DNA from: Omphalotus guepiniiformis
Taxonomy: Eukaryota > Basidiomycota > Agaricomycetes > Agaricales > Omphalotaceae
Assembly (NCBI GenBank): GCA_028554645.1
Contig: JAQOOI010000079.1
Location: 620,001 to 684,000 of the forward strand
DNA length: 64,000 nucleotides
Direction of reading: 5' to 3'
Shown: positions 1-64,000 of the stretch, piece by piece
Layout: every line of letters begins with the position of its first letter
How positions within the stretch are numbered: position 1 is the first letter of the stretch
Notes under the pieces: model-generated
What the model was told of the DNA's origin: nothing
Database searches by the model: none
The model's input: the letters and a program-made list of their open reading frames with translations, nothing else
Translations under genes and position numbers: made by a program

Positions 1-1131
1 ATAGGTTAGTTGAAAAGTCGCTAGCGGCGGTATGAAAACGTGACACGTACTAGGGGGTGCCAGAGGTGGATCGAGCATAGAGAAGTTGTGCGCCCAAGTA
101 GGAGGAGCTGCCGCGACACTAACCACCTCCATCTTAGCTTTCTTGGCAGGAGGATTGATGGTACTCTTATCCACCGCGGCAACTGCCTTAAGGTATTGCC
201 GTGAAGTAATAAGCATGCGTGGTATCTCAGAAAAGTGGAGATATCTTACGAGGTGATTAGTCGACGCGTGAGGCTATGAAAGGAGCGTTAAGTCAGAATA
301 ACATTGGGAGAAGGAATGGTGGTCGTACCCTTTTAACTGCCGCGACGCTAGGCTCAACCTTTGGAGTAAAGGGGGCAACGCGGGTAACTTCTTCAACTGC
401 TGCGAGGTCGAGAGTCTGAAGCGAGGTACATAGTTTTAGCAACAGAGCAAGCTGGCTCGGGGTAGGGTGGCGACCTACCGTGGTATTAGTAGTGGAATCT
501 GCAATAGAGGGGGATTCATCGTCACCCATAGCAATATCGCTACCCGCCGCGTCGTCGTCAACCTCCTCGTCACTACTATCAATACGAGCTTGGGATGCAA
601 TACGCTTGCGAATCTAGGAAAAAGTTTTAGTACCAGTGGTTATTCAAGAAAAAGAACTGATTACTTACGCGGCGGCTAGTACGAACGCGACCTTTGCCTT
701 TGACGGGCACTGGGGTTACAGCAGTTGGAACAGGAGCAGCCGCGGCGACTTTGGGAACCTCCTTGGGTTTACCAAACTGAACACATTTACCGCGGTACGG
801 ACCAAGTAAATGATGAGTTGGTGTATACTTCGCGGTAACTGGGTCCCGCGGCAGTTGTTCAAAGAAGAACAGAGTGAAAGTACGAATGTCAGCGTTAGCC
901 AACGCGGCATCAGGGTGAGCTTTCCAGAGCTCGAGCTAAAAAGAGTGAAGTAAGGCGCAGGAACAGAAGGCAGAACATTAGAAAACTTGCGAGTTTTTGT
1001 GCACACGACATCGCGACGCGATTAGCATCATCGGCACCACGTTTGACTCGACGCTCGCTAAACGACTTGTAAAGAGGTGCTACCTCTTCCACGAGAAACT
1101 GGACGTCAACAGAAGAAGTATCAGTAGACAT
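1..1131 (-). CDS. E4 antisense gene B-like, partial, function unknown
   Basis: A spliced minus-strand gene starting at the ATG 1131-1129 and running off the left edge. The first exon encodes a helical segment with VDVQFLVEEVAPLYKSFSE and ends in KLASF; after a short intron the next exon begins LELWKAHPDAALANADI and contains the aromatic stretch TLFFFEQLPRDP. Later exons are acidic (IDSSDEEVDDDAAGSD) and then basic and alanine/proline rich (PPAKKAKMEV), a nuclear-looking composition. Placement, an N-terminal helical domain followed by an acidic linker, and the order behind the zinc-cluster gene all match gene B of E2 (26486-27887), so I treat it as the E4 counterpart, although direct sequence similarity is weak. 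No enzymatic motif is visible. The intron boundaries are by eye. Confidence 0.6.
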
Positions 1132-1300
1132 AAGTGATTCAGATAGGAAGAACTTAGTGTTTGGAGGTCCTTTTATAACTGGCCAGGGCAGTCTGGACCA
1201 GAAGGAAACTTGTCCGCGTAGAATTCTAATTCCGCGCACCGTCCTTCAAAGTTGACGCGGTGGACATATGGTACTTTACCAAGCGTCGCGAGTGTTCTGA

Positions 1301-1339
1301 ACAACTGGGGACAGTTGTGATTTCAAAGATGGGGAAGGG
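1301..1339 (+). promoter_or_regulatory. E4 internal hairpin plus purine tract, upstream of gene B-like
   Basis: A perfect 7-bp stem with a GGGA loop (ACAACTG-GGGA-CAGTTGT, 1301-1318) is followed about 10 bp later by the purine run GATGGGGAAGGG (1329-1340). It lies 170 bp upstream of the gene B-like ATG on the minus strand. The arrangement repeats that found next to the true 3' purine tracts of E1, E2 and E4. Its role is not known: it could be a fossil purine tract or a start-region element for the antisense gene. Confidence 0.5.
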
Positions 1340-1615
1340 TCGTAGGAATAGAAAGCACCGCGTACAGTTTAGTACCGCGTAGAATCGCGTGAATTTGGGA
1401 AAAGTGCCGCGTAGAATTTCTTGAATATTTTCGATTTTATAGAACAAGGAAAATGTCACACAGTTTAAAATCACTCGAGACAAAGCTAATAACATTTCCA
1501 AGTAATAAAATAAAGAAAAAAAAACAAGCTCCGCGATACTACAAACACTACGAGACTAAGAGCTTTTACTTCCGCGGAACCAGAGCAAGAAAATGAACAG
1601 AGAAGGCAGGGACCA

Positions 1616-3893
1616 CTATTTCTGATATGCCTGATGTTCGGATGCCGCGTTGATTGATTTGAGCTGCCCAGCCTCGATGGCGGGCAGGATCTTCTCATCC
1701 ACAATCATTTGAGCAAGGTCACCACTAAGGCGGACCTGCGTCAAATAGTCGCGACCGAAGTTATAGTAACCCTGTACTAAAACATCCGCGAGTTCGTCGA
1801 TCTTGGCTTGAGCCATTTTCTGAATACCGTGCATCGCGGCAACTTGTTCATTCAAGCGGTCAGTAAGCATTGACGCTTCAAGTTGCAGAGACATAGCATC
1901 TAAAGGAAAGATCAGAGAAAAGGGAAAGTAGTAAGGGAGAAGACATACGGCGCGCAGAAAAGAGTCCGCGGTTGTGAAAAGCTTCATCCTCCAACGCGAT
2001 CTTGCGAATCCCATAACGAAAGGTGCACGCGGAGTCCTTCTTGCTAAGACACTCGTTACATGACTCCCCGGCCTTGACGAAGACGCAAGGCTTGCCGTGA
2101 ATAATGCACGACCCACAGCGAATGGAGGGCTAAGAAGTAATCAGAGAAGTAAGAAGAAAAAGTATCGAAGAACTTACCAGGTTCACGGAAGAAGCCACAA
2201 TCTGGCGAAGGCGAATGTGACTTGTCATCAGCGGAGGTACCATACCCGGTAGGTCATAGTTAATGAAACCATTTGCGGGGATGTTGTTAGCCGTATACCA
2301 GCGGACCCCTCCTTCGTAAGAGCCACCTACGGTAGTAGGCACCGCGGTGGCTTTGTCCCCCTTCTCGATGGGATGAAGGTTGTGAGGAATAAAGGCACCA
2401 AAGTGCTCCGCGGCGGGGAAAACTTTCTCGTACCAATATTGGGGGTAACCCTCAACTTCACGAAGGAACCGACGTCTAGTTTCGAGGTCGCCTGGGCGAG
2501 GAGAGGGAGTACGAAAGCGGTCGGCCTCTTGAATAGTTGACGCGGTAGTTTTTGTCGCTAGTTTAGACTTCTGCGAAGCTTTTCTTTTGCCCTGAAAAAG
2601 AAATAAGCAACGAAGCAGCTTAAACAGGGAAGGAACTCACCTTGGTTCCAACCTGAGTAGTAGCAGGAGGCTCCACGAAAGTCGAGGGTCCTGCCACAGA
2701 AGAAGGAACCGCGGAAGTTGAAGGTAGCACAGGTACAGCAGGAGGAACGGGTACGGTACTAGTCAGAGGAGAAAATGCGGCTGGGACACCAGAAGGAGTG
2801 AGAGGCGCGGGACCAGATTCCACCAGTGGGGACCGTGTAGGAGTGACAGGAATAAGGTTCGTAGGAACCGAAGGTTCCGCGGCAGTAACAGTGAACCCTT
2901 GCGATAAGTCCACAGGAGGGGGAGAACGAGAAAAAGACTGGGAAGTAGAGTGAGTAAAACTAGTTGGAATAACAGGAATTACTCACGAAGCGAGGAGTTG
3001 GCGCTGTGGGAGGCAAGTCTCGCGTCACTGAGGATACAGCAGCCACAATACCAACGGAGTTATCAGGCTCCGCGGAAGCCTCAGAATCACTCTCTACTCG
3101 TTTGCGCAAAGGGCCACGGCGACGCTTGGCAGCAGGAGGAGAGCCCTCGTTGGAAGACTCGACCGCCTCGTCGTCAAACTAAGGATAAGAATGAGAAGAA
3201 GAGTTAGTAGACAAGGAACAAAGGAGTACTTACTAGACGTGTGGGCCAGGGTTGGCGCTCCAAGTCAGACAAAGTACGAGGAGGCCGCGGACGAGTTGTA
3301 ACGGCAGTAGGCACAGGAGTCGCGGGAGGGAGCGAATAGGTCCCGTCACGGAACGCCAAAAAGTCATCGGCGAATTTCGCCTGATCCTCAGCGGTAACGG
3401 GAGTAAGCTACCGCAAGTTAGTTAAATACAACAGATAAAACGAACGCGGAACTAACCAGAGCAGATTGACTAGGATGACGAGCACGACGTTTCTTGAGAA
3501 CAGACAAAGCCTTATCACGGCGCTCTCGACGACGGCGTACGGGTGCTAAAGCCTCGGGAATGTTCGAAGGAATGGGAAGTACCGCGGAAGGTTGAACGGA
3601 AAGTTGCCCGGTACGGATCTGTTCAAGCAAGATAAGCTCCGCGGCGGATATAGACCGCTGTGAGCTGTCCGGGACGGAAGGCAAAGTAGAAGAGGGTCGA
3701 GGCGAAGCGTCGCGTCGTCTTCGTTTGTGTACGCGTGAAGTCGAGGGTTGAGAAGAAGGCATAATAAAGGCGGCCTCAGAAGCAGTAGGAGAAAAAGCCT
3801 ATCAAACGGAGCTAAGCAAAGAAGACACGCAAAAAGTACCGCGTCACTTACTATTAAAGAGTTATAGTCAAGGGGTTCAGCCTTGATAGGCAT
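1616..3893 (-). CDS. E4 antisense gene A: Zn2Cys6-like zinc cluster and coiled-coil protein
   Basis: About seven exons on the minus strand, from ATG 3893-3891 to a stop at 1616-1618. The start reads MPIKAEPLDYNSLI and splices to an exon rich in basic runs (HKRRRRDAS, RRRRERRDK), then an acidic exon with KRRRGPLRKR, then a long Pro/Ser/Thr-rich linker. A structured region (YPQYWYEKVFPAAEHFG, then GGVRWYTANNIP) precedes six cysteines spaced C-x2-C-x6-C-x8-C-x2-C-x7-C, encoded at roughly 2010-2110. That spacing satisfies the fungal Zn(2)-Cys(6) binuclear cluster pattern (seen). The last exon is a helical, probably coiled-coil, tail. In that family the cluster binds CGG/CCG half-sites and the coiled coil dimerises (known). 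A DNA-binding role here is inference. E1 is inserted 219 bp upstream of the ATG and separates the gene from its presumed start region at 17503-17728. Confidence 0.65.
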
Positions 3894-4112
3894 AAACCAG
3901 TGATGAAAGAGGGAGCAAAAAGTTGAAGTTCGACACCCGGGCGCTGAAGGTTATATACACCTCGCGGCGATGGGGTCCTCAGAATGGTGCCAGTATCAAG
4001 TTCCATTCCTAGAAGACGCGAGAGCAAAAGTTTGATGTATTACACACTTATTCAGGGTACGACATACAGCTTTGACAAAGAAGCGATGGCAATCCATTAA
4101 CTGAATAACCGG

Positions 4113-5913
4113 TGTCGCGACTAAAAGCGGTCTAGGCTTGAAATCATGCAGATTGAGAAAGATTTTGGTTGTTCAAACATTGGAAACTGAACAATGAGGA
4201 CTAGAGTTCACCCAGACTGCTAGTTGAAACATGAGAACACACTCAGTTACTCAAGCCTGAGTGTAGAGTTAGCTACAGTACATGATATGGTACTTAGCAA
4301 CTGTGACCAATGGGATCATGGAGAGAGATACTAGTTTTGCCTCTCACTTTGTATTGGAGTACCAATGTTCCATGCTAAGTTGAGTTGGTTAGACCCACCC
4401 TCTAAAGACTAGAAACTCTCATGAGTGTTGTTTGATTGTAATCCAAGGGAATAATGGAGGTTACAATTCAATCTGAGAAACATCTAAGTCCACTGGACTA
4501 TCTAACTCCAGCTGGTCTTGCTAACTCAGGTTGGCTGTAAAGACTGAATGCTGAGAGTGCAGACAATCTTGTATTGTGCTAACCAGAGAAATATGTTGTA
4601 CATTTGGTACTATGCTTAGGATGGTGTTACTACTGGTGAACCACCTTTGTCTGTTGGCTAAAGAGGAAAAATCCTCTAAGTCATTTCTGAAGAATGGAGT
4701 TAGATACTCAAGCTATCCTACCATGGAGCTAGATGTTGATTCTGGAGTATCCCTCTGAAATGTAACATCTAACTGAGTGATACCCTGCACCCAGACACCC
4801 AAATAGGGAAGAAGAAACGATTATTGGGACATAATACTGCCCATAGCTTGTTGCTAGAACCAGCTAAAAGGAGAAGTACCTCCTGGAGACAAATCAGATG
4901 CAAGATCTGGCCAGATAGACACATGTGCTACTGTACAGCTTGTGGATGATAGTAACAACGGAGTAGGGTCTAGATGACCTCTGAAACGAAGAAATAACCA
5001 CTGGATATGCTAGGAACCTCACCAGCAGCCCCAGTTAGGAAATCCAAAGGAGTTGCAAATTTCAAAATCATAAAAGATGTTGTCATATGGCACCATTCTG
5101 GACTGATATTGCGTGCTGTACACCCTGGTTAGATACCCTGGACTTGATTGCCAAGCCACTATATGGACAAAGCGATTTTTATAACAATTTTTATACCCAA
5201 GATACCTATACATGACAGTATCTAACTGAAAAATACCTACAAAAATACCTAAAAAGACACCAATCCCTGCTCAATTAGTCTTTCTGTTATCTATTCTAGT
5301 TACTCTGCTCAGATTCCCTTACATTTTCGAGATTTACTATATTTATTTTCTGACCTGTATATAAGAACTACCTACTTGTAGATATTTTTCCTTAAGTTAG
5401 GACTGCCTAGGCTCACTACCAAAGCAGAACTTCTTCTAGACGAAAATTGCCTGGCTCTTAGGAGTTCAGTTATAGAGAAATATACCAGTTGTGCAAACTT
5501 CTGTAAAGTCCCTTGTGGCAAACCTTGAGAGAGATACTGAAACTGTTGCTGTCCCTGCTGTTCTGTCTGTGCTGTTCTGCCTGCTGAAACTGTTGCTGCT
5601 ACTGTTCTGATTGATACTGTCACTGTTTGGACCATTGGATCGAGTTGCCCACTCTGATTATTGCCCTGAACCATCCCCTGAACCCCTGAGAAACTAGTTG
5701 CCCTCTGTCTTGAACCTGTGTTTTTGAGTTGCCCTGTCACTTATACCCTGTTCAGAGCGGACTGCAGACACTTGCTAGCTCAGTATTGAGTTCGATTGTC
5801 GAGTTTAACTGTGCGGAACCTTTGACAACGCCAGCCACACCTCCACAAACCCCCTAGAATTGAGTTAGAGGTTGTTTCTTGAGACTCCCTCTCAGTCAAA
5901 TTCTTGCACATTA
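4113..5913 (+). repeat. E1 5' LTR
   Basis: Begins TGTCGCGACTAAAAG and ends TTGCACATTA, matching the copy at 15698-17498. A TATA box (GTATATAAG, near 5356) gives a long U3 of about 1.25 kb and an R-U5 of about 0.5 kb. The R-U5 part holds CTG/TGT-rich low-complexity sequence around 5530-5640. Several GAGTTAGATACTC-type words are present (exact copy at 4697-4709). Confidence 0.92.
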
Positions 5914-5915
5914 TC

Positions 5916-5932
5916 TGGAGCCCACCGCGAGG
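5916..5932 (+). other. E1 candidate primer binding site
   Basis: TGGAGCCCACCGCGAGG starts two bases after the LTR end and begins with the TGG expected opposite a tRNA CCA end. The same sequence is found at the matching place in E2 (35641-35657, minus). I did not identify the primer tRNA. Confidence 0.6.
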
Positions 5933-6425
5933 GGTGGCTTTAGACTTGATATTTGAACCCTTCTGTGCTATTTGCACGCGTCTGGAACCTATCTGGACTA
6001 TTCCCCTGCTTGAACTTTGTTCTGTTCTGCAGTTAGCAACTACATCTTTATAGAAGTTGTTGCAAGAAAAACATAGCTATATACTTCGAGTTTGCTTTGT
6101 CAAAATTAGCAGCTCAAGGAAAAGCACCCACCCTAGACAAACTAGAAATTCTGTGAGAGCTGGAACAGAAGAGTTACCTCTGAACCAGTTACCCAGAAGG
6201 AAAAGTTCAAAAGGAAAGGAGAAAGAAGTGTCACCTGAACCTGAATCTAGTCCACTTTCGTCTCTATCATCCCTTAGTCCTATTCCTGAAAGGAATCTTC
6301 CAGAGTTTGCTGAACTTTCAGCTAGATACAAGAAAAATAAGAGGAAATTTCTTAATAGTCCTCAATTCTTTTCCTTGACTCATAAGAGAATACCTGTGAG
6401 GATTGTGAAAGATAAAAGAAACAAC

Positions 6426-8006
6426 ATGTCTACCACTGGTGAACAAGCTAATCCTGGAGAAGGTACTCAAGGGCAAGGTCCCACCGAGAATCTAACTCCA
6501 CGGAGCGAGATACTATCTTTGGGAATTGCACCTGATATTCAGATACCTGCCCCAGCAATCCTAGAGTTGCAAAATGAGAAATTACCGAAAGTTTCGAAGC
6601 ATGCACCCATATTTGACAAGAGACATCCATCTGAGTTAGTTGCATGGTTGGCAGAGTTAGAGAATATCTTTGTCTCCACTGGAACTAAGACTGATGCTGC
6701 AAAGGTCATGTTGGCTCTCAGATATATGGAGTTCCATACTAAAGCAGAGTTTCAACGGCTTGAAGCAGTCAGAAATTTAGATTGGCTTGCATTTAAGGAG
6801 GCTTTGATGAAGAACTTTCCTGAATCTGCAGACAGAGGTCTGGGATCAAGACAAAAGCTTTATGCTATTGTAGAAGAATATAAACTCATTGTGCTTGGTG
6901 CTATTCAGAAACTGATGGCATTTAAGAGAGAGTATGAGATTGAATATGAGAAACTGTCCTCTGGTGCTACACCTGTAGTATCTAACTCAGAAGCTGTTGC
7001 TGGTTTTTTGAGTGCATTGGATGAACCTTTCAGAAGAAAGCTTCTGGATCGCCTGGAAAACAAAGTAATCAATGGCCACATACATGTTCAGAGAGAAGAT
7101 GATCCTTTTACTCTGAAAGATGTCATGTCTGAGGCTGAGAAGCTCTGTTCTGTAAAAAGAGCAGGTGGTTATAACTTTGGTTTATTCATGAATGGTCCTA
7201 GCATAGCTGAGGGTTACTCCAGAGCGCTTCCAACACCTGAACAGAGTGCTACTAGGAAATTGTATGATCCATACCAAGTAGCAACTACTGTGAAGGCAGA
7301 ACCAGACCAATGGGCAATGAAGTTGTCTGCTACAGTGGATAGTCACCAGAATCAGTTTAATCAGATCAGACAAGCTCAGGAATCGAATTTGGCAGCTCTT
7401 GCAAAGCTCTCAGAGACAGTTGCTAACTTGGCAAAAATGACCCAAGTAACATCTAGCTCCATGAGAATGAACATGAATGCTCCAATTCAAAATTCTGGGT
7501 CTGGGATGAATTCAAATGGACACAATGGTGCCCCTAGGTCGTCTCAGGTCTCCTCTGTTCATAACAATTCTCACTCTGACTCTAATTGCTACATGTGTGA
7601 TGAACCTGGACATAGATCTGTGGACTGTCCCCATCAACTTAGATTTATCAGGTTGGGGTGGATGACCAAAAACAGTGCTGGTAAATGGGCATTAAAAGAT
7701 GGAGTGTATTGGCCAAGAGCTGATCCTTCAGATACTCGGTCTAAGAAAGATAAGATTGAGGAAATTGCCAGAAGACATGGTTGGGACCAATCTCCCACTC
7801 ATGTTGACCAGAATCTGTATGCTTTTGAAGAAGAGGATACTGCTGTAATGGCAGGCCCTTCTCAAAACAGTTCACTAGATGCTATAAACAGTCTTGTTGC
7901 GCAGTTCAGTCATGTTTGTACTACACTACAGAATTTAGCTCCAGTTGCTAACTCGGAGAAAAAGCAGATTCTGAAGAGAGATAGTACCTCTGAGTCGAAA
8001 AACTAG
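6426..8006 (+). CDS. gag: E1 Gag polyprotein
   Basis: Capsid/nucleocapsid protein that packages the element RNA. The first in-frame ATG is at 6426 (MSTTGEQANPG). The frame is open from 6057 but the upstream part has no ATG, so the longer form would need splicing or a non-AUG start. After a Pro/Gln-rich leader a helical Gag region starts near FDKRHPSELVAWLAELENIF and includes LDWLAFKEALMKNF. A CCHC zinc knuckle (C-YM-C-DEPG-H-RSVD-C) follows a Ser/Asn-rich linker. The stop TAG (8004-8006) directly follows a possible -1 slip site. The E2 copy differs by only a few residues. Confidence 0.9.
   Translation: MSTTGEQANPGEGTQGQGPTENLTPRSEILSLGIAPDIQIPAPAILELQNEKLPKVSKHAPIFDKRHPSELVAWLAELENIFVSTGTKTDAAKVMLALRYMEFHTKAEFQRLEAVRNLDWLAFKEALMKNFPESADRGLGSRQKLYAIVEEYKLIVLGAIQKLMAFKREYEIEYEKLSSGATPVVSNSEAVAGFLSALDEPFRRKLLDRLENKVINGHIHVQREDDPFTLKDVMSEAEKLCSVKRAGGYNFGLFMNGPSIAEGYSRALPTPEQSATRKLYDPYQVATTVKAEPDQWAMKLSATVDSHQNQFNQIRQAQESNLAALAKLSETVANLAKMTQVTSSSMRMNMNAPIQNSGSGMNSNGHNGAPRSSQVSSVHNNSHSDSNCYMCDEPGHRSVDCPHQLRFIRLGWMTKNSAGKWALKDGVYWPRADPSDTRSKKDKIEEIARRHGWDQSPTHVDQNLYAFEEEDTAVMAGPSQNSSLDAINSLVAQFSHVCTTLQNLAPVANSEKKQILKRDSTSESKN
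7997..8003 (+). promoter_or_regulatory. Candidate -1 ribosomal frameshift site, gag to pro (E1)
   Basis: Zero-frame codons read AAA AAC TAG after a G, giving the heptamer G-AAA-AAC right at the gag stop. A -1 slip enters the pro frame, which is open from 7994. It is one base away from the strong A-AAA-AAC signal of retroviruses, so efficiency is uncertain. The alternative is reinitiation at the pro ATG 8015. Confidence 0.45.
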
Positions 8007-8014
8007 AGGTTCCA

Positions 8015-9415
8015 ATGAAGGAGTTTGGTGTAGAAGATGTATTTTCACAACATCCTTCTCACAGAGCAAGTCAAACTCCTGAGGATTTTAATCTTGCAAA
8101 GAGAAAGAAAATGGAAGTCTTGTTACCCACCTTGAAACCATCTGAAAAGGAGAAATACAGACCCCCTGCCATGAGAAAAGAACAAGTTCGTTTTGAGCTA
8201 CCTGTTGAATCTGACACTGAGGAGCCTGAGTCTCCCTCTGACATGGAGTTCGATACTGCACGGAGAGTATCTAACCGACCATTTGACAATGTAAAGGCAA
8301 TTGATAGGCCACCTATACCAAAGGGGGCGCCTGTAGGGAGCCAACATAAGTCAAAGGAAGGTGATATTACTCAGTCTAGAACTAGAGAAGGAATGAATAG
8401 TGACACAAAGAATGCTATTGTTTATACAAAGCCTTTGCGCAAATCTGAGCCTGATTTCAAGCTTAGAAACTCATTGTTCAAACCTGGTCTTGCTGAAGAA
8501 ATAGCAGACAAAATCTTTAGGTCTGAGATAGATATTAGTAGTGGTGATCTCATTGCTATATCTCCTGCACTACAGAAAATCATGCAGAGAAAGTTGAAGA
8601 ACAGTAGAGTGTATAAACGGCCTATAAAGGCATTTGTTCAAGAGGTTAGGGATGAAGATGATCCTGAGTATGGTACTCAACTTGAGGAAGATGTTACTCT
8701 GTCTAAGGCAACCTATATGGTTAATGTTGATGATATGGCCTATGAGAGGGAAGATGTGTTTATTATCTTAGATGAAGACACAGGTGACCTTAAGAAAGGT
8801 TCAGTGGTTCACAAGGATGTTGTGGATCAATATCAACGAGATATTCCTTCAGAAGAAAGGGATAAGATCATTATAGTAGCCAGTCAGACTGACAGTCTAA
8901 AGGCAATCTATCCAAAAATAAACTACTCTGACCAGCAAATTGAGACAGTCATTGACAGTGGCTCTCAAATTGTATCAATGGACACTAGAGTTGCAATTGG
9001 TTTAGGCCTGAGATGGGACCCTGCTACAGTAATCCATATGCAAAGTGCAAATGGGCAACTACAAGCAACAAGGGGACTAGCTAGGAATGTACCATTTACC
9101 TTTGGGGAGATTACAATCTATATGCAGATACATGTAATAGATAAAGTGCCTTATGATGTTCTCTTGGGGAGACCATTTGATGTGTTAACAAGCAGTGTGA
9201 TTAGGAACTTTGAGACTGGAGAGCAAGAAATCACTATCACAGATCCAAACAGCGGAATGAAGTGTACAATGGGCACATATGATAGAGGTCATGGAGTAAA
9301 GGTCAAACCTGTACCCAGTGAACTGAAACTTGTCCCAGAAACACAAAAATCTTCGAGTATCCCACTCAAGCCTGAGGGGGAGACTCAAAATTTTCATCGG
9401 ACCTTAATGAACTGA
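8015..9415 (+). CDS. pro: E1 Pro: retropepsin-like aspartic protease ORF
   Basis: A 466-residue ORF one frame back (-1) from gag, with an ATG 8 bp after the gag stop. The N-terminal half is charged and low in complexity. The protease lies in the C-terminal third: the catalytic motif is IDSGSQIVSMD, followed by a hydrophobic/glycine flap region and VPYDVLLGRPF, the usual retropepsin closing motif (A/I-LLGRP). It would cleave Gag and Pol. It is intact and the same as the E2 copy. The stop at 9413-9415 lies 19 bp after a second slip site, so Pro is probably made both alone and joined to Pol. Confidence 0.85.
   Translation: MKEFGVEDVFSQHPSHRASQTPEDFNLAKRKKMEVLLPTLKPSEKEKYRPPAMRKEQVRFELPVESDTEEPESPSDMEFDTARRVSNRPFDNVKAIDRPPIPKGAPVGSQHKSKEGDITQSRTREGMNSDTKNAIVYTKPLRKSEPDFKLRNSLFKPGLAEEIADKIFRSEIDISSGDLIAISPALQKIMQRKLKNSRVYKRPIKAFVQEVRDEDDPEYGTQLEEDVTLSKATYMVNVDDMAYEREDVFIILDEDTGDLKKGSVVHKDVVDQYQRDIPSEERDKIIIVASQTDSLKAIYPKINYSDQQIETVIDSGSQIVSMDTRVAIGLGLRWDPATVIHMQSANGQLQATRGLARNVPFTFGEITIYMQIHVIDKVPYDVLLGRPFDVLTSSVIRNFETGEQEITITDPNSGMKCTMGTYDRGHGVKVKPVPSELKLVPETQKSSSIPLKPEGETQNFHRTLMN
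9388..9394 (+). promoter_or_regulatory. Candidate -1 ribosomal frameshift site, pro to pol (E1)
   Basis: The heptamer A-AAT-TTT sits in the zero frame (CAA AAT TTT) and fits the X-XXY-YYZ rule exactly; both tRNAs can re-pair one base back. It falls inside the 40-bp overlap of the two ORFs (pol frame open from 9376, pro stop at 9415). Pol has no early ATG, which supports frameshift expression. The E2 copy has the same heptamer at 32179-32185. Confidence 0.6.
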
Positions 9416-12400
9416 TAAAAGATCAGGGAGAGGTTGCTGTTTGTATTGAAATAGATGATGATGGAAATGCTACCATTGCTGGATTTAAGCTGCCAGATGC
9501 GAAATTGTTCTCAGAACCTGAAAAGGCTGAAGCATTTGTGTTTGCAGCTGAATCCTCCATAAGAGAAAAAGATAAAGGTGCTGCAGATACAGTTAGATCA
9601 TATCTAAATCGTTCTGTAGACTCTGAAAAGAAGCAGGTGTATTGTACCTGGCGTGAAAATCAAACTTTGGATGAAAATCTGGAGTTAGATACTCCACCAG
9701 CGCCTGTATACAATGAAGAACCAGTATCTAAGCGTCAACAAAAGAGGATTGACAAGTGTAAATCTGTTAAAGAAAAACACAAACAATCGCCTCTTAGACC
9801 TAGATGGAGCAGAAATGCTAATGGAAACAAGTTTGCTGAGTTAGTGACTGTATTGGCTTCAAGAAAGTACAAACCAGTTGCTGTAAAAGTTAAACCTGTT
9901 AAAGCTACATTGCCTGCAGAGTTCCGAATTGAGAGAAAAATCATAGGAAATCCGTTAAAGGATATGCCTGAGCTACCTACTCATCCACCAGAGTTCACTC
10001 CTGGGGAGAGGTATACTCAAGAAAGAAAAGAAATTATAGACAAGAATCATAATGAAGGTTTCTTATGGCCTGAAGAAATGAAGCTTGTACATCATCTCAT
10101 GAAAGTCCAAGAGAAATCATTTGCATGGGAAGCATCTGAAGGTGGAACTTTTAATACAGAATTCTTTCCTCCAGTGAAGTTTCCAGTATTGCCTCACACA
10201 CCTTGGGTGGAAAGGAATATTCCTATACCTCCAGGGATCTATGATCAAGTGTGTAAGATGATCAAGGACAAGATAGATGCTGGTGTCTATGAGCCTTCTA
10301 GTTCATCCTATAGATCTAAATGGTTCTGTGTCTTAAAGAAAGATGGAAAAAGCTTAAGATTGGTACACAGTTTGGAACCACTCAATAAAGTGACTATCCA
10401 ACATTCAGGAATTCCTCCTGCAACTGCAGATATAGCTAGAAGCTTTTCTGGAAGAGCATGTTTGGGATTGCTGGATATCTTTGTTGGCTATGATGAGAGA
10501 CTGGTTGATGAAAGTTCAAGAGACCTTACAACCTTCCAGACACCTTTTGGCCCACATAGATTAGTGAAGTTACCTATGGGTTGGACAAACTCTGTTCCTA
10601 TCTATCATGATGATGTTACATATATCTTCAGAGATGAAATTCCACATGTAACTAAACCTTACATTGATGATGTACCAGTAAAAGGTCCAGCTACTCGTTA
10701 TGAAACTCCAGATGGAGGATATGAGACTATACCTGAGAATTCTGGCATCAGAAGGTTTGTGTGGGAGCATCTACAGAATATGAACAGAATTGTACAGAGA
10801 ATGAAACATGCTGGTGGTACTTTTGCTGGTACCAAAGCTTTTATCTGTGTAGCTGAAGGTGATGTTGTTGGACATCATGTCAGTTATGAAGGAGAAAAAC
10901 CAGTTGAACGGCTAGCTGAGGTTGTTCTGACTTGTGATGCATCAAAATGGTCTGAAAAGAAAGATATCCGGTCATTTTTGGGCACTGCTGGTCAGATGAG
11001 AATGTTCATAAAGGATTATGCTAAGAAAGCTAGACCTTTAACAATCTTAACTGGAGATGTACCGTTTCAAATGGGTCCTGCAGAGTTAGAAGCTGTAGAA
11101 ATGATTAAAGATGGGATTAGGAATGCTCCAGCACTCCGTCCTATTGACTATGATTTAAGTTCTGGAATCACCCTTTCAGTAGATACTTCATGGATGGCAG
11201 TTGGTTTTCAATTGTACCAGACAGATCCTCTGGATCCTAAGAAGAAATACTACAATTGGATGGGTTCTATTACTTTAAATGAGAGAGAAGCAAGGTTTTC
11301 CCAACCAAAGAGAGAACTTTATGGCTTGATGTTGGCCTTACAACAAACATACTACCAGACATATGGATGTAGGGAACTTACTGTGGAAACAGATGCAAGC
11401 TACATTAAAGGCATGCTTGACAAACCCAGTAGTGGTCCCAATGCAACTATAAACAGGTGGATTGAAGAAATAAGGAAGTTTCACTTCACCTTAGTACACA
11501 TCAAAGGTACTGAACACAAAGGACCTGATGGTTTATCAAGACCCCCTAGGGGCACCATACCAACTGAAAGAGCTGCGTCTAGAGATCCTGATTCATTTAT
11601 TGATGAAGATGACGGTCTGCCAGTGAAATTCAGGATGGGAGATGGTGAAACTGAGTCACCCTTTGAGTTTGAGTCCTTTAAAGATGAAATAGATACTAGA
11701 GGAGGTTACTTGCAGGATGTTGCTAAGTCAATTGATGACTTTGAAGACGATTTGCAAGAAGCCATTGAAGAAGAACGCCATCTGAATTCCATTAGAGCGT
11801 TGTTGCTAACTCAATATCCAGTATCTAACTCGGTGTTGCAGTTTGCTCAAACTCTTGTTGTGCCTGAAGGAGGTACTGAATGGACACATGAACACCCTTA
11901 CCAGGAAGATCATAGATCTGCATCTACAAAAGAGCTGGATGATCAACTTGATTTAATTAGAGACTGGTATCTGCACGGAAATCAGTATCTAACTCAATTG
12001 AGCGGGACACTCCAGAAAAAGTTCTTATCCAGAGCTGTAAAGTTCTTTGTAGACAGAGATGGTCGTCTCTATAGGAGAAATGATGATACAGGAGGCCAGC
12101 ATAGACTGGTGGTGCCTAAAGAGAAAAGGATGTACATGATGCATGCTGCTCATGACCATCTGGGACATAAAGGAATGTTTGCAACAAAAGCTCTTATAGA
12201 AAAGCGTTTTTGGTGGCCAGACTTGAATGGTGATGTCAATTGGTTTGTCAAATCCTGCCAAGTCTGCCAGAACCGCAAAATGGACTTGTTGAAAATTCCT
12301 CCCACTCTTACCCACACTCCCTCTCTGTTTCAGAAGATTCATGTTGATGTTTTCAAAGTATCACCTGCAAGCAATGGTTGCAAAGATGTTGTACATGGCA

Positions 12401-13470
12401 GATGTGCACTATCATCTTGGTCTGAAGGAAGAGCTTTAAGATCTGACAATGCTAGGTCATTGGGAGAATGGTTCTTTGATGATATTATATGCAGATGGGG
12501 TTGTCCTGATGAAGTTGTAACTGATAATGCACCCCAAATGCGAGCTATGCTTAAATGGCTAGAAGAGAAATATGGAATTAAAGGGATTAACATATCTCCT
12601 TACAATTCACAAGCCAATGGCAAGATTGAGAGAGCCCACTTTGACATTAGAACTGCCCTTGCAAAAGCTACAGGGGGAGATTTAAAAAGATGGTGGTGGT
12701 TTCTCAAGCATGTCTTCTGGGCAGATAGAATTACAGCTAGAAAGGGACTTGGATGTTCACCATACTTCCTTGTTACCGGTGCTGAACCTATTTTACCCTT
12801 AGATATTGTTGAGTCCACTTGGTTGGTAAAACTACCAGATAGAATTCTGACATATGAGGAACTTATTGGCTATAGAGCTCAAGCTCTAGCTAAACATAGA
12901 ACCCATGTTCAAGAAATGATATCCAGGATAGATACTACCAAGAGGGATACTCTAAGACAATATGAAGAAGAATACAGAAATGTTATCAGAGACTTTGATT
13001 TCAAACCTGGTACATTAGTACAAGTCAGAAATACACAAGTTGAGAAGAACTTGGACAGGAAAATGTATCCTAGATACTTGGGACCCATGATTGTAATAAG
13101 GAGAACCAAAGGGGGATCCTACATTGTGGCCCAAATGGATGGTACTGTACTCAGAGAAAAGGTTGCTGCCTTCAGAGTACTGCCCCATGTTGCTAGATAT
13201 GAACCAATTGAACTGCCTGAGAACATTCATGAACTTATAGACTTGACTAGTGAACAGCTAGAAGCCATGGTTAATGAAAACACGGAGTTAGATAGTGAAC
13301 TTGAAAGGGATTATATCTTTGACAGTATTCCTCAATTGAGAATCCCTGTTGATGATGAAGACTTAGAAGAGTTCACTGATGAAGAAGCTGCATCAGAAAA
13401 TGATGTAGATGAAGAAGAACCTGATTGGGATGCTCCAATGCAGACCAGGGCTCGTTCTTCAAAGAGATAG
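9394..13470 (+). CDS. pol: E1 Pol: reverse transcriptase, RNase H, integrase
   Basis: The ORF lies one frame back from pro and has no suitable early ATG, so the start given is the first codon after the slip. Domains in order: a charged leader; reverse transcriptase with motif A-like LLDIFVGYDE, LPMGWTNS and the catalytic YIDD (in KPYIDDVPVKG); RNase H with SVDTSW, KRELYGL, ETDASYIKG and GPDGLSR; integrase zinc finger (HDHLGH with CQVCQNRK); integrase core with DDE residues in HVDVF, VTDNAPQ and GKIERAH; and a GPY/F-type module (YLGPMIVIRRTKGGSYIV). The acidic tail has no clear chromodomain. All catalytic residues are present, so the copy may be functional. It ends 215 bp before the convergent antisense gene B. 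Confidence 0.92.
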   Translation, partial: SSDLNELIKDQGEVAVCIEIDDDGNATIAGFKLPDAKLFSEPEKAEAFVFAAESSIREKDKGAADTVRSYLNRSVDSEKKQVYCTWRENQTLDENLELDTPPAPVYNEEPVSKRQQKRIDKCKSVKEKHKQSPLRPRWSRNANGNKFAELVTVLASRKYKPVAVKVKPVKATLPAEFRIERKIIGNPLKDMPELPTHPPEFTPGERYTQERKEIIDKNHNEGFLWPEEMKLVHHLMKVQEKSFAWEASEGGTFNTEFFPPVKFPVLPHTPWVERNIPIPPGIYDQVCKMIKDKIDAGVYEPSSSSYRSKWFCVLKKDGKSLRLVHSLEPLNKVTIQHSGIPPATADIARSFSGRACLGLLDIFVGYDERLVDESSRDLTTFQTPFGPHRLVKLPMGWTNSVPIYHDDVTYIFRDEIPHVTKPYIDDVPVKGPATRYETPDGGYETIPENSGIRRFVWEHLQNMNRIVQRMKHAGGTFAGTKAFICVAEGDVVGHHVSYEGEKPVERLAEVVLTCDASKWSEKKDIRSFLGTAGQMRMFIKDYAKKARPLTILTGDVPFQMGPAELEAVEMIKDGIRNAPALRPIDYDLSSGITLSVDTSWMAVGFQLYQTDPLDPKKKYYNWMGSITLNEREARFSQPKRELYGLMLALQQTYYQTYGCRELTVETDASYIKGMLDKPSSGPNATINRWIEEIRKFHFTLVHIKGTEHKGPDGLSRPPRGTIPTERAASRDPDSFIDEDDGLPVKFRMGDGETESPFEFESFKDEIDTRGGYLQDVAKSIDDFEDDLQEAIEEERHLNSIRALLLTQYPVSNSVLQFAQTLVVPEGGTEWTHEHPYQEDHRSASTKELDDQLDLIRDWYLHGNQYLTQLSGTLQKKFLSRAVKFFVDRDGRLYRRNDDTGGQHRLVVPKEKRMYMMHAAHDHLGHKGMFATKALIEKRFWWPDLNGDVNWFVKSCQVCQNRKMDLLKIPPTLTHTPSLFQKIHVDVFKVSPASNGCKDVVHGRCALSSWSEGRALRSDNARSLGEWFFDDIICRWGCPDEVVTDNAPQMRAMLKWLEEKYGIKGINISPYNSQANGKIERAHFDIRTALAKATGGDLKRWWWFLKHVFWADRITARKGLGCSPYFLVTGAEPILPLDIVESTWLVKLPDRILTYEELIGYRAQALAKHRTHVQEMISRIDTTKRDTLRQYEEEYRNVIRDFDFKPGTLVQVRNTQVEKNLDRKMYPRYLGPMIVIRRTKGGSYIVAQMDGTVLREKVAAFRVLPHVARYEPIELPENIHELIDLTSEQLEAMVNENTELDSELERDYIFDSIPQLRIPVDDEDLEEFTDEEAASENDVDEEEPDWDAPMQTRARSSKR

Positions 13471-13685
13471 AAAGATAAAACACACAGTATTTGAAAAAGT
13501 AGCTAGTTAGATACTCGAGAGAGACTATCTAGCTCAATGAAAAATATATAAAAGTGTAAAAAGTAGTTCTAAACTACTAAGATGAACGAAAAAGGATGTT
13601 CTAAATACTCGAGGATGTCCTATGCGATGTACCAGTGACGTGTATACTACCTATACATTGAAACTAAGGTGCTAAAAAGTAACAT
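13471..13685. other. Convergent 3' ends of E1 pol and antisense gene B
   Basis: A 215-bp spacer between the pol stop and the stop of antisense gene B. It is AT-rich and has a GAGTTAGATACTC-like word near 13507. It is nearly identical in E2 (27888-28102). Confidence 0.6.
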
Positions 13686-14610
13686 CTAGTTCAGTGTTAA
13701 GTCTGCAGGAGGAAATTCATGAAATGGAGCTGGGTCTGAAGCTACTGCTGGACCTGCCTGCAAGGGATCCTGAGAGGCACGATTGGCCTTCTCTTTCGCC
13801 TTCCTGAGCTGCTCCAACTTGGAATATTCCTGGTAGGCAAACCTGTACTGAGAATGGTGATACTGGATAGCATGTTGGTGAACACTGAGTTCAGTCCTCA
13901 GAAAGTTGGAAATAGAGTGGAGGACTTCTGGAGAGAAGTGGTCAAGGTCCATGAACGGAAATAAAGCCGTAATACGATTGACTATCTCTTCTCCACTCTC
14001 CCTGAGTTTGCGCTCATCTGTAAAGCATAGAGTTAGATACTCGACGCGGTACCAGATTGAGTTAGATACTCATGCTCTGTCTCTTCACTAAGGTTGACAA
14101 AGGGCTTCTCAATGTGAGGCTTCTTCTGACTACCAGCCTTGGGAGTTTCTGGGACAGTCTCAGGCTATAGGAGCAATAAACAGTCAGTCATGCTGTACTT
14201 AGCAACTCAGAGTAAAATAACACTTACCACTTTGGACTGAATTGGATTGGCCTATATGGTCCAAAAGACGTTCAAAGTAAGTAAAAGAGATGAAATAATA
14301 AGGCTGAGAAAGGATACCTACCACTGGAGTAGTAGGTACTACTTTGTCCTTAGCAGTCTTAGCAGCTGCACTAGGGGTGTTGGTAACCTTGCCTGAGTCC
14401 TTGCTATCCTTCTTGGGAGCATGGATGGACGCAGAGAGTCCCAGGGCTGGTCCATCAGCCATCTGAAAAATGAAAGGAAAGGAAAATTAGAAATTATTCA
14501 GGCCACTATGGAGTTAGATACTCAACAGTAACGTCTCCGTCGCCTGTAATAACTTCGATTTCCTCATCCTCATCATCGTCGTCATCAACAAGCTCAGGAG
14601 TTTTTTCTGG
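13686..14610 (-). pseudogene. E1 antisense gene B, 5'-truncated
   Basis: Matches exons 3-7 of the intact E2 gene (26486-27887) almost residue for residue: the acidic exon with DDDDDDEDEEIEV, ADGPALGLSAS, the PETVPETPKAG exon and the C-terminal helical exon starting near HERKLRESGEE and running through DLDHFSPEVLHSISNFL. Exons 1 and 2 are missing: upstream of the exon 3 acceptor the homology stops a few dozen bases into the intron and joins a copy of the internal hairpin and purine tract (14680-14720). Without the start codon it is probably not functional, unless a downstream ATG is used. Confidence 0.75.
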
Positions 14611-14679
14611 CTGCACATAAACAGGCAGTTAGATACTCAAGGTGACGAGGATACTTGAGAAAAATGTTTATTGTGTACA

Positions 14680-14720
14680 TGCAATGAGGACATTGCAGTT
14701 CATTTTGCTTTGGGGGAGAG
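14680..14720 (+). promoter_or_regulatory. E1 internal hairpin and second purine tract
   Basis: The hairpin TGCAATG-AGGA-CATTGCA (14680-14697) is followed by TTTTGCTTTGGGGGAGAG (14703-14720). This is almost the same tract that precedes the 3' LTRs of this family, but no LTR follows. It is the counterpart of E2 26250-26289, with a completely different stem sequence. Confidence 0.6.
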
Positions 14721-15663
14721 GGCATAGGCAGATTCAAAGCAAAATACAAGAAATTTTTGATTTTCTCAAAGATTCTATGATATTGAGCTCTGGAATTGCT
14801 TTTACCTTCAAGATACTAGATGTTTTAAACAGTCAAACATTGAATATCCCTTTGGAAGCGTAAATTGACTTCAATGTTAGATGAAATTCATGAGTTCTGA
14901 TTGACTTAGAGACTCAAACAAGTAACATCTAGCTGAAATATGACTTAAATGTTGTATTGAGTGAGATGTTGCATGTAAAGACTTAGTATCAAACCTGTTT
15001 ATACAGTTTGGTGTTGAGTGAATGAAATATTTGAAGTTCTATGAGCTTTACTTCATGATGTACTAAGATCTTAGAATATATCTTACTACTTGGTAAGTAT
15101 AGCTCTATGGTCTAAGTACAAGAGAAATAAGTAACTGTTAAGTGCTAGACTTTGCATTTTAAGAATGCTAAAGTGTACTTATACAGTGTCAGCAATGATA
15201 AATGAAAGCACAAGAATCATTCACCTTCTGTTAAAAGAAGATAGATGGTCAAATCAAGAAATTCCATATAACAGAGATGTTGTTATAAAAGATTAATGAG
15301 AAAGAAATACTGGTTGATCTAGTTGCTTACTTGACAACCAAGGCTATTATGCCTGAACAAGATAGAACAAGTGGAATCCCTAGAGATGTATTCTTCAGGA
15401 GGCTCAGGAAGATGTTAAAAGAATGAGAGTTCCTTTGACTTTGATCTGAACTTCAACAGAAACAGCAATGGGGTTCACTGAAAGTGGCACTGTCTAAGGC
15501 ATGCTGAATGAGAAATGCATTGATCTGTGATCAAGACAAGACAGAGATCTGCTTGGCAGTTCACTGTGACAAGGTGTCAACGTGATAGTAAAGCAATTGA
15601 CTTGACTTCTGTGACTATCTACCTGAAAAAGTAGTATCTAACTCGATATTGGCCATCATGGAC
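14721..15663. other. E1 filler between the two purine tracts, no gene seen
   Basis: About 940 bp of AT-rich sequence at the place where E2 carries intact gene A. No ORF of note and no similarity to gene A were found by eye. It includes a few GTTAG-type words. A short stretch near 15310-15430 on the plus strand could be read as a decayed pol tail, but too weakly to call. Confidence 0.5.
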
Positions 15664-15697
15664 GATCGAGGTCGATCTTATTTTACTTTGAGGGAGA
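15664..15697 (+). promoter_or_regulatory. E1 terminal hairpin and polypurine tract
   Basis: The hairpin GATCG-AGGT-CGATC (15664-15677) lies 8 bp before TTTGAGGGAGA, which abuts the 3' LTR start at 15698. The purine tract is the expected primer for plus-strand DNA synthesis. The E2 copy has GGGGGAGA in place of GAGGGAGA. Confidence 0.7.
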
Positions 15698-17498
15698 TGT
15701 CGCGACTAAAAGCGGTCTAGGCTTGAAATCATGCAGATTGAGAAAGATTTTGGTTGTTCAAACATTGGAAACTGAACAATGAGGACTAGAGTTCACCCAG
15801 ACTGCTAGTTGAAACATGAGAACACACTCAGTTACTCAAGCCTGAGTGTAGAGTTAGCTACAGTACATGATATGGTACTTAGCAACTGTGACCAATGGGA
15901 TCATGGAGAGAGATACTAGTTTTGCCTCTCACTTTGTATTGGAGTACCAATGTTCCATGCTAAGTTGAGTTGGTTAGACCCACCCTCTAAAGACTAGAAA
16001 CTCTCATGAGTGTTGTTTGATTGTAATCCAAGGGAATAATGGAGGTTACAATTCAATCTGAGAAACATCTAAGTCCACTGGACTATCTAACTCCAGCTGG
16101 TCTTGCTAACTCAGGTTGGCTGTAAAGACTGAATGCTGAGAGTGCAGACAATCTTGTATTGTGCTAACCAGAGAAATATGTTGTACATTTGGTACTATGC
16201 TTAGGATGGTGTTACTACTGGTGAACCACCTTTGTCTGTTGGCTAAAGAGGAAAAATCCTCTAAGTCATTTCTGAAGAATGGAGTTAGATACTCAAGCTA
16301 TCCTACCATGGAGCTAGATGTTGATTCTGGAGTATCCCTCTGAAATGTAACATCTAACTGAGTGATACCCTGCACCCAGACACCCAAATAGGGAAGAAGA
16401 AACGATTATTGGGACATAATACTGCCCATAGCTTGTTGCTAGAACCAGCTAAAAGGAGAAGTACCTCCTGGAGACAAATCAGATGCAAGATCTGGCCAGA
16501 TAGACACATGTGCTACTGTACAGCTTGTGGATGATAGTAACAACGGAGTAGGGTCTAGATGACCTCTGAAACGAAGAAATAACCACTGGATATGCTAGGA
16601 ACCTCACCAGCAGCCCCAGTTAGGAAATCCAAAGGAGTTGCAAATTTCAAAATCATAAAAGATGTTGTCATATGGCACCATTCTGGACTGATATTGCGTG
16701 CTGTACACCCTGGTTAGATACCCTGGACTTGATTGCCAAGCCACTATATGGACAAAGCGATTTTTATAACAATTTTTATACCCAAGATACCTATACATGA
16801 CAGTATCTAACTGAAAAATACCTACAAAAATACCTAAAAAGACACCAATCCCTGCTCAATTAGTCTTTCTGTTATCTATTCTAGTTACTCTGCTCAGATT
16901 CCCTTACATTTTCGAGATTTACTATATTTATTTTCTGACCTGTATATAAGAACTACCTACTTGTAGATATTTTTCCTTAAGTTAGGACTGCCTAGGCTCA
17001 CTACCAAAGCAGAACTTCTTCTAGACGAAAATTGCCTGGCTCTTAGGAGTTCAGTTATAGAGAAATATACCAGTTGTGCAAACTTCTGTAAAGTCCCTTG
17101 TGGCAAACCTTGAGAGAGATACTGAAACTGTTGCTGTCCCTGCTGTTCTGTCTGTGCTGTTCTGCCTGCTGAAACTGTTGCTGCTACTGTTCTGATTGAT
17201 ACTGTCACTGTTTGGACCATTGGATCGAGTTGCCCACTCTGATTATTGCCCTGAACCATCCCCTGAACCCCTGAGAAACTAGTTGCCCTCTGTCTTGAAC
17301 CTGTGTTTTTGAGTTGCCCTGTCACTTATACCCTGTTCAGAGCGGACTGCAGACACTTGCTAGCTCAGTATTGAGTTCGATTGTCGAGTTTAACTGTGCG
17401 GAACCTTTGACAACGCCAGCCACACCTCCACAAACCCCCTAGAATTGAGTTAGAGGTTGTTTCTTGAGACTCCCTCTCAGTCAAATTCTTGCACATTA
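15698..17498 (+). repeat. E1 3' LTR
   Basis: 1801 bp, with the same start, end and internal words as 4113-5913; no difference was noticed between the two. It is followed by the target-site copy ACCGG and resumed E4 sequence. Confidence 0.92.
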
Positions 17499-17693
17499 CC
17501 GGTATGTCCGGGAACTAACGTAACCGGACGATGAGGAATGAAGAGACGCGGCGATTTACCAATAAGGTAACGTGATGGCATGTGATGTGACAAGAAGGAG
17601 GGAGAGCGCTACATGAGTCAGAAAGAAGTTTGTGATATCCAGAAAAGGGAGGTTGATGCGCCTTTCCGGGATAGACCCTGAGTAGGACCCCAG

Positions 17694-17728
17694 CGACTGG
17701 GACAGTCGATATTTTAGTCAGGGGGAGA
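17694..17728 (+). promoter_or_regulatory. E4 terminal hairpin and polypurine tract
   Basis: The hairpin CGACTG-GGA-CAGTCG (17694-17708) is followed by ATATTTTAGTCA and GGGGGAGA, which abuts the E4 LTR at 17729. It has the same layout as in E1 and E2 although the sequence is unrelated in the stem. It lies about 445 bp upstream of the gene A start (3893) once E1 is disregarded, close to the 493 bp seen in E2. Confidence 0.65.
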
Positions 17729-18967
17729 TGATACGACCGCGGGAATACCACTACCATTTTCGGCCTCGCGGGATTGATCACTCCAGTACAAACCTACTAA
17801 GTACACTGTATAGTCCTAAGTTCCGCGGTGTATTACGCACATTCAACCACTAGTATATGTGTACAAAGGTGTACAAGACTGTAGAACGGCACTAAATGGG
17901 TCTTCTCAGTGTAGGTATTACCTAAGTATGCACTCAAGTAAAGCGTCGTGGCACTTGTTCTAAGGTCCGACGTGTATAACTTGATGGCCCCAATACTGTA
18001 TAAACCAACGCGTAGGTAACGAGGTACCGCGGCACTACTCAGAAGGCCAGACTTAGAAACCAGGTAGCAGTAGCTCCGTGCACTAGTCATATCTAATGAC
18101 CACTGTTGAGCCACAGAAGGGTCTAGACATACGATGTAACACGAAGTACTTCCGACGACGCGGAAGTAGAACACGTAAGGAGACACAGCGTTAGCAAACT
18201 ACCGCGATACTTTCTAAAAGCGGCAAGATTATAACCCGATATAGGATACCCTGCTACCGCGTACTATACTTCATCCCTACCTTACGCGGTGCACCATATG
18301 CACCATATATCTCATAACTGTCAAGTATCGCGACATTTGTTTGTACTATGTAAATAGAGATACTGTATATAAGAAATAGAACCTGGGCAAGGAAGGACAG
18401 GTTCCCGAGCCCCCCATAGAGCTAATAGCATTTGTGTGTGGAAAAGCTTAAGTCCCTCTGAGTGATTAGAAGTTTTAAAGTGTTAACCGTCGCGTTAGTT
18501 CATAAGTCAGTGTGCCTAAGTGTTTACAAGCGGGATCGTCTGGTACCGCGGAGCCTGTGTGTGTAGTGCGAATAAGAGTGGATTGTCTGGTCACTCGTTG
18601 AACTCGTCGTCTGGCAGTTCTGAAATCCTCCTATACCCAACTCCACTAAGTGAGAAGTCGTCTGGCATCTCCCAACAATCGTCTGGTTGTTGTATCGTTT
18701 GTAGTCACTGGTCGCGGTGATTTGTTAAAGTTACGCGTTAGTTCGTTTGAGTGGTGTGTAGCATAGAGTTATCTGTGCCGCGTCGGTTTTGACTGTGTCT
18801 CCGCGTTCCTCTTACAACAACCTTATTCGCTTCACAGAGTTTGTTAGTCCCCCAAACCCCACGAATTTAAAAGTCTTGGTGTGTTGTGTGTGTGTTTTGA
18901 GTGCTTGATAGATTCATTCGAGTTAGTTAGCACTTCTTCTCATTTATACCCCATACCAAGCACATCA
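17729..18967 (+). repeat. E4 3' LTR
   Basis: Begins TGATACG after a purine tract and ends CACATCA, so the termini carry the inverted TGAT/ATCA. It is 1239 bp long. A TATA box (GTATATAAG near 18366) divides a U3 of about 0.64 kb from R-U5. It holds several CCGCG/CGCGG words. The partner LTR is outside the window, so the exact boundary rests on termini and on the break in the E3 integrase frame. Confidence 0.7.
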
Positions 18968-21007
18968 CCGTGTAATTTATAAACGTGGGCGAAGACTAAT
19001 TTAGCGACTTGGCGCGCTTTGTAGTTAGTGCGAGATGGTACTAGATGTACCATAGCCGAAAATAGATCTATTATCACCGTGATTGAGTCGTAAACGCTAT
19101 CTCGGTCTTTGGATTCCGGTAGCGGTCCTACGAAATCAATACCTATCGCTTCCCAAGGATGAGAAGAGATTTTAAGTGAGTGAAGTAATCCACCAGGTTT
19201 CTGGTTAGAAGCTTTACTTCGTTGGCATGTGGTACAGCTTTCACAAAAAGTTTTCACATTCATTACTATTGTTTTCCACCACACATGGTCTCTCAAATAT
19301 GTGATCGTTTTCAGTGGTCCTAGATGGGCTAGTAACGAGTGAGCTTCCGAAATCAGGAATTCTCGGAGGTTTCGACCGTTTATTAAGACGTCAGGTATGC
19401 ATAGAAGTTTGCGACCATTGTTGTCCATATATAATAATTTTGTTTCTTTGTTATAGTGAAAGTTTCGGTAGTTTTTCGGATTCTCCAAAATTATATTGAA
19501 TATCGGATCTATTTCGTATCCCTTGGATATAACAAGTTCAATATTAAAATTCGGGTTTTTATTCTTTACAACGTTAAGCAGAGATTCGGAGTTCGGTTCA
19601 TTATTAGCCGATGGTGGTGGCAGTGTAGGTATTTGCCGATTGTTTGTGGGTCCATGTTGGTCCCCGTTGCTCGATTTCGAGATGTTCAAATTTTTGTCGT
19701 CTCTACTCCCATCCCCTAGATGCAAACCAGGGTCGTCGGTGGGCATCTCGATATCATCAGTATGAGAAGAAACATCGAGAGCGGGAGCAATCGTTGGCGA
19801 ACCAGAACCGGCATTAGGTTCAAGTTCACGAGGTTTGGGGCCTATAAGGTGAAATTTATGGGCCATACGGCGCGCAAATTCACGACTGGACTCGACACGC
19901 TTTGGACGAGGGCGCAGGTTTTCCGTAGTGATGGCATTGGCCTCCAGACCAACAAACACGGGCATGGTAACCAGTGATGATGGGCCTCGCATATCGACAT
20001 CCTCATCAAAAAGGGAGTATTCAGACGGGTGACGGACAGTACCAGGTGCGTTGTTCGAATATATGCGCGACAGGGCATCACTGAGGATGTTTTCAATGCC
20101 AGGAACATAGATAACCTCAAAGTTGAATTCACAGATGAACTGTAGCCATCGAGCCTGACGGCCGCTTAAGGCTTTTTGTTGTAAGATGTGTATTAACGGC
20201 TTATGGTCCGTATACCAATAAAACTTGCAACCTTGCAAGATATCACGATGACGACGCATTGTCTCGACACCTGCTAACATTTCCTGTTCGTGCACGGGGT
20301 AGTTTTGTTGTGCGGGGTTTAACTTTGCCGAAAAGAATGCGGCTACGCGTGCAGTGCGCCAATCATTTCCTTGAGATACCAAGCCACTAATACCCGTATT
20401 ACAAGCGTCTGTGACAATATTAATACGAGGTTTGCTTTCCCCATATTCAAGAGGTTTACGCGAGTGGTCGCGGAAGTCATCGGTATATCGCTTGATATCT
20501 TCGAAAGCACGCTGATGTATTTCAGACCAACGAAAAGGTACAGTTGCGCCGGCAATGCCGTGTAAGATGCCCATGGGGACCCTAATACGAGCGATGTCAT
20601 CGGCGAGGTAACCCACAGAACCGAGGAATCCGAGTAAAAGGTCTTTATTTGTGGGGACCTTCCAGTTAAGGACACAATCAACCTTCGCCGGGTCCATTCT
20701 AATACCATTATTGTCAATAACACGACCCAAAATTCGAAGCTCGGCCGGGAGTACCTGCATCTTTTTCCTGCTGATATAGAGCTTTTCGCGGCGTAAAACG
20801 TCAATGGCAATCCTGCAGTGGCGTACATGGTCCTCGAGGGTGTCAGAATAGATAATGATATCGTCCAGGTAGACATCAAGGAAGACACCCAAGTAACCGG
20901 AAAAAATATGGTTCATTAAAGCTTGGTACGTTGCCGGAGCATTACAATCTCCTTGTTGCAGGACCAAGCTAACCATATTACCATCAGGTGTGGTAAACCC
21001 GGTACGT
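18968..21007 (-). pseudogene. E3 pol fragment: end of RT, RNase H, start of integrase
   Basis: The reading frame continues that of 37462-37782 across the E2 insertion. Visible parts: RT with the catalytic YLDD (VYLDDIIIYS), RNase H with VTDACN, the YTDHKPL motif and SDALSR, a long Pro/Asn/Ser linker, the integrase zinc finger (HSLLAHLG with CESCTTCQ) and the first part of the integrase core (IGIDFVGPLP, VIIDLFS). The frame is lost where E4 is inserted, just after KLHG, so the second and third catalytic acids lie outside the window. It is a typical single-ORF Ty3 pol, different from the E1/E2 lineage. Confidence 0.85.
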
Positions 21008-22809
21008 TAATGTGCAAGAATTTGACTGAGAGGGAGTCTCAAGAAACAACCTCTAACTCAATTCTAGGGGGTTTGTGGAGGTGTGGCTGGCGTTGTCAAA
21101 GGTTCCGCACAGTTAAACTCGACAATCGAACTCAATACTGAGCTAGCAAGTGTCTGCAGTCCGCTCTGAACAGGGTATAAGTGACAGGGCAACTCAAAAA
21201 CACAGGTTCAAGACAGAGGGCAACTAGTTTCTCAGGGGTTCAGGGGATGGTTCAGGGCAATAATCAGAGTGGGCAACTCGATCCAATGGTCCAAACAGTG
21301 ACAGTATCAATCAGAACAGTAGCAGCAACAGTTTCAGCAGGCAGAACAGCACAGACAGAACAGCAGGGACAGCAACAGTTTCAGTATCTCTCTCAAGGTT
21401 TGCCACAAGGGACTTTACAGAAGTTTGCACAACTGGTATATTTCTCTATAACTGAACTCCTAAGAGCCAGGCAATTTTCGTCTAGAAGAAGTTCTGCTTT
21501 GGTAGTGAGCCTAGGCAGTCCTAACTTAAGGAAAAATATCTACAAGTAGGTAGTTCTTATATACAGGTCAGGAAATAAATATAGTAAATCTCGAAAATGT
21601 AAGGGAATCTGAGCAGAGTAAATAGAATAGATAACAGAAAGACTAATTGAGCAGGGATTGGTGTCTTTTTAGGTATTTTTGTAGGTATTTTTCAGTTAGA
21701 TACTGTCATGTATAGGTATCTTGGGTATAAAAATTGTTATAAAAATCGCTTTGTCCATATAGTGGCTTGGCAATCAAGTCCAGGGTATCTAACCAGGGTG
21801 TACAGCACGCAATATCAGTCCAGAATGGTGCCATATGACAACATCTTTTATGATTTTGAAATTTGCAACTCTTTTGGATTTCCTAACTGGGGGCTGCTGG
21901 TGAGGTTCCTAGCAGATCCAGTGGTTATTTCTTCGTTTCAGAGGTCATCTAGACCCTACTCCGTTGTTACTATCATCCACAAGCTGTACAGTAGCACATG
22001 TGTCTATCTGACCAGATCTTGCATCTGATTTGTCTCCAGGAGGTACTTCTCCTTTTAGCTGGTTCTAGCAACAAGCTATGGGCAGTATTATGTCCCAATA
22101 ATCGTTTCTTCTTCCCTATTTGGGTGTCTGGGTGCAGGGTATCACTCAGTTAGATGTTACATTTCAGAGGGATACTCCAGAATCAACATCTAGCTCCATG
22201 GTAGGATAGCTTGAGTATCTAACTCCATTCTTCAGAAATGACTTAGAGGATTTTTCCTCTTTAGCCAACAGACAAAGGTGGTTCACCAGTAGTAACACCA
22301 TCCTAAACATAGTACCAAATGTACAACATATTTCTCTGGTTAGCACAATACAAGATTGTCTGCACTCTCAGCATTCAGTCTTTACAGCCAACCTGAGTTA
22401 GCAAGACCAGCTGGAGTTAGATAGTCCAGTGGACTTAGATGTTTCTCAGATTGAATTGTAACCTCCATTATTCCCTTGGATTACAATCAAACAACACTCA
22501 TGAGAGTTTCTAGTCTTTAGAGGGTGGGTCTAACCAACTCAACTTAGCATGGAACATTGGTACTCCAATACAAAGTGAGAGGCAAAACTAGTATCTCTCT
22601 CCATGATCCCATTGGTCACAGTTGCTAAGTACCATATCATGTACTGTAGCTAACTCTACACTCAGGCTTGAGTAACTGAGTGTGTTCTCATGTTTCAACT
22701 AGCAGTCTGGGTGAACTCTAGTCCTCATTGTTCAGTTTCCAATGTTTGAACAACCAAAATCTTTCTCAATCTGCATGATTTCAAGCCTAGACCGCTTTTA
22801 GTCGCGACA
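21008..22809 (-). repeat. E2 3' LTR
   Basis: The minus-strand copy of the 1.8-kb LTR, one base longer than in E1 because of an extra C in a CCCCC run. It is adjacent to a polypurine tract at 22810-22820. Confidence 0.92.
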
Positions 22810-22843
22810 TCTCCCCCAAAGTAAAATAAGATCGACCTCGATC
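22810..22843 (-). promoter_or_regulatory. E2 terminal polypurine tract and hairpin
   Basis: On the minus strand: the hairpin GATCG-AGGT-CGATC (22830-22843), then TTATTTTACTTTGGGGGAGA, then the LTR. On the plus strand it lies about 460 bp upstream of the gene A start. Confidence 0.7.
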
Positions 22844-23302
22844 GTCCATGATGGCCAATATCGAGTTAGATACTACTTTTTCAGGTAGATAGTCACAGAA
22901 GTCAAGTCAATTGCTTTACTATCACGTTGACACCTTGTCACAGTGAACTGCCGTTAGGCAGACTTCTCGATTGAAAGACCGATCAGTACGCTTTTCACTC
23001 GGCATGCCTCGGCAATGCTCAATTCGGAGAAACCCGATGTCTGCATCCGTCGAAGTTCAGCCAAATATGGAAGACCCCTTTCGTTCTTCACATCTCACTG
23101 AGTCTCCCTATGGACGACTTTTCTAGGGAACTTGCTAACTCCATTTCTTTAGGAAGCGATGCCTCCATTGAGTTCGTGAGTCAACTCATTCTTCTTTCTC
23201 TCACGGACCGTTTCGGTCGTGTCATATATAGTTGAGATCCCCGTTCCATGGAGTCTCCCTTTCCCTTCTCGTTTCTCACTCTCTGCTTAGCGTGTACATA
23301 CT

Positions 23303-25655
23303 ATGCAGGCCAACAACTACCAGGCCCTTTCCACCGTCTGCTCTAAGCTTGGGGACTTCGATCGTCGACTCCGCGACCAATCATTTGAACATTATGGTGC
23401 AGGTCTCCGGCTCAAACTGATGTCCACTACTTTCGAGGAGGCAAAATTCGCTCTTGTAGGTTTTGTTTTCGTTTCTTATTTATGCCTCTACTAACGCGTG
23501 TTTACGCTGTATAGGCTCACGTCGCGTTGGTTTTTAACCGTTGTCAGAAGAATGAGACCCATTTGCCCGACTACTTCACTGGAACTTTCCTTGCCGCTTC
23601 GAATCTCGCGCTCTGGTTGCATCAACAGAGGCCAGGAACTTTCGTTCTGCCACCTTGGTGTCCTTCCAGGGCTCGGTATGACGATTTGCACAAAAAGTTC
23701 ACAGTGAGTTATTTAGTTCAGGGGTCTATTCCTTTTGACATCTAATGCCTCATTTCTTGTTTAGCTTCGGAATCTCTGGGAGCCTCTACCGCCTTTTCCC
23801 AAGTCTCTCCTAGGCCCTCAGCTTGAAGACGACGAGGACGATGAGGAAGATGACGAGATCCGCCTTTCCCCTATCGAACCCATTGCTTCCACTGCCAAAT
23901 CCACTCGTTCTACCAAGAAGACAGCTCCGGCTACGAAGACGAAACCTAAACCTGCCCTGACGCCGATGCCGGGTCGATCTGTGGTAAGTTTTAAGTTTCT
24001 CGCAGTGGATCCCTCCTGACTTATTCATTTTTCTAGTCGAAACGCAAGTCTCTGGATTCCGAGGACTCTGCCGTCTTCACCGACGAATCTGACGACGACA
24101 ACGCAGAGGTTCCTGATTCCGAGCCTCCGAGAAAGAAGACCCGGACCTCATTGACCAAGAAGCCTGAGGCTCCCAAATCTTCTAAGGTGAGTTCCATTTT
24201 CTCTTGCTTAGTTGTATTCATTTCTCATATGTTTTACAGGGCAAGGGTAAGCAAGCGGTGAAACCTCGCCCGAAGACTCGTTCTATTCGCGTGGAGGAAC
24301 CTGTCGAGGAACCGCCGGCGCGTCAAACTCGATCCAAAGCCGCTTCCACTTCGACCAAAACGACTCTCCCTGAATCCAGCGACGAGGAGGAAGTAGAGGA
24401 TGAGGAAGACAAGCCCAAAAAGAAGAATGAGGGGTCGAAGGGTGCTAAGGAGTCCAAAGTCGATCTCTCTGCTCCTCTTTGGCCGAATCGCGCGGGTTTC
24501 TCAACTACATCCGTGCTGAAGGCTCCCGGCGTTCATGACGAACCCCCCAATCTTCAAGTAGGTCATCTTTTTCATTTCTCAATATGGTCTACTAACCTTT
24601 CCTTCCTTTGTCCAGCGTGTCGATGGTCGCACCTTTCAACACCGGAACAAGGAGGAATATACCGACGTTCCCGGTATGTCCTTTCATTTTTCTTAAGTAT
24701 AGCTTTAGGCTAACAATTTGTCTAGATCGTACTGTCTTCGGGTGGCCTTACGGTCGTCCCGTTACACTTCAACAGCTCGTTTCTATTAATCGCTCGTTCG
24801 ACCGCGTAAGTATCTCATTTTTCTTATTGCAGCATCTTTTATCTGATACTTTTTACAGTTCTTCGGTGATTCCATCTGCGCAGCTTGTGTTGGCAGTACC
24901 CATTCCGATGGTCGCAAGTGTCGCCCTCAAATCAAGGAGAACTCGTTCGACTGGAGATGTAGTACCTGCGCCAAGGACAATCATGCGTGCAGTTGGACAT
25001 ACAGCCTCGAAGGTACCGATCAGATGCGCTGCCTTTCTTACACCTTAGCTCGCAGTAGTAGCGCTGGTGAGTTAATCTCATTTTTCTTATTGTATCAATT
25101 CAATTTCTAACTGAATTTCTCGTTTATCTAGTCATTGCACAAGAGGCGGGTCAACTCCAACTTCTTATCGACTCTTACGAGAAGATGCAGGAAGGGGTTG
25201 TCGCGCAGATGCAGGCCATGGAGCAGCTTCATGCTGGGATCATCGATCGTCAGGCGCATATCAAGGCATCGTGCAGGGATCCTCGACTCGTACTCCATCA
25301 GCTTAAGACTGGTGACCCCTCCTTCGAATACACCGACGAGCAGATGCGACTTCTCTGTACCGCGCTTGGTTGGGATGTCAACATCGTGTCTCGCGCCAGC
25401 TATATCTCGAAGAACAGCGCCGGCAATTTCATCGTGGTCGATCCCGAGGAGGATAAAGCCGAAGTTGGCCCATCTCATCCCTCCACGTCTCGAGCCAAAT
25501 CTATCGCTAAGAACACCGAAGAGCCGCGTCCAGCGACTGGTGCTTCTCACAACAATCCAGAGGTCGAGGATGATGAGGACGAATTGGACACCGAGAAGGT
25601 TCTCGCTCCCGCGAGCAGTCCACTACCTGAAGAGGATCATATCCCTTCAGAGTGA
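23303..25655 (+). CDS. E2 antisense gene A: six-cysteine cluster and coiled-coil protein
   Basis: Nine exons with regular GT-AG introns: about 23303-23455, 23515-23703, 23765-23983, 24037-24186, 24240-24557, 24616-24673, 24726-24806, 24859-25066 and 25132-25655. The frame stays open through all junctions. An N-terminal helical region (YQALSTVCSKLGDFDRRL, ALVFNRCQKNETHLPDYF) is followed by acidic stretches and nuclear-type basic runs (KRKSLD, RKKTRT, GKGKQAVK). Six cysteines follow FFGDSI, spaced C-x2-C-x10-C-x12-C-x2-C-x6-C, a stretched version of the Zn2Cys6 layout in the E4 gene. A helical tail (LQLLIDSYEKMQEGVVAQMQ) is probably a coiled coil. The order of parts equals that of the E4 gene, so the two are probably distant homologs. 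DNA binding is inferred, not shown. Confidence 0.75.
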
Positions 25656-26249
25656 CTCGCACACGAGGTTCCTCCGGCCCTTCTAGCGTATCTTCCTCAG
25701 CATTACGGTGATTCGTACGCAGCGTTGGACTGGTCATTTCTTTATCAGTAAACTGTTTGCATCTCGTGCAGGGTGACTCAAGTGTTCAACACACTGAGTT
25801 GCCCTTATATATATATCTTGTATTTCAGACACTCACTGTATTCTATTCAGATAATAGTACATGTAGAGTGTCTTCCATAGCCATAACAATGAGCTCCTAG
25901 AGCTCAAATGTATTTCATTTATCTTGTTTTCTTCTTTAAGTGTGAACTTTAAGTTGAAATGTTATAAAAGTCCGAGTATCCCTCTCCAGATATAGTATCT
26001 AAGTCGAGCTTCAGAGGGAGACTCCACGATTACAGGTTATATTCAAATAAAACTCTGTAAGTATCTTTATTTATTATGGATAAGTCAAGATTTATTTTGC
26101 CCAAGGTTTCCGCGTGAAGACAGAGTTGAACTCGGCAATCTTAAGCCGGCTAAGCCCTCAGACGGTCAAAGCTGTTCCAGATCTCTAGATCTTAATCTTT
26201 GAAAAATCAAAAATTACGCTCTAGAGTCATTGTTAACTTGTCTTTACTC
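25656..26249. other. Spacer downstream of gene A, no gene seen
   Basis: AT-rich, with a TATATATATA run near 25807. No ORF of note. It probably holds the 3' end of the gene A transcript. Confidence 0.5.
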
Positions 26250-26289
26250 TCTCCCCCAAAGCAAAATAAATTTCAACGTCCCCGTTGAA
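26250..26289 (-). promoter_or_regulatory. E2 internal purine tract and hairpin, upstream of gene B
   Basis: On the minus strand: TTCAACG-GGGA-CGTTGAA (26272-26289), then ATTTATTTTGC, then TTTGGGGGAGA (26250-26260). It is almost the same as the terminal tract but no LTR follows. On the plus strand it is about 200 bp before the gene B ATG. Confidence 0.6.
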
Positions 26290-26485
26290 TCGCATGGACA
26301 GGCCTAGTCAAGAAATTTTGACTTAGTAACCCGGTCCAGTTTTTCAATGTCCAAATCGAGAAGTTAGGTATAGAACTAGTATAAAAGGTTTCCCAAATCG
26401 TTGACGACGATTCAGCACCATAAGATACTTGGTTCTACCCTTTCTACATCCTTCCCAATTCTCATACTTCTTATACTTCATTACT

Positions 26486-27887
26486 ATGCCCCCAAAAGGT
26501 CCCAAAGGTTGGCCTGAGCGCCCTGAGTGGGTAGCAACTACTCAACGTTATATTTCTCGTGCTACTGGAGCTATGGAGGCCAAGGACGTCGATACTGAGC
26601 TATTGGGCATGTTGATCACCGCCCTAGCTAGTCATCTTGTGAGTAACATCTAACTCAATGTCCGCCATGTTCCAGTATCTAACTCTGCGTTTCTCTGCTA
26701 TAGAAGAAGTCCCTTCCTGCTTTTGCAGTTGCCAAGTCCGAAGAAGCCTTTGGTCTATATGACAAAGGTGTTTCCTTGGTGTCTGACACCCTCAAGAAAT
26801 ATTCAAGCATTCCTGAGCCTGACACTTTTGCTCATATCAAGATCTTCAGGGAGGACTTGGTTAAGCGCAGGGAGAGGGATCTTCCACCCAGAAAGCGCAA
26901 AGTAAGCATTTTTCTCGAATATCCTTGTCACCTGGAGTAACTAACTGCATGTTTTCGTGCAGCCAGCGAAAACTCCTGAGCTTGTTGATGACGACGATGA
27001 TGAGGATGAGGAAATCGAAGTTATTACAGGCGACGGAGACGTTACCGTTGAGTATCTAACTCCATAGTGGCCTGAATAATTTCTCATTTTCCTTTCCTTT
27101 CATTTTTCAGATGGCTGATGGACCAGCCCTGGGACTTTCTGCGTCCATTCATGCTCCCAAGAAGGACAGCAAGGACTCAGGCAAGGTTACCAACACCCCT
27201 AGTGCAGCTGCTAAGACTGCTAAGGACAAAGTAGTACCTACTACTCCAGTGGTAGGTATCCTTTCTCAGCCTTATTATTTCATCTCTTTTACTTACTTTG
27301 AACGATTTTTGGACCATATAGGCCAATCCAATTCAGTCCAAAGTGGTAAGTGTTATTTTACTCTGAGTTGCTAAGTACAGCATGACTGACTGTTTCTTGC
27401 TCCTATAGCCTGAGACTGTCCCAGAAACTCCCAAGGCTGGTAGTCAGAAGAAGCCTCGCATTGAGAAGCCCTTTGTCAACCTTAGTGAAGAGACAGAGCG
27501 TGAGTATCTAACTCAATCTGGTACCGCGTCGAGCATCCAACTCTATGCTTTACAGATGAGCGCAAACTCAGGGAGAGTGGAGAAGAGATAGTCAATCGTA
27601 TTACGGCTTTATTTCCGTTCATGGACCTTGACCACTTCTCTCCAGAAGTCCTTCACTCTATTTCCAACTTTCTGAGGACTGAGCTCAGTGTTCACCAACA
27701 TGCTATCCAGTATCACCATTCTCAGTACAGGTTTGCCTACCAGGAATATTCCAAGTTGGAGCAGCTCAGGAAGGCGAAAGAGAAGGCCAATTGTGCTTCT
27801 CAGGATCCCTTGCAGGCAGGTCCAGCAGTAGCTTCAGACCCAGCTCCATTTCATGAATTTCCCCCTGCAGACTTAACACTGAACTAG
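26486..27887 (+). CDS. E2 antisense gene B: acidic charged protein, function unknown
   Basis: Seven exons: about 26486-26638, 26704-26901, 26963-27046, 27111-27251, 27322-27345, 27409-27499 and 27554-27887. The third donor is GTTGAG, weaker than the rest. The product starts MPPKGPKGWPERPEWVATTQ and has a helical N-terminal domain of about 110 residues ending in a basic PPRKRK. Then come an acidic run (six or more Asp), a Ser/Thr/Pro/Lys linker, and a C-terminal helical domain (RITALFPFMDLDHFSPEVLH). No cysteine cluster or enzyme motif is present. Introns 1, 3 and 6 contain GAGTATCTAACTC-type words that overlap the donor and a CTAAC branch-point-like site. It is transcribed toward pol, ending 215 bp from the pol stop. 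The E1 copy lacks exons 1-2. Confidence 0.75.
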
Positions 27888-28102
27888 ATGTTACTTTTTA
27901 GCACCTTAGTTTCAATGTATAGGTAGTATACACGTCACTGGTACATCGCATAGGACATCCTCGAGTATTTAGAACATCCTTTTTCGTTCATCTTAGTAGT
28001 TTAGAACTACTTTTTACACTTTTATATATTTTTCATTGAGCTAGATAGTCTCTCTCGAGTATCTAACTAGCTACTTTTTCAAATACTGTGTGTTTTATCT
28101 TT

Positions 28103-31100
28103 CTATCTCTTTGAAGAACGAGCCCTGGTCTGCATTGGAGCATCCCAATCAGGTTCTTCTTCATCTACATCATTTTCTGATGCAGCTTCTTCATCAGTGA
28201 ACTCTTCTAAGTCTTCATCATCAACAGGGATTCTCAATTGAGGAATACTGTCAAAGATATAATCCCTTTCAAGTTCACTATCTAACTCCGTGTTTTCATT
28301 AACCATGGCTTCTAGCTGTTCACTAGTCAAGTCTATAAGTTCATGAATGTTCTCAGGCAGTTCAATTGGTTCATATCTAGCAACATGGGGCAGTACTCTG
28401 AAGGCAGCAACCTTTTCTCTGAGTACAGTACCATCCATTTGGGCCACAATGTAGGATCCCCCTTTGGTTCTCCTTATTACAATCATGGGTCCCAAGTATC
28501 TAGGATACATTTTCCTGTCCAAGTTCTTCTCAACTTGTGTATTTCTGACTTGTACTAATGTACCAGGTTTGAAATCAAAGTCTCTGATAACATTTCTGTA
28601 TTCTTCTTCATATTGTCTTAGAGTATCCCTCTTGGTAGTATCTATCCTGGATATCATTTCTTGAACATGGGTTCTATGTTTAGCTAGAGCTTGAGCTCTA
28701 TAGCCAATAAGTTCCTCATATGTCAGAATTCTATCTGGTAGTTTTACCAACCAAGTGGACTCAACAATATCTAAGGGTAAAATAGGTTCAGCACCGGTAA
28801 CAAGGAAGTATGGTGAACATCCAAGTCCCTTTCTAGCTGTAATTCTATCTGCCCAGAAGACATGCTTGAGAAACCACCACCATCTTTTTAAATCTCCCCC
28901 TGTAGCTTTTGCAAGGGCAGTTCTAATGTCAAAGTGGGCTCTCTCAATCTTGCCATTGGCTTGTGAATTGTAAGGAGATATGTTAATCCCTTTAATTCCA
29001 TATTTCTCTTCTAGCCATTTAAGCATAGCTCGCATTTGGGGTGCATTATCAGTTACAACTTCATCAGGACAACCCCATCTGCATATAATATCATCAAAGA
29101 ACCATTCTCCCAATGACCTAGCATTGTCAGATCTTAAAGCTCTTCCTTCAGACCAAGATGATAGTGCACATCTGCCATGTACAACATCTTTGCAACCATT
29201 GCTTGCAGGTGATACTTTGAAAACATCAACATGAATCTTCTGAAACAGAGAGGGAGTGTGGGTAAGAGTGGGAGGAATTTTCAACAAGTCCATTTTGCGG
29301 TTCTGGCAGACTTGGCAGGATTTGACAAACCAATTGACATCACCATTCAAGTCTGGCCACCAAAAACGCTTTTCTATAAGAGCTTTTGTTGCAAACATTC
29401 CTTTATGTCCCAGATGGTCATGAGCAGCATGCATCATGTACATCCTTTTCTCTTTAGGCACCACCAGTCTATGCTGGCCTCCTGTATCATCATTTCTCCT
29501 ATAGAGACGACCATCTCTGTCTACAAAGAACTTTACAGCTCTGGATAAGAACTTTTTCTGGAGTGTCCCGCTCAATTGAGTTAGATACTGATTTCCATGC
29601 AGATACCAGTCTCTAATTAAATCAAGTTGATCATCCAGCTCCTTTGTAGATGCAGATCTATGATCTTCCCGGTAAGGGTGCTCATGTGTCCATTCAGTAC
29701 CTCCTTCAGGCACAACAAGAGTTTGAGCAAACTGCAACACCGAGTTAGATACTGGATATTGAGTTAGCAACAACGCTCTAATGGAATTCAGATGGCGTTC
29801 TTCTTCAATGGCTTCTTGCAAATCGTCTTCAAAGTCATCAATTGACTTAGCAACATCCTGCAAGTAACCTCCTCTAGTATCTATTTCATCTTTAAAGGAC
29901 TCAAACTCAAAGGGTGACTCAGTTTCACCATCTCCCATCCTGAATTTCACTGGCAGACCGTCATCTTCATCAATAAATGAATCAGGATCTCTAGACGCAG
30001 CTCTTTCAGTTGGTATGGTGCCCCTAGGGGGTCTTGATAAACCATCAGGTCCTTTGTGTTCAGTACCTTTGATGTGTACTAAGGTGAAGTGAAACTTCCT
30101 TATTTCTTCAATCCACCTGTTTATAGTTGCATTGGGACCACTACTGGGTTTGTCAAGCATGCCTTTAATGTAGCTTGCATCTGTTTCCACAGTAAGTTCC
30201 CTACATCCATATGTCTGGTAGTATGTTTGTTGTAAGGCCAACATCAAGCCATAAAGTTCTCTCTTTGGTTGGGAAAACCTTGCTTCTCTCTCATTTAAAG
30301 TAATAGAACCCATCCAATTGTAGTATTTCTTCTTAGGATCCAGAGGATCTGTCTGGTACAATTGAAAACCAACTGCCATCCATGAAGTATCTACTGAAAG
30401 GGTGATTCCAGAACTTAAATCATAGTCAATAGGACGGAGTGCTGGAGCATTCCTAATCCCATCTTTAATCATTTCTACAGCTTCTAACTCTGCAGGACCC
30501 ATTTGAAACGGTACATCTCCAGTTAAGATTGTTAAAGGTCTAGCTTTCTTAGCATAATCCTTTATGAACATTCTCATCTGACCAGCAGTGCCCAAAAATG
30601 ACCGGATATCTTTCTTTTCAGACCATTTTGATGCATCACAAGTCAGAACAACCTCAGCTAGCCGTTCAACTGGTTTTTCTCCTTCATAACTGACATGATG
30701 TCCAACAACATCACCTTCAGCTACACAGATAAAAGCTTTGGTACCAGCAAAAGTACCACCAGCATGTTTCATTCTCTGTACAATTCTGTTCATATTCTGT
30801 AGATGCTCCCACACAAACCTTCTGATGCCAGAATTCTCAGGTATAGTCTCATATCCTCCATCTGGAGTTTCATAACGAGTAGCTGGACCTTTTACTGGTA
30901 CATCATCAATGTAAGGTTTAGTTACATGTGGAATTTCATCTCTGAAGATATATGTAACATCATCATGATAGATAGGAACAGAGTTTGTCCAACCCATAGG
31001 TAACTTCACTAATCTATGTGGGCCAAAAGGTGTCTGGAAGGTTGTAAGGTCTCTTGAACTTTCATCAACCAGTCTCTCATCATAGCCAACAAAGATATCC

Positions 31101-32179
31101 AGCAATCCCAAACATGCTCTTCCAGAAAAGCTTCTAGCTATATCTGCAGTTGCAGGAGGAATTCCTGAATGTTGGATAGTCACTTTATTGAGTGGTTCCA
31201 AACTGTGTACCAATCTTAAGCTTTTTCCATCTTTCTTTAAGACACAGAACCATTTAGATCTATAGGATGAACTAGAAGGCTCATAGACACCAGCATCTAT
31301 CTTGTCCTTGATCATCTTACACACTTGATCATAGATCCCTGGAGGTATAGGAATATTCCTTTCCACCCAAGGTGTGTGAGGCAATACTGGAAACTTCACT
31401 GGAGGAAAGAATTCTGTATTAAAAGTTCCACCTTCAGATGCTTCCCATGCAAATGATTTCTCTTGGACTTTCATGAGATGATGTACAAGCTTCATTTCTT
31501 CAGGCCATAAGAAACCTTCATTATGATTCTTGTCTATAATTTCTTTTCTTTCTTGAGTATACCTCTCCCCAGGAGTGAACTCTGGTGGATGAGTAGGTAG
31601 CTCAGGCATATCCTTTAACGGATTTCCTATGATTTTTCTCTCAATTCGGAACTCTGCAGGCAATGTAGCTTTAACAGGTTTAACTTTTACAGCAACTGGT
31701 TTGTACTTTCTTGAAGCCAATACAGTCACTAACTCAGCAAACTTGTTTCCATTAGCATTTCTGCTCCATCTAGGTCTAAGAGGCGATTGTTTGTGTTTTT
31801 CTTTAACAGATTTACACTTGTCAATCCTCTTTTGTTGACGCTTAGATACTGGTTCTTCATTGTATACAGGCGCTGGTGGAGTATCTAACTCCAGATTTTC
31901 ATCCAAAGTTTGATTTTCACGCCAGGTACAATACACCTGCTTCTTTTCAGAGTCTACAGAACGATTTAGATATGATCTAACTGTATCTGCAGCACCTTTA
32001 TCTTTTTCTCTTATGGAGGATTCAGCTGCAAACACAAATGCTTCAGCCTTTTCAGGTTCTGAGAACAATTTCGCATCTGGCAGCTTAAATCCAGCAATGG
32101 TAGCATTTCCATCATCATCTATTTCAATACAAACAGCAACCTCTCCCTGATCTTTTATCAGTTCATTAAGGTCCGATGA
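28103..32179 (-). CDS. pol: E2 Pol: reverse transcriptase, RNase H, integrase
   Basis: Nearly identical to E1 pol; one replacement was noticed (Q in E1, R here, in HPY-x-EDHR). The same catalytic motifs are present: YIDD in RT, ETDAS in RNase H, HHCC finger and DDE in integrase, GPY/F-type module at the end. The start given is the first codon after the slip site at 32179-32185. It is intact. Confidence 0.92.
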   Translation of the reverse strand, partial: SSDLNELIKDQGEVAVCIEIDDDGNATIAGFKLPDAKLFSEPEKAEAFVFAAESSIREKDKGAADTVRSYLNRSVDSEKKQVYCTWRENQTLDENLELDTPPAPVYNEEPVSKRQQKRIDKCKSVKEKHKQSPLRPRWSRNANGNKFAELVTVLASRKYKPVAVKVKPVKATLPAEFRIERKIIGNPLKDMPELPTHPPEFTPGERYTQERKEIIDKNHNEGFLWPEEMKLVHHLMKVQEKSFAWEASEGGTFNTEFFPPVKFPVLPHTPWVERNIPIPPGIYDQVCKMIKDKIDAGVYEPSSSSYRSKWFCVLKKDGKSLRLVHSLEPLNKVTIQHSGIPPATADIARSFSGRACLGLLDIFVGYDERLVDESSRDLTTFQTPFGPHRLVKLPMGWTNSVPIYHDDVTYIFRDEIPHVTKPYIDDVPVKGPATRYETPDGGYETIPENSGIRRFVWEHLQNMNRIVQRMKHAGGTFAGTKAFICVAEGDVVGHHVSYEGEKPVERLAEVVLTCDASKWSEKKDIRSFLGTAGQMRMFIKDYAKKARPLTILTGDVPFQMGPAELEAVEMIKDGIRNAPALRPIDYDLSSGITLSVDTSWMAVGFQLYQTDPLDPKKKYYNWMGSITLNEREARFSQPKRELYGLMLALQQTYYQTYGCRELTVETDASYIKGMLDKPSSGPNATINRWIEEIRKFHFTLVHIKGTEHKGPDGLSRPPRGTIPTERAASRDPDSFIDEDDGLPVKFRMGDGETESPFEFESFKDEIDTRGGYLQDVAKSIDDFEDDLQEAIEEERHLNSIRALLLTQYPVSNSVLQFAQTLVVPEGGTEWTHEHPYREDHRSASTKELDDQLDLIRDWYLHGNQYLTQLSGTLQKKFLSRAVKFFVDRDGRLYRRNDDTGGQHRLVVPKEKRMYMMHAAHDHLGHKGMFATKALIEKRFWWPDLNGDVNWFVKSCQVCQNRKMDLLKIPPTLTHTPSLFQKIHVDVFKVSPASNGCKDVVHGRCALSSWSEGRALRSDNARSLGEWFFDDIICRWGCPDEVVTDNAPQMRAMLKWLEEKYGIKGINISPYNSQANGKIERAHFDIRTALAKATGGDLKRWWWFLKHVFWADRITARKGLGCSPYFLVTGAEPILPLDIVESTWLVKLPDRILTYEELIGYRAQALAKHRTHVQEMISRIDTTKRDTLRQYEEEYRNVIRDFDFKPGTLVQVRNTQVEKNLDRKMYPRYLGPMIVIRRTKGGSYIVAQMDGTVLREKVAAFRVLPHVARYEPIELPENIHELIDLTSEQLEAMVNENTELDSELERDYIFDSIPQLRIPVDDEDLEEFTDEEAASENDVDEEEPDWDAPMQTRARSSKR

Positions 32180-33558
32180 AAATTTTGAGTCTCCCCCTCA
32201 GGCTTGAGTGGGATACTCGAAGATTTTTGTGTTTCTGGGACAAGTTTCAGTTCACTGGGTACAGGTTTGACCTTTACTCCATGACCTCTATCATATGTGC
32301 CCATTGTACACTTCATTCCGCTGTTTGGATCTGTGATAGTGATTTCTTGCTCTCCAGTCTCAAAGTTCCTAATCACACTGCTTGTTAACACATCAAATGG
32401 TCTCCCCAAGAGAACATCATAAGGCACTTTATCTATTACATGTATCTGCATATAGATTGTAATCTCCCCAAAGGTAAATGGTACATTCCTAGCTAGTCCC
32501 CTTGTTGCTTGTAGTTGCCCATTTGCACTTTGCATATGGATTACTGTAGCAGGGTCCCATCTCAGGCCTAAACCAATTGCAACTCTAGTGTCCATTGATA
32601 CAATTTGAGAGCCACTGTCAATGACTGTCTCAATTTGCTGGTCAGAGTAGTTTATTTTTGGATAGATTGCCTTTAGACTGTCAGTCTGACTGGCTACTAT
32701 AATGATCTTATCCCTTTCTTCTGAAGGAATATCTCGTTGATATTGATCCACAACATCCTTGTGAACCACTGAACCTTTCTTAAGGTCACCTGTGTCTTCA
32801 TCTAAGATAATAAACACATCTTCCCTCTCATAGGCCATATCATCAACATTAACCATATAGGTTGCCTTAGACAGAGTAACATCTTCCTCAAGTTGAGTAC
32901 CATACTCAGGATCATCTTCATCCCTAACCTCTTGAACAAAAGCCTTTATAGGCCGTTTATACACTCTACTGTTTTTCAACTTTCTCTGCATGATTTTCTG
33001 TAGTGCAGGAGATATAGCAATGAGATCACCACTACTAATATCTATCTCAGACCTAAAGATTTTGTCTGCTATTTCTTCAGCAAGACCAGGTTTGAATAAT
33101 GAGTTTCTAAGCTTGAAATCAGGCTCAGATTTGCGCAAAGGCTTTGTATAAACAATAGCATTCTTTGTGTCACTATTCATTCCTTCTCTAGTTCTAGACT
33201 GAGTAATATCACCTTCCTTTGACTTGTGTTGGCTCCCTACAGGCGCTCCCTTTGGTATAGGTGGCCTATCAATTGCCTTTACATTGTCAAATGGTCGGTT
33301 AGATACTCTCCGTGCAGTATCGAACTCCATGTCAGAGGGAGACTCAGGCTCCTCAGTGTCAGATTCAACAGGTAGCTCAAAACGAACTTGTTCTTTTCTC
33401 ATGGCAGGGGGTCTGTATTTCTCCTTTTCAGATGGTTTCAAGGTGGGTAACAAGACTTCCATTTTCTTTCTCTTTGCAAGATTAAAATCCTCAGGAGTTT
33501 GACTTGCTCTGTGAGAAGGATGTTGTGAAAATACATCTTCTACACCAAACTCCTTCAT
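32158..33558 (-). CDS. pro: E2 Pro: retropepsin-like aspartic protease ORF
   Basis: Identical in length (466 residues) and apparently in sequence to the E1 copy, with the catalytic IDSGSQIVSMD and closing VPYDVLLGRPF. It lies in the -1 frame relative to gag and overlaps the start of pol. Confidence 0.85.
   Translation of the reverse strand: MKEFGVEDVFSQHPSHRASQTPEDFNLAKRKKMEVLLPTLKPSEKEKYRPPAMRKEQVRFELPVESDTEEPESPSDMEFDTARRVSNRPFDNVKAIDRPPIPKGAPVGSQHKSKEGDITQSRTREGMNSDTKNAIVYTKPLRKSEPDFKLRNSLFKPGLAEEIADKIFRSEIDISSGDLIAISPALQKIMQRKLKNSRVYKRPIKAFVQEVRDEDDPEYGTQLEEDVTLSKATYMVNVDDMAYEREDVFIILDEDTGDLKKGSVVHKDVVDQYQRDIPSEERDKIIIVASQTDSLKAIYPKINYSDQQIETVIDSGSQIVSMDTRVAIGLGLRWDPATVIHMQSANGQLQATRGLARNVPFTFGEITIYMQIHVIDKVPYDVLLGRPFDVLTSSVIRNFETGEQEITITDPNSGMKCTMGTYDRGHGVKVKPVPSELKLVPETQKSSSIPLKPEGETQNFHRTLMN
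32179..32185 (-). promoter_or_regulatory. Candidate -1 frameshift site, pro to pol (E2)
   Basis: The heptamer A-AAT-TTT is in the pro frame, 19 bp before the pro stop, the same as in E1. Confidence 0.6.
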
Positions 33559-33566
33559 TGGAACCT

Positions 33567-35147
33567 CTAGTTTTTCGACTCAGAGGTACTATCTCTCTTC
33601 AGAATCTGCTTTTTCTCCGAGTTAGCAACTGGAGCTAAATTCTGTAGTGTAGTACAAACATGACTGAACTGCGCAACAAGACTGTTTATAGCATCTAGTG
33701 AACTGTTTTGAGAAGGGCCTGCCATTACAGCAGTATCCTCTTCTTCAAAGGCATACAGATTCTGGTCAACATGAGTGGGAGATTGGTCCCAACCATGTCT
33801 TCTGGCAATTTCCTCAATCTTATCTTTCTTAGACCGAGTATCTGAAGGATCAGCTCTTGGCCAATACACTCCATCTTTTAATGCCCATTTACCAGCACTG
33901 TTTTTGGTCATCCACCCCAACCTGATAAATCTAAGTTGATGGGGACAGTCCACAGATCTATGTCCAGGTTCATCACACATGTAGCAATTAGAGTCAGAGT
34001 GAGAATTGTTATGAACAGAAGAGACCTGAGACGGCCTAGGGGCACCATTGTGTCCATTGGAACTCATCCCAGACCCAGAATTTTGAATTGGAGCATTCAT
34101 GTTCATTCTCATGGAGCTAGATGTTACTTGGGTCATTTTTGCCAAGTTAGCAACTGTCTCTGAGAGCTTTGCAAGAGCTGCCAAATTCGATTCCTGAGCT
34201 TGTCTGATCTGATTAAACTGATTCTGGTGACTATCCACTGTAGCAGACAACTTCATTGCCCATTGGTCTGGTTCTGCCTTCACAGTAGTTGCTACTTGGT
34301 ATGGATCATACAATTTCCTAGTAGCACTCTGTTCAGGTGTTGGAAGCGCTCTGGAGTAACCCTCAGCTATGCTAGGACCATTCATGAATAAACCAAAGTT
34401 ATAACCACCTGCTCTTTTTACAGAACAGAGCTTCTCAGCCTCAGACATGACATCTTTCAGAGTAAAAGGATCATCTTCTCTCTGAACATGTATGTGGCCA
34501 TTGATTACTTTGTTTTCCAGGCGATCCAGAAGCTTTCTTCTGAAAGGTTCATCCAATGCACTCAAAAAACCAGCAACAGCTTCTGAGTTAGATACTACAG
34601 GTGTAGCACCAGAGGACAGTTTCTCATATTCAATCTCATACTCTCTCTTAAATGCCATCAGTTTCTGAATAGCACCAAGCACAATGAGTTTATATTCTTC
34701 TACAATAGCATAAAGCTTTTGTCTTGATCCCAGACCTCTGTCTGCAGATTCAGGAAAGTTCTTCATCAAAGCCTCCTTAAATGCAAGCCAATCTAAATTT
34801 CTGACTGCTTCAAGCCGTTGAAACTCTGCTTTAGTATGGAACTCCATATATCTGAGAGCCAACATGACCTTTGCAGCATCAGTCTTAGTTCCAGTGGAGA
34901 CAAAGATATTCTCTAACTCTGCCAACCATGCAACTAATTCAGATGGATGTCTCTTGTCAAATATGGGTGCATGCTTCGAAACTTTCGGTAATTTCTCATT
35001 TTGCAACTCTAGGATTGCTGGGGCAGGTATCTGAATATCAGGTGCAATTCCCAAAGATAGTATCTCGCTCCGTGGAGTTAGATTCTCGGTGGGACCTTGC
35101 CCTTGAGTACCTTCTCCAGGATTAGCTTGTTCACCAGTGGTAGACAT
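33567..35147 (-). CDS. gag: E2 Gag polyprotein
   Basis: Begins at the ATG 35147-35145 (MSTTGEQ); the frame is open from 35516 without an earlier ATG. The same helical Gag region and CCHC knuckle as E1 are present. Two replacements were noticed in the Ser/Asn-rich linker (GMSSNG and APRPSQ here). The slip-site candidate G-AAA-AAC is at 33570-33576, directly before the TAG stop. Confidence 0.9.
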   Translation of the reverse strand: MSTTGEQANPGEGTQGQGPTENLTPRSEILSLGIAPDIQIPAPAILELQNEKLPKVSKHAPIFDKRHPSELVAWLAELENIFVSTGTKTDAAKVMLALRYMEFHTKAEFQRLEAVRNLDWLAFKEALMKNFPESADRGLGSRQKLYAIVEEYKLIVLGAIQKLMAFKREYEIEYEKLSSGATPVVSNSEAVAGFLSALDEPFRRKLLDRLENKVINGHIHVQREDDPFTLKDVMSEAEKLCSVKRAGGYNFGLFMNGPSIAEGYSRALPTPEQSATRKLYDPYQVATTVKAEPDQWAMKLSATVDSHQNQFNQIRQAQESNLAALAKLSETVANLAKMTQVTSSSMRMNMNAPIQNSGSGMSSNGHNGAPRPSQVSSVHNNSHSDSNCYMCDEPGHRSVDCPHQLRFIRLGWMTKNSAGKWALKDGVYWPRADPSDTRSKKDKIEEIARRHGWDQSPTHVDQNLYAFEEEDTAVMAGPSQNSSLDAINSLVAQFSHVCTTLQNLAPVANSEKKQILKRDSTSESKN

Positions 35148-35640
35148 GTTGTTTCTTTTATCTTTCACAATCCTCACAGGTATTCTCTTATGAGTCAAGG
35201 AAAAGAATTGAGGACTATTAAGAAATTTCCTCTTATTTTTCTTGTATCTAGCTGAAAGTTCAGCAAACTCTGGAAGATTCCTTTCAGGAATAGGACTAAG
35301 GGATGATAGAGACGAAAGTGGACTAGATTCAGGTTCAGGTGACACTTCTTTCTCCTTTCCTTTTGAACTTTTCCTTCTGGGTAACTGGTTCAGAGGTAAC
35401 TCTTCTGTTCCAGCTCTCACAGAATTTCTAGTTTGTCTAGGGTGGGTGCTTTTCCTTGAGCTGCTAATTTTGACAAAGCAAACTCGAAGTATATAGCTAT
35501 GTTTTTCTTGCAACAACTTCTATAAAGATGTAGTTGCTAACTGCAGAACAGAACAAAGTTCAAGCAGGGGAATAGTCCAGATAGGTTCCAGACGCGTGCA
35601 AATAGCACAGAAGGGTTCAAATATCAAGTCTAAAGCCACC

Positions 35641-35657
35641 CCTCGCGGTGGGCTCCA
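35641..35657 (-). other. E2 candidate primer binding site
   Basis: The same TGGAGCCCACCGCGAGG as in E1, two bases from the end of the 5' LTR. Confidence 0.6.
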
Positions 35658-35659
35658 GA

Positions 35660-37461
35660 TAATGTGCAAGAATTTGACTGAGAGGGAGTCTCAAGAAACA
35701 ACCTCTAACTCAATTCTAGGGGGTTTGTGGAGGTGTGGCTGGCGTTGTCAAAGGTTCCGCACAGTTAAACTCGACAATCGAACTCAATACTGAGCTAGCA
35801 AGTGTCTGCAGTCCGCTCTGAACAGGGTATAAGTGACAGGGCAACTCAAAAACACAGGTTCAAGACAGAGGGCAACTAGTTTCTCAGGGGTTCAGGGGAT
35901 GGTTCAGGGCAATAATCAGAGTGGGCAACTCGATCCAATGGTCCAAACAGTGACAGTATCAATCAGAACAGTAGCAGCAACAGTTTCAGCAGGCAGAACA
36001 GCACAGACAGAACAGCAGGGACAGCAACAGTTTCAGTATCTCTCTCAAGGTTTGCCACAAGGGACTTTACAGAAGTTTGCACAACTGGTATATTTCTCTA
36101 TAACTGAACTCCTAAGAGCCAGGCAATTTTCGTCTAGAAGAAGTTCTGCTTTGGTAGTGAGCCTAGGCAGTCCTAACTTAAGGAAAAATATCTACAAGTA
36201 GGTAGTTCTTATATACAGGTCAGGAAATAAATATAGTAAATCTCGAAAATGTAAGGGAATCTGAGCAGAGTAAATAGAATAGATAACAGAAAGACTAATT
36301 GAGCAGGGATTGGTGTCTTTTTAGGTATTTTTGTAGGTATTTTTCAGTTAGATACTGTCATGTATAGGTATCTTGGGTATAAAAATTGTTATAAAAATCG
36401 CTTTGTCCATATAGTGGCTTGGCAATCAAGTCCAGGGTATCTAACCAGGGTGTACAGCACGCAATATCAGTCCAGAATGGTGCCATATGACAACATCTTT
36501 TATGATTTTGAAATTTGCAACTCTTTTGGATTTCCTAACTGGGGGCTGCTGGTGAGGTTCCTAGCAGATCCAGTGGTTATTTCTTCGTTTCAGAGGTCAT
36601 CTAGACCCTACTCCGTTGTTACTATCATCCACAAGCTGTACAGTAGCACATGTGTCTATCTGACCAGATCTTGCATCTGATTTGTCTCCAGGAGGTACTT
36701 CTCCTTTTAGCTGGTTCTAGCAACAAGCTATGGGCAGTTTTATGTCCCAATAATCGTTTCTTCTTCCCTATTTGGGTGTCTGGGTGCAGGGTATCACTCA
36801 GTTAGATGTTACATTTCAGAGGGATACTCCAGAATCAACATCTAGCTCCATGGTAGGATAGCTTGAGTATCTAACTCCATTCTTCAGAAATGACTTAGAG
36901 GATTTTTCCTCTTTAGCCAACAGACAAAGGTGGTTCACCAGTAGTAACACCATCCTAAACATAGTACCAAATGTACAACATATTTCTCTGGTTAGCACAA
37001 TACAAGATTGTCTGCACTCTCAGCATTCAGTCTTTACAGCCAACCTGAGTTAGCAAGACCAGCTGGAGTTAGATAGTCCAGTGGACTTAGATGTTTCTCA
37101 GATTGAATTGTAACCTCCATTATTCCCTTGGATTACAATCAAACAACACTCATGAGAGTTTCTAGTCTTTAGAGGGTGGGTCTAACCAACTCAACTTAGC
37201 ATGGAACATTGGTACTCCAATACAAAGTGAGAGGCAAAACTAGTATCTCTCTCCATGATCCCATTGGTCACAGTTGCTAAGTACCATATCATGTACTGTA
37301 GCTAACTCTACACTCAGGCTTGAGTAACTGAGTGTGTTCTCATGTTTCAACTAGCAGTCTGGGTGAACTCTAGTCCTCATTGTTCAGTTTCCAATGTTTG
37401 AACAACCAAAATCTTTCTCAATCTGCATGATTTCAAGCCTAGACCGCTTTTAGTCGCGACA
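35660..37461 (-). repeat. E2 5' LTR
   Basis: The minus-strand 1802-bp LTR matching 21008-22809 except for one noticed base (T at 36738). It abuts the target copy ACGT at 37462-37465. Confidence 0.92.
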
Positions 37462-40400
37462 ACGTTCCACATGATCAGGGATAATACGGATTTGTTCGTA
37501 AGCATCCTGACCGTCGATAATAGTACGCCATGGTTTGCTCGCGACGCGACGCAAAACACTCTCAATCATTGGTAATGGAGCGGAGAGTTTACGAGTGTTT
37601 AAATTCCTAGCACGTAAGTCCATAACTGTGCGGAGCTCGGGTTTATCTTTTGGACGATTTGGTTTAGGGATACAAAGCAAAGGCACCGTGTTGAAATCCT
37701 CCAGCGGCCCGTTTTCAAGTAAGCATTGCGCTTGACATTCCATTGAGGTCTCAAAGGTTCTGGGCACCGAGCAGGTCGCCACGGAATGATCATATTCTCG
37801 TTAATTAAAGGAATTTCATGATTGATATCGCGTAACGGAGGTAACGGAGTTTCTGCCGCATTAACAAATAATGGAGACGCATAAGCGATTATTTCATCGC
37901 GAATACTTTGAAGTTCGTTGTTTAATAGATCCAAAGCACGCGAGGACAAATTTTTCACCTGATCACCCTCGATCGGTAAGGCATCCGTGGAGCCGATTAT
38001 TACGCGAGAGTCGTTCAAACCAATAAGTACCTTATGTTGAAATAAGAAAGGTGTCCCCAAAATTAAATCATAATTTGATAGGTTTATGATGTCAAAATAT
38101 CGACGCTCAGATATACGTTGATAATCAAGATGAAACTCAACCCCACAGTTAATGCGAGATCGTGATCCTTGGACAGCTAAGTGTAAAGGTACCGGTTTCG
38201 CTAAAGGAATCCGTTTCAGATGCAATTGATCAACCAAAGTAGTCGAAACGAAGTCCCCAAGAGACCCAGAATCAATCAATGCTCTCGCTGGGTGTCCGTT
38301 GACTTTGACGACCACCACCAATGGTCGAGGAATTTTTCTCGAAAAGTCTTTTGCCAACGCGGCATTACGCTGTACACCATGATAGTGACTAGATTCTGCG
38401 TTTGGGAATTCTGCAGTCATTAAGTCGAGTGTTACGTCCTCCGAGGGACCCAAATCTGAATCGTTAAACAGCTCGTTGAGACTGAGATCATTCCAATCAT
38501 TACAGCGGTTTTGAACCGAAGAGTGCTTGCTCATTAATTTCAAATACCAAGGTATGATTTCAAATTCTTCATTTGCGAGCGTAGCATAATCCACGAAGAA
38601 TTGAACAGGAAATTCACGATCGGTAAATATCACACCAATTCGCTCCGTGTGTTGATAAGCGTAACTGTAAGTAAAACGCTGACATCCGGATGGCACGTCT
38701 CGCGCCAACATGTCTAATCTTTCGATCCAGGATTCGGGTAAGACGTCACCTAACGGTCTTAATACCCGAAGGTATTCGAAGGAGTCGCGATCCTTTAGAA
38801 GGTGCAAACAAAACAGACTGTATTCGTGGACTAGGTCATATTCAGGATTAACGGCTGAGGACAAAGGTACAGTAAACCAGTGCTCGTTGTCGGCGTCTTC
38901 ATCGAAATGTAAGTAGTCCACTATCTCGTAGTGTTCTCGTTCCTTAATGCATTCAAAACGTGGTCCACCGTTTTGTAGTCGATCCGCGACTTTATCCCAA
39001 TCATCACCGGGAAAATACCATTCACCATTTAAGGACTCAGTCATAGCATGACCTAACACATCCCCCATGCGATACCAATCGTGGTTGTTGGAATAGTCGC
39101 CATTTATTAAGCCTTGAATCTGATCATCGCAAGTTCCCGCGTGAGACCATACGCGCTTTCTTTTAAAGCGGATTGCGTCTTCGCTAATGATATTGTCAGG
39201 CACAAGCCGTATTGGGATGCGAGGACGTACTGTGCCTGGGTCAATCCAATTGGAATTTAAGATTTGATTATTGCCAACGCCACAATCCTCGGGTTCTTGT
39301 GGTTCCGCATCGTAAGTGGCGTTCAAAAAATCATTCATGAGAGGTGGATATGTATCCATCGTTGTTAGTTCATCAAGCAAAGAACTAAGATAGGCGGCCA
39401 CGTCTTTATTACAGACGAGCGACTGATCTTCAAATGCTTGAATAGCGTGTAAGGTAAGTTCATCGACTTCGTCTGCCACAGACTTTAATTGTTCGATTTT
39501 TTCAAAATCGATGTTAACGGCGTTGATGGTTTGGGAACCCAGTGGGGAAGTCTTACTAGGGGAGCGAACCGTTTTGTTATCTGGACAATTTCGCGCAATG
39601 TGATTAGTTTCACCACAGTTAAAGCATCGTCCTTGCGCTCGGTAACTTTCCTGTTCTTTGGCTGACAGTTTGCGTCCCTTGGTCGTAGATTTACGATCAA
39701 AATGTGATTTGCGAGGATTATTGGTTTTTTCCATATTGTTCAGTTCTCGACTGTCCTTCGGTCGGTATGGCTCCCGTTTGTTTCCGTACTTATTCCTGTT
39801 CTGTGTAGGTTCGAAACGGTGGCTCGTATTGCCGCGGTTATTATCGTTACGGACGGTATTTCGATTATGGAATCGGGAGCGGTCAGCTTTATTGTTCGCT
39901 GCTTCATTCGCGAGTTCAATTACTTCTGCTGCATCGATTACCTCTTTCCACAAGGAAACTTCAGGATCATAATGTTGACGAACTAGTTCGCCTTTTATTT
40001 CATTGCGGAACCCCTTCCAAAGGCGAAGCACTCTGGTTCGTTCAATCTCACCACCCAGGAGGTCAAAATACATTTCAAGTTCATGTGCGTATTCTCTAAT
40101 TCGTCGTTGATTCTGCCAGCATTTATCAACCCGCTTCCTGATTTCAGCTTTGAAATTTCGAGGAAAACAATAATTAAATATTTCGGTGAAGAATTCGTTG
40201 AGTTTCCATGATCTGACCGATCCTGATACCGTGGTCACGTAAAATTGGTAGGCAGATCCCTTTAGGTATCTAGACAGTACGAAAACTTGTCGTTTAGGCT
40301 CAATTCGGCCGGCTCGGACATAGTCACGACATTCTTGAATGAAACGGTAAAACGTTTCCGCGTCTGGTGATCCGTCGTACGCTGCAGGAGGTACTGGTTT

Positions 40401-40832
40401 GATATTTTCATGTCTTCGTTTGTGTTTACGATTTTTCTTAGACCTTCGTTTGTCCCTTTTTGCGTGTTTTCGACGTTTCCTTTTGTCACATTCACTAGAG
40501 CTGGAAGTATCAATTGAAGAATCACTCGAAGAATCATCGTCAAAAGAAGACGAGTCCGAAGAGTCGGATGGTTCCGAAGGTGACGTGCCATTTCTAGATG
40601 AAGCCGAGTCATCCGAATCAGAGGATTCAGAATCGCTAGACTCATATCGGTTTCTCTCTTTTTTAGGTTTAATTTCACGTTTTCCTAGCGCTTTCCCAAG
40701 GAAGCTGTCCGGTAATAGTTGGTTAATTGGCTGTAGAGGCAGCGTCCGATTCACTGTTTTTTGTCGTTTCTGCTCTAGAATACTTTTATTCAAGTTCTTG
40801 AGCTTCTCAACCTTAGGAATTTCCGTGCTAGT
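37462..40832 (-). pseudogene. E3 gag-pol fragment: capsid, zinc knuckle, protease, start of RT
   Basis: From right to left: a Ser/Asp-rich and Lys/Arg-rich region, a Gag-type helical domain (DAETFYRFIQECRDYVRAGR and LWKGFRNEIKGELVRQ), a CCHC zinc knuckle (C-FN-C-GETN-H-IARN-C), a long linker, an aspartic protease with ALIDSGSLGDF and YDLILGTPFL, and the first RT motifs (ELRTVMDLRARNLN, TIIDGQDAYEQIRI). A frameshift near 37750-37775 moves the RT part into the adjacent frame. The frame is in phase with 40833-41816 but separated by one TGA codon. E2 then interrupts RT. The element is dead. Confidence 0.85.
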
Positions 40833-41816
40833 TCAAGCGCGTAATAATTCATTTTCGTTTCGAGCTTTTTCAAGTTCGCGGGTGAGTAAATCAATATCAA
40901 TAACTGGTTTTTCACCAAGTTTAGGGGGTTCAGTACCCTCTTGATATTTTATTGACGAATGGATAATTCCAGACTTATTATTCAATTTCTGTTGTTTATA
41001 TTCACGAAACATTCGTCGTTGAGTTTCCGGATCAAGTTCATTATCAGCTATATTTAAAGTTCCATAGTTACGTAGGTCTATACCTTTTCCCTTATTTACA
41101 GGCTGTTCAACTGTTTCTTCCGTTGTTTGTGAAGTATCGGGATCAATCCCTTCATGCGCATGCGGCTGCCCTCGGCTAGCCTCAAAATATTGAGCTCTGT
41201 TCTGAAATTTCTCACGCTGTTCTTTGGTGAGCAAGTTTTCAGCAGCCTTTATAGCTTCTTGCTGTTCAATTGTAAATTCCTTAGTAACGGGGATCGATTC
41301 CTCAGGTTCCTCATCCGTAAGTACTGAATATCTATTCGCGTGGGACATTTGAGGCTTGACCGGAGAAACCGGTCGCGACCTCGCCGCTCGATGACCCGAG
41401 ACGGACTGCCAAGCATTTTTATTCCCATCGTCAAGGTTCTCGACATCCTTACGGGATGGCAACGGATTATTAGATCCGCGATTATCCCTTTCGGGCTCCG
41501 ACACCTTTGAATCAGGTACGGGATTCTGCTCATCTAATGCGCTAGGCATTTTGACGGACTTCTCCTCTGTTCCTTGCTTATTAGGAAGGTTAGGAGGAGG
41601 GGGTTGACCAGCTAGGTCATCCTCTTTCGAGGAATTTTTAGTTTCAACACGAGAATTATCGATGGACTCACCAATATCTTCCATAGTGACGCCAGTAGAT
41701 GTCACGAGTGTCGGATCATCATTCGTAGTTTGCCGAGTCGACAAGTTCCGAAGAGGGTAGCGATGTCCAGACTGACCAGCGGCGGAGATGGATTCCATTC
41801 GAGAAGGTTCTGACAT
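40833..41816 (-). CDS. E3 Gag N-terminal ORF
   Basis: 327 codons starting MSEPSRMESISAAGQ. The product is charged and low in complexity (HRYPLRNLSTRQ, many Glu/Lys/Gln) with predicted helices near EFTIEQQEAIKAAENLL and the C-terminal DIDLLTRELEKARNENELL. It ends at TGA (40835-40833). The next ORF continues in exactly the same frame, so this was probably the N-terminus of one Gag-Pol protein. The TGA could have come from CGA by CpG decay, or it could be a leaky stop. Confidence 0.65.
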   Translation of the reverse strand: MSEPSRMESISAAGQSGHRYPLRNLSTRQTTNDDPTLVTSTGVTMEDIGESIDNSRVETKNSSKEDDLAGQPPPPNLPNKQGTEEKSVKMPSALDEQNPVPDSKVSEPERDNRGSNNPLPSRKDVENLDDGNKNAWQSVSGHRAARSRPVSPVKPQMSHANRYSVLTDEEPEESIPVTKEFTIEQQEAIKAAENLLTKEQREKFQNRAQYFEASRGQPHAHEGIDPDTSQTTEETVEQPVNKGKGIDLRNYGTLNIADNELDPETQRRMFREYKQQKLNNKSGIIHSSIKYQEGTEPPKLGEKPVIDIDLLTRELEKARNENELLRA

Positions 41817-42024
41817 GTCGAATTTTGGTAGGTTGTCGAAGGAACTTCTAGTTGATCAGACCAGAGGAAATCCGTGACGAAAACCAGGATGGAGTTTTTT
41901 TTTTAGAAGCGTAAAGCGAGTAGTGTGTAGAGGTTACACCAAAGTCAAAATATGTGACGGCAAGCTTCTTAGTAAGCGCGTCGGCACACGAAGTTTTCTC
42001 AGAGGTTCAAACAGAGGTGACTGG

Positions 42025-42303
42025 TGTAAGGACTGATGTTCTCCAGAGAGTAGACTACCCAATACATGCAAGTATGAAAGTGTTTTTATACTTATTCTGA
42101 AGAGAAATAGGAGAGTAAGAACTATATTATTCGGGAGGGGCAGGAAGTGTTATTGAATGAAGAAAATTTAGTAATTGAGTAGGATTGAATGAGAGTGACG
42201 AAGATAACCCATAAGAGTGGAAAAATGGCTAGCGGAACCTAAAGGAGTAGTAGACGGAGTCGGAGAAGTAATCCGTCGGCCGAATAGTCGACTGGGTGTT
42301 ACA
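42025..42303 (-). repeat. E3 putative 5' LTR
   Basis: On the minus strand the sequence begins TGTAACACCC at 42303, a start shared by many Ty3-type LTRs. One candidate end is CTTACA at 42025, which forms the inverted TGTAA/TTACA; another is TCGTCA at 41875. The partner LTR is out of the window, so length and TSD are unverified. No convincing TGG primer site follows either end. Confidence 0.4.
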
Positions 42304-43403
42304 ATCCGAGTCCGAGAATTGATTTTTTCGTTCTACGCAAAAACTCAGAGAAACACAGTTGTCATTGAACTCATTGCACATCGGGTAATATCTATGTATC
42401 ATAGTTGACGAAAGAGAACGTGATCGTACGAAAATTTTTGCCAGTGACAGCGTACAGGGTCCTCGAGCTCATCGAATTCTTCTCGCAATATCTTATCTTC
42501 TGATAAGTCGCGACACTCTTTCTTATTTCGGAACTCTTGTATTCTTATGCTAATTAGCAAAAAGGTTCAGGGATGAGCCTGGAATGATCACTTCACCGTG
42601 AAGTTCACGAATTAGCAAAGCATAACAATGAGGATGATGACCCGAAATGACATTCATATACAAGCTGATACAACCGCCGACCAGACAGCCTTCTTTCAAT
42701 TTGTTCTACCCTACGGATCGCCTGGAGCATCGACGGTCATTGACGAGGAAGTTCGACCGGGAGCCAATGGTCAACAACTCGGGGACCAACCATTCCTATG
42801 GACAATGTCACTGGCCTTATGTCATCTCTACAACTATGATATTGCCCCAAGCATCGTTGAACGCATCACAAATGAGCAGATATCCCGCCTGAGCCTCGTG
42901 CTTCAAGCACTTCCTTGTTAGATTTATCATATCCTCATGCTGATTTGCTAACTGAGAAGATGAACTGGTTGAGTTGGCCGAAGTAGGAACATGAGGCAGG
43001 AGATACCCACCGTTTGTTCACTGCTCAGGCACAGATTTTCACCAAGCTGCGCCCTCGTCAATTGAGCTCGGTTGGTATAATATCAAAGCCAAATACTCAA
43101 ATTCCTCATGGAAGGAGCTAGGACCTCGTTCCAGGGGCCATAAAGAAGACATGAATGATCAGTCTCAGCCGCGAGGAAGACAACAGCCGCCTCTTCGACT
43201 GATAGACAGGCAATAGGTCTTCAAGCAACCGATATCAGACGCCGATCCTTGGGTCCATAGTTTGATTGAGAAGATCTGAGAAGATCCTGAAGAAGACGAG
43301 AGTCTCATTAATGTTCCGAAGTAGATGAACATCGACACAGCATAACTACTCACTCTATTTTGGCCCCTTTGACGCTGCTCAGAGTCTAGTACTCGAAGTA
43401 ATA
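42304..43403. other. Intergenic region, no gene supported
   Basis: 1.1 kb between the transposon nest and the first host gene. A 97-codon ORF at 42628-42921 (plus) has no recognisable motif, no partner exons and no clear promoter, so it is not called. Confidence 0.5.
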
Positions 43404-44869
43404 CTAGACCCGGGCACAAACAAATCGATCGCAATGCAGCACTGTGTGTTCCATTTTTCCAAAATCAGGTTTCCAAGCACTATCATCGTTCGTTTCTCCG
43501 GGCGTGATATTTGAAGCATCACTACACTTCGACAACATTGACCGAACTTGAGCCGGGCTAAGGTTTACGGTACGCCACGGTTTCCATATGCAGAACTCAC
43601 TCCCCTCCATAAAGTCCGCTGGATTTCGGATAGGAGTTGAAGACGGAGACGGATTGGCATTAAACGAGAATAGGACAAAGAAAGTCGGCGAGGTAGGGGT
43701 GCTGTCCGTTATTTGCGAGAATATGTCTAGTGGGAAGATTGCAGGAGTACGCATTTTGGATTCGGTCTCAAACGGAAATGGAGGAGATCTCATCGACGAT
43801 GTGAGTCGACAGACTGCTAACCCTGGAACTGAGGGTGAAGAAAGAATCTTTCGAGGCAAGTGAACGAGCTTGACTATACAGAGCCGAGCATCTGCTCGTG
43901 GTCGAGCCGAGAGTGAGCGGGAAGAGAAGAAGATGCTGTACTCCTTCTCCCAGAGAGAAAGTGACGTCTTTGCATGAGCAATGATCTCCGAGGCTTGGGC
44001 AGCAAGACCGTTTCTACACAGGCACACTCTATCGTCAGCATATATTCACATCAACACAGAAAATATTCTCACTTTTGAAGCCGAGGTTCTTTGCCTGGCC
44101 AGCTTCCTTTCTTTGGACTGATATCCAATCCTCGCATAGTTTCTGGCTCACCCTCATCTCTCAAACCGAACTCAGAATGGTGATCCTGCAGAAATATACT
44201 TGCCAACTCGGAAAGGCCGCTTTCTGTTGACAGATCGATAGCGCGCGCCATCCGAGTCGTGGCGATGGTTCGCAGAACCTTGGAGGGTTGGTCAGGAGGC
44301 TGCAAAGGAAGTTGTAAAGGCATCGCCTTCCTCCCAGATGGTGGGTTTCGAGCGGGACTGTCCGTGAGAGGTCGACGAGGAACAGAGAGGGGTTTGAGCG
44401 GTGTTTTTGGAGGAGCAGGAGGAAATGGGGGTGGGAGAAGTGGCTTGAGTTTCGAAGTAGGTTTGGACGAAGGTTTAGATATTGGCTTCTCTACCCGAGT
44501 AGACCGAGTCCCGACGGTAGAGGTAGAACCCTGATGACTCAAACGACTGGATTTACTTGTCGGCTTACTGCCTGGCTCTGACCCAGGGTGCAGCTGGGGA
44601 TCTAGCACCGGAAAGTGAGGAGAAGATATAGAGGATCGAGATAAAGATTTCGTGCTGGTTTTGGCGTCCTTCGGAGAACCAATGACTTGGCCATTCACCG
44701 AGTTCGTTGTCGACTTAGATGTCCCAAAGGCGGATTGAAATCGCGGTGCAGCGATTTTGGGTACCCTAGAAGCAGATTTTGACTGGTGAAACCCGTCAGG
44801 CCCAGAGAGACCGCCGCTGTTGACCTTTCTGCGTTTGTGAGGAGGCCCAGAATCCTCATCTATTGGCAT
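43404..44869 (-). CDS. Uncharacterised nuclear-type protein, two exons
   Basis: Exon 1 is 44869-44073 and exon 2 is 44028-43404, joined in frame to give about 473 residues. The N-terminus has a basic signal-like PPHKRRKVNSGG, then a long Ser/Pro/Thr/Lys-rich disordered region. From about residue 235 the sequence becomes ordered (RAIDLSTESGLSELASIF, then GLAAQASEIIAHAKTSLSLW) and continues into exon 2 with beta-like stretches (RLCIVKLVHLP, FFVLFSFNAN) and EFCIWKPWRTV. The C-terminal part has the look of an OB-like or small beta domain, but this is an impression only. I do not recognise the family. It is divergent from the gene at 45191. Confidence 0.65.
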
Positions 44870-45190
44870 GACTTGTAGCCTATTATTAGTAGTATTAAGG
44901 GAGCCTGGTGAGCATTGCTCTGTGAGTAAAGTGAGCCTCTGATAGATATATTCTCACCTTTTCCTCAAGTTTGCACCTGAAAAGCTTTGTTGTTTCAGGG
45001 AGAGATTTGGGAGATATTATCCAGGTGAGGTTGTAGGAAATGAGGATCATTGAACACGCTGGTCCGTGCACCAATGGCGAGTCATGTGAGTCCCTGAGTT
45101 TAACAAACACGACCGTGTCACTTAGTGACACGACTCTGCTTCTACTCTCATTGCTGATTCATTCACGTCCTTTTTTCCGGACACTCAAAA
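44870..45190. promoter_or_regulatory. Shared intergenic region of two divergent genes
   Basis: 321 bp between two divergent starts. It contains a perfect inverted repeat CGTGTCAC-TTA-GTGACACG at 45114-45132, about 60 bp from the right-hand ATG. No TATA box is obvious. Confidence 0.4.
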
Positions 45191-46018
45191 ATGCCTCGAG
45201 GACAAAGCAAAACAGCCAAGAAGAATTCCTCCAATGCTGAAGAAGAAAATATTTCAGCTTCCCAAGGAAGCAACACCAGTGACGATCATGTGTGAATATC
45301 TGCATTCGAGTTGACGCTTCAACACGCTCAACCTTGCTCTGATTATCCAGTTTGGAGCTCGCTGTAGCTGAAAAACTCCTTGGTCCGTGTTTATCGTGTG
45401 CTTACTGCATTTTGGCTGACGAAACATCGTAGCATCCAAAGAAAAGAAGAGGAGAGATCAACAAAAACAGTTCATCGCCGCCGCGCACTTGCAAGTCCAC
45501 AAAGAGGTTCTTTTCAACGTTCAACGTCAATCTCGATGTCTACAACGTGTATCATAGCTCCAGGTCACGTCAGCGAACCTGAAGGATGCTGTCGAGTCTA
45601 TGTTAGTTAGAAACGTTTTTCGTCTCATCGAAGTGGCTAATAACCACTCTTCAGTGAAGAAATTTATCAAGCATTCATAATCAACTACGCTGCAGAAGAA
45701 GACAAGATTCGTGCAATCTGGTCTGAAATCAAGGAAGAGAAACTCAAGCAGCAAGTGCGAAAGATGATATTATCACAGAATCATCTGTTCAGCTGGCCTC
45801 CTAACACATCTATCGCTTAGAAATTGTTCGAGAAGATTCTCGCAACGAGCTCGACGGTCAGCAAGCAATGTGAAGAAGCGCAAATCAAGGCGTTGGGAGC
45901 TGCAAAGGTGGCTGTCTTGGGTGCGCTGCTTCTCCACGATGTTCAACGCTGGACGCTGAACCTCCCTCTCGCAGAAACCCAGAAGGTTGTCGATCTCATC
46001 AGCCTAAAGCCTACCTAA
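45191..46018 (+). CDS. Small coiled-coil protein, function unknown
   Basis: Predicted exons are about 45191-45289, 45351-45382, 45433-45508, 45560-45601, one from about 45655 to 45752, and 45822-46018, giving about 180 residues. The product starts MPRGQSKTAKKNSSN, then has helical segments (LELAVAEKLL, KKRRDQQKQFIAAAHLQVHK, EEIYQAFIINYAAEEDKIRA) likely to form a coiled coil, and ends LNLPLAETQKVVDLISLKPT. No family was recognised. The junctions in the middle are by eye, and one donor (GTTCTT) is weak. Confidence 0.6.
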
Positions 46019-46398
46019 CTCCTGTTCGATGGCCTGGCCTGGGGTTTGTGCTATGCTTTCTGCTTGCTACTCGTATCTTGGAATCAATTGCTCTTCCTAA
46101 TCAACGTATCATATTCATTCCTTGCGCAACTATGCAACGATTGTATCCTCAGATCAAAACTTTGTCTCAACATGTCGTAGTTTCGTCCCTTCTTGAAGAC
46201 TTCGCTCAAACATAGGAGTCTCGGAGGCATCATAAATCCCTGTCGTCACGAAATCGATCTGACATTGAGGATTTCATCATCGCTCCGGCTGTGATCATAC
46301 ATCAGTACCGAGTACGCTATAAACTGAGGCTCTGTTATCTCTCAAGTAAACTCCAGTTTCAATTCACATCTAACATTTTGTATTCAGGGTCTTGAAAC

Positions 46399-46870
46399 AT
46401 GTCTACTAGTAAGTCAAACCAATGCCTTTGTATGCGGCTGCTGCTCACGTCTTCGCAGACACTCAGAATAAGAACCCTGAACGTGTCGCGGCGGGTCTCA
46501 AAGGGACTTTAAAGAACCCTAATGTATCCGAAGAAGCGAAGGAGCGTGCCAGTGACCGCCTGCAAAAACTGGGTGTCGATGACCGAGATCGTACCAAGAA
46601 TACTGAGAGCAAGAGTACGTTCTGTTTTAATGTAAGGGCAACTAACACTCCACTAATGTTGCGCAGGCGTCCCAGTGGGCGACGTGGTCGTCGTTGATGA
46701 TGCAAAAGTCAATGGTGCGAAAAGTGTATTCTATGATCCGCATTTTTTCTCACATTCTATCAGACGGGGGTGATGGTGACTTCGAGTCAATGAATGTTTT
46801 GGGGCATGAGGACGAAGATGATGAGTACGAATACAAACCTCCCAACTCGGAGGATGTCGATGAGCTGTAG
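46399..46870 (+). CDS. con-6: Conidiation-specific protein 6 (Con-6) family
   Basis: Four exons: 46399-46408, 46459-46614, 46667-46723 and 46764-46870. The tiny first exon encodes MST plus one base. The second holds a single Con-6 repeat: RVAAGLKGTLKNPNVSEEAKERASDRLQ, whose core NPNVSEEAKERA is the family hallmark. The C-terminus is acidic (HEDEDDEYEYK type) and ends in DVDEL. Con-6 proteins are small and hydrophilic, expressed in spores and stress; many carry two repeats, so this is a short form of about 109 residues. A TATA-like CTATAAACTG lies about 80 bp upstream of the ATG. Confidence 0.85.
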
Positions 46871-48082
46871 ACGCGTGAGGCTTGCGTGAAGCACCTCAGG
46901 ATATGTTCAATTTTATGTTAAATTGCCAAACCCTTGTATTTCTGTAGCCCTGTCCTCAAATTGTAACCGATTTTACTGTAATGTATTATTTTGCACGTGA
47001 TGGTGAGGTATCGCGTCAACCAACTGGCGTGCCTTAAACTTGTCCATCCACGATGAATGTACGCAGTTTTGCAGCCTCCTGTGTGTCGCAACAACTCCTG
47101 TTAGCTCATGACGACCAGTCATAATGGGCAGAAAATCCTGAAGGTGAGCATAATGCGGAGCTCAGAAGTCAGAGAGCTAGAATCAGTTTGAACTGCTGAA
47201 ACATAGATTTCCAAGGCCACAGAAACCTCGAAGTATAGCTTTGAAGACCAATTTGTTCCTCTCAGCAGCAGTGTTTACAAGTTATTCCCATCTATGTTCG
47301 TTTTAGAATATCGCCTTATTCTGAGCACTGTCACTAAATGCCGTAGGCTCGCCGTCGCCAATACAGCGCCAATACCAACCCTTACCAACCCTGCTCAGAA
47401 ACCGCTTAAATCTCCCAGCCAAGAAAGCGAGCAGAAGGCGAGGTCTACAGCATCACAGCTTTGCTAGTATATTCAAGATTTCAGTGGTGGTGGATTTACG
47501 AAAGTCCCGGCCAGGTTCTAGCTCATGTATCGGAGGGGGGAAAATTAGGAGTGAGTCGGCTTTCCCTCGTCTCATCGCCGGTGACCACCGGTGACCACCG
47601 TTCATTAAATCCTAGCTAGATGGAGATATGGGCAGTATCACACCATGCATAGTATGTTGGCTGTCAAACATACATAATCTTGATGGTAATCATTGTCAAT
47701 GTTTTATGCGGTTCTCGGACCCAAGTCATTCATTCAATGTTTATGGTAAGCACGAGGCGAGTTTGGGCACCCTTCCCTTCCCGCGGCTTATTCCACCTAT
47801 CCGCATCATTCTAGCCTGCTCGATCCTACGTTGGCCTTATTCTCCTTCCAGGCATTACGCCGCTGATGCATGTTAACATAACGGGATCTCGGCGCTTGTT
47901 GAAAATTTAGCTGTGAGGTACTTATAACCTTGATTCCGAGAATAAATCGTTCGTTGCCCCTTCCTCAGCTCGCTCTGTTTTAGAGGCTGGGACTGCTTCT
48001 AGCATCATCCTTCGACTTCTGGTTGGGATACCCTTTGATTGCATCCACACGTTATTCCCCCCCTCATCGTGAACATCGCAGT
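46871..48082. other. Intergenic region, no gene seen
   Basis: 1.2 kb with short ORFs only. It includes a tandem GGTGACCACC pair at 47579-47600. Confidence 0.5.
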
Positions 48083-49670
48083 ATGGTCGACTGGCAGTCT
48101 GCAGAGCAGTTGGCATTGGATGCACAGGTGTTCGTCAAGCTCATTCATGCCCTGGCGGGTCTCTACGCGTAAGTGGGATCCTGGTCTTCGTCTTCCTATG
48201 CCTCAACGTTTACACCTTAGGTGGGAATGGTTCCTTTCGTGCGATTTTGACTGGGATTTTATCACTGGGAAGAAACGGTTTCGGTGGCCCATGGTATGTG
48301 TATAGCTGTTCTGCGGAGTATATCATCTCTCATTCACTCAATCTTTTTTCAAAAGATCTTCTATTTTTTGAATAGATATCTTCTGCTGTTTGCTCTCATC
48401 GGAATGTGGGTTCAATCTCCAATACTCTTTCTTCTCTCTTACTAAGTTCCATCCCTTACGGCGCACAATCATATCTAGATTGATATCTTTTGACTCGACA
48501 TCGTAAGCTCCGTCATCAATGGATCATCAGACACTTTGCTAATGTTATACTAGGAAATTGAATTGTCAGGCGTTATACACCTTCAATCAGCTCGCAGGTA
48601 ATGCGGCTGTCGGGTTGGCCAGTATCAATCTGAGTTTACGAACGTAAGTCATGCAAAGAATTTTAAAGGCTTCAATCATAACGTATTGTAAAGAATTGCA
48701 GTATATGGCAATTCTAAACCTATGACCATTTTCCTAGTCATCATCATCCTGGGACATTGGTCCCTAATTCTTCAAGGTGAGAAAACATCACACCTGCACT
48801 CCGGTTCATAGGTTTACCCACAAATCCCATCAGGTGTTCTTCTAAAGGCTGTATGGAACGATGAAGCTTCGCAATGTGTCATTGTTTCGACCAACAACAC
48901 GATCCTTGCTGCCACTTTCATTTACTCAATGTCATTCGATCTCATTGTTTTCATGCTGAATGCATACAAGCTGTACATTCGTCGAGGCAAGGAGGGTGCA
49001 ATCGGCGAGAGTCGACTTGGAAAAATGATCTTCGGGGACGGTTTAGTTTATTTCTTCATCGCGTATGTAATTGCACCTCTCTTCTTGTTCTACTGCTCAC
49101 TAGTCATTAATTCAGGTTCCTATCAAATGTTCTGGCCACTGTATTCATGCTCCTAAACCTTAACTCCATTATGACTGTCATCTTCAACGTCCCCGCCGCC
49201 ATTTCGAGCACGGTGAGAACTCCTCTGTCGACGCGTCAGAAATGAAGGGTTCTGATCCCTTGTCACCCTCAGATTGTCGCAGGTCGCGTAGTGCGACGTC
49301 TCTCAAACTTCAAGAATGAAGGCGCTGAGGTGTAGTGAGTGATCAACAAACACATTGAATTAGAAATCCACTGATCAGTGCATGCAGTTCGGGCTCGGCA
49401 TCGAATTCAGGGGTTCAATACAGACCAAACCCTCGCAGAATAGTCACTGGTCTACATGGGTCTGGTTCCCCGGGCCTTCCCAACGGAGGCGGGGTACACG
49501 TTCAAATGGAAACATTTACTCGTGCAGAGGACCTCGTGCAAACACCATCTTCGCCTGGCACTGAGGGTATTCACCATGTACACTACGCCATCGACTCAGA
49601 ATCGGAACTAAAGCAAAATGAGGGGAGTGATATAGATTTTGTCGATGATACTAAGACCACGGCATTGTAG
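48083..49670 (+). CDS. DUF6533-like membrane protein, copy 1
   Basis: A many-exon gene starting ATG 48083 (MVDWQSAEQLALDAQ) and ending at the stop 49668-49670. After VFVKLIHALAGLYA the DUF6533-type motif appears: WEWFLSCDFDWDFI, a short basic KKRFRWPM, then FYFLNRYLLLFALIG. This family in mushroom-forming fungi has about six to seven membrane helices and no known function (known). Further helices are visible in VIIILGHWSLIL, ILAATFIYSMSFDLIVFML and LVYFFIA...FLSNVLATVFMLLNL. The cytosolic tail is acidic and shares VHVQMETF with the copy at 53900. All junctions I followed stay in frame. Confidence 0.75.
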
Positions 49671-52600
49671 AAAGGATATTAGTGACTAATCTGCGCACAT
49701 TTTGGAGATGCATCAAGCTAGAATACTCAATAGTACTCAGTATACCCCTTGTTGCTGTAAAACGGACTGAGGAATGTCCGAATTGATGATCACAGTACTC
49801 TAGAAGTTTGCTGTTTTTTTGTTCAAGTACTACTAGTAGCACTTTAGTCTCCTAGTAACATAGTAACATCCTGGTGTACCCGAGCTAAATTCTCACGATT
49901 CTTTGCGTCCTTTACACACTACCGACCAGCAAGAGCTTCGTAGGGTATTTCTGATAGGTTTCCCGTCAAGATGAAGTTACACGAGGACTCCTCCAGACCT
50001 ACCTGATAGGCTAGGCGTGCGGTGATATGAGGACTTGCTGTATTGTATCCGCTCAGGGGTTTCGATAGAAATGGGTGACCAGCAACCTTCTACAGCTTCG
50101 TTCGGGCAGCACTACCTTCCAATGTTCGGCGAATTGTACCGCTGTTCATAGATGGCTCATCGATTGTGATCGCAGCGCTTGTCCCTCATCCTCCCATTGG
50201 TTCTCGGTTGCTTAAAGTACTGCTGTCCACAGCTGTTGCGTTTAAATCAAGAGTCTTGGAGAACCAACTGCAATGGCTGTCGATCATGACTGCTGTAACT
50301 CAATAGTCATCAGTTGTAGTGGAATCCGGTGGTGCTGGACTGCGATATCGGGTGTTTCTTCATTGCGGTCGTAATGCAATCAGAAAGAACGGTCACACAA
50401 GACCTCTGCTATGCGCGCTACTGTATTTTTGCCTGTGGCAGAATGTTTATACAAGAAAACAAGGATGCTTCTCAACTCCGAGTATTCGGCGGGCGGCTTT
50501 TATGGAAACGTTATCTGATCTGTACGCAGACCTTATGGCATTTCTTCTTTCCTTAACCACGTTAGCTGACTGGGAACTTGAACTTAGAGTAAACTGGCAT
50601 CATAATCATACTCAAAATCTCAAGAGCGAGAGACTGACCCTACCGTCATCCTACGGAAAACCAGGAGCAGGAGACGATAGAAGACGTTGTTGACAATGTT
50701 GTATGCTCAAAGCTTCTATTTTGACCTCACCATCCAGGTTGTCTGTCTGTCTGTGCTTGGAAGCTAGACATATAAATCCTCCGCTCTGCAGATGAACTAA
50801 ACAGGGACTGACTTGGCTGTTCTCGTACAGTGTACATACCCTGTTCTCTGGAGACTTGCGGTTTTTGCCAATGACGCCCATCGGTTCACGAATAGGTGAG
50901 TGATTGAGAACATGTTACTATGTACTGTCCCAACTGAATTCCGGTCTGCTGTAATAGACGTAGCTACATGCAGGGTTCCACTACAACAGACCGTGAAGGG
51001 CTGGGGGTTGCAACCGTACCGCATGTAAGCCTTACGCGGAGCCTTACGCAGAGTGACCCCGTTTGGTCCATCGGGTTCGGGGATGGACAGGGATGGACCT
51101 CAAGGTATCCGGCTAGACCTCTGTGACAAGCTAGGCGGATGCCGTTTTTCAGCTCGTGCCTTTGTCTGCATTGACCGTCTCCGCCTGTCATCGCATGCGT
51201 CTTCTCGACCGTGAGCGTGAGCGAGGATGTGGAGTGTGTAAATACGCGCTTCGAGTCGTTCACCCTGCCTCAGTCGACAAATACTCCGAGCGACCGCCTC
51301 CGACTAATTTTCAGGTGTGAGTATCATTTCATATTGAGTCGAAGAAGACTTTTCTGGACGCTATATTGATTGTACAGAACGTGCCGTCACTGTAGCTAAA
51401 TGCGTATGATATCACCGTCTCACGCGAAAATGATGACCGGGATTGACGGGAGTCAAGACGAGTCGAGGTGCTTCCTGCAATCGCTCATGAAAACTGTAAA
51501 TGTTAATGAACCTTGGAAGATAGGACTGCGATTTTCTGGAGTCCGACCTAGTTCGACGGCTGTGTGTGGCTCAGAATATTACTGGCAAACACATATACTA
51601 TGATCAACCTTTGATTAACCTGTATAGAAGTTAATTATGCGGCTGCGGGCTGCATACTGCAGGAATCAGGGATGTCGATGGGTCCCTGTTACAAGTGACT
51701 ACTCAATCAATTATCCGAGCTCTTCTTCGAATTCGAATTCTGAACGCACAACCGTCTTTACCGGCGTGTTCCCTTACACAGGTTCCCTGTACTTATGATC
51801 ATGATTCGTCGACGTCGGAGGGACGACACCGACATCAGCTGTAACCGGCGGTCATGATTATACTGACGAATCGGGATGGGCGCTACTAAGCGGAGAAGGC
51901 GAATTTCTGGGAAAGTGAGGATTAAAATGCGTCTTGAACATAGCGAATTGATTCTTACAACGGCGATCCACTGTGTGCGTTGTTTTTTCTGTTTTTTCGG
52001 TGACAATTAACCCTCTGTGCAGGGTTTCTCCGGTAACGCGAAAACGACGAAAGAAGCAAAACATCATGATATTACAAAACTATTTTCTCTGTTTCCGTCA
52101 TATCGGAAGAAGGGTGACGCGACGTCTTGTGGCAAAACGTATGCTAATAACAAGTGAAAAGTGCGGTCCCGGCGAGCATGAGTATCTCATTACATTCACT
52201 CATCTTATCCATTCCTCATATCAAGTCTTTTTAGTTCAGGTGTTAGACCGTTGAATCAGTATTTCAGCTGGACCATGGGCTGCGTATGTACGGATGACTA
52301 CGTCCCGTGACCTGCTCAAACTAAGACTATTTTCGCAGTAATGGGGCTGGTGCCTTGTTCCAGAAGAAGCCTAGAGAGTCAAAAGAGGCAAGTGGAATCC
52401 TGAAGATTGGTGGACCGTGGCTGTCGATGGTTGGCGCCTCCACAATCATAAGTGGAAAACTGAGGCGAGAGATATAGTGGTGTGTTTTGGTGAACATTTG
52501 TTGCCTCAGCATTTGTATATTTTGGGCATCCTCTGATGTTCTGCCTTTGCGAATCTCGCACCGCTGATTTCTCTTTGGCGTTTAGTCCATGAACGGTGCT

Positions 52601-53899
52601 CCACGCAATCCTCGGAGGTAAGCTCTGAAGGCAGTACTGCGTATTTTAGATATCGAGCAGTCCCTGGCGGCTGGAAGGGGCGGAAAAGTACGGCATTGGG
52701 ATGTTCTTCGTGTGGCTCGCCTGTGGTAAGTATACTGGCGAGTGTGAGTCTGTGTGAGTATTATACTATGTCTAGAACTCCATCGTTCTTCCATATGAGC
52801 GGCAAGAGAATCGAACAGATTACCATCAGCTTGTTTGGTTACCTACTATCAGTTTATTCCAAAGCTTGTGGCTTGTGTGCATTTGCGCACCGGGTAGGCT
52901 TGGTCGGATGATATAGACAACTGTTCACGTAACTTTGAAGGGTTCAAGGTTGGCATTCTTGGAAGTTAGACAACATGGATGTCCAGGATTAGATAGATCA
53001 TGAACGTTGAACATGTGAGCGAAGATTTTTACACATTTCTCAGCTCCCCACAAATCATACATACCCTTGAAGTACGATGCGACGTCAAAACTCTTGTCAA
53101 ATTCACTGCGAATTGGCCGATCCAGAGCCTTCTTCGCTTGTGATCATCGGTAAATGCCATTCGGAAATACCAAGCTGACCGAATGGTAGTAAGTAAGGCG
53201 AGAGTGAGAAAAGTCTTTGGGTTTGTGGAATCGCTTCATATGGGTGCTTTTCGGATGAAGTGATGATTTTGAAAGCATAGTCAATTTGCTGATAGAAGAT
53301 TCCCCTTCAGATTACTTGCCAGAAGCTGCGAAACGGCGTGCCAACTTTGCCATAGATATACTTAGATGTACAGAGATGAACAGCTGCTGTCGTGCCTGCG
53401 GAAAATTCCGTAAAATTATCATCCATGCATGATCAGTCCAGACTCGGAAAATAATGATTATGTAATATTTCTAACCTCGGTGCCTTCATGTTTCCTGTTT
53501 GGTTGTTAGCAGCCAGCTCTCAGTTCTTCTGGACTCTAATTTTCATCTGTTTTTCTAGTTGAAGGGTGGAGAAACGAAGCATGAATAATTAAGCTTCCAT
53601 GAACGCGAGATCTGAGCGGGTCTGACGAGATACGAAGCGGAGGACAGAAATTCTGTATCATCTTCTCAGGGAGAAGAAGACCATAGCGAGGAAGTCAAAT
53701 CAATGTGGTAATGTAAACTTGATATAAGTCCGTCCCACATTTGGCCAGATTCTTCGACATCTGTCCCCTTCTTTCTCCTTTCTCTCCTCGCCGTCCTCTT
53801 TGTCGTCGATACCCTCCTCATCGTTCAAGTTGCTATCAACGGCGGCTTATCGACATTGACCGTAGTGCCAGACCTTTGAGTCTTTGACTTCATCGCAAC
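49671..53899. other. Long intergenic region, no gene supported
   Basis: 4.2 kb between the two paralogs. ORFs up to 124 codons (50319-50693) lack motifs and splice partners. No relics of the paralogs or of transposons were recognised by eye. The last 150 bp before 53900 are CT-rich, as is common just before fungal start sites. Confidence 0.5.
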
Positions 53900-55724
53900 A
53901 TGGTTAACTGGACATCGCCAGACGAGATTGCAAAGGATGGCCGTGAGTTGCCTTTCCCTCCGTCGCATAATGAGTATCGCTCAGTATCTTTCATCGCGTT
54001 TTAGTCGTGTTTTCAAAGTTCATGCACGCGTTGTTGGGGTTGTACATGTAGGCGTGTTTTCATTGAAAGCAGTTCTGCATGGTTGACGCGTTTTATTGAA
54101 GTTGGGAGTGGGCCACATCACTCGACTTCGATTGGCAGTTCCTCTCAGGAAAGAAACAATTCCGTTGGCCATTGGTTAGTATGATTGTCAATGTAGTTTG
54201 AGTTCACCAATAACTAATCTCCATTGTATAGACATTCTATTTTCTGAATCGATACTGTTTGTTGTTTGCTCTCATCGGAATGTGAGTATTGCCAATGTTC
54301 AAGCCATAATCTAGACTCACACTCGCCCAATCGATAGCGCAATTGCCCTCAACGTAACGACGTACGTCTCGTTAGAACCGTAAAAAGTCGACCTCGACTG
54401 AATTATTTTTGACATACAGGGAGATCAACTGTCAAGGGCTTTACACGTTTAATCAGGTTAGCTGTTCCGCGAATTTGTCGCAGTATGCGTGCTGAAAGGT
54501 CTTTCAGTGTTTCGGAAACGCCACCATTGGCCTGGCGTCAATCAACTTTTCCCTTCGAACGTAAGCATGACACTGACCCACTTTCAAACTCGTGAATTAA
54601 TACAATTTGGGAATCTCTAGGATGGCGGTGTGGTCTCAGAGATGGTACATTGTCGTTCCTCTCGTCCTGGTCATTCTAGGGCACTGGTCTCTGCTCCTTC
54701 ATGGTGCGTTGTCCCTCTTTCTTGAAGTCAGAAGCGCGTGCTCATATTACTTAGGCATCCTCTTGAAGGCTGTTTTTATCCCCGGAACAGGTTGTTCGAT
54801 CACCGATACGGATAACACACTCCTTGCGGCAACCTTCATTTATACAATGTGCTTTGACTTCGTCGTGTTGAGTCTTACTGCTTGGAAACTTGTTATCAAT
54901 GCTCCTAGGCAAGCATTTCTGTGGCTTAAATTCAATGTGACTATATGCTGATAGGGCGTTAATATTCCTAGCTCCAGAGCCATGGGCCGGTCAAAGCTTG
55001 TCGTTCTTATCTTCGGCGATGGTCTCATTTACTTCATCATCGCATTCTTGTCCAACTTGCTCGCGACTATTTTCATGCTCATGAACCTGAACCCGGTGAT
55101 GTCCATCATTGCGAACGTCCCAGCCGCCATTGCTTCTACTGTAAGTGTCTTTCTGTTCCGTGTATTTCTCCATCGCCGCAGTCACCCAATCCCAACGGCA
55201 TTGACGGTGACAATTGGCGCGATGTTGCAAAACATGTCATCACTGACTTACCTTTACTCTATTGATCGTAGATCGTGGCATGCCGTGCTGTGCGTAGGCT
55301 AGCCCTTTTCACCTCATCTGGTCCGGAAATGTTCTCGTACGTCTCGTATACTATGGGGTCTTCTAATACACTGATTTGTCTTGAGCAGAACTACCCAAGC
55401 CTCGACACTTGCTTTCCGCTCTAACGCCACAAAGTCCGTTCCTCCACCACGACCCAAGTTGAACACGGCTGCTCTCAAGTCGGATGGCGTACATGTGCAG
55501 GTTCATACTCTATTTCCTCAATTCTTTGAACAGCACGAGATATTCATTTTCATGTGGTGGCCTCTTCTTTCTAGATGGAAACATTCGAGTCTCCGTCCTC
55601 CCGGTCTTACGTCGAATATGACGCTATGGGCAACCTTGTCACCAAAGGATCGCCTGCGGACGACTATGAAAATGATCCTGAAGCACAGGAGATCCGGGAC
55701 GAGTTCAAACGGCCACCGTATTAG
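53900..55724 (+). CDS. DUF6533-like membrane protein, copy 2
   Basis: Paralog of the gene at 48083 with the same exon plan: MVNWTSPDEIAKDG, then VFSKFMHALLGLYI, WEWATSLDFDWQFLSGKK, FYFLNRYCLLFALIG, a short exon ending NVTT, and INCQGLYTFNQ. Helices continue in IVVPLVLVILGHWSLLLHG, LLAATFIYTMCFDFVVLSL and IYFIIAFLSNLLATIFMLM. The tail has a Ser/Pro/Lys-rich linker and ends METFESPSSRSYVEYDAMGN with an acidic C-terminus. About a dozen short exons. Function unknown; a membrane sensor-like topology is possible but unproven. Confidence 0.75.
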
Positions 55725-56852
55725 ATGTGAGACGAAGATATCATCATTCAAAAGAAAAAGAAGGGTGAAGTTCAAGATACCAGCGTTTCATCGTTTTCAG
55801 CCACTTGCCATCTGAGCCTTATTGTCGTCCTCTCTCTCTCTTGCATCTATACCGTTCATGCTCTGGTTTGCTGTCGCGTTATGAATTGGTCCCTCCGTTC
55901 GTTTCCTTATCCTTACCCTTATTACACGTACGCCCTCCCCCTCAAAGTGCAGATTGGACATGATCTCCACTGTTCTTTTTCTTCGTCCTCCACCTGTTAC
56001 TCTTGCATCGTCTATAATACCAAAACAATAGGAACCCCTGGCATTTCACATCTTCTTTACTTGCGCATTCCGCCCCCTTTCCGTCACTCCTTCCTTCACC
56101 TCTCCTTCCATCGTCTCCTCATGTGTAGGACGCTCTTCGATCTTGTTATTCAGAAAAAAAGAAACACGAGACGAGTGCGTGATCTATACAGTTGCAGATG
56201 TTATATATACACCGCACAGGAAGGGGAGTTTTGCAGTGCAAGATAAAAGCATTAGAATATACCTATGTACGTTATAGCAGAACTTGTATGGTTATGTAGT
56301 GAATCACAAACATTTTGGAAGTGAGACGTCGTTGGTTTGGTTGATTGGTTATCTTGTTCTGTGTACCGTACGAGCCCCGGCGAGGTGCTTGCAAGGGCTA
56401 ATTTGGACGTGTTCATTGATCTTTGGTACATGAAACTAAATAGAGTACTCATCATCCTAATCTTATCAACTTGCTGAGATTCGCCAAAAATCCGCCGTGA
56501 AGCCTTGAGCTTGAGACAATAAGATTTCACAGGTGGATATGTATTTCTTTGAGTTCGTGGTTATCGTGATCCTTTACGGAGATTAACTGAACGTACACTA
56601 GGTCTGCATCATGCATGGTAACTTGAAAGAACAAAAATAACTATACTTTCCTTCCTTTTCGACATGTACGAGTCTACTCGAAGCTCGAGCATATTTTGGC
56701 GTAAACATATCAATTAATGGGGGGTCAAGGTTGACCAACTGTATGGTACAGCTCCGTCCGTCCCCCTCGCACATTTTACAACAGCCATATTAATCGCTAC
56801 CAATGTGGGGCGGCATGGATATACTTAAGATAGAACTCGAGGAGCTGGGCCC
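55725..56852. other. Intergenic region, no gene seen
   Basis: 1.1 kb, CT-rich at first (probably the 3' UTR of the upstream gene), with no supported ORF. Confidence 0.5.
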
Positions 56853-57386
56853 TCAGAAACTCCTGGATATGTATAGAAGCGGAGAACCCTTACCTAAACT
56901 TTGAAAAGAGTGAAGTAACACTGGAGTTCGCGCTATCCACTCGCAAACCCCGTGACAATGCCAGCAATGATAGCCAGCGCCGAAGGTGTGAATATTGTGA
57001 ACGTCGAGCCACACAGTATCATTTAAGAAGTACCGGTACAATCTTGCGTCCGGCATGTATTCATGGCAAGTTTTTCTCGGGACCACATTGAGTTTTGCTA
57101 CGAAGGGAGGGAGGGAAGAAAGATGGAAAACAAGATGCGTGGGAGAGCGCCCAGAAAGAACAAAACAGAGCGAACCATACTTGATGTACGTATGTAGCTG
57201 ATGAGTGAGTCTGGGCTGGTAAGGTACCAAGTCAGTCGGAAATTGCTCTCCCCACGTAGGTGCATACGTACAAATTCTGGTGATTTCCATGAACGACGTC
57301 GTTAGCTGCGAGGCCCAGGAGCGAGTTACGAGAGACGTGATGATGATGGCTGGTGACGTGGTGATGAACAGTTTGAATATCGCCAT
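56853..57386 (-). CDS. Doubtful small gene with hydrophobic N-terminus
   Basis: A 177-codon minus-strand ORF starting MAIFKLFITTSPAIIITSLV, which could be a signal or membrane segment. Likely introns (donor GTACGT after about residue 37; another starting GTATGG) suggest the true product is shorter and spliced. One downstream frame ends in a membrane-like segment (PSALAIIAGIVTGFASG). The exon structure could not be settled and no family is recognised. Confidence 0.25.
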   Translation of the reverse strand: MAIFKLFITTSPAIIITSLVTRSWASQLTTSFMEITRICTYAPTWGEQFPTDLVPYQPRLTHQLHTYIKYGSLCFVLSGRSPTHLVFHLSSLPPFVAKLNVVPRKTCHEYMPDARLYRYFLNDTVWLDVHNIHTFGAGYHCWHCHGVCEWIARTPVLLHSFQSLGKGSPLLYISRSF

Positions 57387-59101
57387 ACTGTTGAACGTGC
57401 TTCTCGTCGTGAATATCGTGGGTGGAACTAGTGTTGTGTAAGTTTGCCCTCGGGATTTTTTTTTTTCGCTTTACAGCAAAAATGTGTTAGAGTTTCGGTT
57501 GGTGCTGAGGATCATGCCTGTCTTGATGTTAAAGCCTGAGATTGATGGTCAGAATAGAAGTCTTGCTGCGAGATAAGACGAAGGAGTGGTAGAGTCGAGG
57601 AAGGGTGAAATGTTAAAACGTGAAGCACACGCTGAGAGAAAGCAAAGAAGGACGAGTATATGCCTCCAGTGAGTTCATTTTGAAGAAGAAACCGTCCGTG
57701 CAGCATGTCCGAGTCGTGTCAGCTGCCCTCTGAGTATCATGGAGGTTCTAAAACAGCGAGATAAGAGGGAAACGTGCGGCCTGGGCGGTACTTTTCGATG
57801 CCATAAGAGAAATTCTCCTCCTCACGTATCTGGCCAGATCTGGCCTAAGTAAATAACCAAACCCTCTTGCTGTTGCCAAGTGCCTATGCCAAAAACCACT
57901 CTTGACGACGTGCAGTAACGGTTCTGCTTTGGGAATAGCTTTCAGTACTGTGGTGAGATTATAGTTTACTTTTTGAGAGCAAATACCACGACCCGCGACA
58001 GTTTGTTCTTCGATGTTCGAGACGAGATGTAGTATATTTAGACTGCATACACCAATGCTTGGTGCGATCGTAGTAAGCTGAGGGCCTGAGGCAGTGAGAC
58101 GCTGCGGCCAATGCGACCTTATAAGCACTCATGTCACATAATCCGTGGGACTAGGCGCTAATAGTAAGACTCGCTTGCCGCGTCGCGTTTCTTCAACGTC
58201 GACGACACCGTCTTGCGATAATTTACCGATTCACGCACGCTGCGTCCAGGTGCTGATGGTACTGGTGAGAGGCTTACTTGGTTAGGATTGTGAACGGATC
58301 CTGTCCTTAGCTGAGGTTGCAAAATAAGTACGCCCAGTTTCAATGCCATTTATTTGGTCCACGCTTTTCGACGTCTCAAGCCGTTCTCGTTCTCTGGATC
58401 AGTCTCGATTTCTCCTAACATATCCGCCTCTGCTCACAAACACTGTCCACTGGGGAAAATGACCCGCTGTCCTAAGATTGATCAATGATATACAAGCCGT
58501 ATCAAAACCTTACCGAAATTCATTGAAGTCTCACCCACTTGCAGATCCGCTAATGTACGCTTTGACTGTCAGTCCGTAAGTACTTACTTAGAGAACAACT
58601 TTTAGGCTATCGCGAATTGGGAGACTTAGCTGCATTTACTCAGAGGCTTGCAACGGGCATAATGTATAAGTTCATACCTCTCAATAACAGTACATTTTGG
58701 CAATCTTCTGCCTTTTAAGATCTGAAGTCCGACATATCGTGAAAAAGGCCAATTAAAGGCGAGACGGAGCTGATTCCACTACATAAACGATATGTTACGA
58801 GCCATTGCAGAGCTTCGTATAGTGACTACGAGAACATAACTTGAAGAGTAGAGGCATCGAGTCGTAAGCAGATATACGTCAGCCACGTGTCCGAAACTGA
58901 TTCTTATCAGTCCTAGGTCGGAAGTCAACCGCGCCTGCTAAAATCGGCAGTACACAACACGCTATATAAACCTTTACCTCTACCATGCTGATGAGTATAG
59001 CTCACTACCGCTCCTCGCTCACTACATACACTCAACAAGAAACATAAAACAAGAAAATCCAATCAGTAAAGACCTGTCACGAAGTTCTTGGGCCATCCGG
59101 G
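57387..59101. other. Intergenic region with the MFS promoter
   Basis: 1.7 kb without a supported gene. A TATA box (CTATATAAAC near 58962) lies about 140 bp before the MFS start codon. Confidence 0.5.
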
Positions 59102-61322
59102 ATGCAAAACAGTTCAGAAAAGGATGCTGCTCAGATTCCTAATAGTGAAGCCACCAATGCGAAATCAGAGGAGGTCACGACGTCTCAAGAGATACAGAAA
59201 CCTTATAGCATATATACCAAGAAAGAGAAATGGTTTCTTGTATTTTTGATTGCGTTCTCCGGGCTCTTCAGGTGATGTTCGTTTCATACTTCATTCTGCG
59301 TCGCTAATGAAATCCTTCTCTAGGTATTTGATTTACGCCGATCTTCTCCTTTATTGCTCACCTCTGTCTCTTTAGTCCATTGACATCGAGTATCTACTGT
59401 GAGATCGTTGATATTCCCCGGAGCTTTTTCATGTTGAGACTCATATTCATTGGTAGTCCCCGCGATACCGGCGATGGCTGACGCTTTCCACGAGTCCGTG
59501 GAGCTTATCAACCTCACAGTCAAGTCATATCTGAATAGACTGATTGCCTACAGAACCTGACCTCGAACGATAGATCACCGTGTATATGATTTTCCAAGGC
59601 GTTTGTATGTATCGCTTTTTCGAGTATACTCTTATACTAAGTTCATGTCTAGCACCCATGCTTTTTGGTACCTTGGCGGACAATCTCGGACGACGATTAA
59701 TCTATGCCTCTTGCTTGTTGATCCTCTCACTGACCTGCGTTGGACTGGCACTCGTTCCGACGTCCGACTATTGGCTGTTGGTGCTTTTGCGTTGCATACA
59801 ACCTGCAGGGTCTGCGAGTACCATCGCGTTGGGTAAGTAATGACTTTCACCTTCAATATGAGACCGTCTCGGTGTACGTCTCGCTCACGTGTGGGCTGCT
59901 AATCAGGCGCTGGAGTTATCGGTGATATTGCCGAATCACACGAGCGCGGTGGTTTCTTTGGTGTGTATCAGAGCGGACCCTTGGTGAGTTTGTGGGACAT
60001 AGTAATGTACAACAAACCTCATTTCAACTGGCTCATAGCTTGCTCCCGCGATTGGCCCTGTGATCGGCGGACTTTTGGCAGACCATCTAGGATGGAGGTG
60101 AGCTTAGTCTGCTCAACTCTGTATCATGACTCTTAGGAGGGTGTGTGTATATATAGAGCGATCTTCTGGTTCATATGCATAGCTTCCGGAGTCGCGTTCG
60201 CAGTCATCATCGTGTACGCGACCTCTATATCTCCTGGCTCTGTGGCGAACTCATACTCTTTGACAATCTAGATTCCTGCCAGAAACTTTGAGATCCACAG
60301 TCGGTGATGGCAGCATCCGGCCATCATACATACATCGACCTCTAGTCCAAATCGTTGGTCAGAGAGCCAGTGTATCTCAGTCTGCCTCCCCGTCGGAATC
60401 CCGGAGGCATCGAAAGCCATTTCTGAATCCCTTCAAGCTCCTGAAAAACTGGGATATCTCTTTGATACTCTTCTTCAACGGCATTGTCTGCGCGGTCTAC
60501 TATGCCGTCACTGCAACTATCTCGACTCTCTTCGCTGATGCGTATCCGTTCCTTAACGAGACTGATATTGGACTCTGTTTCTTGTCGATAGGAGGCGGCA
60601 TGTTTGCTGGGTCATTGTCTTCCGGAAAGATTTTAGACTATGAGTTTCAAAGTATTGAGAAGCGCCTGAATGCTGCGAAAGCAAACACCGAGTCTAAGGG
60701 AGATGCGCCAAAGACTGGGAAATATGACGCCAATTTTCCGATTGAACAGGTGGGTGCAGTGAGTCTATGATTCTAACGTGTCACTTACTATGTCCCTCCG
60801 AAAGGCTCGACTTCGGTTGATTCCCTATATCATGGTGATCTACGTTGGCTGTGTTATTGGATATGGATGGTGCATCGAAAAAAGGGTTCAGATTGCGGGA
60901 CCGTTGATCTTGCAATTCATCGGTCAGCCTCATTTTGCGCAAAATAAAGTTAATTGTTCACTAACGAAGTGAAACTTACTAGTCGGATTCACGTCAATCC
61001 TCGTGATGAATGCTTCAGCCACTTTCATCGTTGATCTCGTACCGAAACAGAGCTCTTCCGTTTCAGCATGTGTAAGTGTCATCAATATCCTCATATACAT
61101 GACCACGTAACATGGTGTCTTCATTAGAACAACCTGTTCAGAGGTCTTCTCGGAGCAGCCTTGGTCTCTGTCATTGACCTAATCGCAAATGCAATAAGCA
61201 CTGGATGGACATTTGTTCTTTTGGGTTGCGTCTGCGCGGTCTTGACGCCTTTGGTGTATCTTGTTATCAGTATCGGGCCAAAGTGTCGAGCACTTCGAAG
61301 GAAGCTAGAAATACAAGGTTAA
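59102..61322 (+). CDS. MFS transporter, DHA1 drug:H+ antiporter type
   Basis: About ten exons from ATG 59102 (MQNSSEKDAAQ) to TAA 61320-61322. The N-terminus is hydrophilic, and the first helix is at KWFLVFLIAFSGLF followed by SPLTSSIY and FPAIPAMADAF. MFS motif A (GTLADNLGRR) and the antiporter motif C (LAPAIGPVIGG) are both present; motif C marks 12-helix DHA1/DHA2 exporters (known). The central loop is Ser/Arg-rich. The second half starts WDISLILFFNGIVCAVYYAV and ends with the helices GLLGAALVSVIDLI and TFVLLGCVCAVLTPLVYLV. It is likely a plasma-membrane proton antiporter for drugs or metabolites; the substrate cannot be read from sequence. The junctions are by eye. Confidence 0.85.
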
Positions 61323-61542
61323 GAGATACATGGTGGGTTGTCGCATACGTTAGATTTACACGCGTTTACTTGATCGCCATTAGCTTTTACTCAGCACTCT
61401 GATCTTCCTTCTCTCACTGCGCTTTCACAGTCTTCGTGCCAATTTGAAAGATTCTCGCTAGGACTTCACACTGTTATATCATCGCGAATAATACACTGTT
61501 GTTACATCCAAAGGGTCCAATGCTTCCGTCTCGCAATTCGCG

Positions 61543-61650
61543 TGACGTCATTCTTCAATTTTTAGTACAGAATCAGTCACGCGCACTGTCTGTACGCGCC
61601 GTGTCACAGCGATCGCGTGACCGTGGTTATGTCACGAACGCGTTTGTGAC
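61543..61650. promoter_or_regulatory. Palindrome cluster upstream of EXO1
   Basis: TGACGTCA (61543-61550, ATF/CREB-type) is followed by two near-perfect palindromes with the same arms: GTCAC-N9-GTGAC at 61603-61621 with GCGATCGC at its centre, and GTCAC-N10-GTGAC at 61631-61650. The second centres on ACGCGT (61638-61643), the MCB box used for G1/S expression of DNA replication and repair genes in fungi. It lies 100-150 bp before the EXO1 ATG. The regulatory role is inferred. Confidence 0.45.
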
Positions 61651-61751
61651 TTCGTCGTTCAAATTCAGGTCTTTGTTTCCTTCATGTTGTCGTCGTCTCT
61701 TTTCTTGTAATACTGCGCTATCGAGGACTCTCAATTGACTGAATAACTGGC

Positions 61752-64000
61752 ATGGGCATATCTGGTCTTCTTCCTGCTTTAAAGTCAATACAGAATACTA
61801 GGCATCTTTCGGAATTTTCTGGACAAACTATTGCTGTCGATGCATACGTCTGGCTACATAAAGGGGTCTATACATGTGCCACTGAGCTGGCCACTGGGAA
61901 GGCGACGAAAAAGTAAGGATTTATCTCTCAGCGTGCCTCGAACAAGCAGCGTAAATGAGCTGTGTTCGTCATAGGATGCGAATGCTTTGGCTCACTCTTC
62001 GAATTTGTAGATATGTCGACTATGCTATGGGGAAAGTACGGCTACTACGCCATCATGGAATAGAACCTTATCTTGTATTTGACGGAGGGCCGTTGCCTGC
62101 GAAAAAGGGCACAGAGGTTGAGCGGAAACGGAAGCGAGAGGAGAATCTCGCTCGGGGGAATTTACTCGCATCTCAAGGCAAACATAGTCAGGCCCGAGAA
62201 TGTTACCTGAAATGTGTTGATATAACTCCGCAGATGGCATTTCAAGTTATCAAGGTGCGTGCAGCTTGCCCCCAGAACTTTATTTGTCATCTGTTAATAT
62301 ATTCATAGGCTCTTCGTGCAGAGTCCGTACGCTATGTTGTCGCCCCATATGAGGCTGACGCCCAGCTTGCGTTCCTGGAACGCTCAGGACTCGTGTCAGG
62401 CATTCTAACGGAGGACTCTGACCTCCTTGTCTTCGGTTGCAAGAACGTACTCCTCAAGCTGGACACTGTCGCCAGAACAGTCATTCATATCTCTAGGGCG
62501 GACTTTGCGTCTGTATCTGCGTCGGCTATGGATACTAACAGCATATCTCTCGTCGGCTGGTCCGACAACCAATTTAGAGCGATGGCCATTTTGAGTGGGT
62601 GCGATTATTTACCAAGCATTCCTGGGATTGGACTCAAAACAGCGTGTACATTGTTGAGAAAGTGGAAGACACCAGAAGCTGTTGTCCGGTGCATTGCGAG
62701 GGAGGGGAAGAAGCCGGTGCCAAAGGGATATTTGGAGAATTTCAAGCTCGCGGAGAAATGTTTTCTGCATCAGCGGGTGTATGATCCCTCGTCGGGAAGA
62801 CTGATTTATTTGAATGAGGTTGATCCTAGTGAATGGAGCGAGGACGCCGAGGCCTATGTTGGAAGGTAAGAACCTTTCTTGGTGGTACTATTTGATCTGA
62901 ATAACTGCTTTGAACAGTGATTTGGATCCTGCTGTCGCAAAAAAGCTTGCAATGGGGGATATTGATCCCATAACGCTGGAAGCTATGGAAGACATCAATC
63001 CCGAGTTCGCTCCCGCTTCTGCTTCTCGCGCTCGAATTTTGAAAGACATCCCTGTGGCATCCACTATAGCCAACACTTCTCCGAAAGGGAAAGGAAGGGC
63101 ACACGAGAAACCGGTCAGCGGTGGTATACTCAGTTTCTTCGGTAAGGTTGCGGTCTTTACTTCGTGTTTTCGTGGTTCCTCTTTACAGTCCACTTTCTTT
63201 TTCAAAACAAAAATCGTGAATTATAGCTTGTCTAAATAAGATTTTCATTCGTTGTAGGACCAAATCCTATCATTCCTCCTAGAGTCAAGCCTTCAACCCC
63301 CAAAATCGTCAATTCCACAATATCAGTCGGGAAAGCGAGTGGAAAGAGGACATTGTCTGAGGTAATGGATCAGGACCTTGCCGAGAAGAAGAAAAAGAGG
63401 CATGGCCACTCCACTCCGACACTTTCGAAGCCGTCAACATCCAAGTTTTTCGGAGCCGCTGTAATAGCTAACGCCACTACCCCAGAGAACGAGGCAAGTC
63501 CCGTTGCTGGTCCATCACGGGCTCGTCCAAACAAGGAGAACGAGTACATCCTTATTGAAGATTCCGAAGACGAAGAGGGAAATGACGCAGACTCGCTGGT
63601 TGCTCAGCGTGCGGTTGATTCCGAAATGGATATACCATTTGAGGAAGATATGGTGGAGCAGGAAGATGGGTACATTTCGCCTTCGCCTTCGCGATGGCGG
63701 GATACGGAGGAGCTTTCATCACCTCCAAGGCCAGGATCTCCCCGAGGAAACCGAGGATCGTATCGAGTATATCGAGCAGGTTCACCTGACCTTAATTTAC
63801 AGGCAGATGTACTTTCGAGTCCTGCATCTGTCATACACCCTCGTTCATCCACTCACACTCGGGAGGGTGCTGGGGGTAGGGTCCTTGTTGATGCCTCTCC
63901 GGAGGCGAAGATCATTGGCGCTACGGAAGTTGTGAAGGATGACTGGAATGCAGGAGACCTTGATCTGAGGGACTCCTTTGGGGACGAACTCGCAAGCGAT
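61752..64000 (+). CDS. exo1: Exonuclease 1 (XPG/FEN1 family), 5' part
   Basis: Exons: 61752-61912, 62011-62254, 62309-62865, 62918-63141 and 63258 to the window edge. The protein starts MGISGLLPALKSI as in EXO1 orthologs. The XPG N-domain covers about residues 1-99 with VDAYVWLHKG and VFDGGPLPAKK. The XPG I-domain follows with VAPYEADAQLAFLERSG, LTEDSDLLVFGC and SGCDYLPSIPGIGLKTA; the metal-binding acids and the helix-hairpin-helix are present. EXO1 resects 5' ends in mismatch repair and recombination in the nucleus (known). The C-terminal region is Ser/Pro/Lys-rich and disordered, and continues past the edge. It lies downstream of the MFS gene in the same direction with a 429-bp gap. Confidence 0.93.

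Follow-up and report, generated by a model that had tools for sequence, protein, structure and literature searches.

Two antisense genes in Ty3-type elements

Transposons must in some way recognize their own copies and avoid being silenced. How they do so is still an open question, for which VANC, from Arabidopsis DNA transposons, is the sequence-specific example that we found. A 64,000-nucleotide stretch of the Omphalotus guepiniiformis genome (contig JAQOOI010000079.1, positions 620,001 to 684,000; hereafter the window) contains Ty3-type elements with two extra genes, A and B. What do these genes do for the elements that carry them?

In elements E2 and E4, both genes are intron-rich and lie antisense between pol and the 3′ LTR, with A adjoining the LTR (Table 1). 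A previous sequence-only reading of this DNA had given the coordinates, strands and gene order of the two cassettes, and these proved exact to the base. One correction concerns the 3′ LTR of E4, which lies at 17729-18967 because another element, E1, interrupts E4. Paired LTRs were found in the window elements in which they were tested, and the order of Pfam matches in E2 is zf-CCHC, aspartyl protease, RNase H and Integrase_H2C2; the reverse transcriptase Y-x-D-D of E2 pol is visible in the alignment, with no match to Pfam RVT_1. Two further elements were each read in part: E3, truncated where it meets E4, and a chromodomain Ty3 element (chromodomain read by eye).

Table 1. Features of the window, numbered from its first nucleotide
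Feature	Position	Strand	Details
E4 3′ half	1..4112	+	interrupted by E1; extends left beyond the window
CGCGG in E4 left part	1..4112		n=52, 12.7 per kb; CCGCGG palindromes count on both strands
E4 gene B	1..1131	-	predicted, 5 exons, 404 aa; cut by the window's left edge
E4 gene A	1616..3893	-	predicted, 8 exons, 641 aa
E4 A exons 1-4	3893-3852, 3798-3457, 3407-3234, 3178-2987	-
E4 A exons 5-8	2937-2641, 2591-2178, 2129-1949, 1899-1616	-
A4 exon with cysteine cluster	1949..2129	-	C-x2-C-x6-C-x8-C-x2-C-x7-C
E1	4113..17498	+	copy of the E2 family that lacks gene A, lying within E4; TSD CCGG
E1 LTRs	4113-5913, 15698-17498		identical to each other
GTTAGATAC sites in E1	4699..16811		n=17; starts 4699, 5128, 5218, 6978, 8267, 9684, 11821, 11985, 13506, 14032, 14061, 14513, 14628, 15634, 16284, 16713, 16803
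E1 B remnant, exons 3-7	13686..14670	-	position inferred from E1/E2 alignment
E1 segment replacing gene A and the B start	14671..15554
E4 continuation past E1	17499..18971	+	includes 3′ LTR, 17729-18967
CGCGG in E4 continuation	17499-18971		n=17, 11.5 per kb
E2	21008..37461	-	complete Ty3-type element; TSD ACGT
E2 LTRs	5′ 35660-37461, 3′ 21008-22809		99.9% identical
GTTAGATAC sites in E2	21695..36875		n=16; starts 21695, 21785, 22215, 22865, 26675, 27052, 27504, 28059, 29580, 29744, 31881, 33298, 34587, 36347, 36437, 36867
E2 gene A	23303..25655	+	predicted, 9 exons, 632 aa
E2 A exons 1-5	23303-23455, 23515-23703, 23765-23983, 24037-24186, 24240-24557	+
E2 A exons 6-9	24616-24673, 24726-24805, 24859-25066, 25132-25655	+
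A2 exon with cysteine cluster	24859..25066	+	C-x2-C-x10-C-x12-C-x2-C-x6-C
E2 gene B	26486..27887	+	predicted, 7 exons, 340 aa; one weak donor
E2 B exons 1-4	26486-26638, 26704-26901, 26963-27046, 27111-27251	+
E2 B exons 5-7	27322-27345, 27409-27499, 27556-27887	+
E2 pol ORF	28103..32197	-	Pfam: RNase H, integrase H2C2
E2 protease ORF	32158..33579	-
E2 gag ORF	33567..35519	-	CCHC zinc knuckle

A and B are under purifying selection and have kept their coding capacity. dN/dS is 0.12 for A2/AF2 (AF2 was trimmed beforehand), 0.15 for B2/BF2 and 0.17 for A4/AF3, with an overall range of 0.12-0.21, the values for A being rough because dS is near saturation. Exons 1, 2, 6 and 7 of A2 and AF2 are equal in length (153, 189, 58 and 80), as are the last three exons of A4 and AF3 (414, 181 and 284). 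Because the GT-AG (or GC-AG) rule was imposed when the genes were modelled, agreement with it is no evidence; the model of E4 B, built on the C76 copy, includes one GC-AG intron and ends about 300 bases to the left of the window. The models AE4c and AG7 (zinc exon skipped) and the tails of AF2 and BG5 are unreliable. No Pfam family matches A2, B2, A4 or B4 above the cut-off, and an Rfam search gave 0 matches. The earlier description of B as acidic is correct for the E2 protein (pI 5.9) and incorrect for that of E4 (pI 8.6).

A single lineage carries the cassette

The two families had been regarded as unrelated. This is not the case: E2 and E4 pol are 51.8% identical in amino acids, and 56-58% at the C-terminus, i.e., both belong to one Ty3-type lineage, and inheritance explains the common layout of the cassette. 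The cassette is present in every family group of the lineage that was read, namely E2, F2, G5, G6-G8 and E4/F3. Of 100 places that match A, 78 lie antisense to a pol 3-5.5 kb away and none lies in sense to one; the other 22 have no pol match among the 150 listed. It had also been asked whether homologs are mostly stand-alone host genes, and no stand-alone host copy of A was identified among the 100 places. Together with the dN/dS values and the recurring layout, the strand bias upholds the earlier suggestion of an accessory function under selection.

No homologues in other species were found for A4 390-641 (1943 candidates) or A2 360-570 (381 candidates), negatives of little weight, as they depend on how well the candidate set covers spliced fungal genes. 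Relatives of pol at E<=1e-10 number 1073, and the named ones among the 120 listed are from Lentinula, Mycena, Armillaria and Moniliophthora; a pol-alignment scan of viral contigs and genome contigs gave no confirmed locus.

A cysteine cluster in A

The predicted A protein has a cluster of six cysteines that resembles Zn2Cys6, and the region after it is probably helical. The Zn2Cys6 pattern is C-x2-C-x6-C-x(5-12)-C-x2-C-x(6-8)-C. The spacing in A4 (x6, x8, x7) fits this pattern, and the first loop is longer in A2/AF2 (x10, x12, x6), G5 (x8, x11, x6) and G8 (x8, x8, x6). When the cluster profile was compared with solved structures, the Zn2Cys6 DNA-binding protein AlcR came out best (E 0.01), in a weak match stitched from two short stretches; Pfam Zn_clus (PF00172) matched three of the seven clusters, at best with E 0.2, below the cut-off. 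Single-sequence structure models of the two cluster exons were uninformative (pLDDT 50.6).

The profile comparison proposed in the sequence-only reading was carried out with hhalign, and its outcome differs between the two genes. The A and A′ profiles align with P 0.0018 and a probability of 14.7%, and every one of the six cysteines falls opposite its counterpart; the reversed control gave P 0.064, and a whole-protein comparison with two sequences per side found nothing. A and A′ are thus only weakly linked by sequence. For B and B′, no homology was detectable by hhalign (P 0.25).

Family-specific motifs are dispersed along the elements

The main evidence on what the accessory function might be comes from short dispersed motifs, which the sequence-only reading had not noticed. 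A family-specific motif is present in E2, F2, E4/F3 and G5, four of the five family groups that were read; it occurs on both strands and in LTRs, introns, intergenic DNA and gag-pol frames alike. GTTAGATAC is found 13 times in E2 and 10 times in F2, against 0.1 expected in each; CGCGG is found 136 times in E4 (20 expected), 136 times in F3 (21) and 120 times in E4c (17), three elements with a common backbone that are not independent of one another; and G5 has 20 CTAGACC (1.6 expected) and 88 CTCGA (32 expected). F2 has a second word, CAGATT (47 against 13 expected), and E2 also has CAGAT(T/G)(G/C) (24 against 10.5). Apart from this last word, the counts refer to one LTR per element and 40 dinucleotide shuffles each; a palindrome was scored once per strand, in the elements as in their shuffles. 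The two strands contribute about equally, with 70 plus and 66 minus for CGCGG in E4 (29 per strand palindromic) and 43 and 45 for CTCGA in G5. In F2 and in G5 there seem to be two motifs, and a single DNA-binding protein is not an obvious explanation for both.

None of the five words exceeds z 2.2 outside its own families, nor in the three stretches used as controls, which were portions of two other Ty3 elements and a 19 kb flank (window positions 45001-64000). Within the window, GTTAGATAC does not occur beyond E1 and E2, and the density of CGCGG outside E4 is 0.15-1.3 per kb. Genome-wide, GTTAGATACTC occurs 469 times and its reversed word 12 times; for CTAGACCC the excess is modest (1449 against 1096). 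G6-G8 carry A and B, and their word TCCGG is weak: 22 against 7 in G7 (z 4.2-5.4), 18 against 8 in G8 (z 2.5) and 10 against 5 in G6 (z 1.8), with a single site and no excess in the G7 pol piece read. We discarded ATAAAG as a candidate motif of G6/G7, since its occurrences are confined almost wholly to one strand (21+/1- and 18+/2-).

Dinucleotide, second-order Markov and synonymous-codon tests led us to reject an origin of the motifs by chance or from base composition. The second-order model shrinks the excess (136 against 34 for CGCGG in E4, 88 against 50 for CTCGA in G5, 22 against 10 for TCCGG in G7). The flanks beyond the core words carry little information; that is, the sites are not copies of an inserted repeat, a source that we therefore rejected. 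The only tandem arrays are short ones of 2-3 copies, in the E1/E2 LTRs.

Within gag-pol, none of 200 synonymous-codon shuffles reached the observed counts for CGCGG (61 in E4 against a mean of 12.6; 59 in F3 against 12.7), CTAGACC and CTCGA in G5 (12 against 2.2; 41 against 19.6), GTTAGATAC (5 in E2 against 0.23; 2 in F2 against 0.15) or CAGATT in F2 (24 against 7.8). The AGATAC core shows no excess in F2 gag-pol, being reached by 26 of 200 shuffles. With gaps of <=2 bases (the two strands of one palindrome) left out, CGCGG is spaced more evenly than random, 0 of 500 simulations being as even in E4 and 2 of 500 in F3; this test did not show even spacing for CAGAT in F2 or CTCGA in G5. In the A block, where E4 and F3 are 64% identical, they have 36 and 38 CGCGG sites, only 13 of them at the same place. 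Thus, density is kept while positions turn over. The CAGATT sites of F2 are new relative to E2, with 13% fully conserved against a background of 30%; the GTTAGATAC sites of E2 are conserved in F2 above background, 46% against 20%.

Exchange and loss of gene A

Identity between E4 and F3 is 97-100%, but it falls to 58-64% over gene A. dS between them is 2.15 in A and 0.05 in pol, which rejects fast protein evolution as the cause; gene A has been exchanged between these near-identical backbones.

E1 is 99.5% identical to E2 over the alignable parts, but gene A and the first two exons of B are missing from it. When 911 bases covering its junction segment were used as a query, five places matched at ~100%. 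Five of the top 15 entries in the pol list, which are 98-100% identical to E2, are copies without A, and each is ~100% identical to E1 across that segment. An A-less sub-family with an unbroken pol frame has therefore amplified, and A is either trans-acting or dispensable.

Possible roles of A and B

The motif painting together with the antisense gene A points to a means by which the element recognizes itself and may thereby avoid being silenced. In our preferred explanation, which is plausible although slightly short of probable, A would bind the motif of its own family and mark all copies of that family, likely as a VANC-like anti-silencing factor; the marking would most likely keep these copies open to transcription against host silencing, and B would act as a partner of A. 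We infer that A, rather than B or a host protein, is the reader of the motif, and that it would act in trans, so that A-less copies keeping the motif would ride along. The amplification of the A-less sub-family counts against this explanation, in that A may simply be dispensable. A more extended version is more tentative: a diffusible antisense zinc-cluster protein, common to all copies, could read a family "password" for self-recognition and anti-silencing, a password point-mutated across the whole element including its coding frames, with password and reader diversifying together and readers swapped between backbones by recombination.

Several other roles were weighed. A might simply activate transcription of B and of the element that carries it, in the manner of retroviral antisense regulators, with the motif boosting LTR and cassette promoters. 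The Zn2Cys6-like cluster is consistent with this, as is the concentration of motifs in LTRs (13.7 per kb for E4, 2.7 per kb for CTAGACC in G5), and in the part of the source consulted, a regulatory role is discussed for antisense genes of plant Retand elements whose products may bind DNA (PMC11963269). However, the E4 sites continue throughout gag-pol at 8.8 per kb, about two thirds of the LTR density, evenly spread and far from promoters, and we regard an activator as unlikely. Nor do we favor a negative regulator that would coat the DNA of its own family, for copy-number control or immunity between A types. The divergent A alleles on near-identical E4/F3 backbones are what mutually exclusive A types would give, and A-less copies have amplified well; yet E4 and F3 have the same motif despite different alleles, and selection should presumably remove sites of self-repression rather than build them up. 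This makes such a role quite improbable.

The motifs could instead be read by integrase, Gag or a host protein, or stem from a family-specific mutation process, the cassette having some other job. The link between A and the motif is indirect here, G6-G8 have A with a weak motif, and F2 and G5 have two motifs each, all of which would fit. On the other hand, motifs differ among families of one genome, which neither a mutation bias acting across the host genome nor a single host factor would explain; both strands are alike, against an RNA or Gag signal; and at 0 of the 32 CGCGG occurrences in E4 pol does the homologous E2 pol have the motif. Another reader is thus also rather unlikely. Finally, A and B might act as RNA, with antisense transcription regulating the element via double-stranded RNA, as proposed for plant antisense ORFs in the portion of the source consulted (PMC7264820). 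An RNA-only role would not need the coding capacity that purifying selection has maintained in A and B, and is very improbable.

Relation to known systems

In the excerpts consulted, VANCs are described as anti-silencing proteins of Arabidopsis VANDAL transposons, with target motifs (PMC5735166, PMC10398659). The elements here resemble that system in having an element-borne extra gene, a short family-specific repeated motif, and different motifs in related families. By contrast, VANDAL is a DNA transposon with a VANA transposase, whereas the elements here have LTRs and gag-pol; VANDAL motifs are non-coding and often tandem repeats, whereas ours are dispersed single sites, also in gag-pol. From the same excerpts, two coding probes were bound much less efficiently by VANC21 (PMC5735166, PMC10398659). 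Protein A is set apart from VANC by its cysteine cluster.

Retand-type plant Ty3/Gypsy elements are reported, in partial views of the sources, to have antisense ORFs (TRP28) between pol and the 3′ LTR (PMC11963269, PMC7264820). Both the position and a predicted DNA-binding product are common to the two systems; the elements here differ in their intron-rich two-gene unit and in a motif dispersed along the element. TRP28 (PF04195) is absent among Pfam matches at E<=1 in A2, B2, A4 and B4. The CGG triplet, as excerpted, is bound by Gal4, TerR and Pho7 (PMC5559640, PMC4360782). The A cluster resembles Zn2Cys6 proteins (Gal4/AlcR) in its six cysteines in two C-x2-C halves, and the E4 motif contains CGG; it differs in the longer loops in E2, F2, G5 and G8 and in its location in the last third or half of A. 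Fungal DNA transposons carry TET/JBP dioxygenase genes thought to be counter-silencing, with none reported in retrotransposons in the excerpt (PMC12730594). The likeness lies in a presumed gene against silencing that the fungal element itself brings along; Pfam found no such dioxygenase domain in A2, B2, A4 or B4.

In titles and abstract openings of the open-access literature, neither an antisense zinc-cluster gene nor a painted motif was reported for any fungal retrotransposon, and in the portions of that literature consulted no self-recognition or anti-silencing system of this sort was found for retrotransposons. If our preferred explanation is true, a fungal retrotransposon with a motif through its coding sequence would mean that the strategy arose elsewhere too, and several natural protein-motif pairs (E2, F2, G5 and E4) would be on offer. 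The CpG observed/expected ratio is 1.13 in E4 and 0.48-0.50 in E2/F2; the CpG-poor E2/F2 may not have escaped CpG methylation.

A single lineage carries the antisense cassette

The left part of the window consists of nested Ty3-type LTR retrotransposons. E1 and E2 are 99.5% identical over the aligned stretches, with LTRs of about 1.8 kb; E3 is seen in part only. Complete E4 copies occur outside the window, e.g. on contig C76, where the two 1239-base LTRs are identical. The LTRs of E1 and E2 end in TG...TA, and both 4-base target-site duplications have a central CG. The three-frame arrangement of gag, protease and pol in E2 recurs in E4 and in the elements F2 and G5, and would require two frameshifts or re-initiations.

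E2 and E4 had been described, from the sequence alone, as unrelated families. Across 1286 aligned codons their pol genes share 51.8% identity, which places them in one lineage. A genome search with the pol C-terminus, in which the best 150 of 280 candidate places were scored, gave groups at about 98-100% (E2), 97-98% (F2), 81-83% (G6-G8), 79% (G5) and 56-58% (E4/F3). The cassette, with genes B and A antisense in the interval between pol and LTR, was found as described in every pol group read. Among the matches listed, where one place may hold several exon matches, 78 of 100 A places have a pol match on the opposite strand within 6.5 kb downstream. Against the best 150 pol places, none has pol on its own strand, and 22 have no pol match.

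Elements, genes and other features (window positions unless a contig is named)
Feature	Position	Strand	Details
Window	C78:620001-684000		Part of 42.5 Mb assembly; gene content fungal
E1	4113-17498	+	Inserted in E4; duplication CCGG (4112/17499)
E2	21008-37461	-	Inserted in another Ty3 element, E3; duplication ACGT (21007/37462)
E2 gag, protease, pol	28103-35519		Three overlapping ORFs, different frames: 650, 473, 1364 aa
E4, remaining 3' part	1-4112 and 17499-18971		3' LTR 17729-18967
E4-type pair	C74:744517-758896 vs C76:295319-309670		Near-identical, differing mainly in gene A
A-less derivative, without B exons 1-2	14671-15554 (in E1) and 4 other places		~100% identical over 911-base segment
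F2	C32:39149-55673		
A2 (gene A of E2)			9 exons, 632 aa
B2 (gene B of E2)			7 exons, 340 aa
A4 (gene A of E4)			8 exons, 641 aa
B4 (gene B of E4)			5 exons, 404 aa
B4 intron 1	C76 copy, local 6904-6958		Modelled as GC-AG
XPG-type nuclease fragment	62309-62869		Pfam XPG_I; flanking sequence, probably host

Genes A and B

All four genes lie where the sequence-only reading had put them, in models that presuppose GT-AG or GC-AG introns. The dN/dS ratios are 0.12 (A2/AF2) and 0.17 (A4/AF3) for A, whose dS of 2.2-2.6 is close to saturation, and 0.15 (B2/BF2) and 0.21 (B4/BE4c, the latter from element E4c) for B; pol gives 0.11 to 0.15 and gag 0.14. Such ratios suggest that both A and B are genuine genes. 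Their introns could outlast retrotransposition because the genes are antisense to the genomic RNA. Pfam gave nothing above cut-off for A2, B2, A4 or B4. The description of B as acidic fails for B4, whose pI is 8.6. Acidic-hydrophobic stretches occur in the otherwise unalignable B proteins, at residues ~126-138 of B2 (EEIEVI) and 387-393 of B4 (VPLIDMT); they resemble SUMO-interacting motifs.

Seven aligned clusters from A (A2, AF2, G5, G6, G8, A4 and F3) have in common the pattern C-x2-C-x(6-10)-C-x(8-12)-C-x2-C-x(6-7)-C, and in the reliable models the stretch C-terminal of it is probably helical. The E2-type and E4-type A genes, paired in the sequence-only reading, are linked weakly, through the cluster alone (hhalign P 0.0018); profile comparison of B2-type with B4-type found no link. 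The best solved-structure match of the seven-cluster profile is AlcR (E 0.01), whose own site we take to be WGCGG. The E4 motif described below, CGCGG, suits the CGG-binding class of zinc clusters; the E2 motif is without CGG and the E2 cluster loops are longer. Gal4 and TerR bind a CGG triplet, and TerR and AlcR bind DNA as monomers (PMC5559640, PMC4360782).

A dispersed, family-specific motif

A recurrent word, GAGTTAGATACTC, was first noticed in the introns of B2. In the window, GTTAGATAC has 17 sites in E1, 16 in E2 and none elsewhere; genome-wide, GTTAGATACTC occurs 469 times, against 12 for the reversed control. The left part of E4 (1-4112) holds 52 CGCGG, or 12.7 per kb with palindromes counted on both strands; in stretches of the window outside E4, the density lies between 0.15 and 1.3 per kb. 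Per element, with a single LTR included, observed (expected) counts of GTTAGATAC are 13 (0.1) in E2 and 10 (0.1) in F2, and those of CGCGG are 136 (20.4) in E4, 136 (21.0) in F3 and 120 (16.9) in E4c. G5 has CTAGACC 20 (1.6) and CTCGA 88 (32), and F2 has CAGATT 47 (13). Off their own families, none of these words exceeds z 2.2. Genome-wide, CTAGACCC from G5 is in modest excess (1449 vs 1096 for its reversed control).

In a free word search, top words reached z 13-24 in E2, F2, E4, F3, E4c and G5; E4, F3 and E4c, having a common backbone, are not independent, and E2 and F2 are related. Three controls (4.9 kb of a chromodomain Ty3, 7.4 kb of E3, and window 45001-64000) stayed at z 6.5 or below, and shuffled sequence likewise reached up to 6.5. 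G6-G8 are the exception: they have A and B genes and scarcely the motif. G6 and G7 reach z 6.8 at most, near the control level, and TCCGG gives a weak signal, 22 vs 7 expected in G7, 18 vs 8 in G8 and 10 vs 5 in G6, with one site in the G7 pol piece (G6-G8 were read without gag and part of pol).

The dispersed motif looks to be under selection. In E4, CGCGG falls 70/66 on the two strands, CCGCGG palindromes making up 29 of each strand's occurrences. None of 200 synonymous shuffles of gag-pol attained the 61 CGCGG of E4 (mean 12.6), the 12 CTAGACC of G5 (mean 2.2), the 5 motif sites of E2 (mean 0.23) or the 24 CAGATT of F2 (mean 7.8); the count of the F2 core AGATAC alone was attained by 26 of 200. 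At the 32 CGCGG occurrences in E4 pol, the corresponding E2 place never has the motif, and the residues are wholly identical at 7. The A blocks of E4 and F3, 64% identical, have 36 and 38 CGCGG with only 13 positions in common; that is, density is maintained while positions turn over. CGCGG spacing is also more even than random (simulations as even: 0/500 for E4, 2/500 for F3); the same test found no such evenness for the words of F2 and G5. Relative to E2, the CAGATT sites of F2 are new, and the GTTAGATAC sites are conserved above background.

Exchange, loss and possible role of gene A

E4 and F3 are 97-100% identical in LTR, gag, pol and B, 58-64% across most of A, and then 99-100% again; dS reaches 2.15 for A, against 0.05 for pol. 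Thus, one backbone carries exchanged A genes that resemble one another in the cluster, and the motif is unchanged. The A-less derivative makes up five of the 15 best places by pol, all with an unbroken 1364-aa pol frame; the remaining 13 matches of the 911-base segment are short and 69-76% identical. E1, one of the five, retains the motif and has identical LTRs. Because A-less copies have amplified with the motif retained in E1, A is either dispensable or provided in trans; the derivative may be a sub-family dependent on A from other copies.

The simplest account is that A would be a sequence-specific DNA-binding protein reading sites across its own family, since the zinc-cluster gene, the strand-symmetric motifs and the family specificity would then be jointly explained. 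Among known systems, VANC of the Arabidopsis VANDALs comes closest. The motif bound by VANC21 is YAGTATTAY, VANC6 has different target motifs, the targets are often tandem repeats in non-coding DNA, and VANC21 binding to coding probes without the motif is much lower (PMC5735166). Unlike VANDALs, the elements here are retrotransposons, and the motif is dispersed, coding sequence included. Plant Retand elements carry antisense ORFs at the position of A and B, with a predicted DNA-binding TRP28 domain (PMC11963269, PMC7264820).

Against A reading the motif, and against an anti-silencing role suggested by analogy, stand the thriving A-less copies, the two motifs each of F2 and G5, which would need two readers or two halves, and the genes of G6-G8 with hardly any motif. 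CpG observed/expected is 0.48 in E2, 0.50 in F2 and 1.13 in E4, all young copies in the same genome; given this CpG poverty E2/F2 may be methylated, and the E2/F2 and E4 families may differ in methylation history. With the A-less copies, the paired motifs and G6-G8, this leaves anti-silencing as the weakest step of the reading; that a DNA-binding protein recognises its own family would be the more secure part.

The second F2 motif, CAGAT(T/G), is mostly new relative to E2, and GTTAGATAC, in common with E2, is older; motif replacement is possibly in progress in F2.
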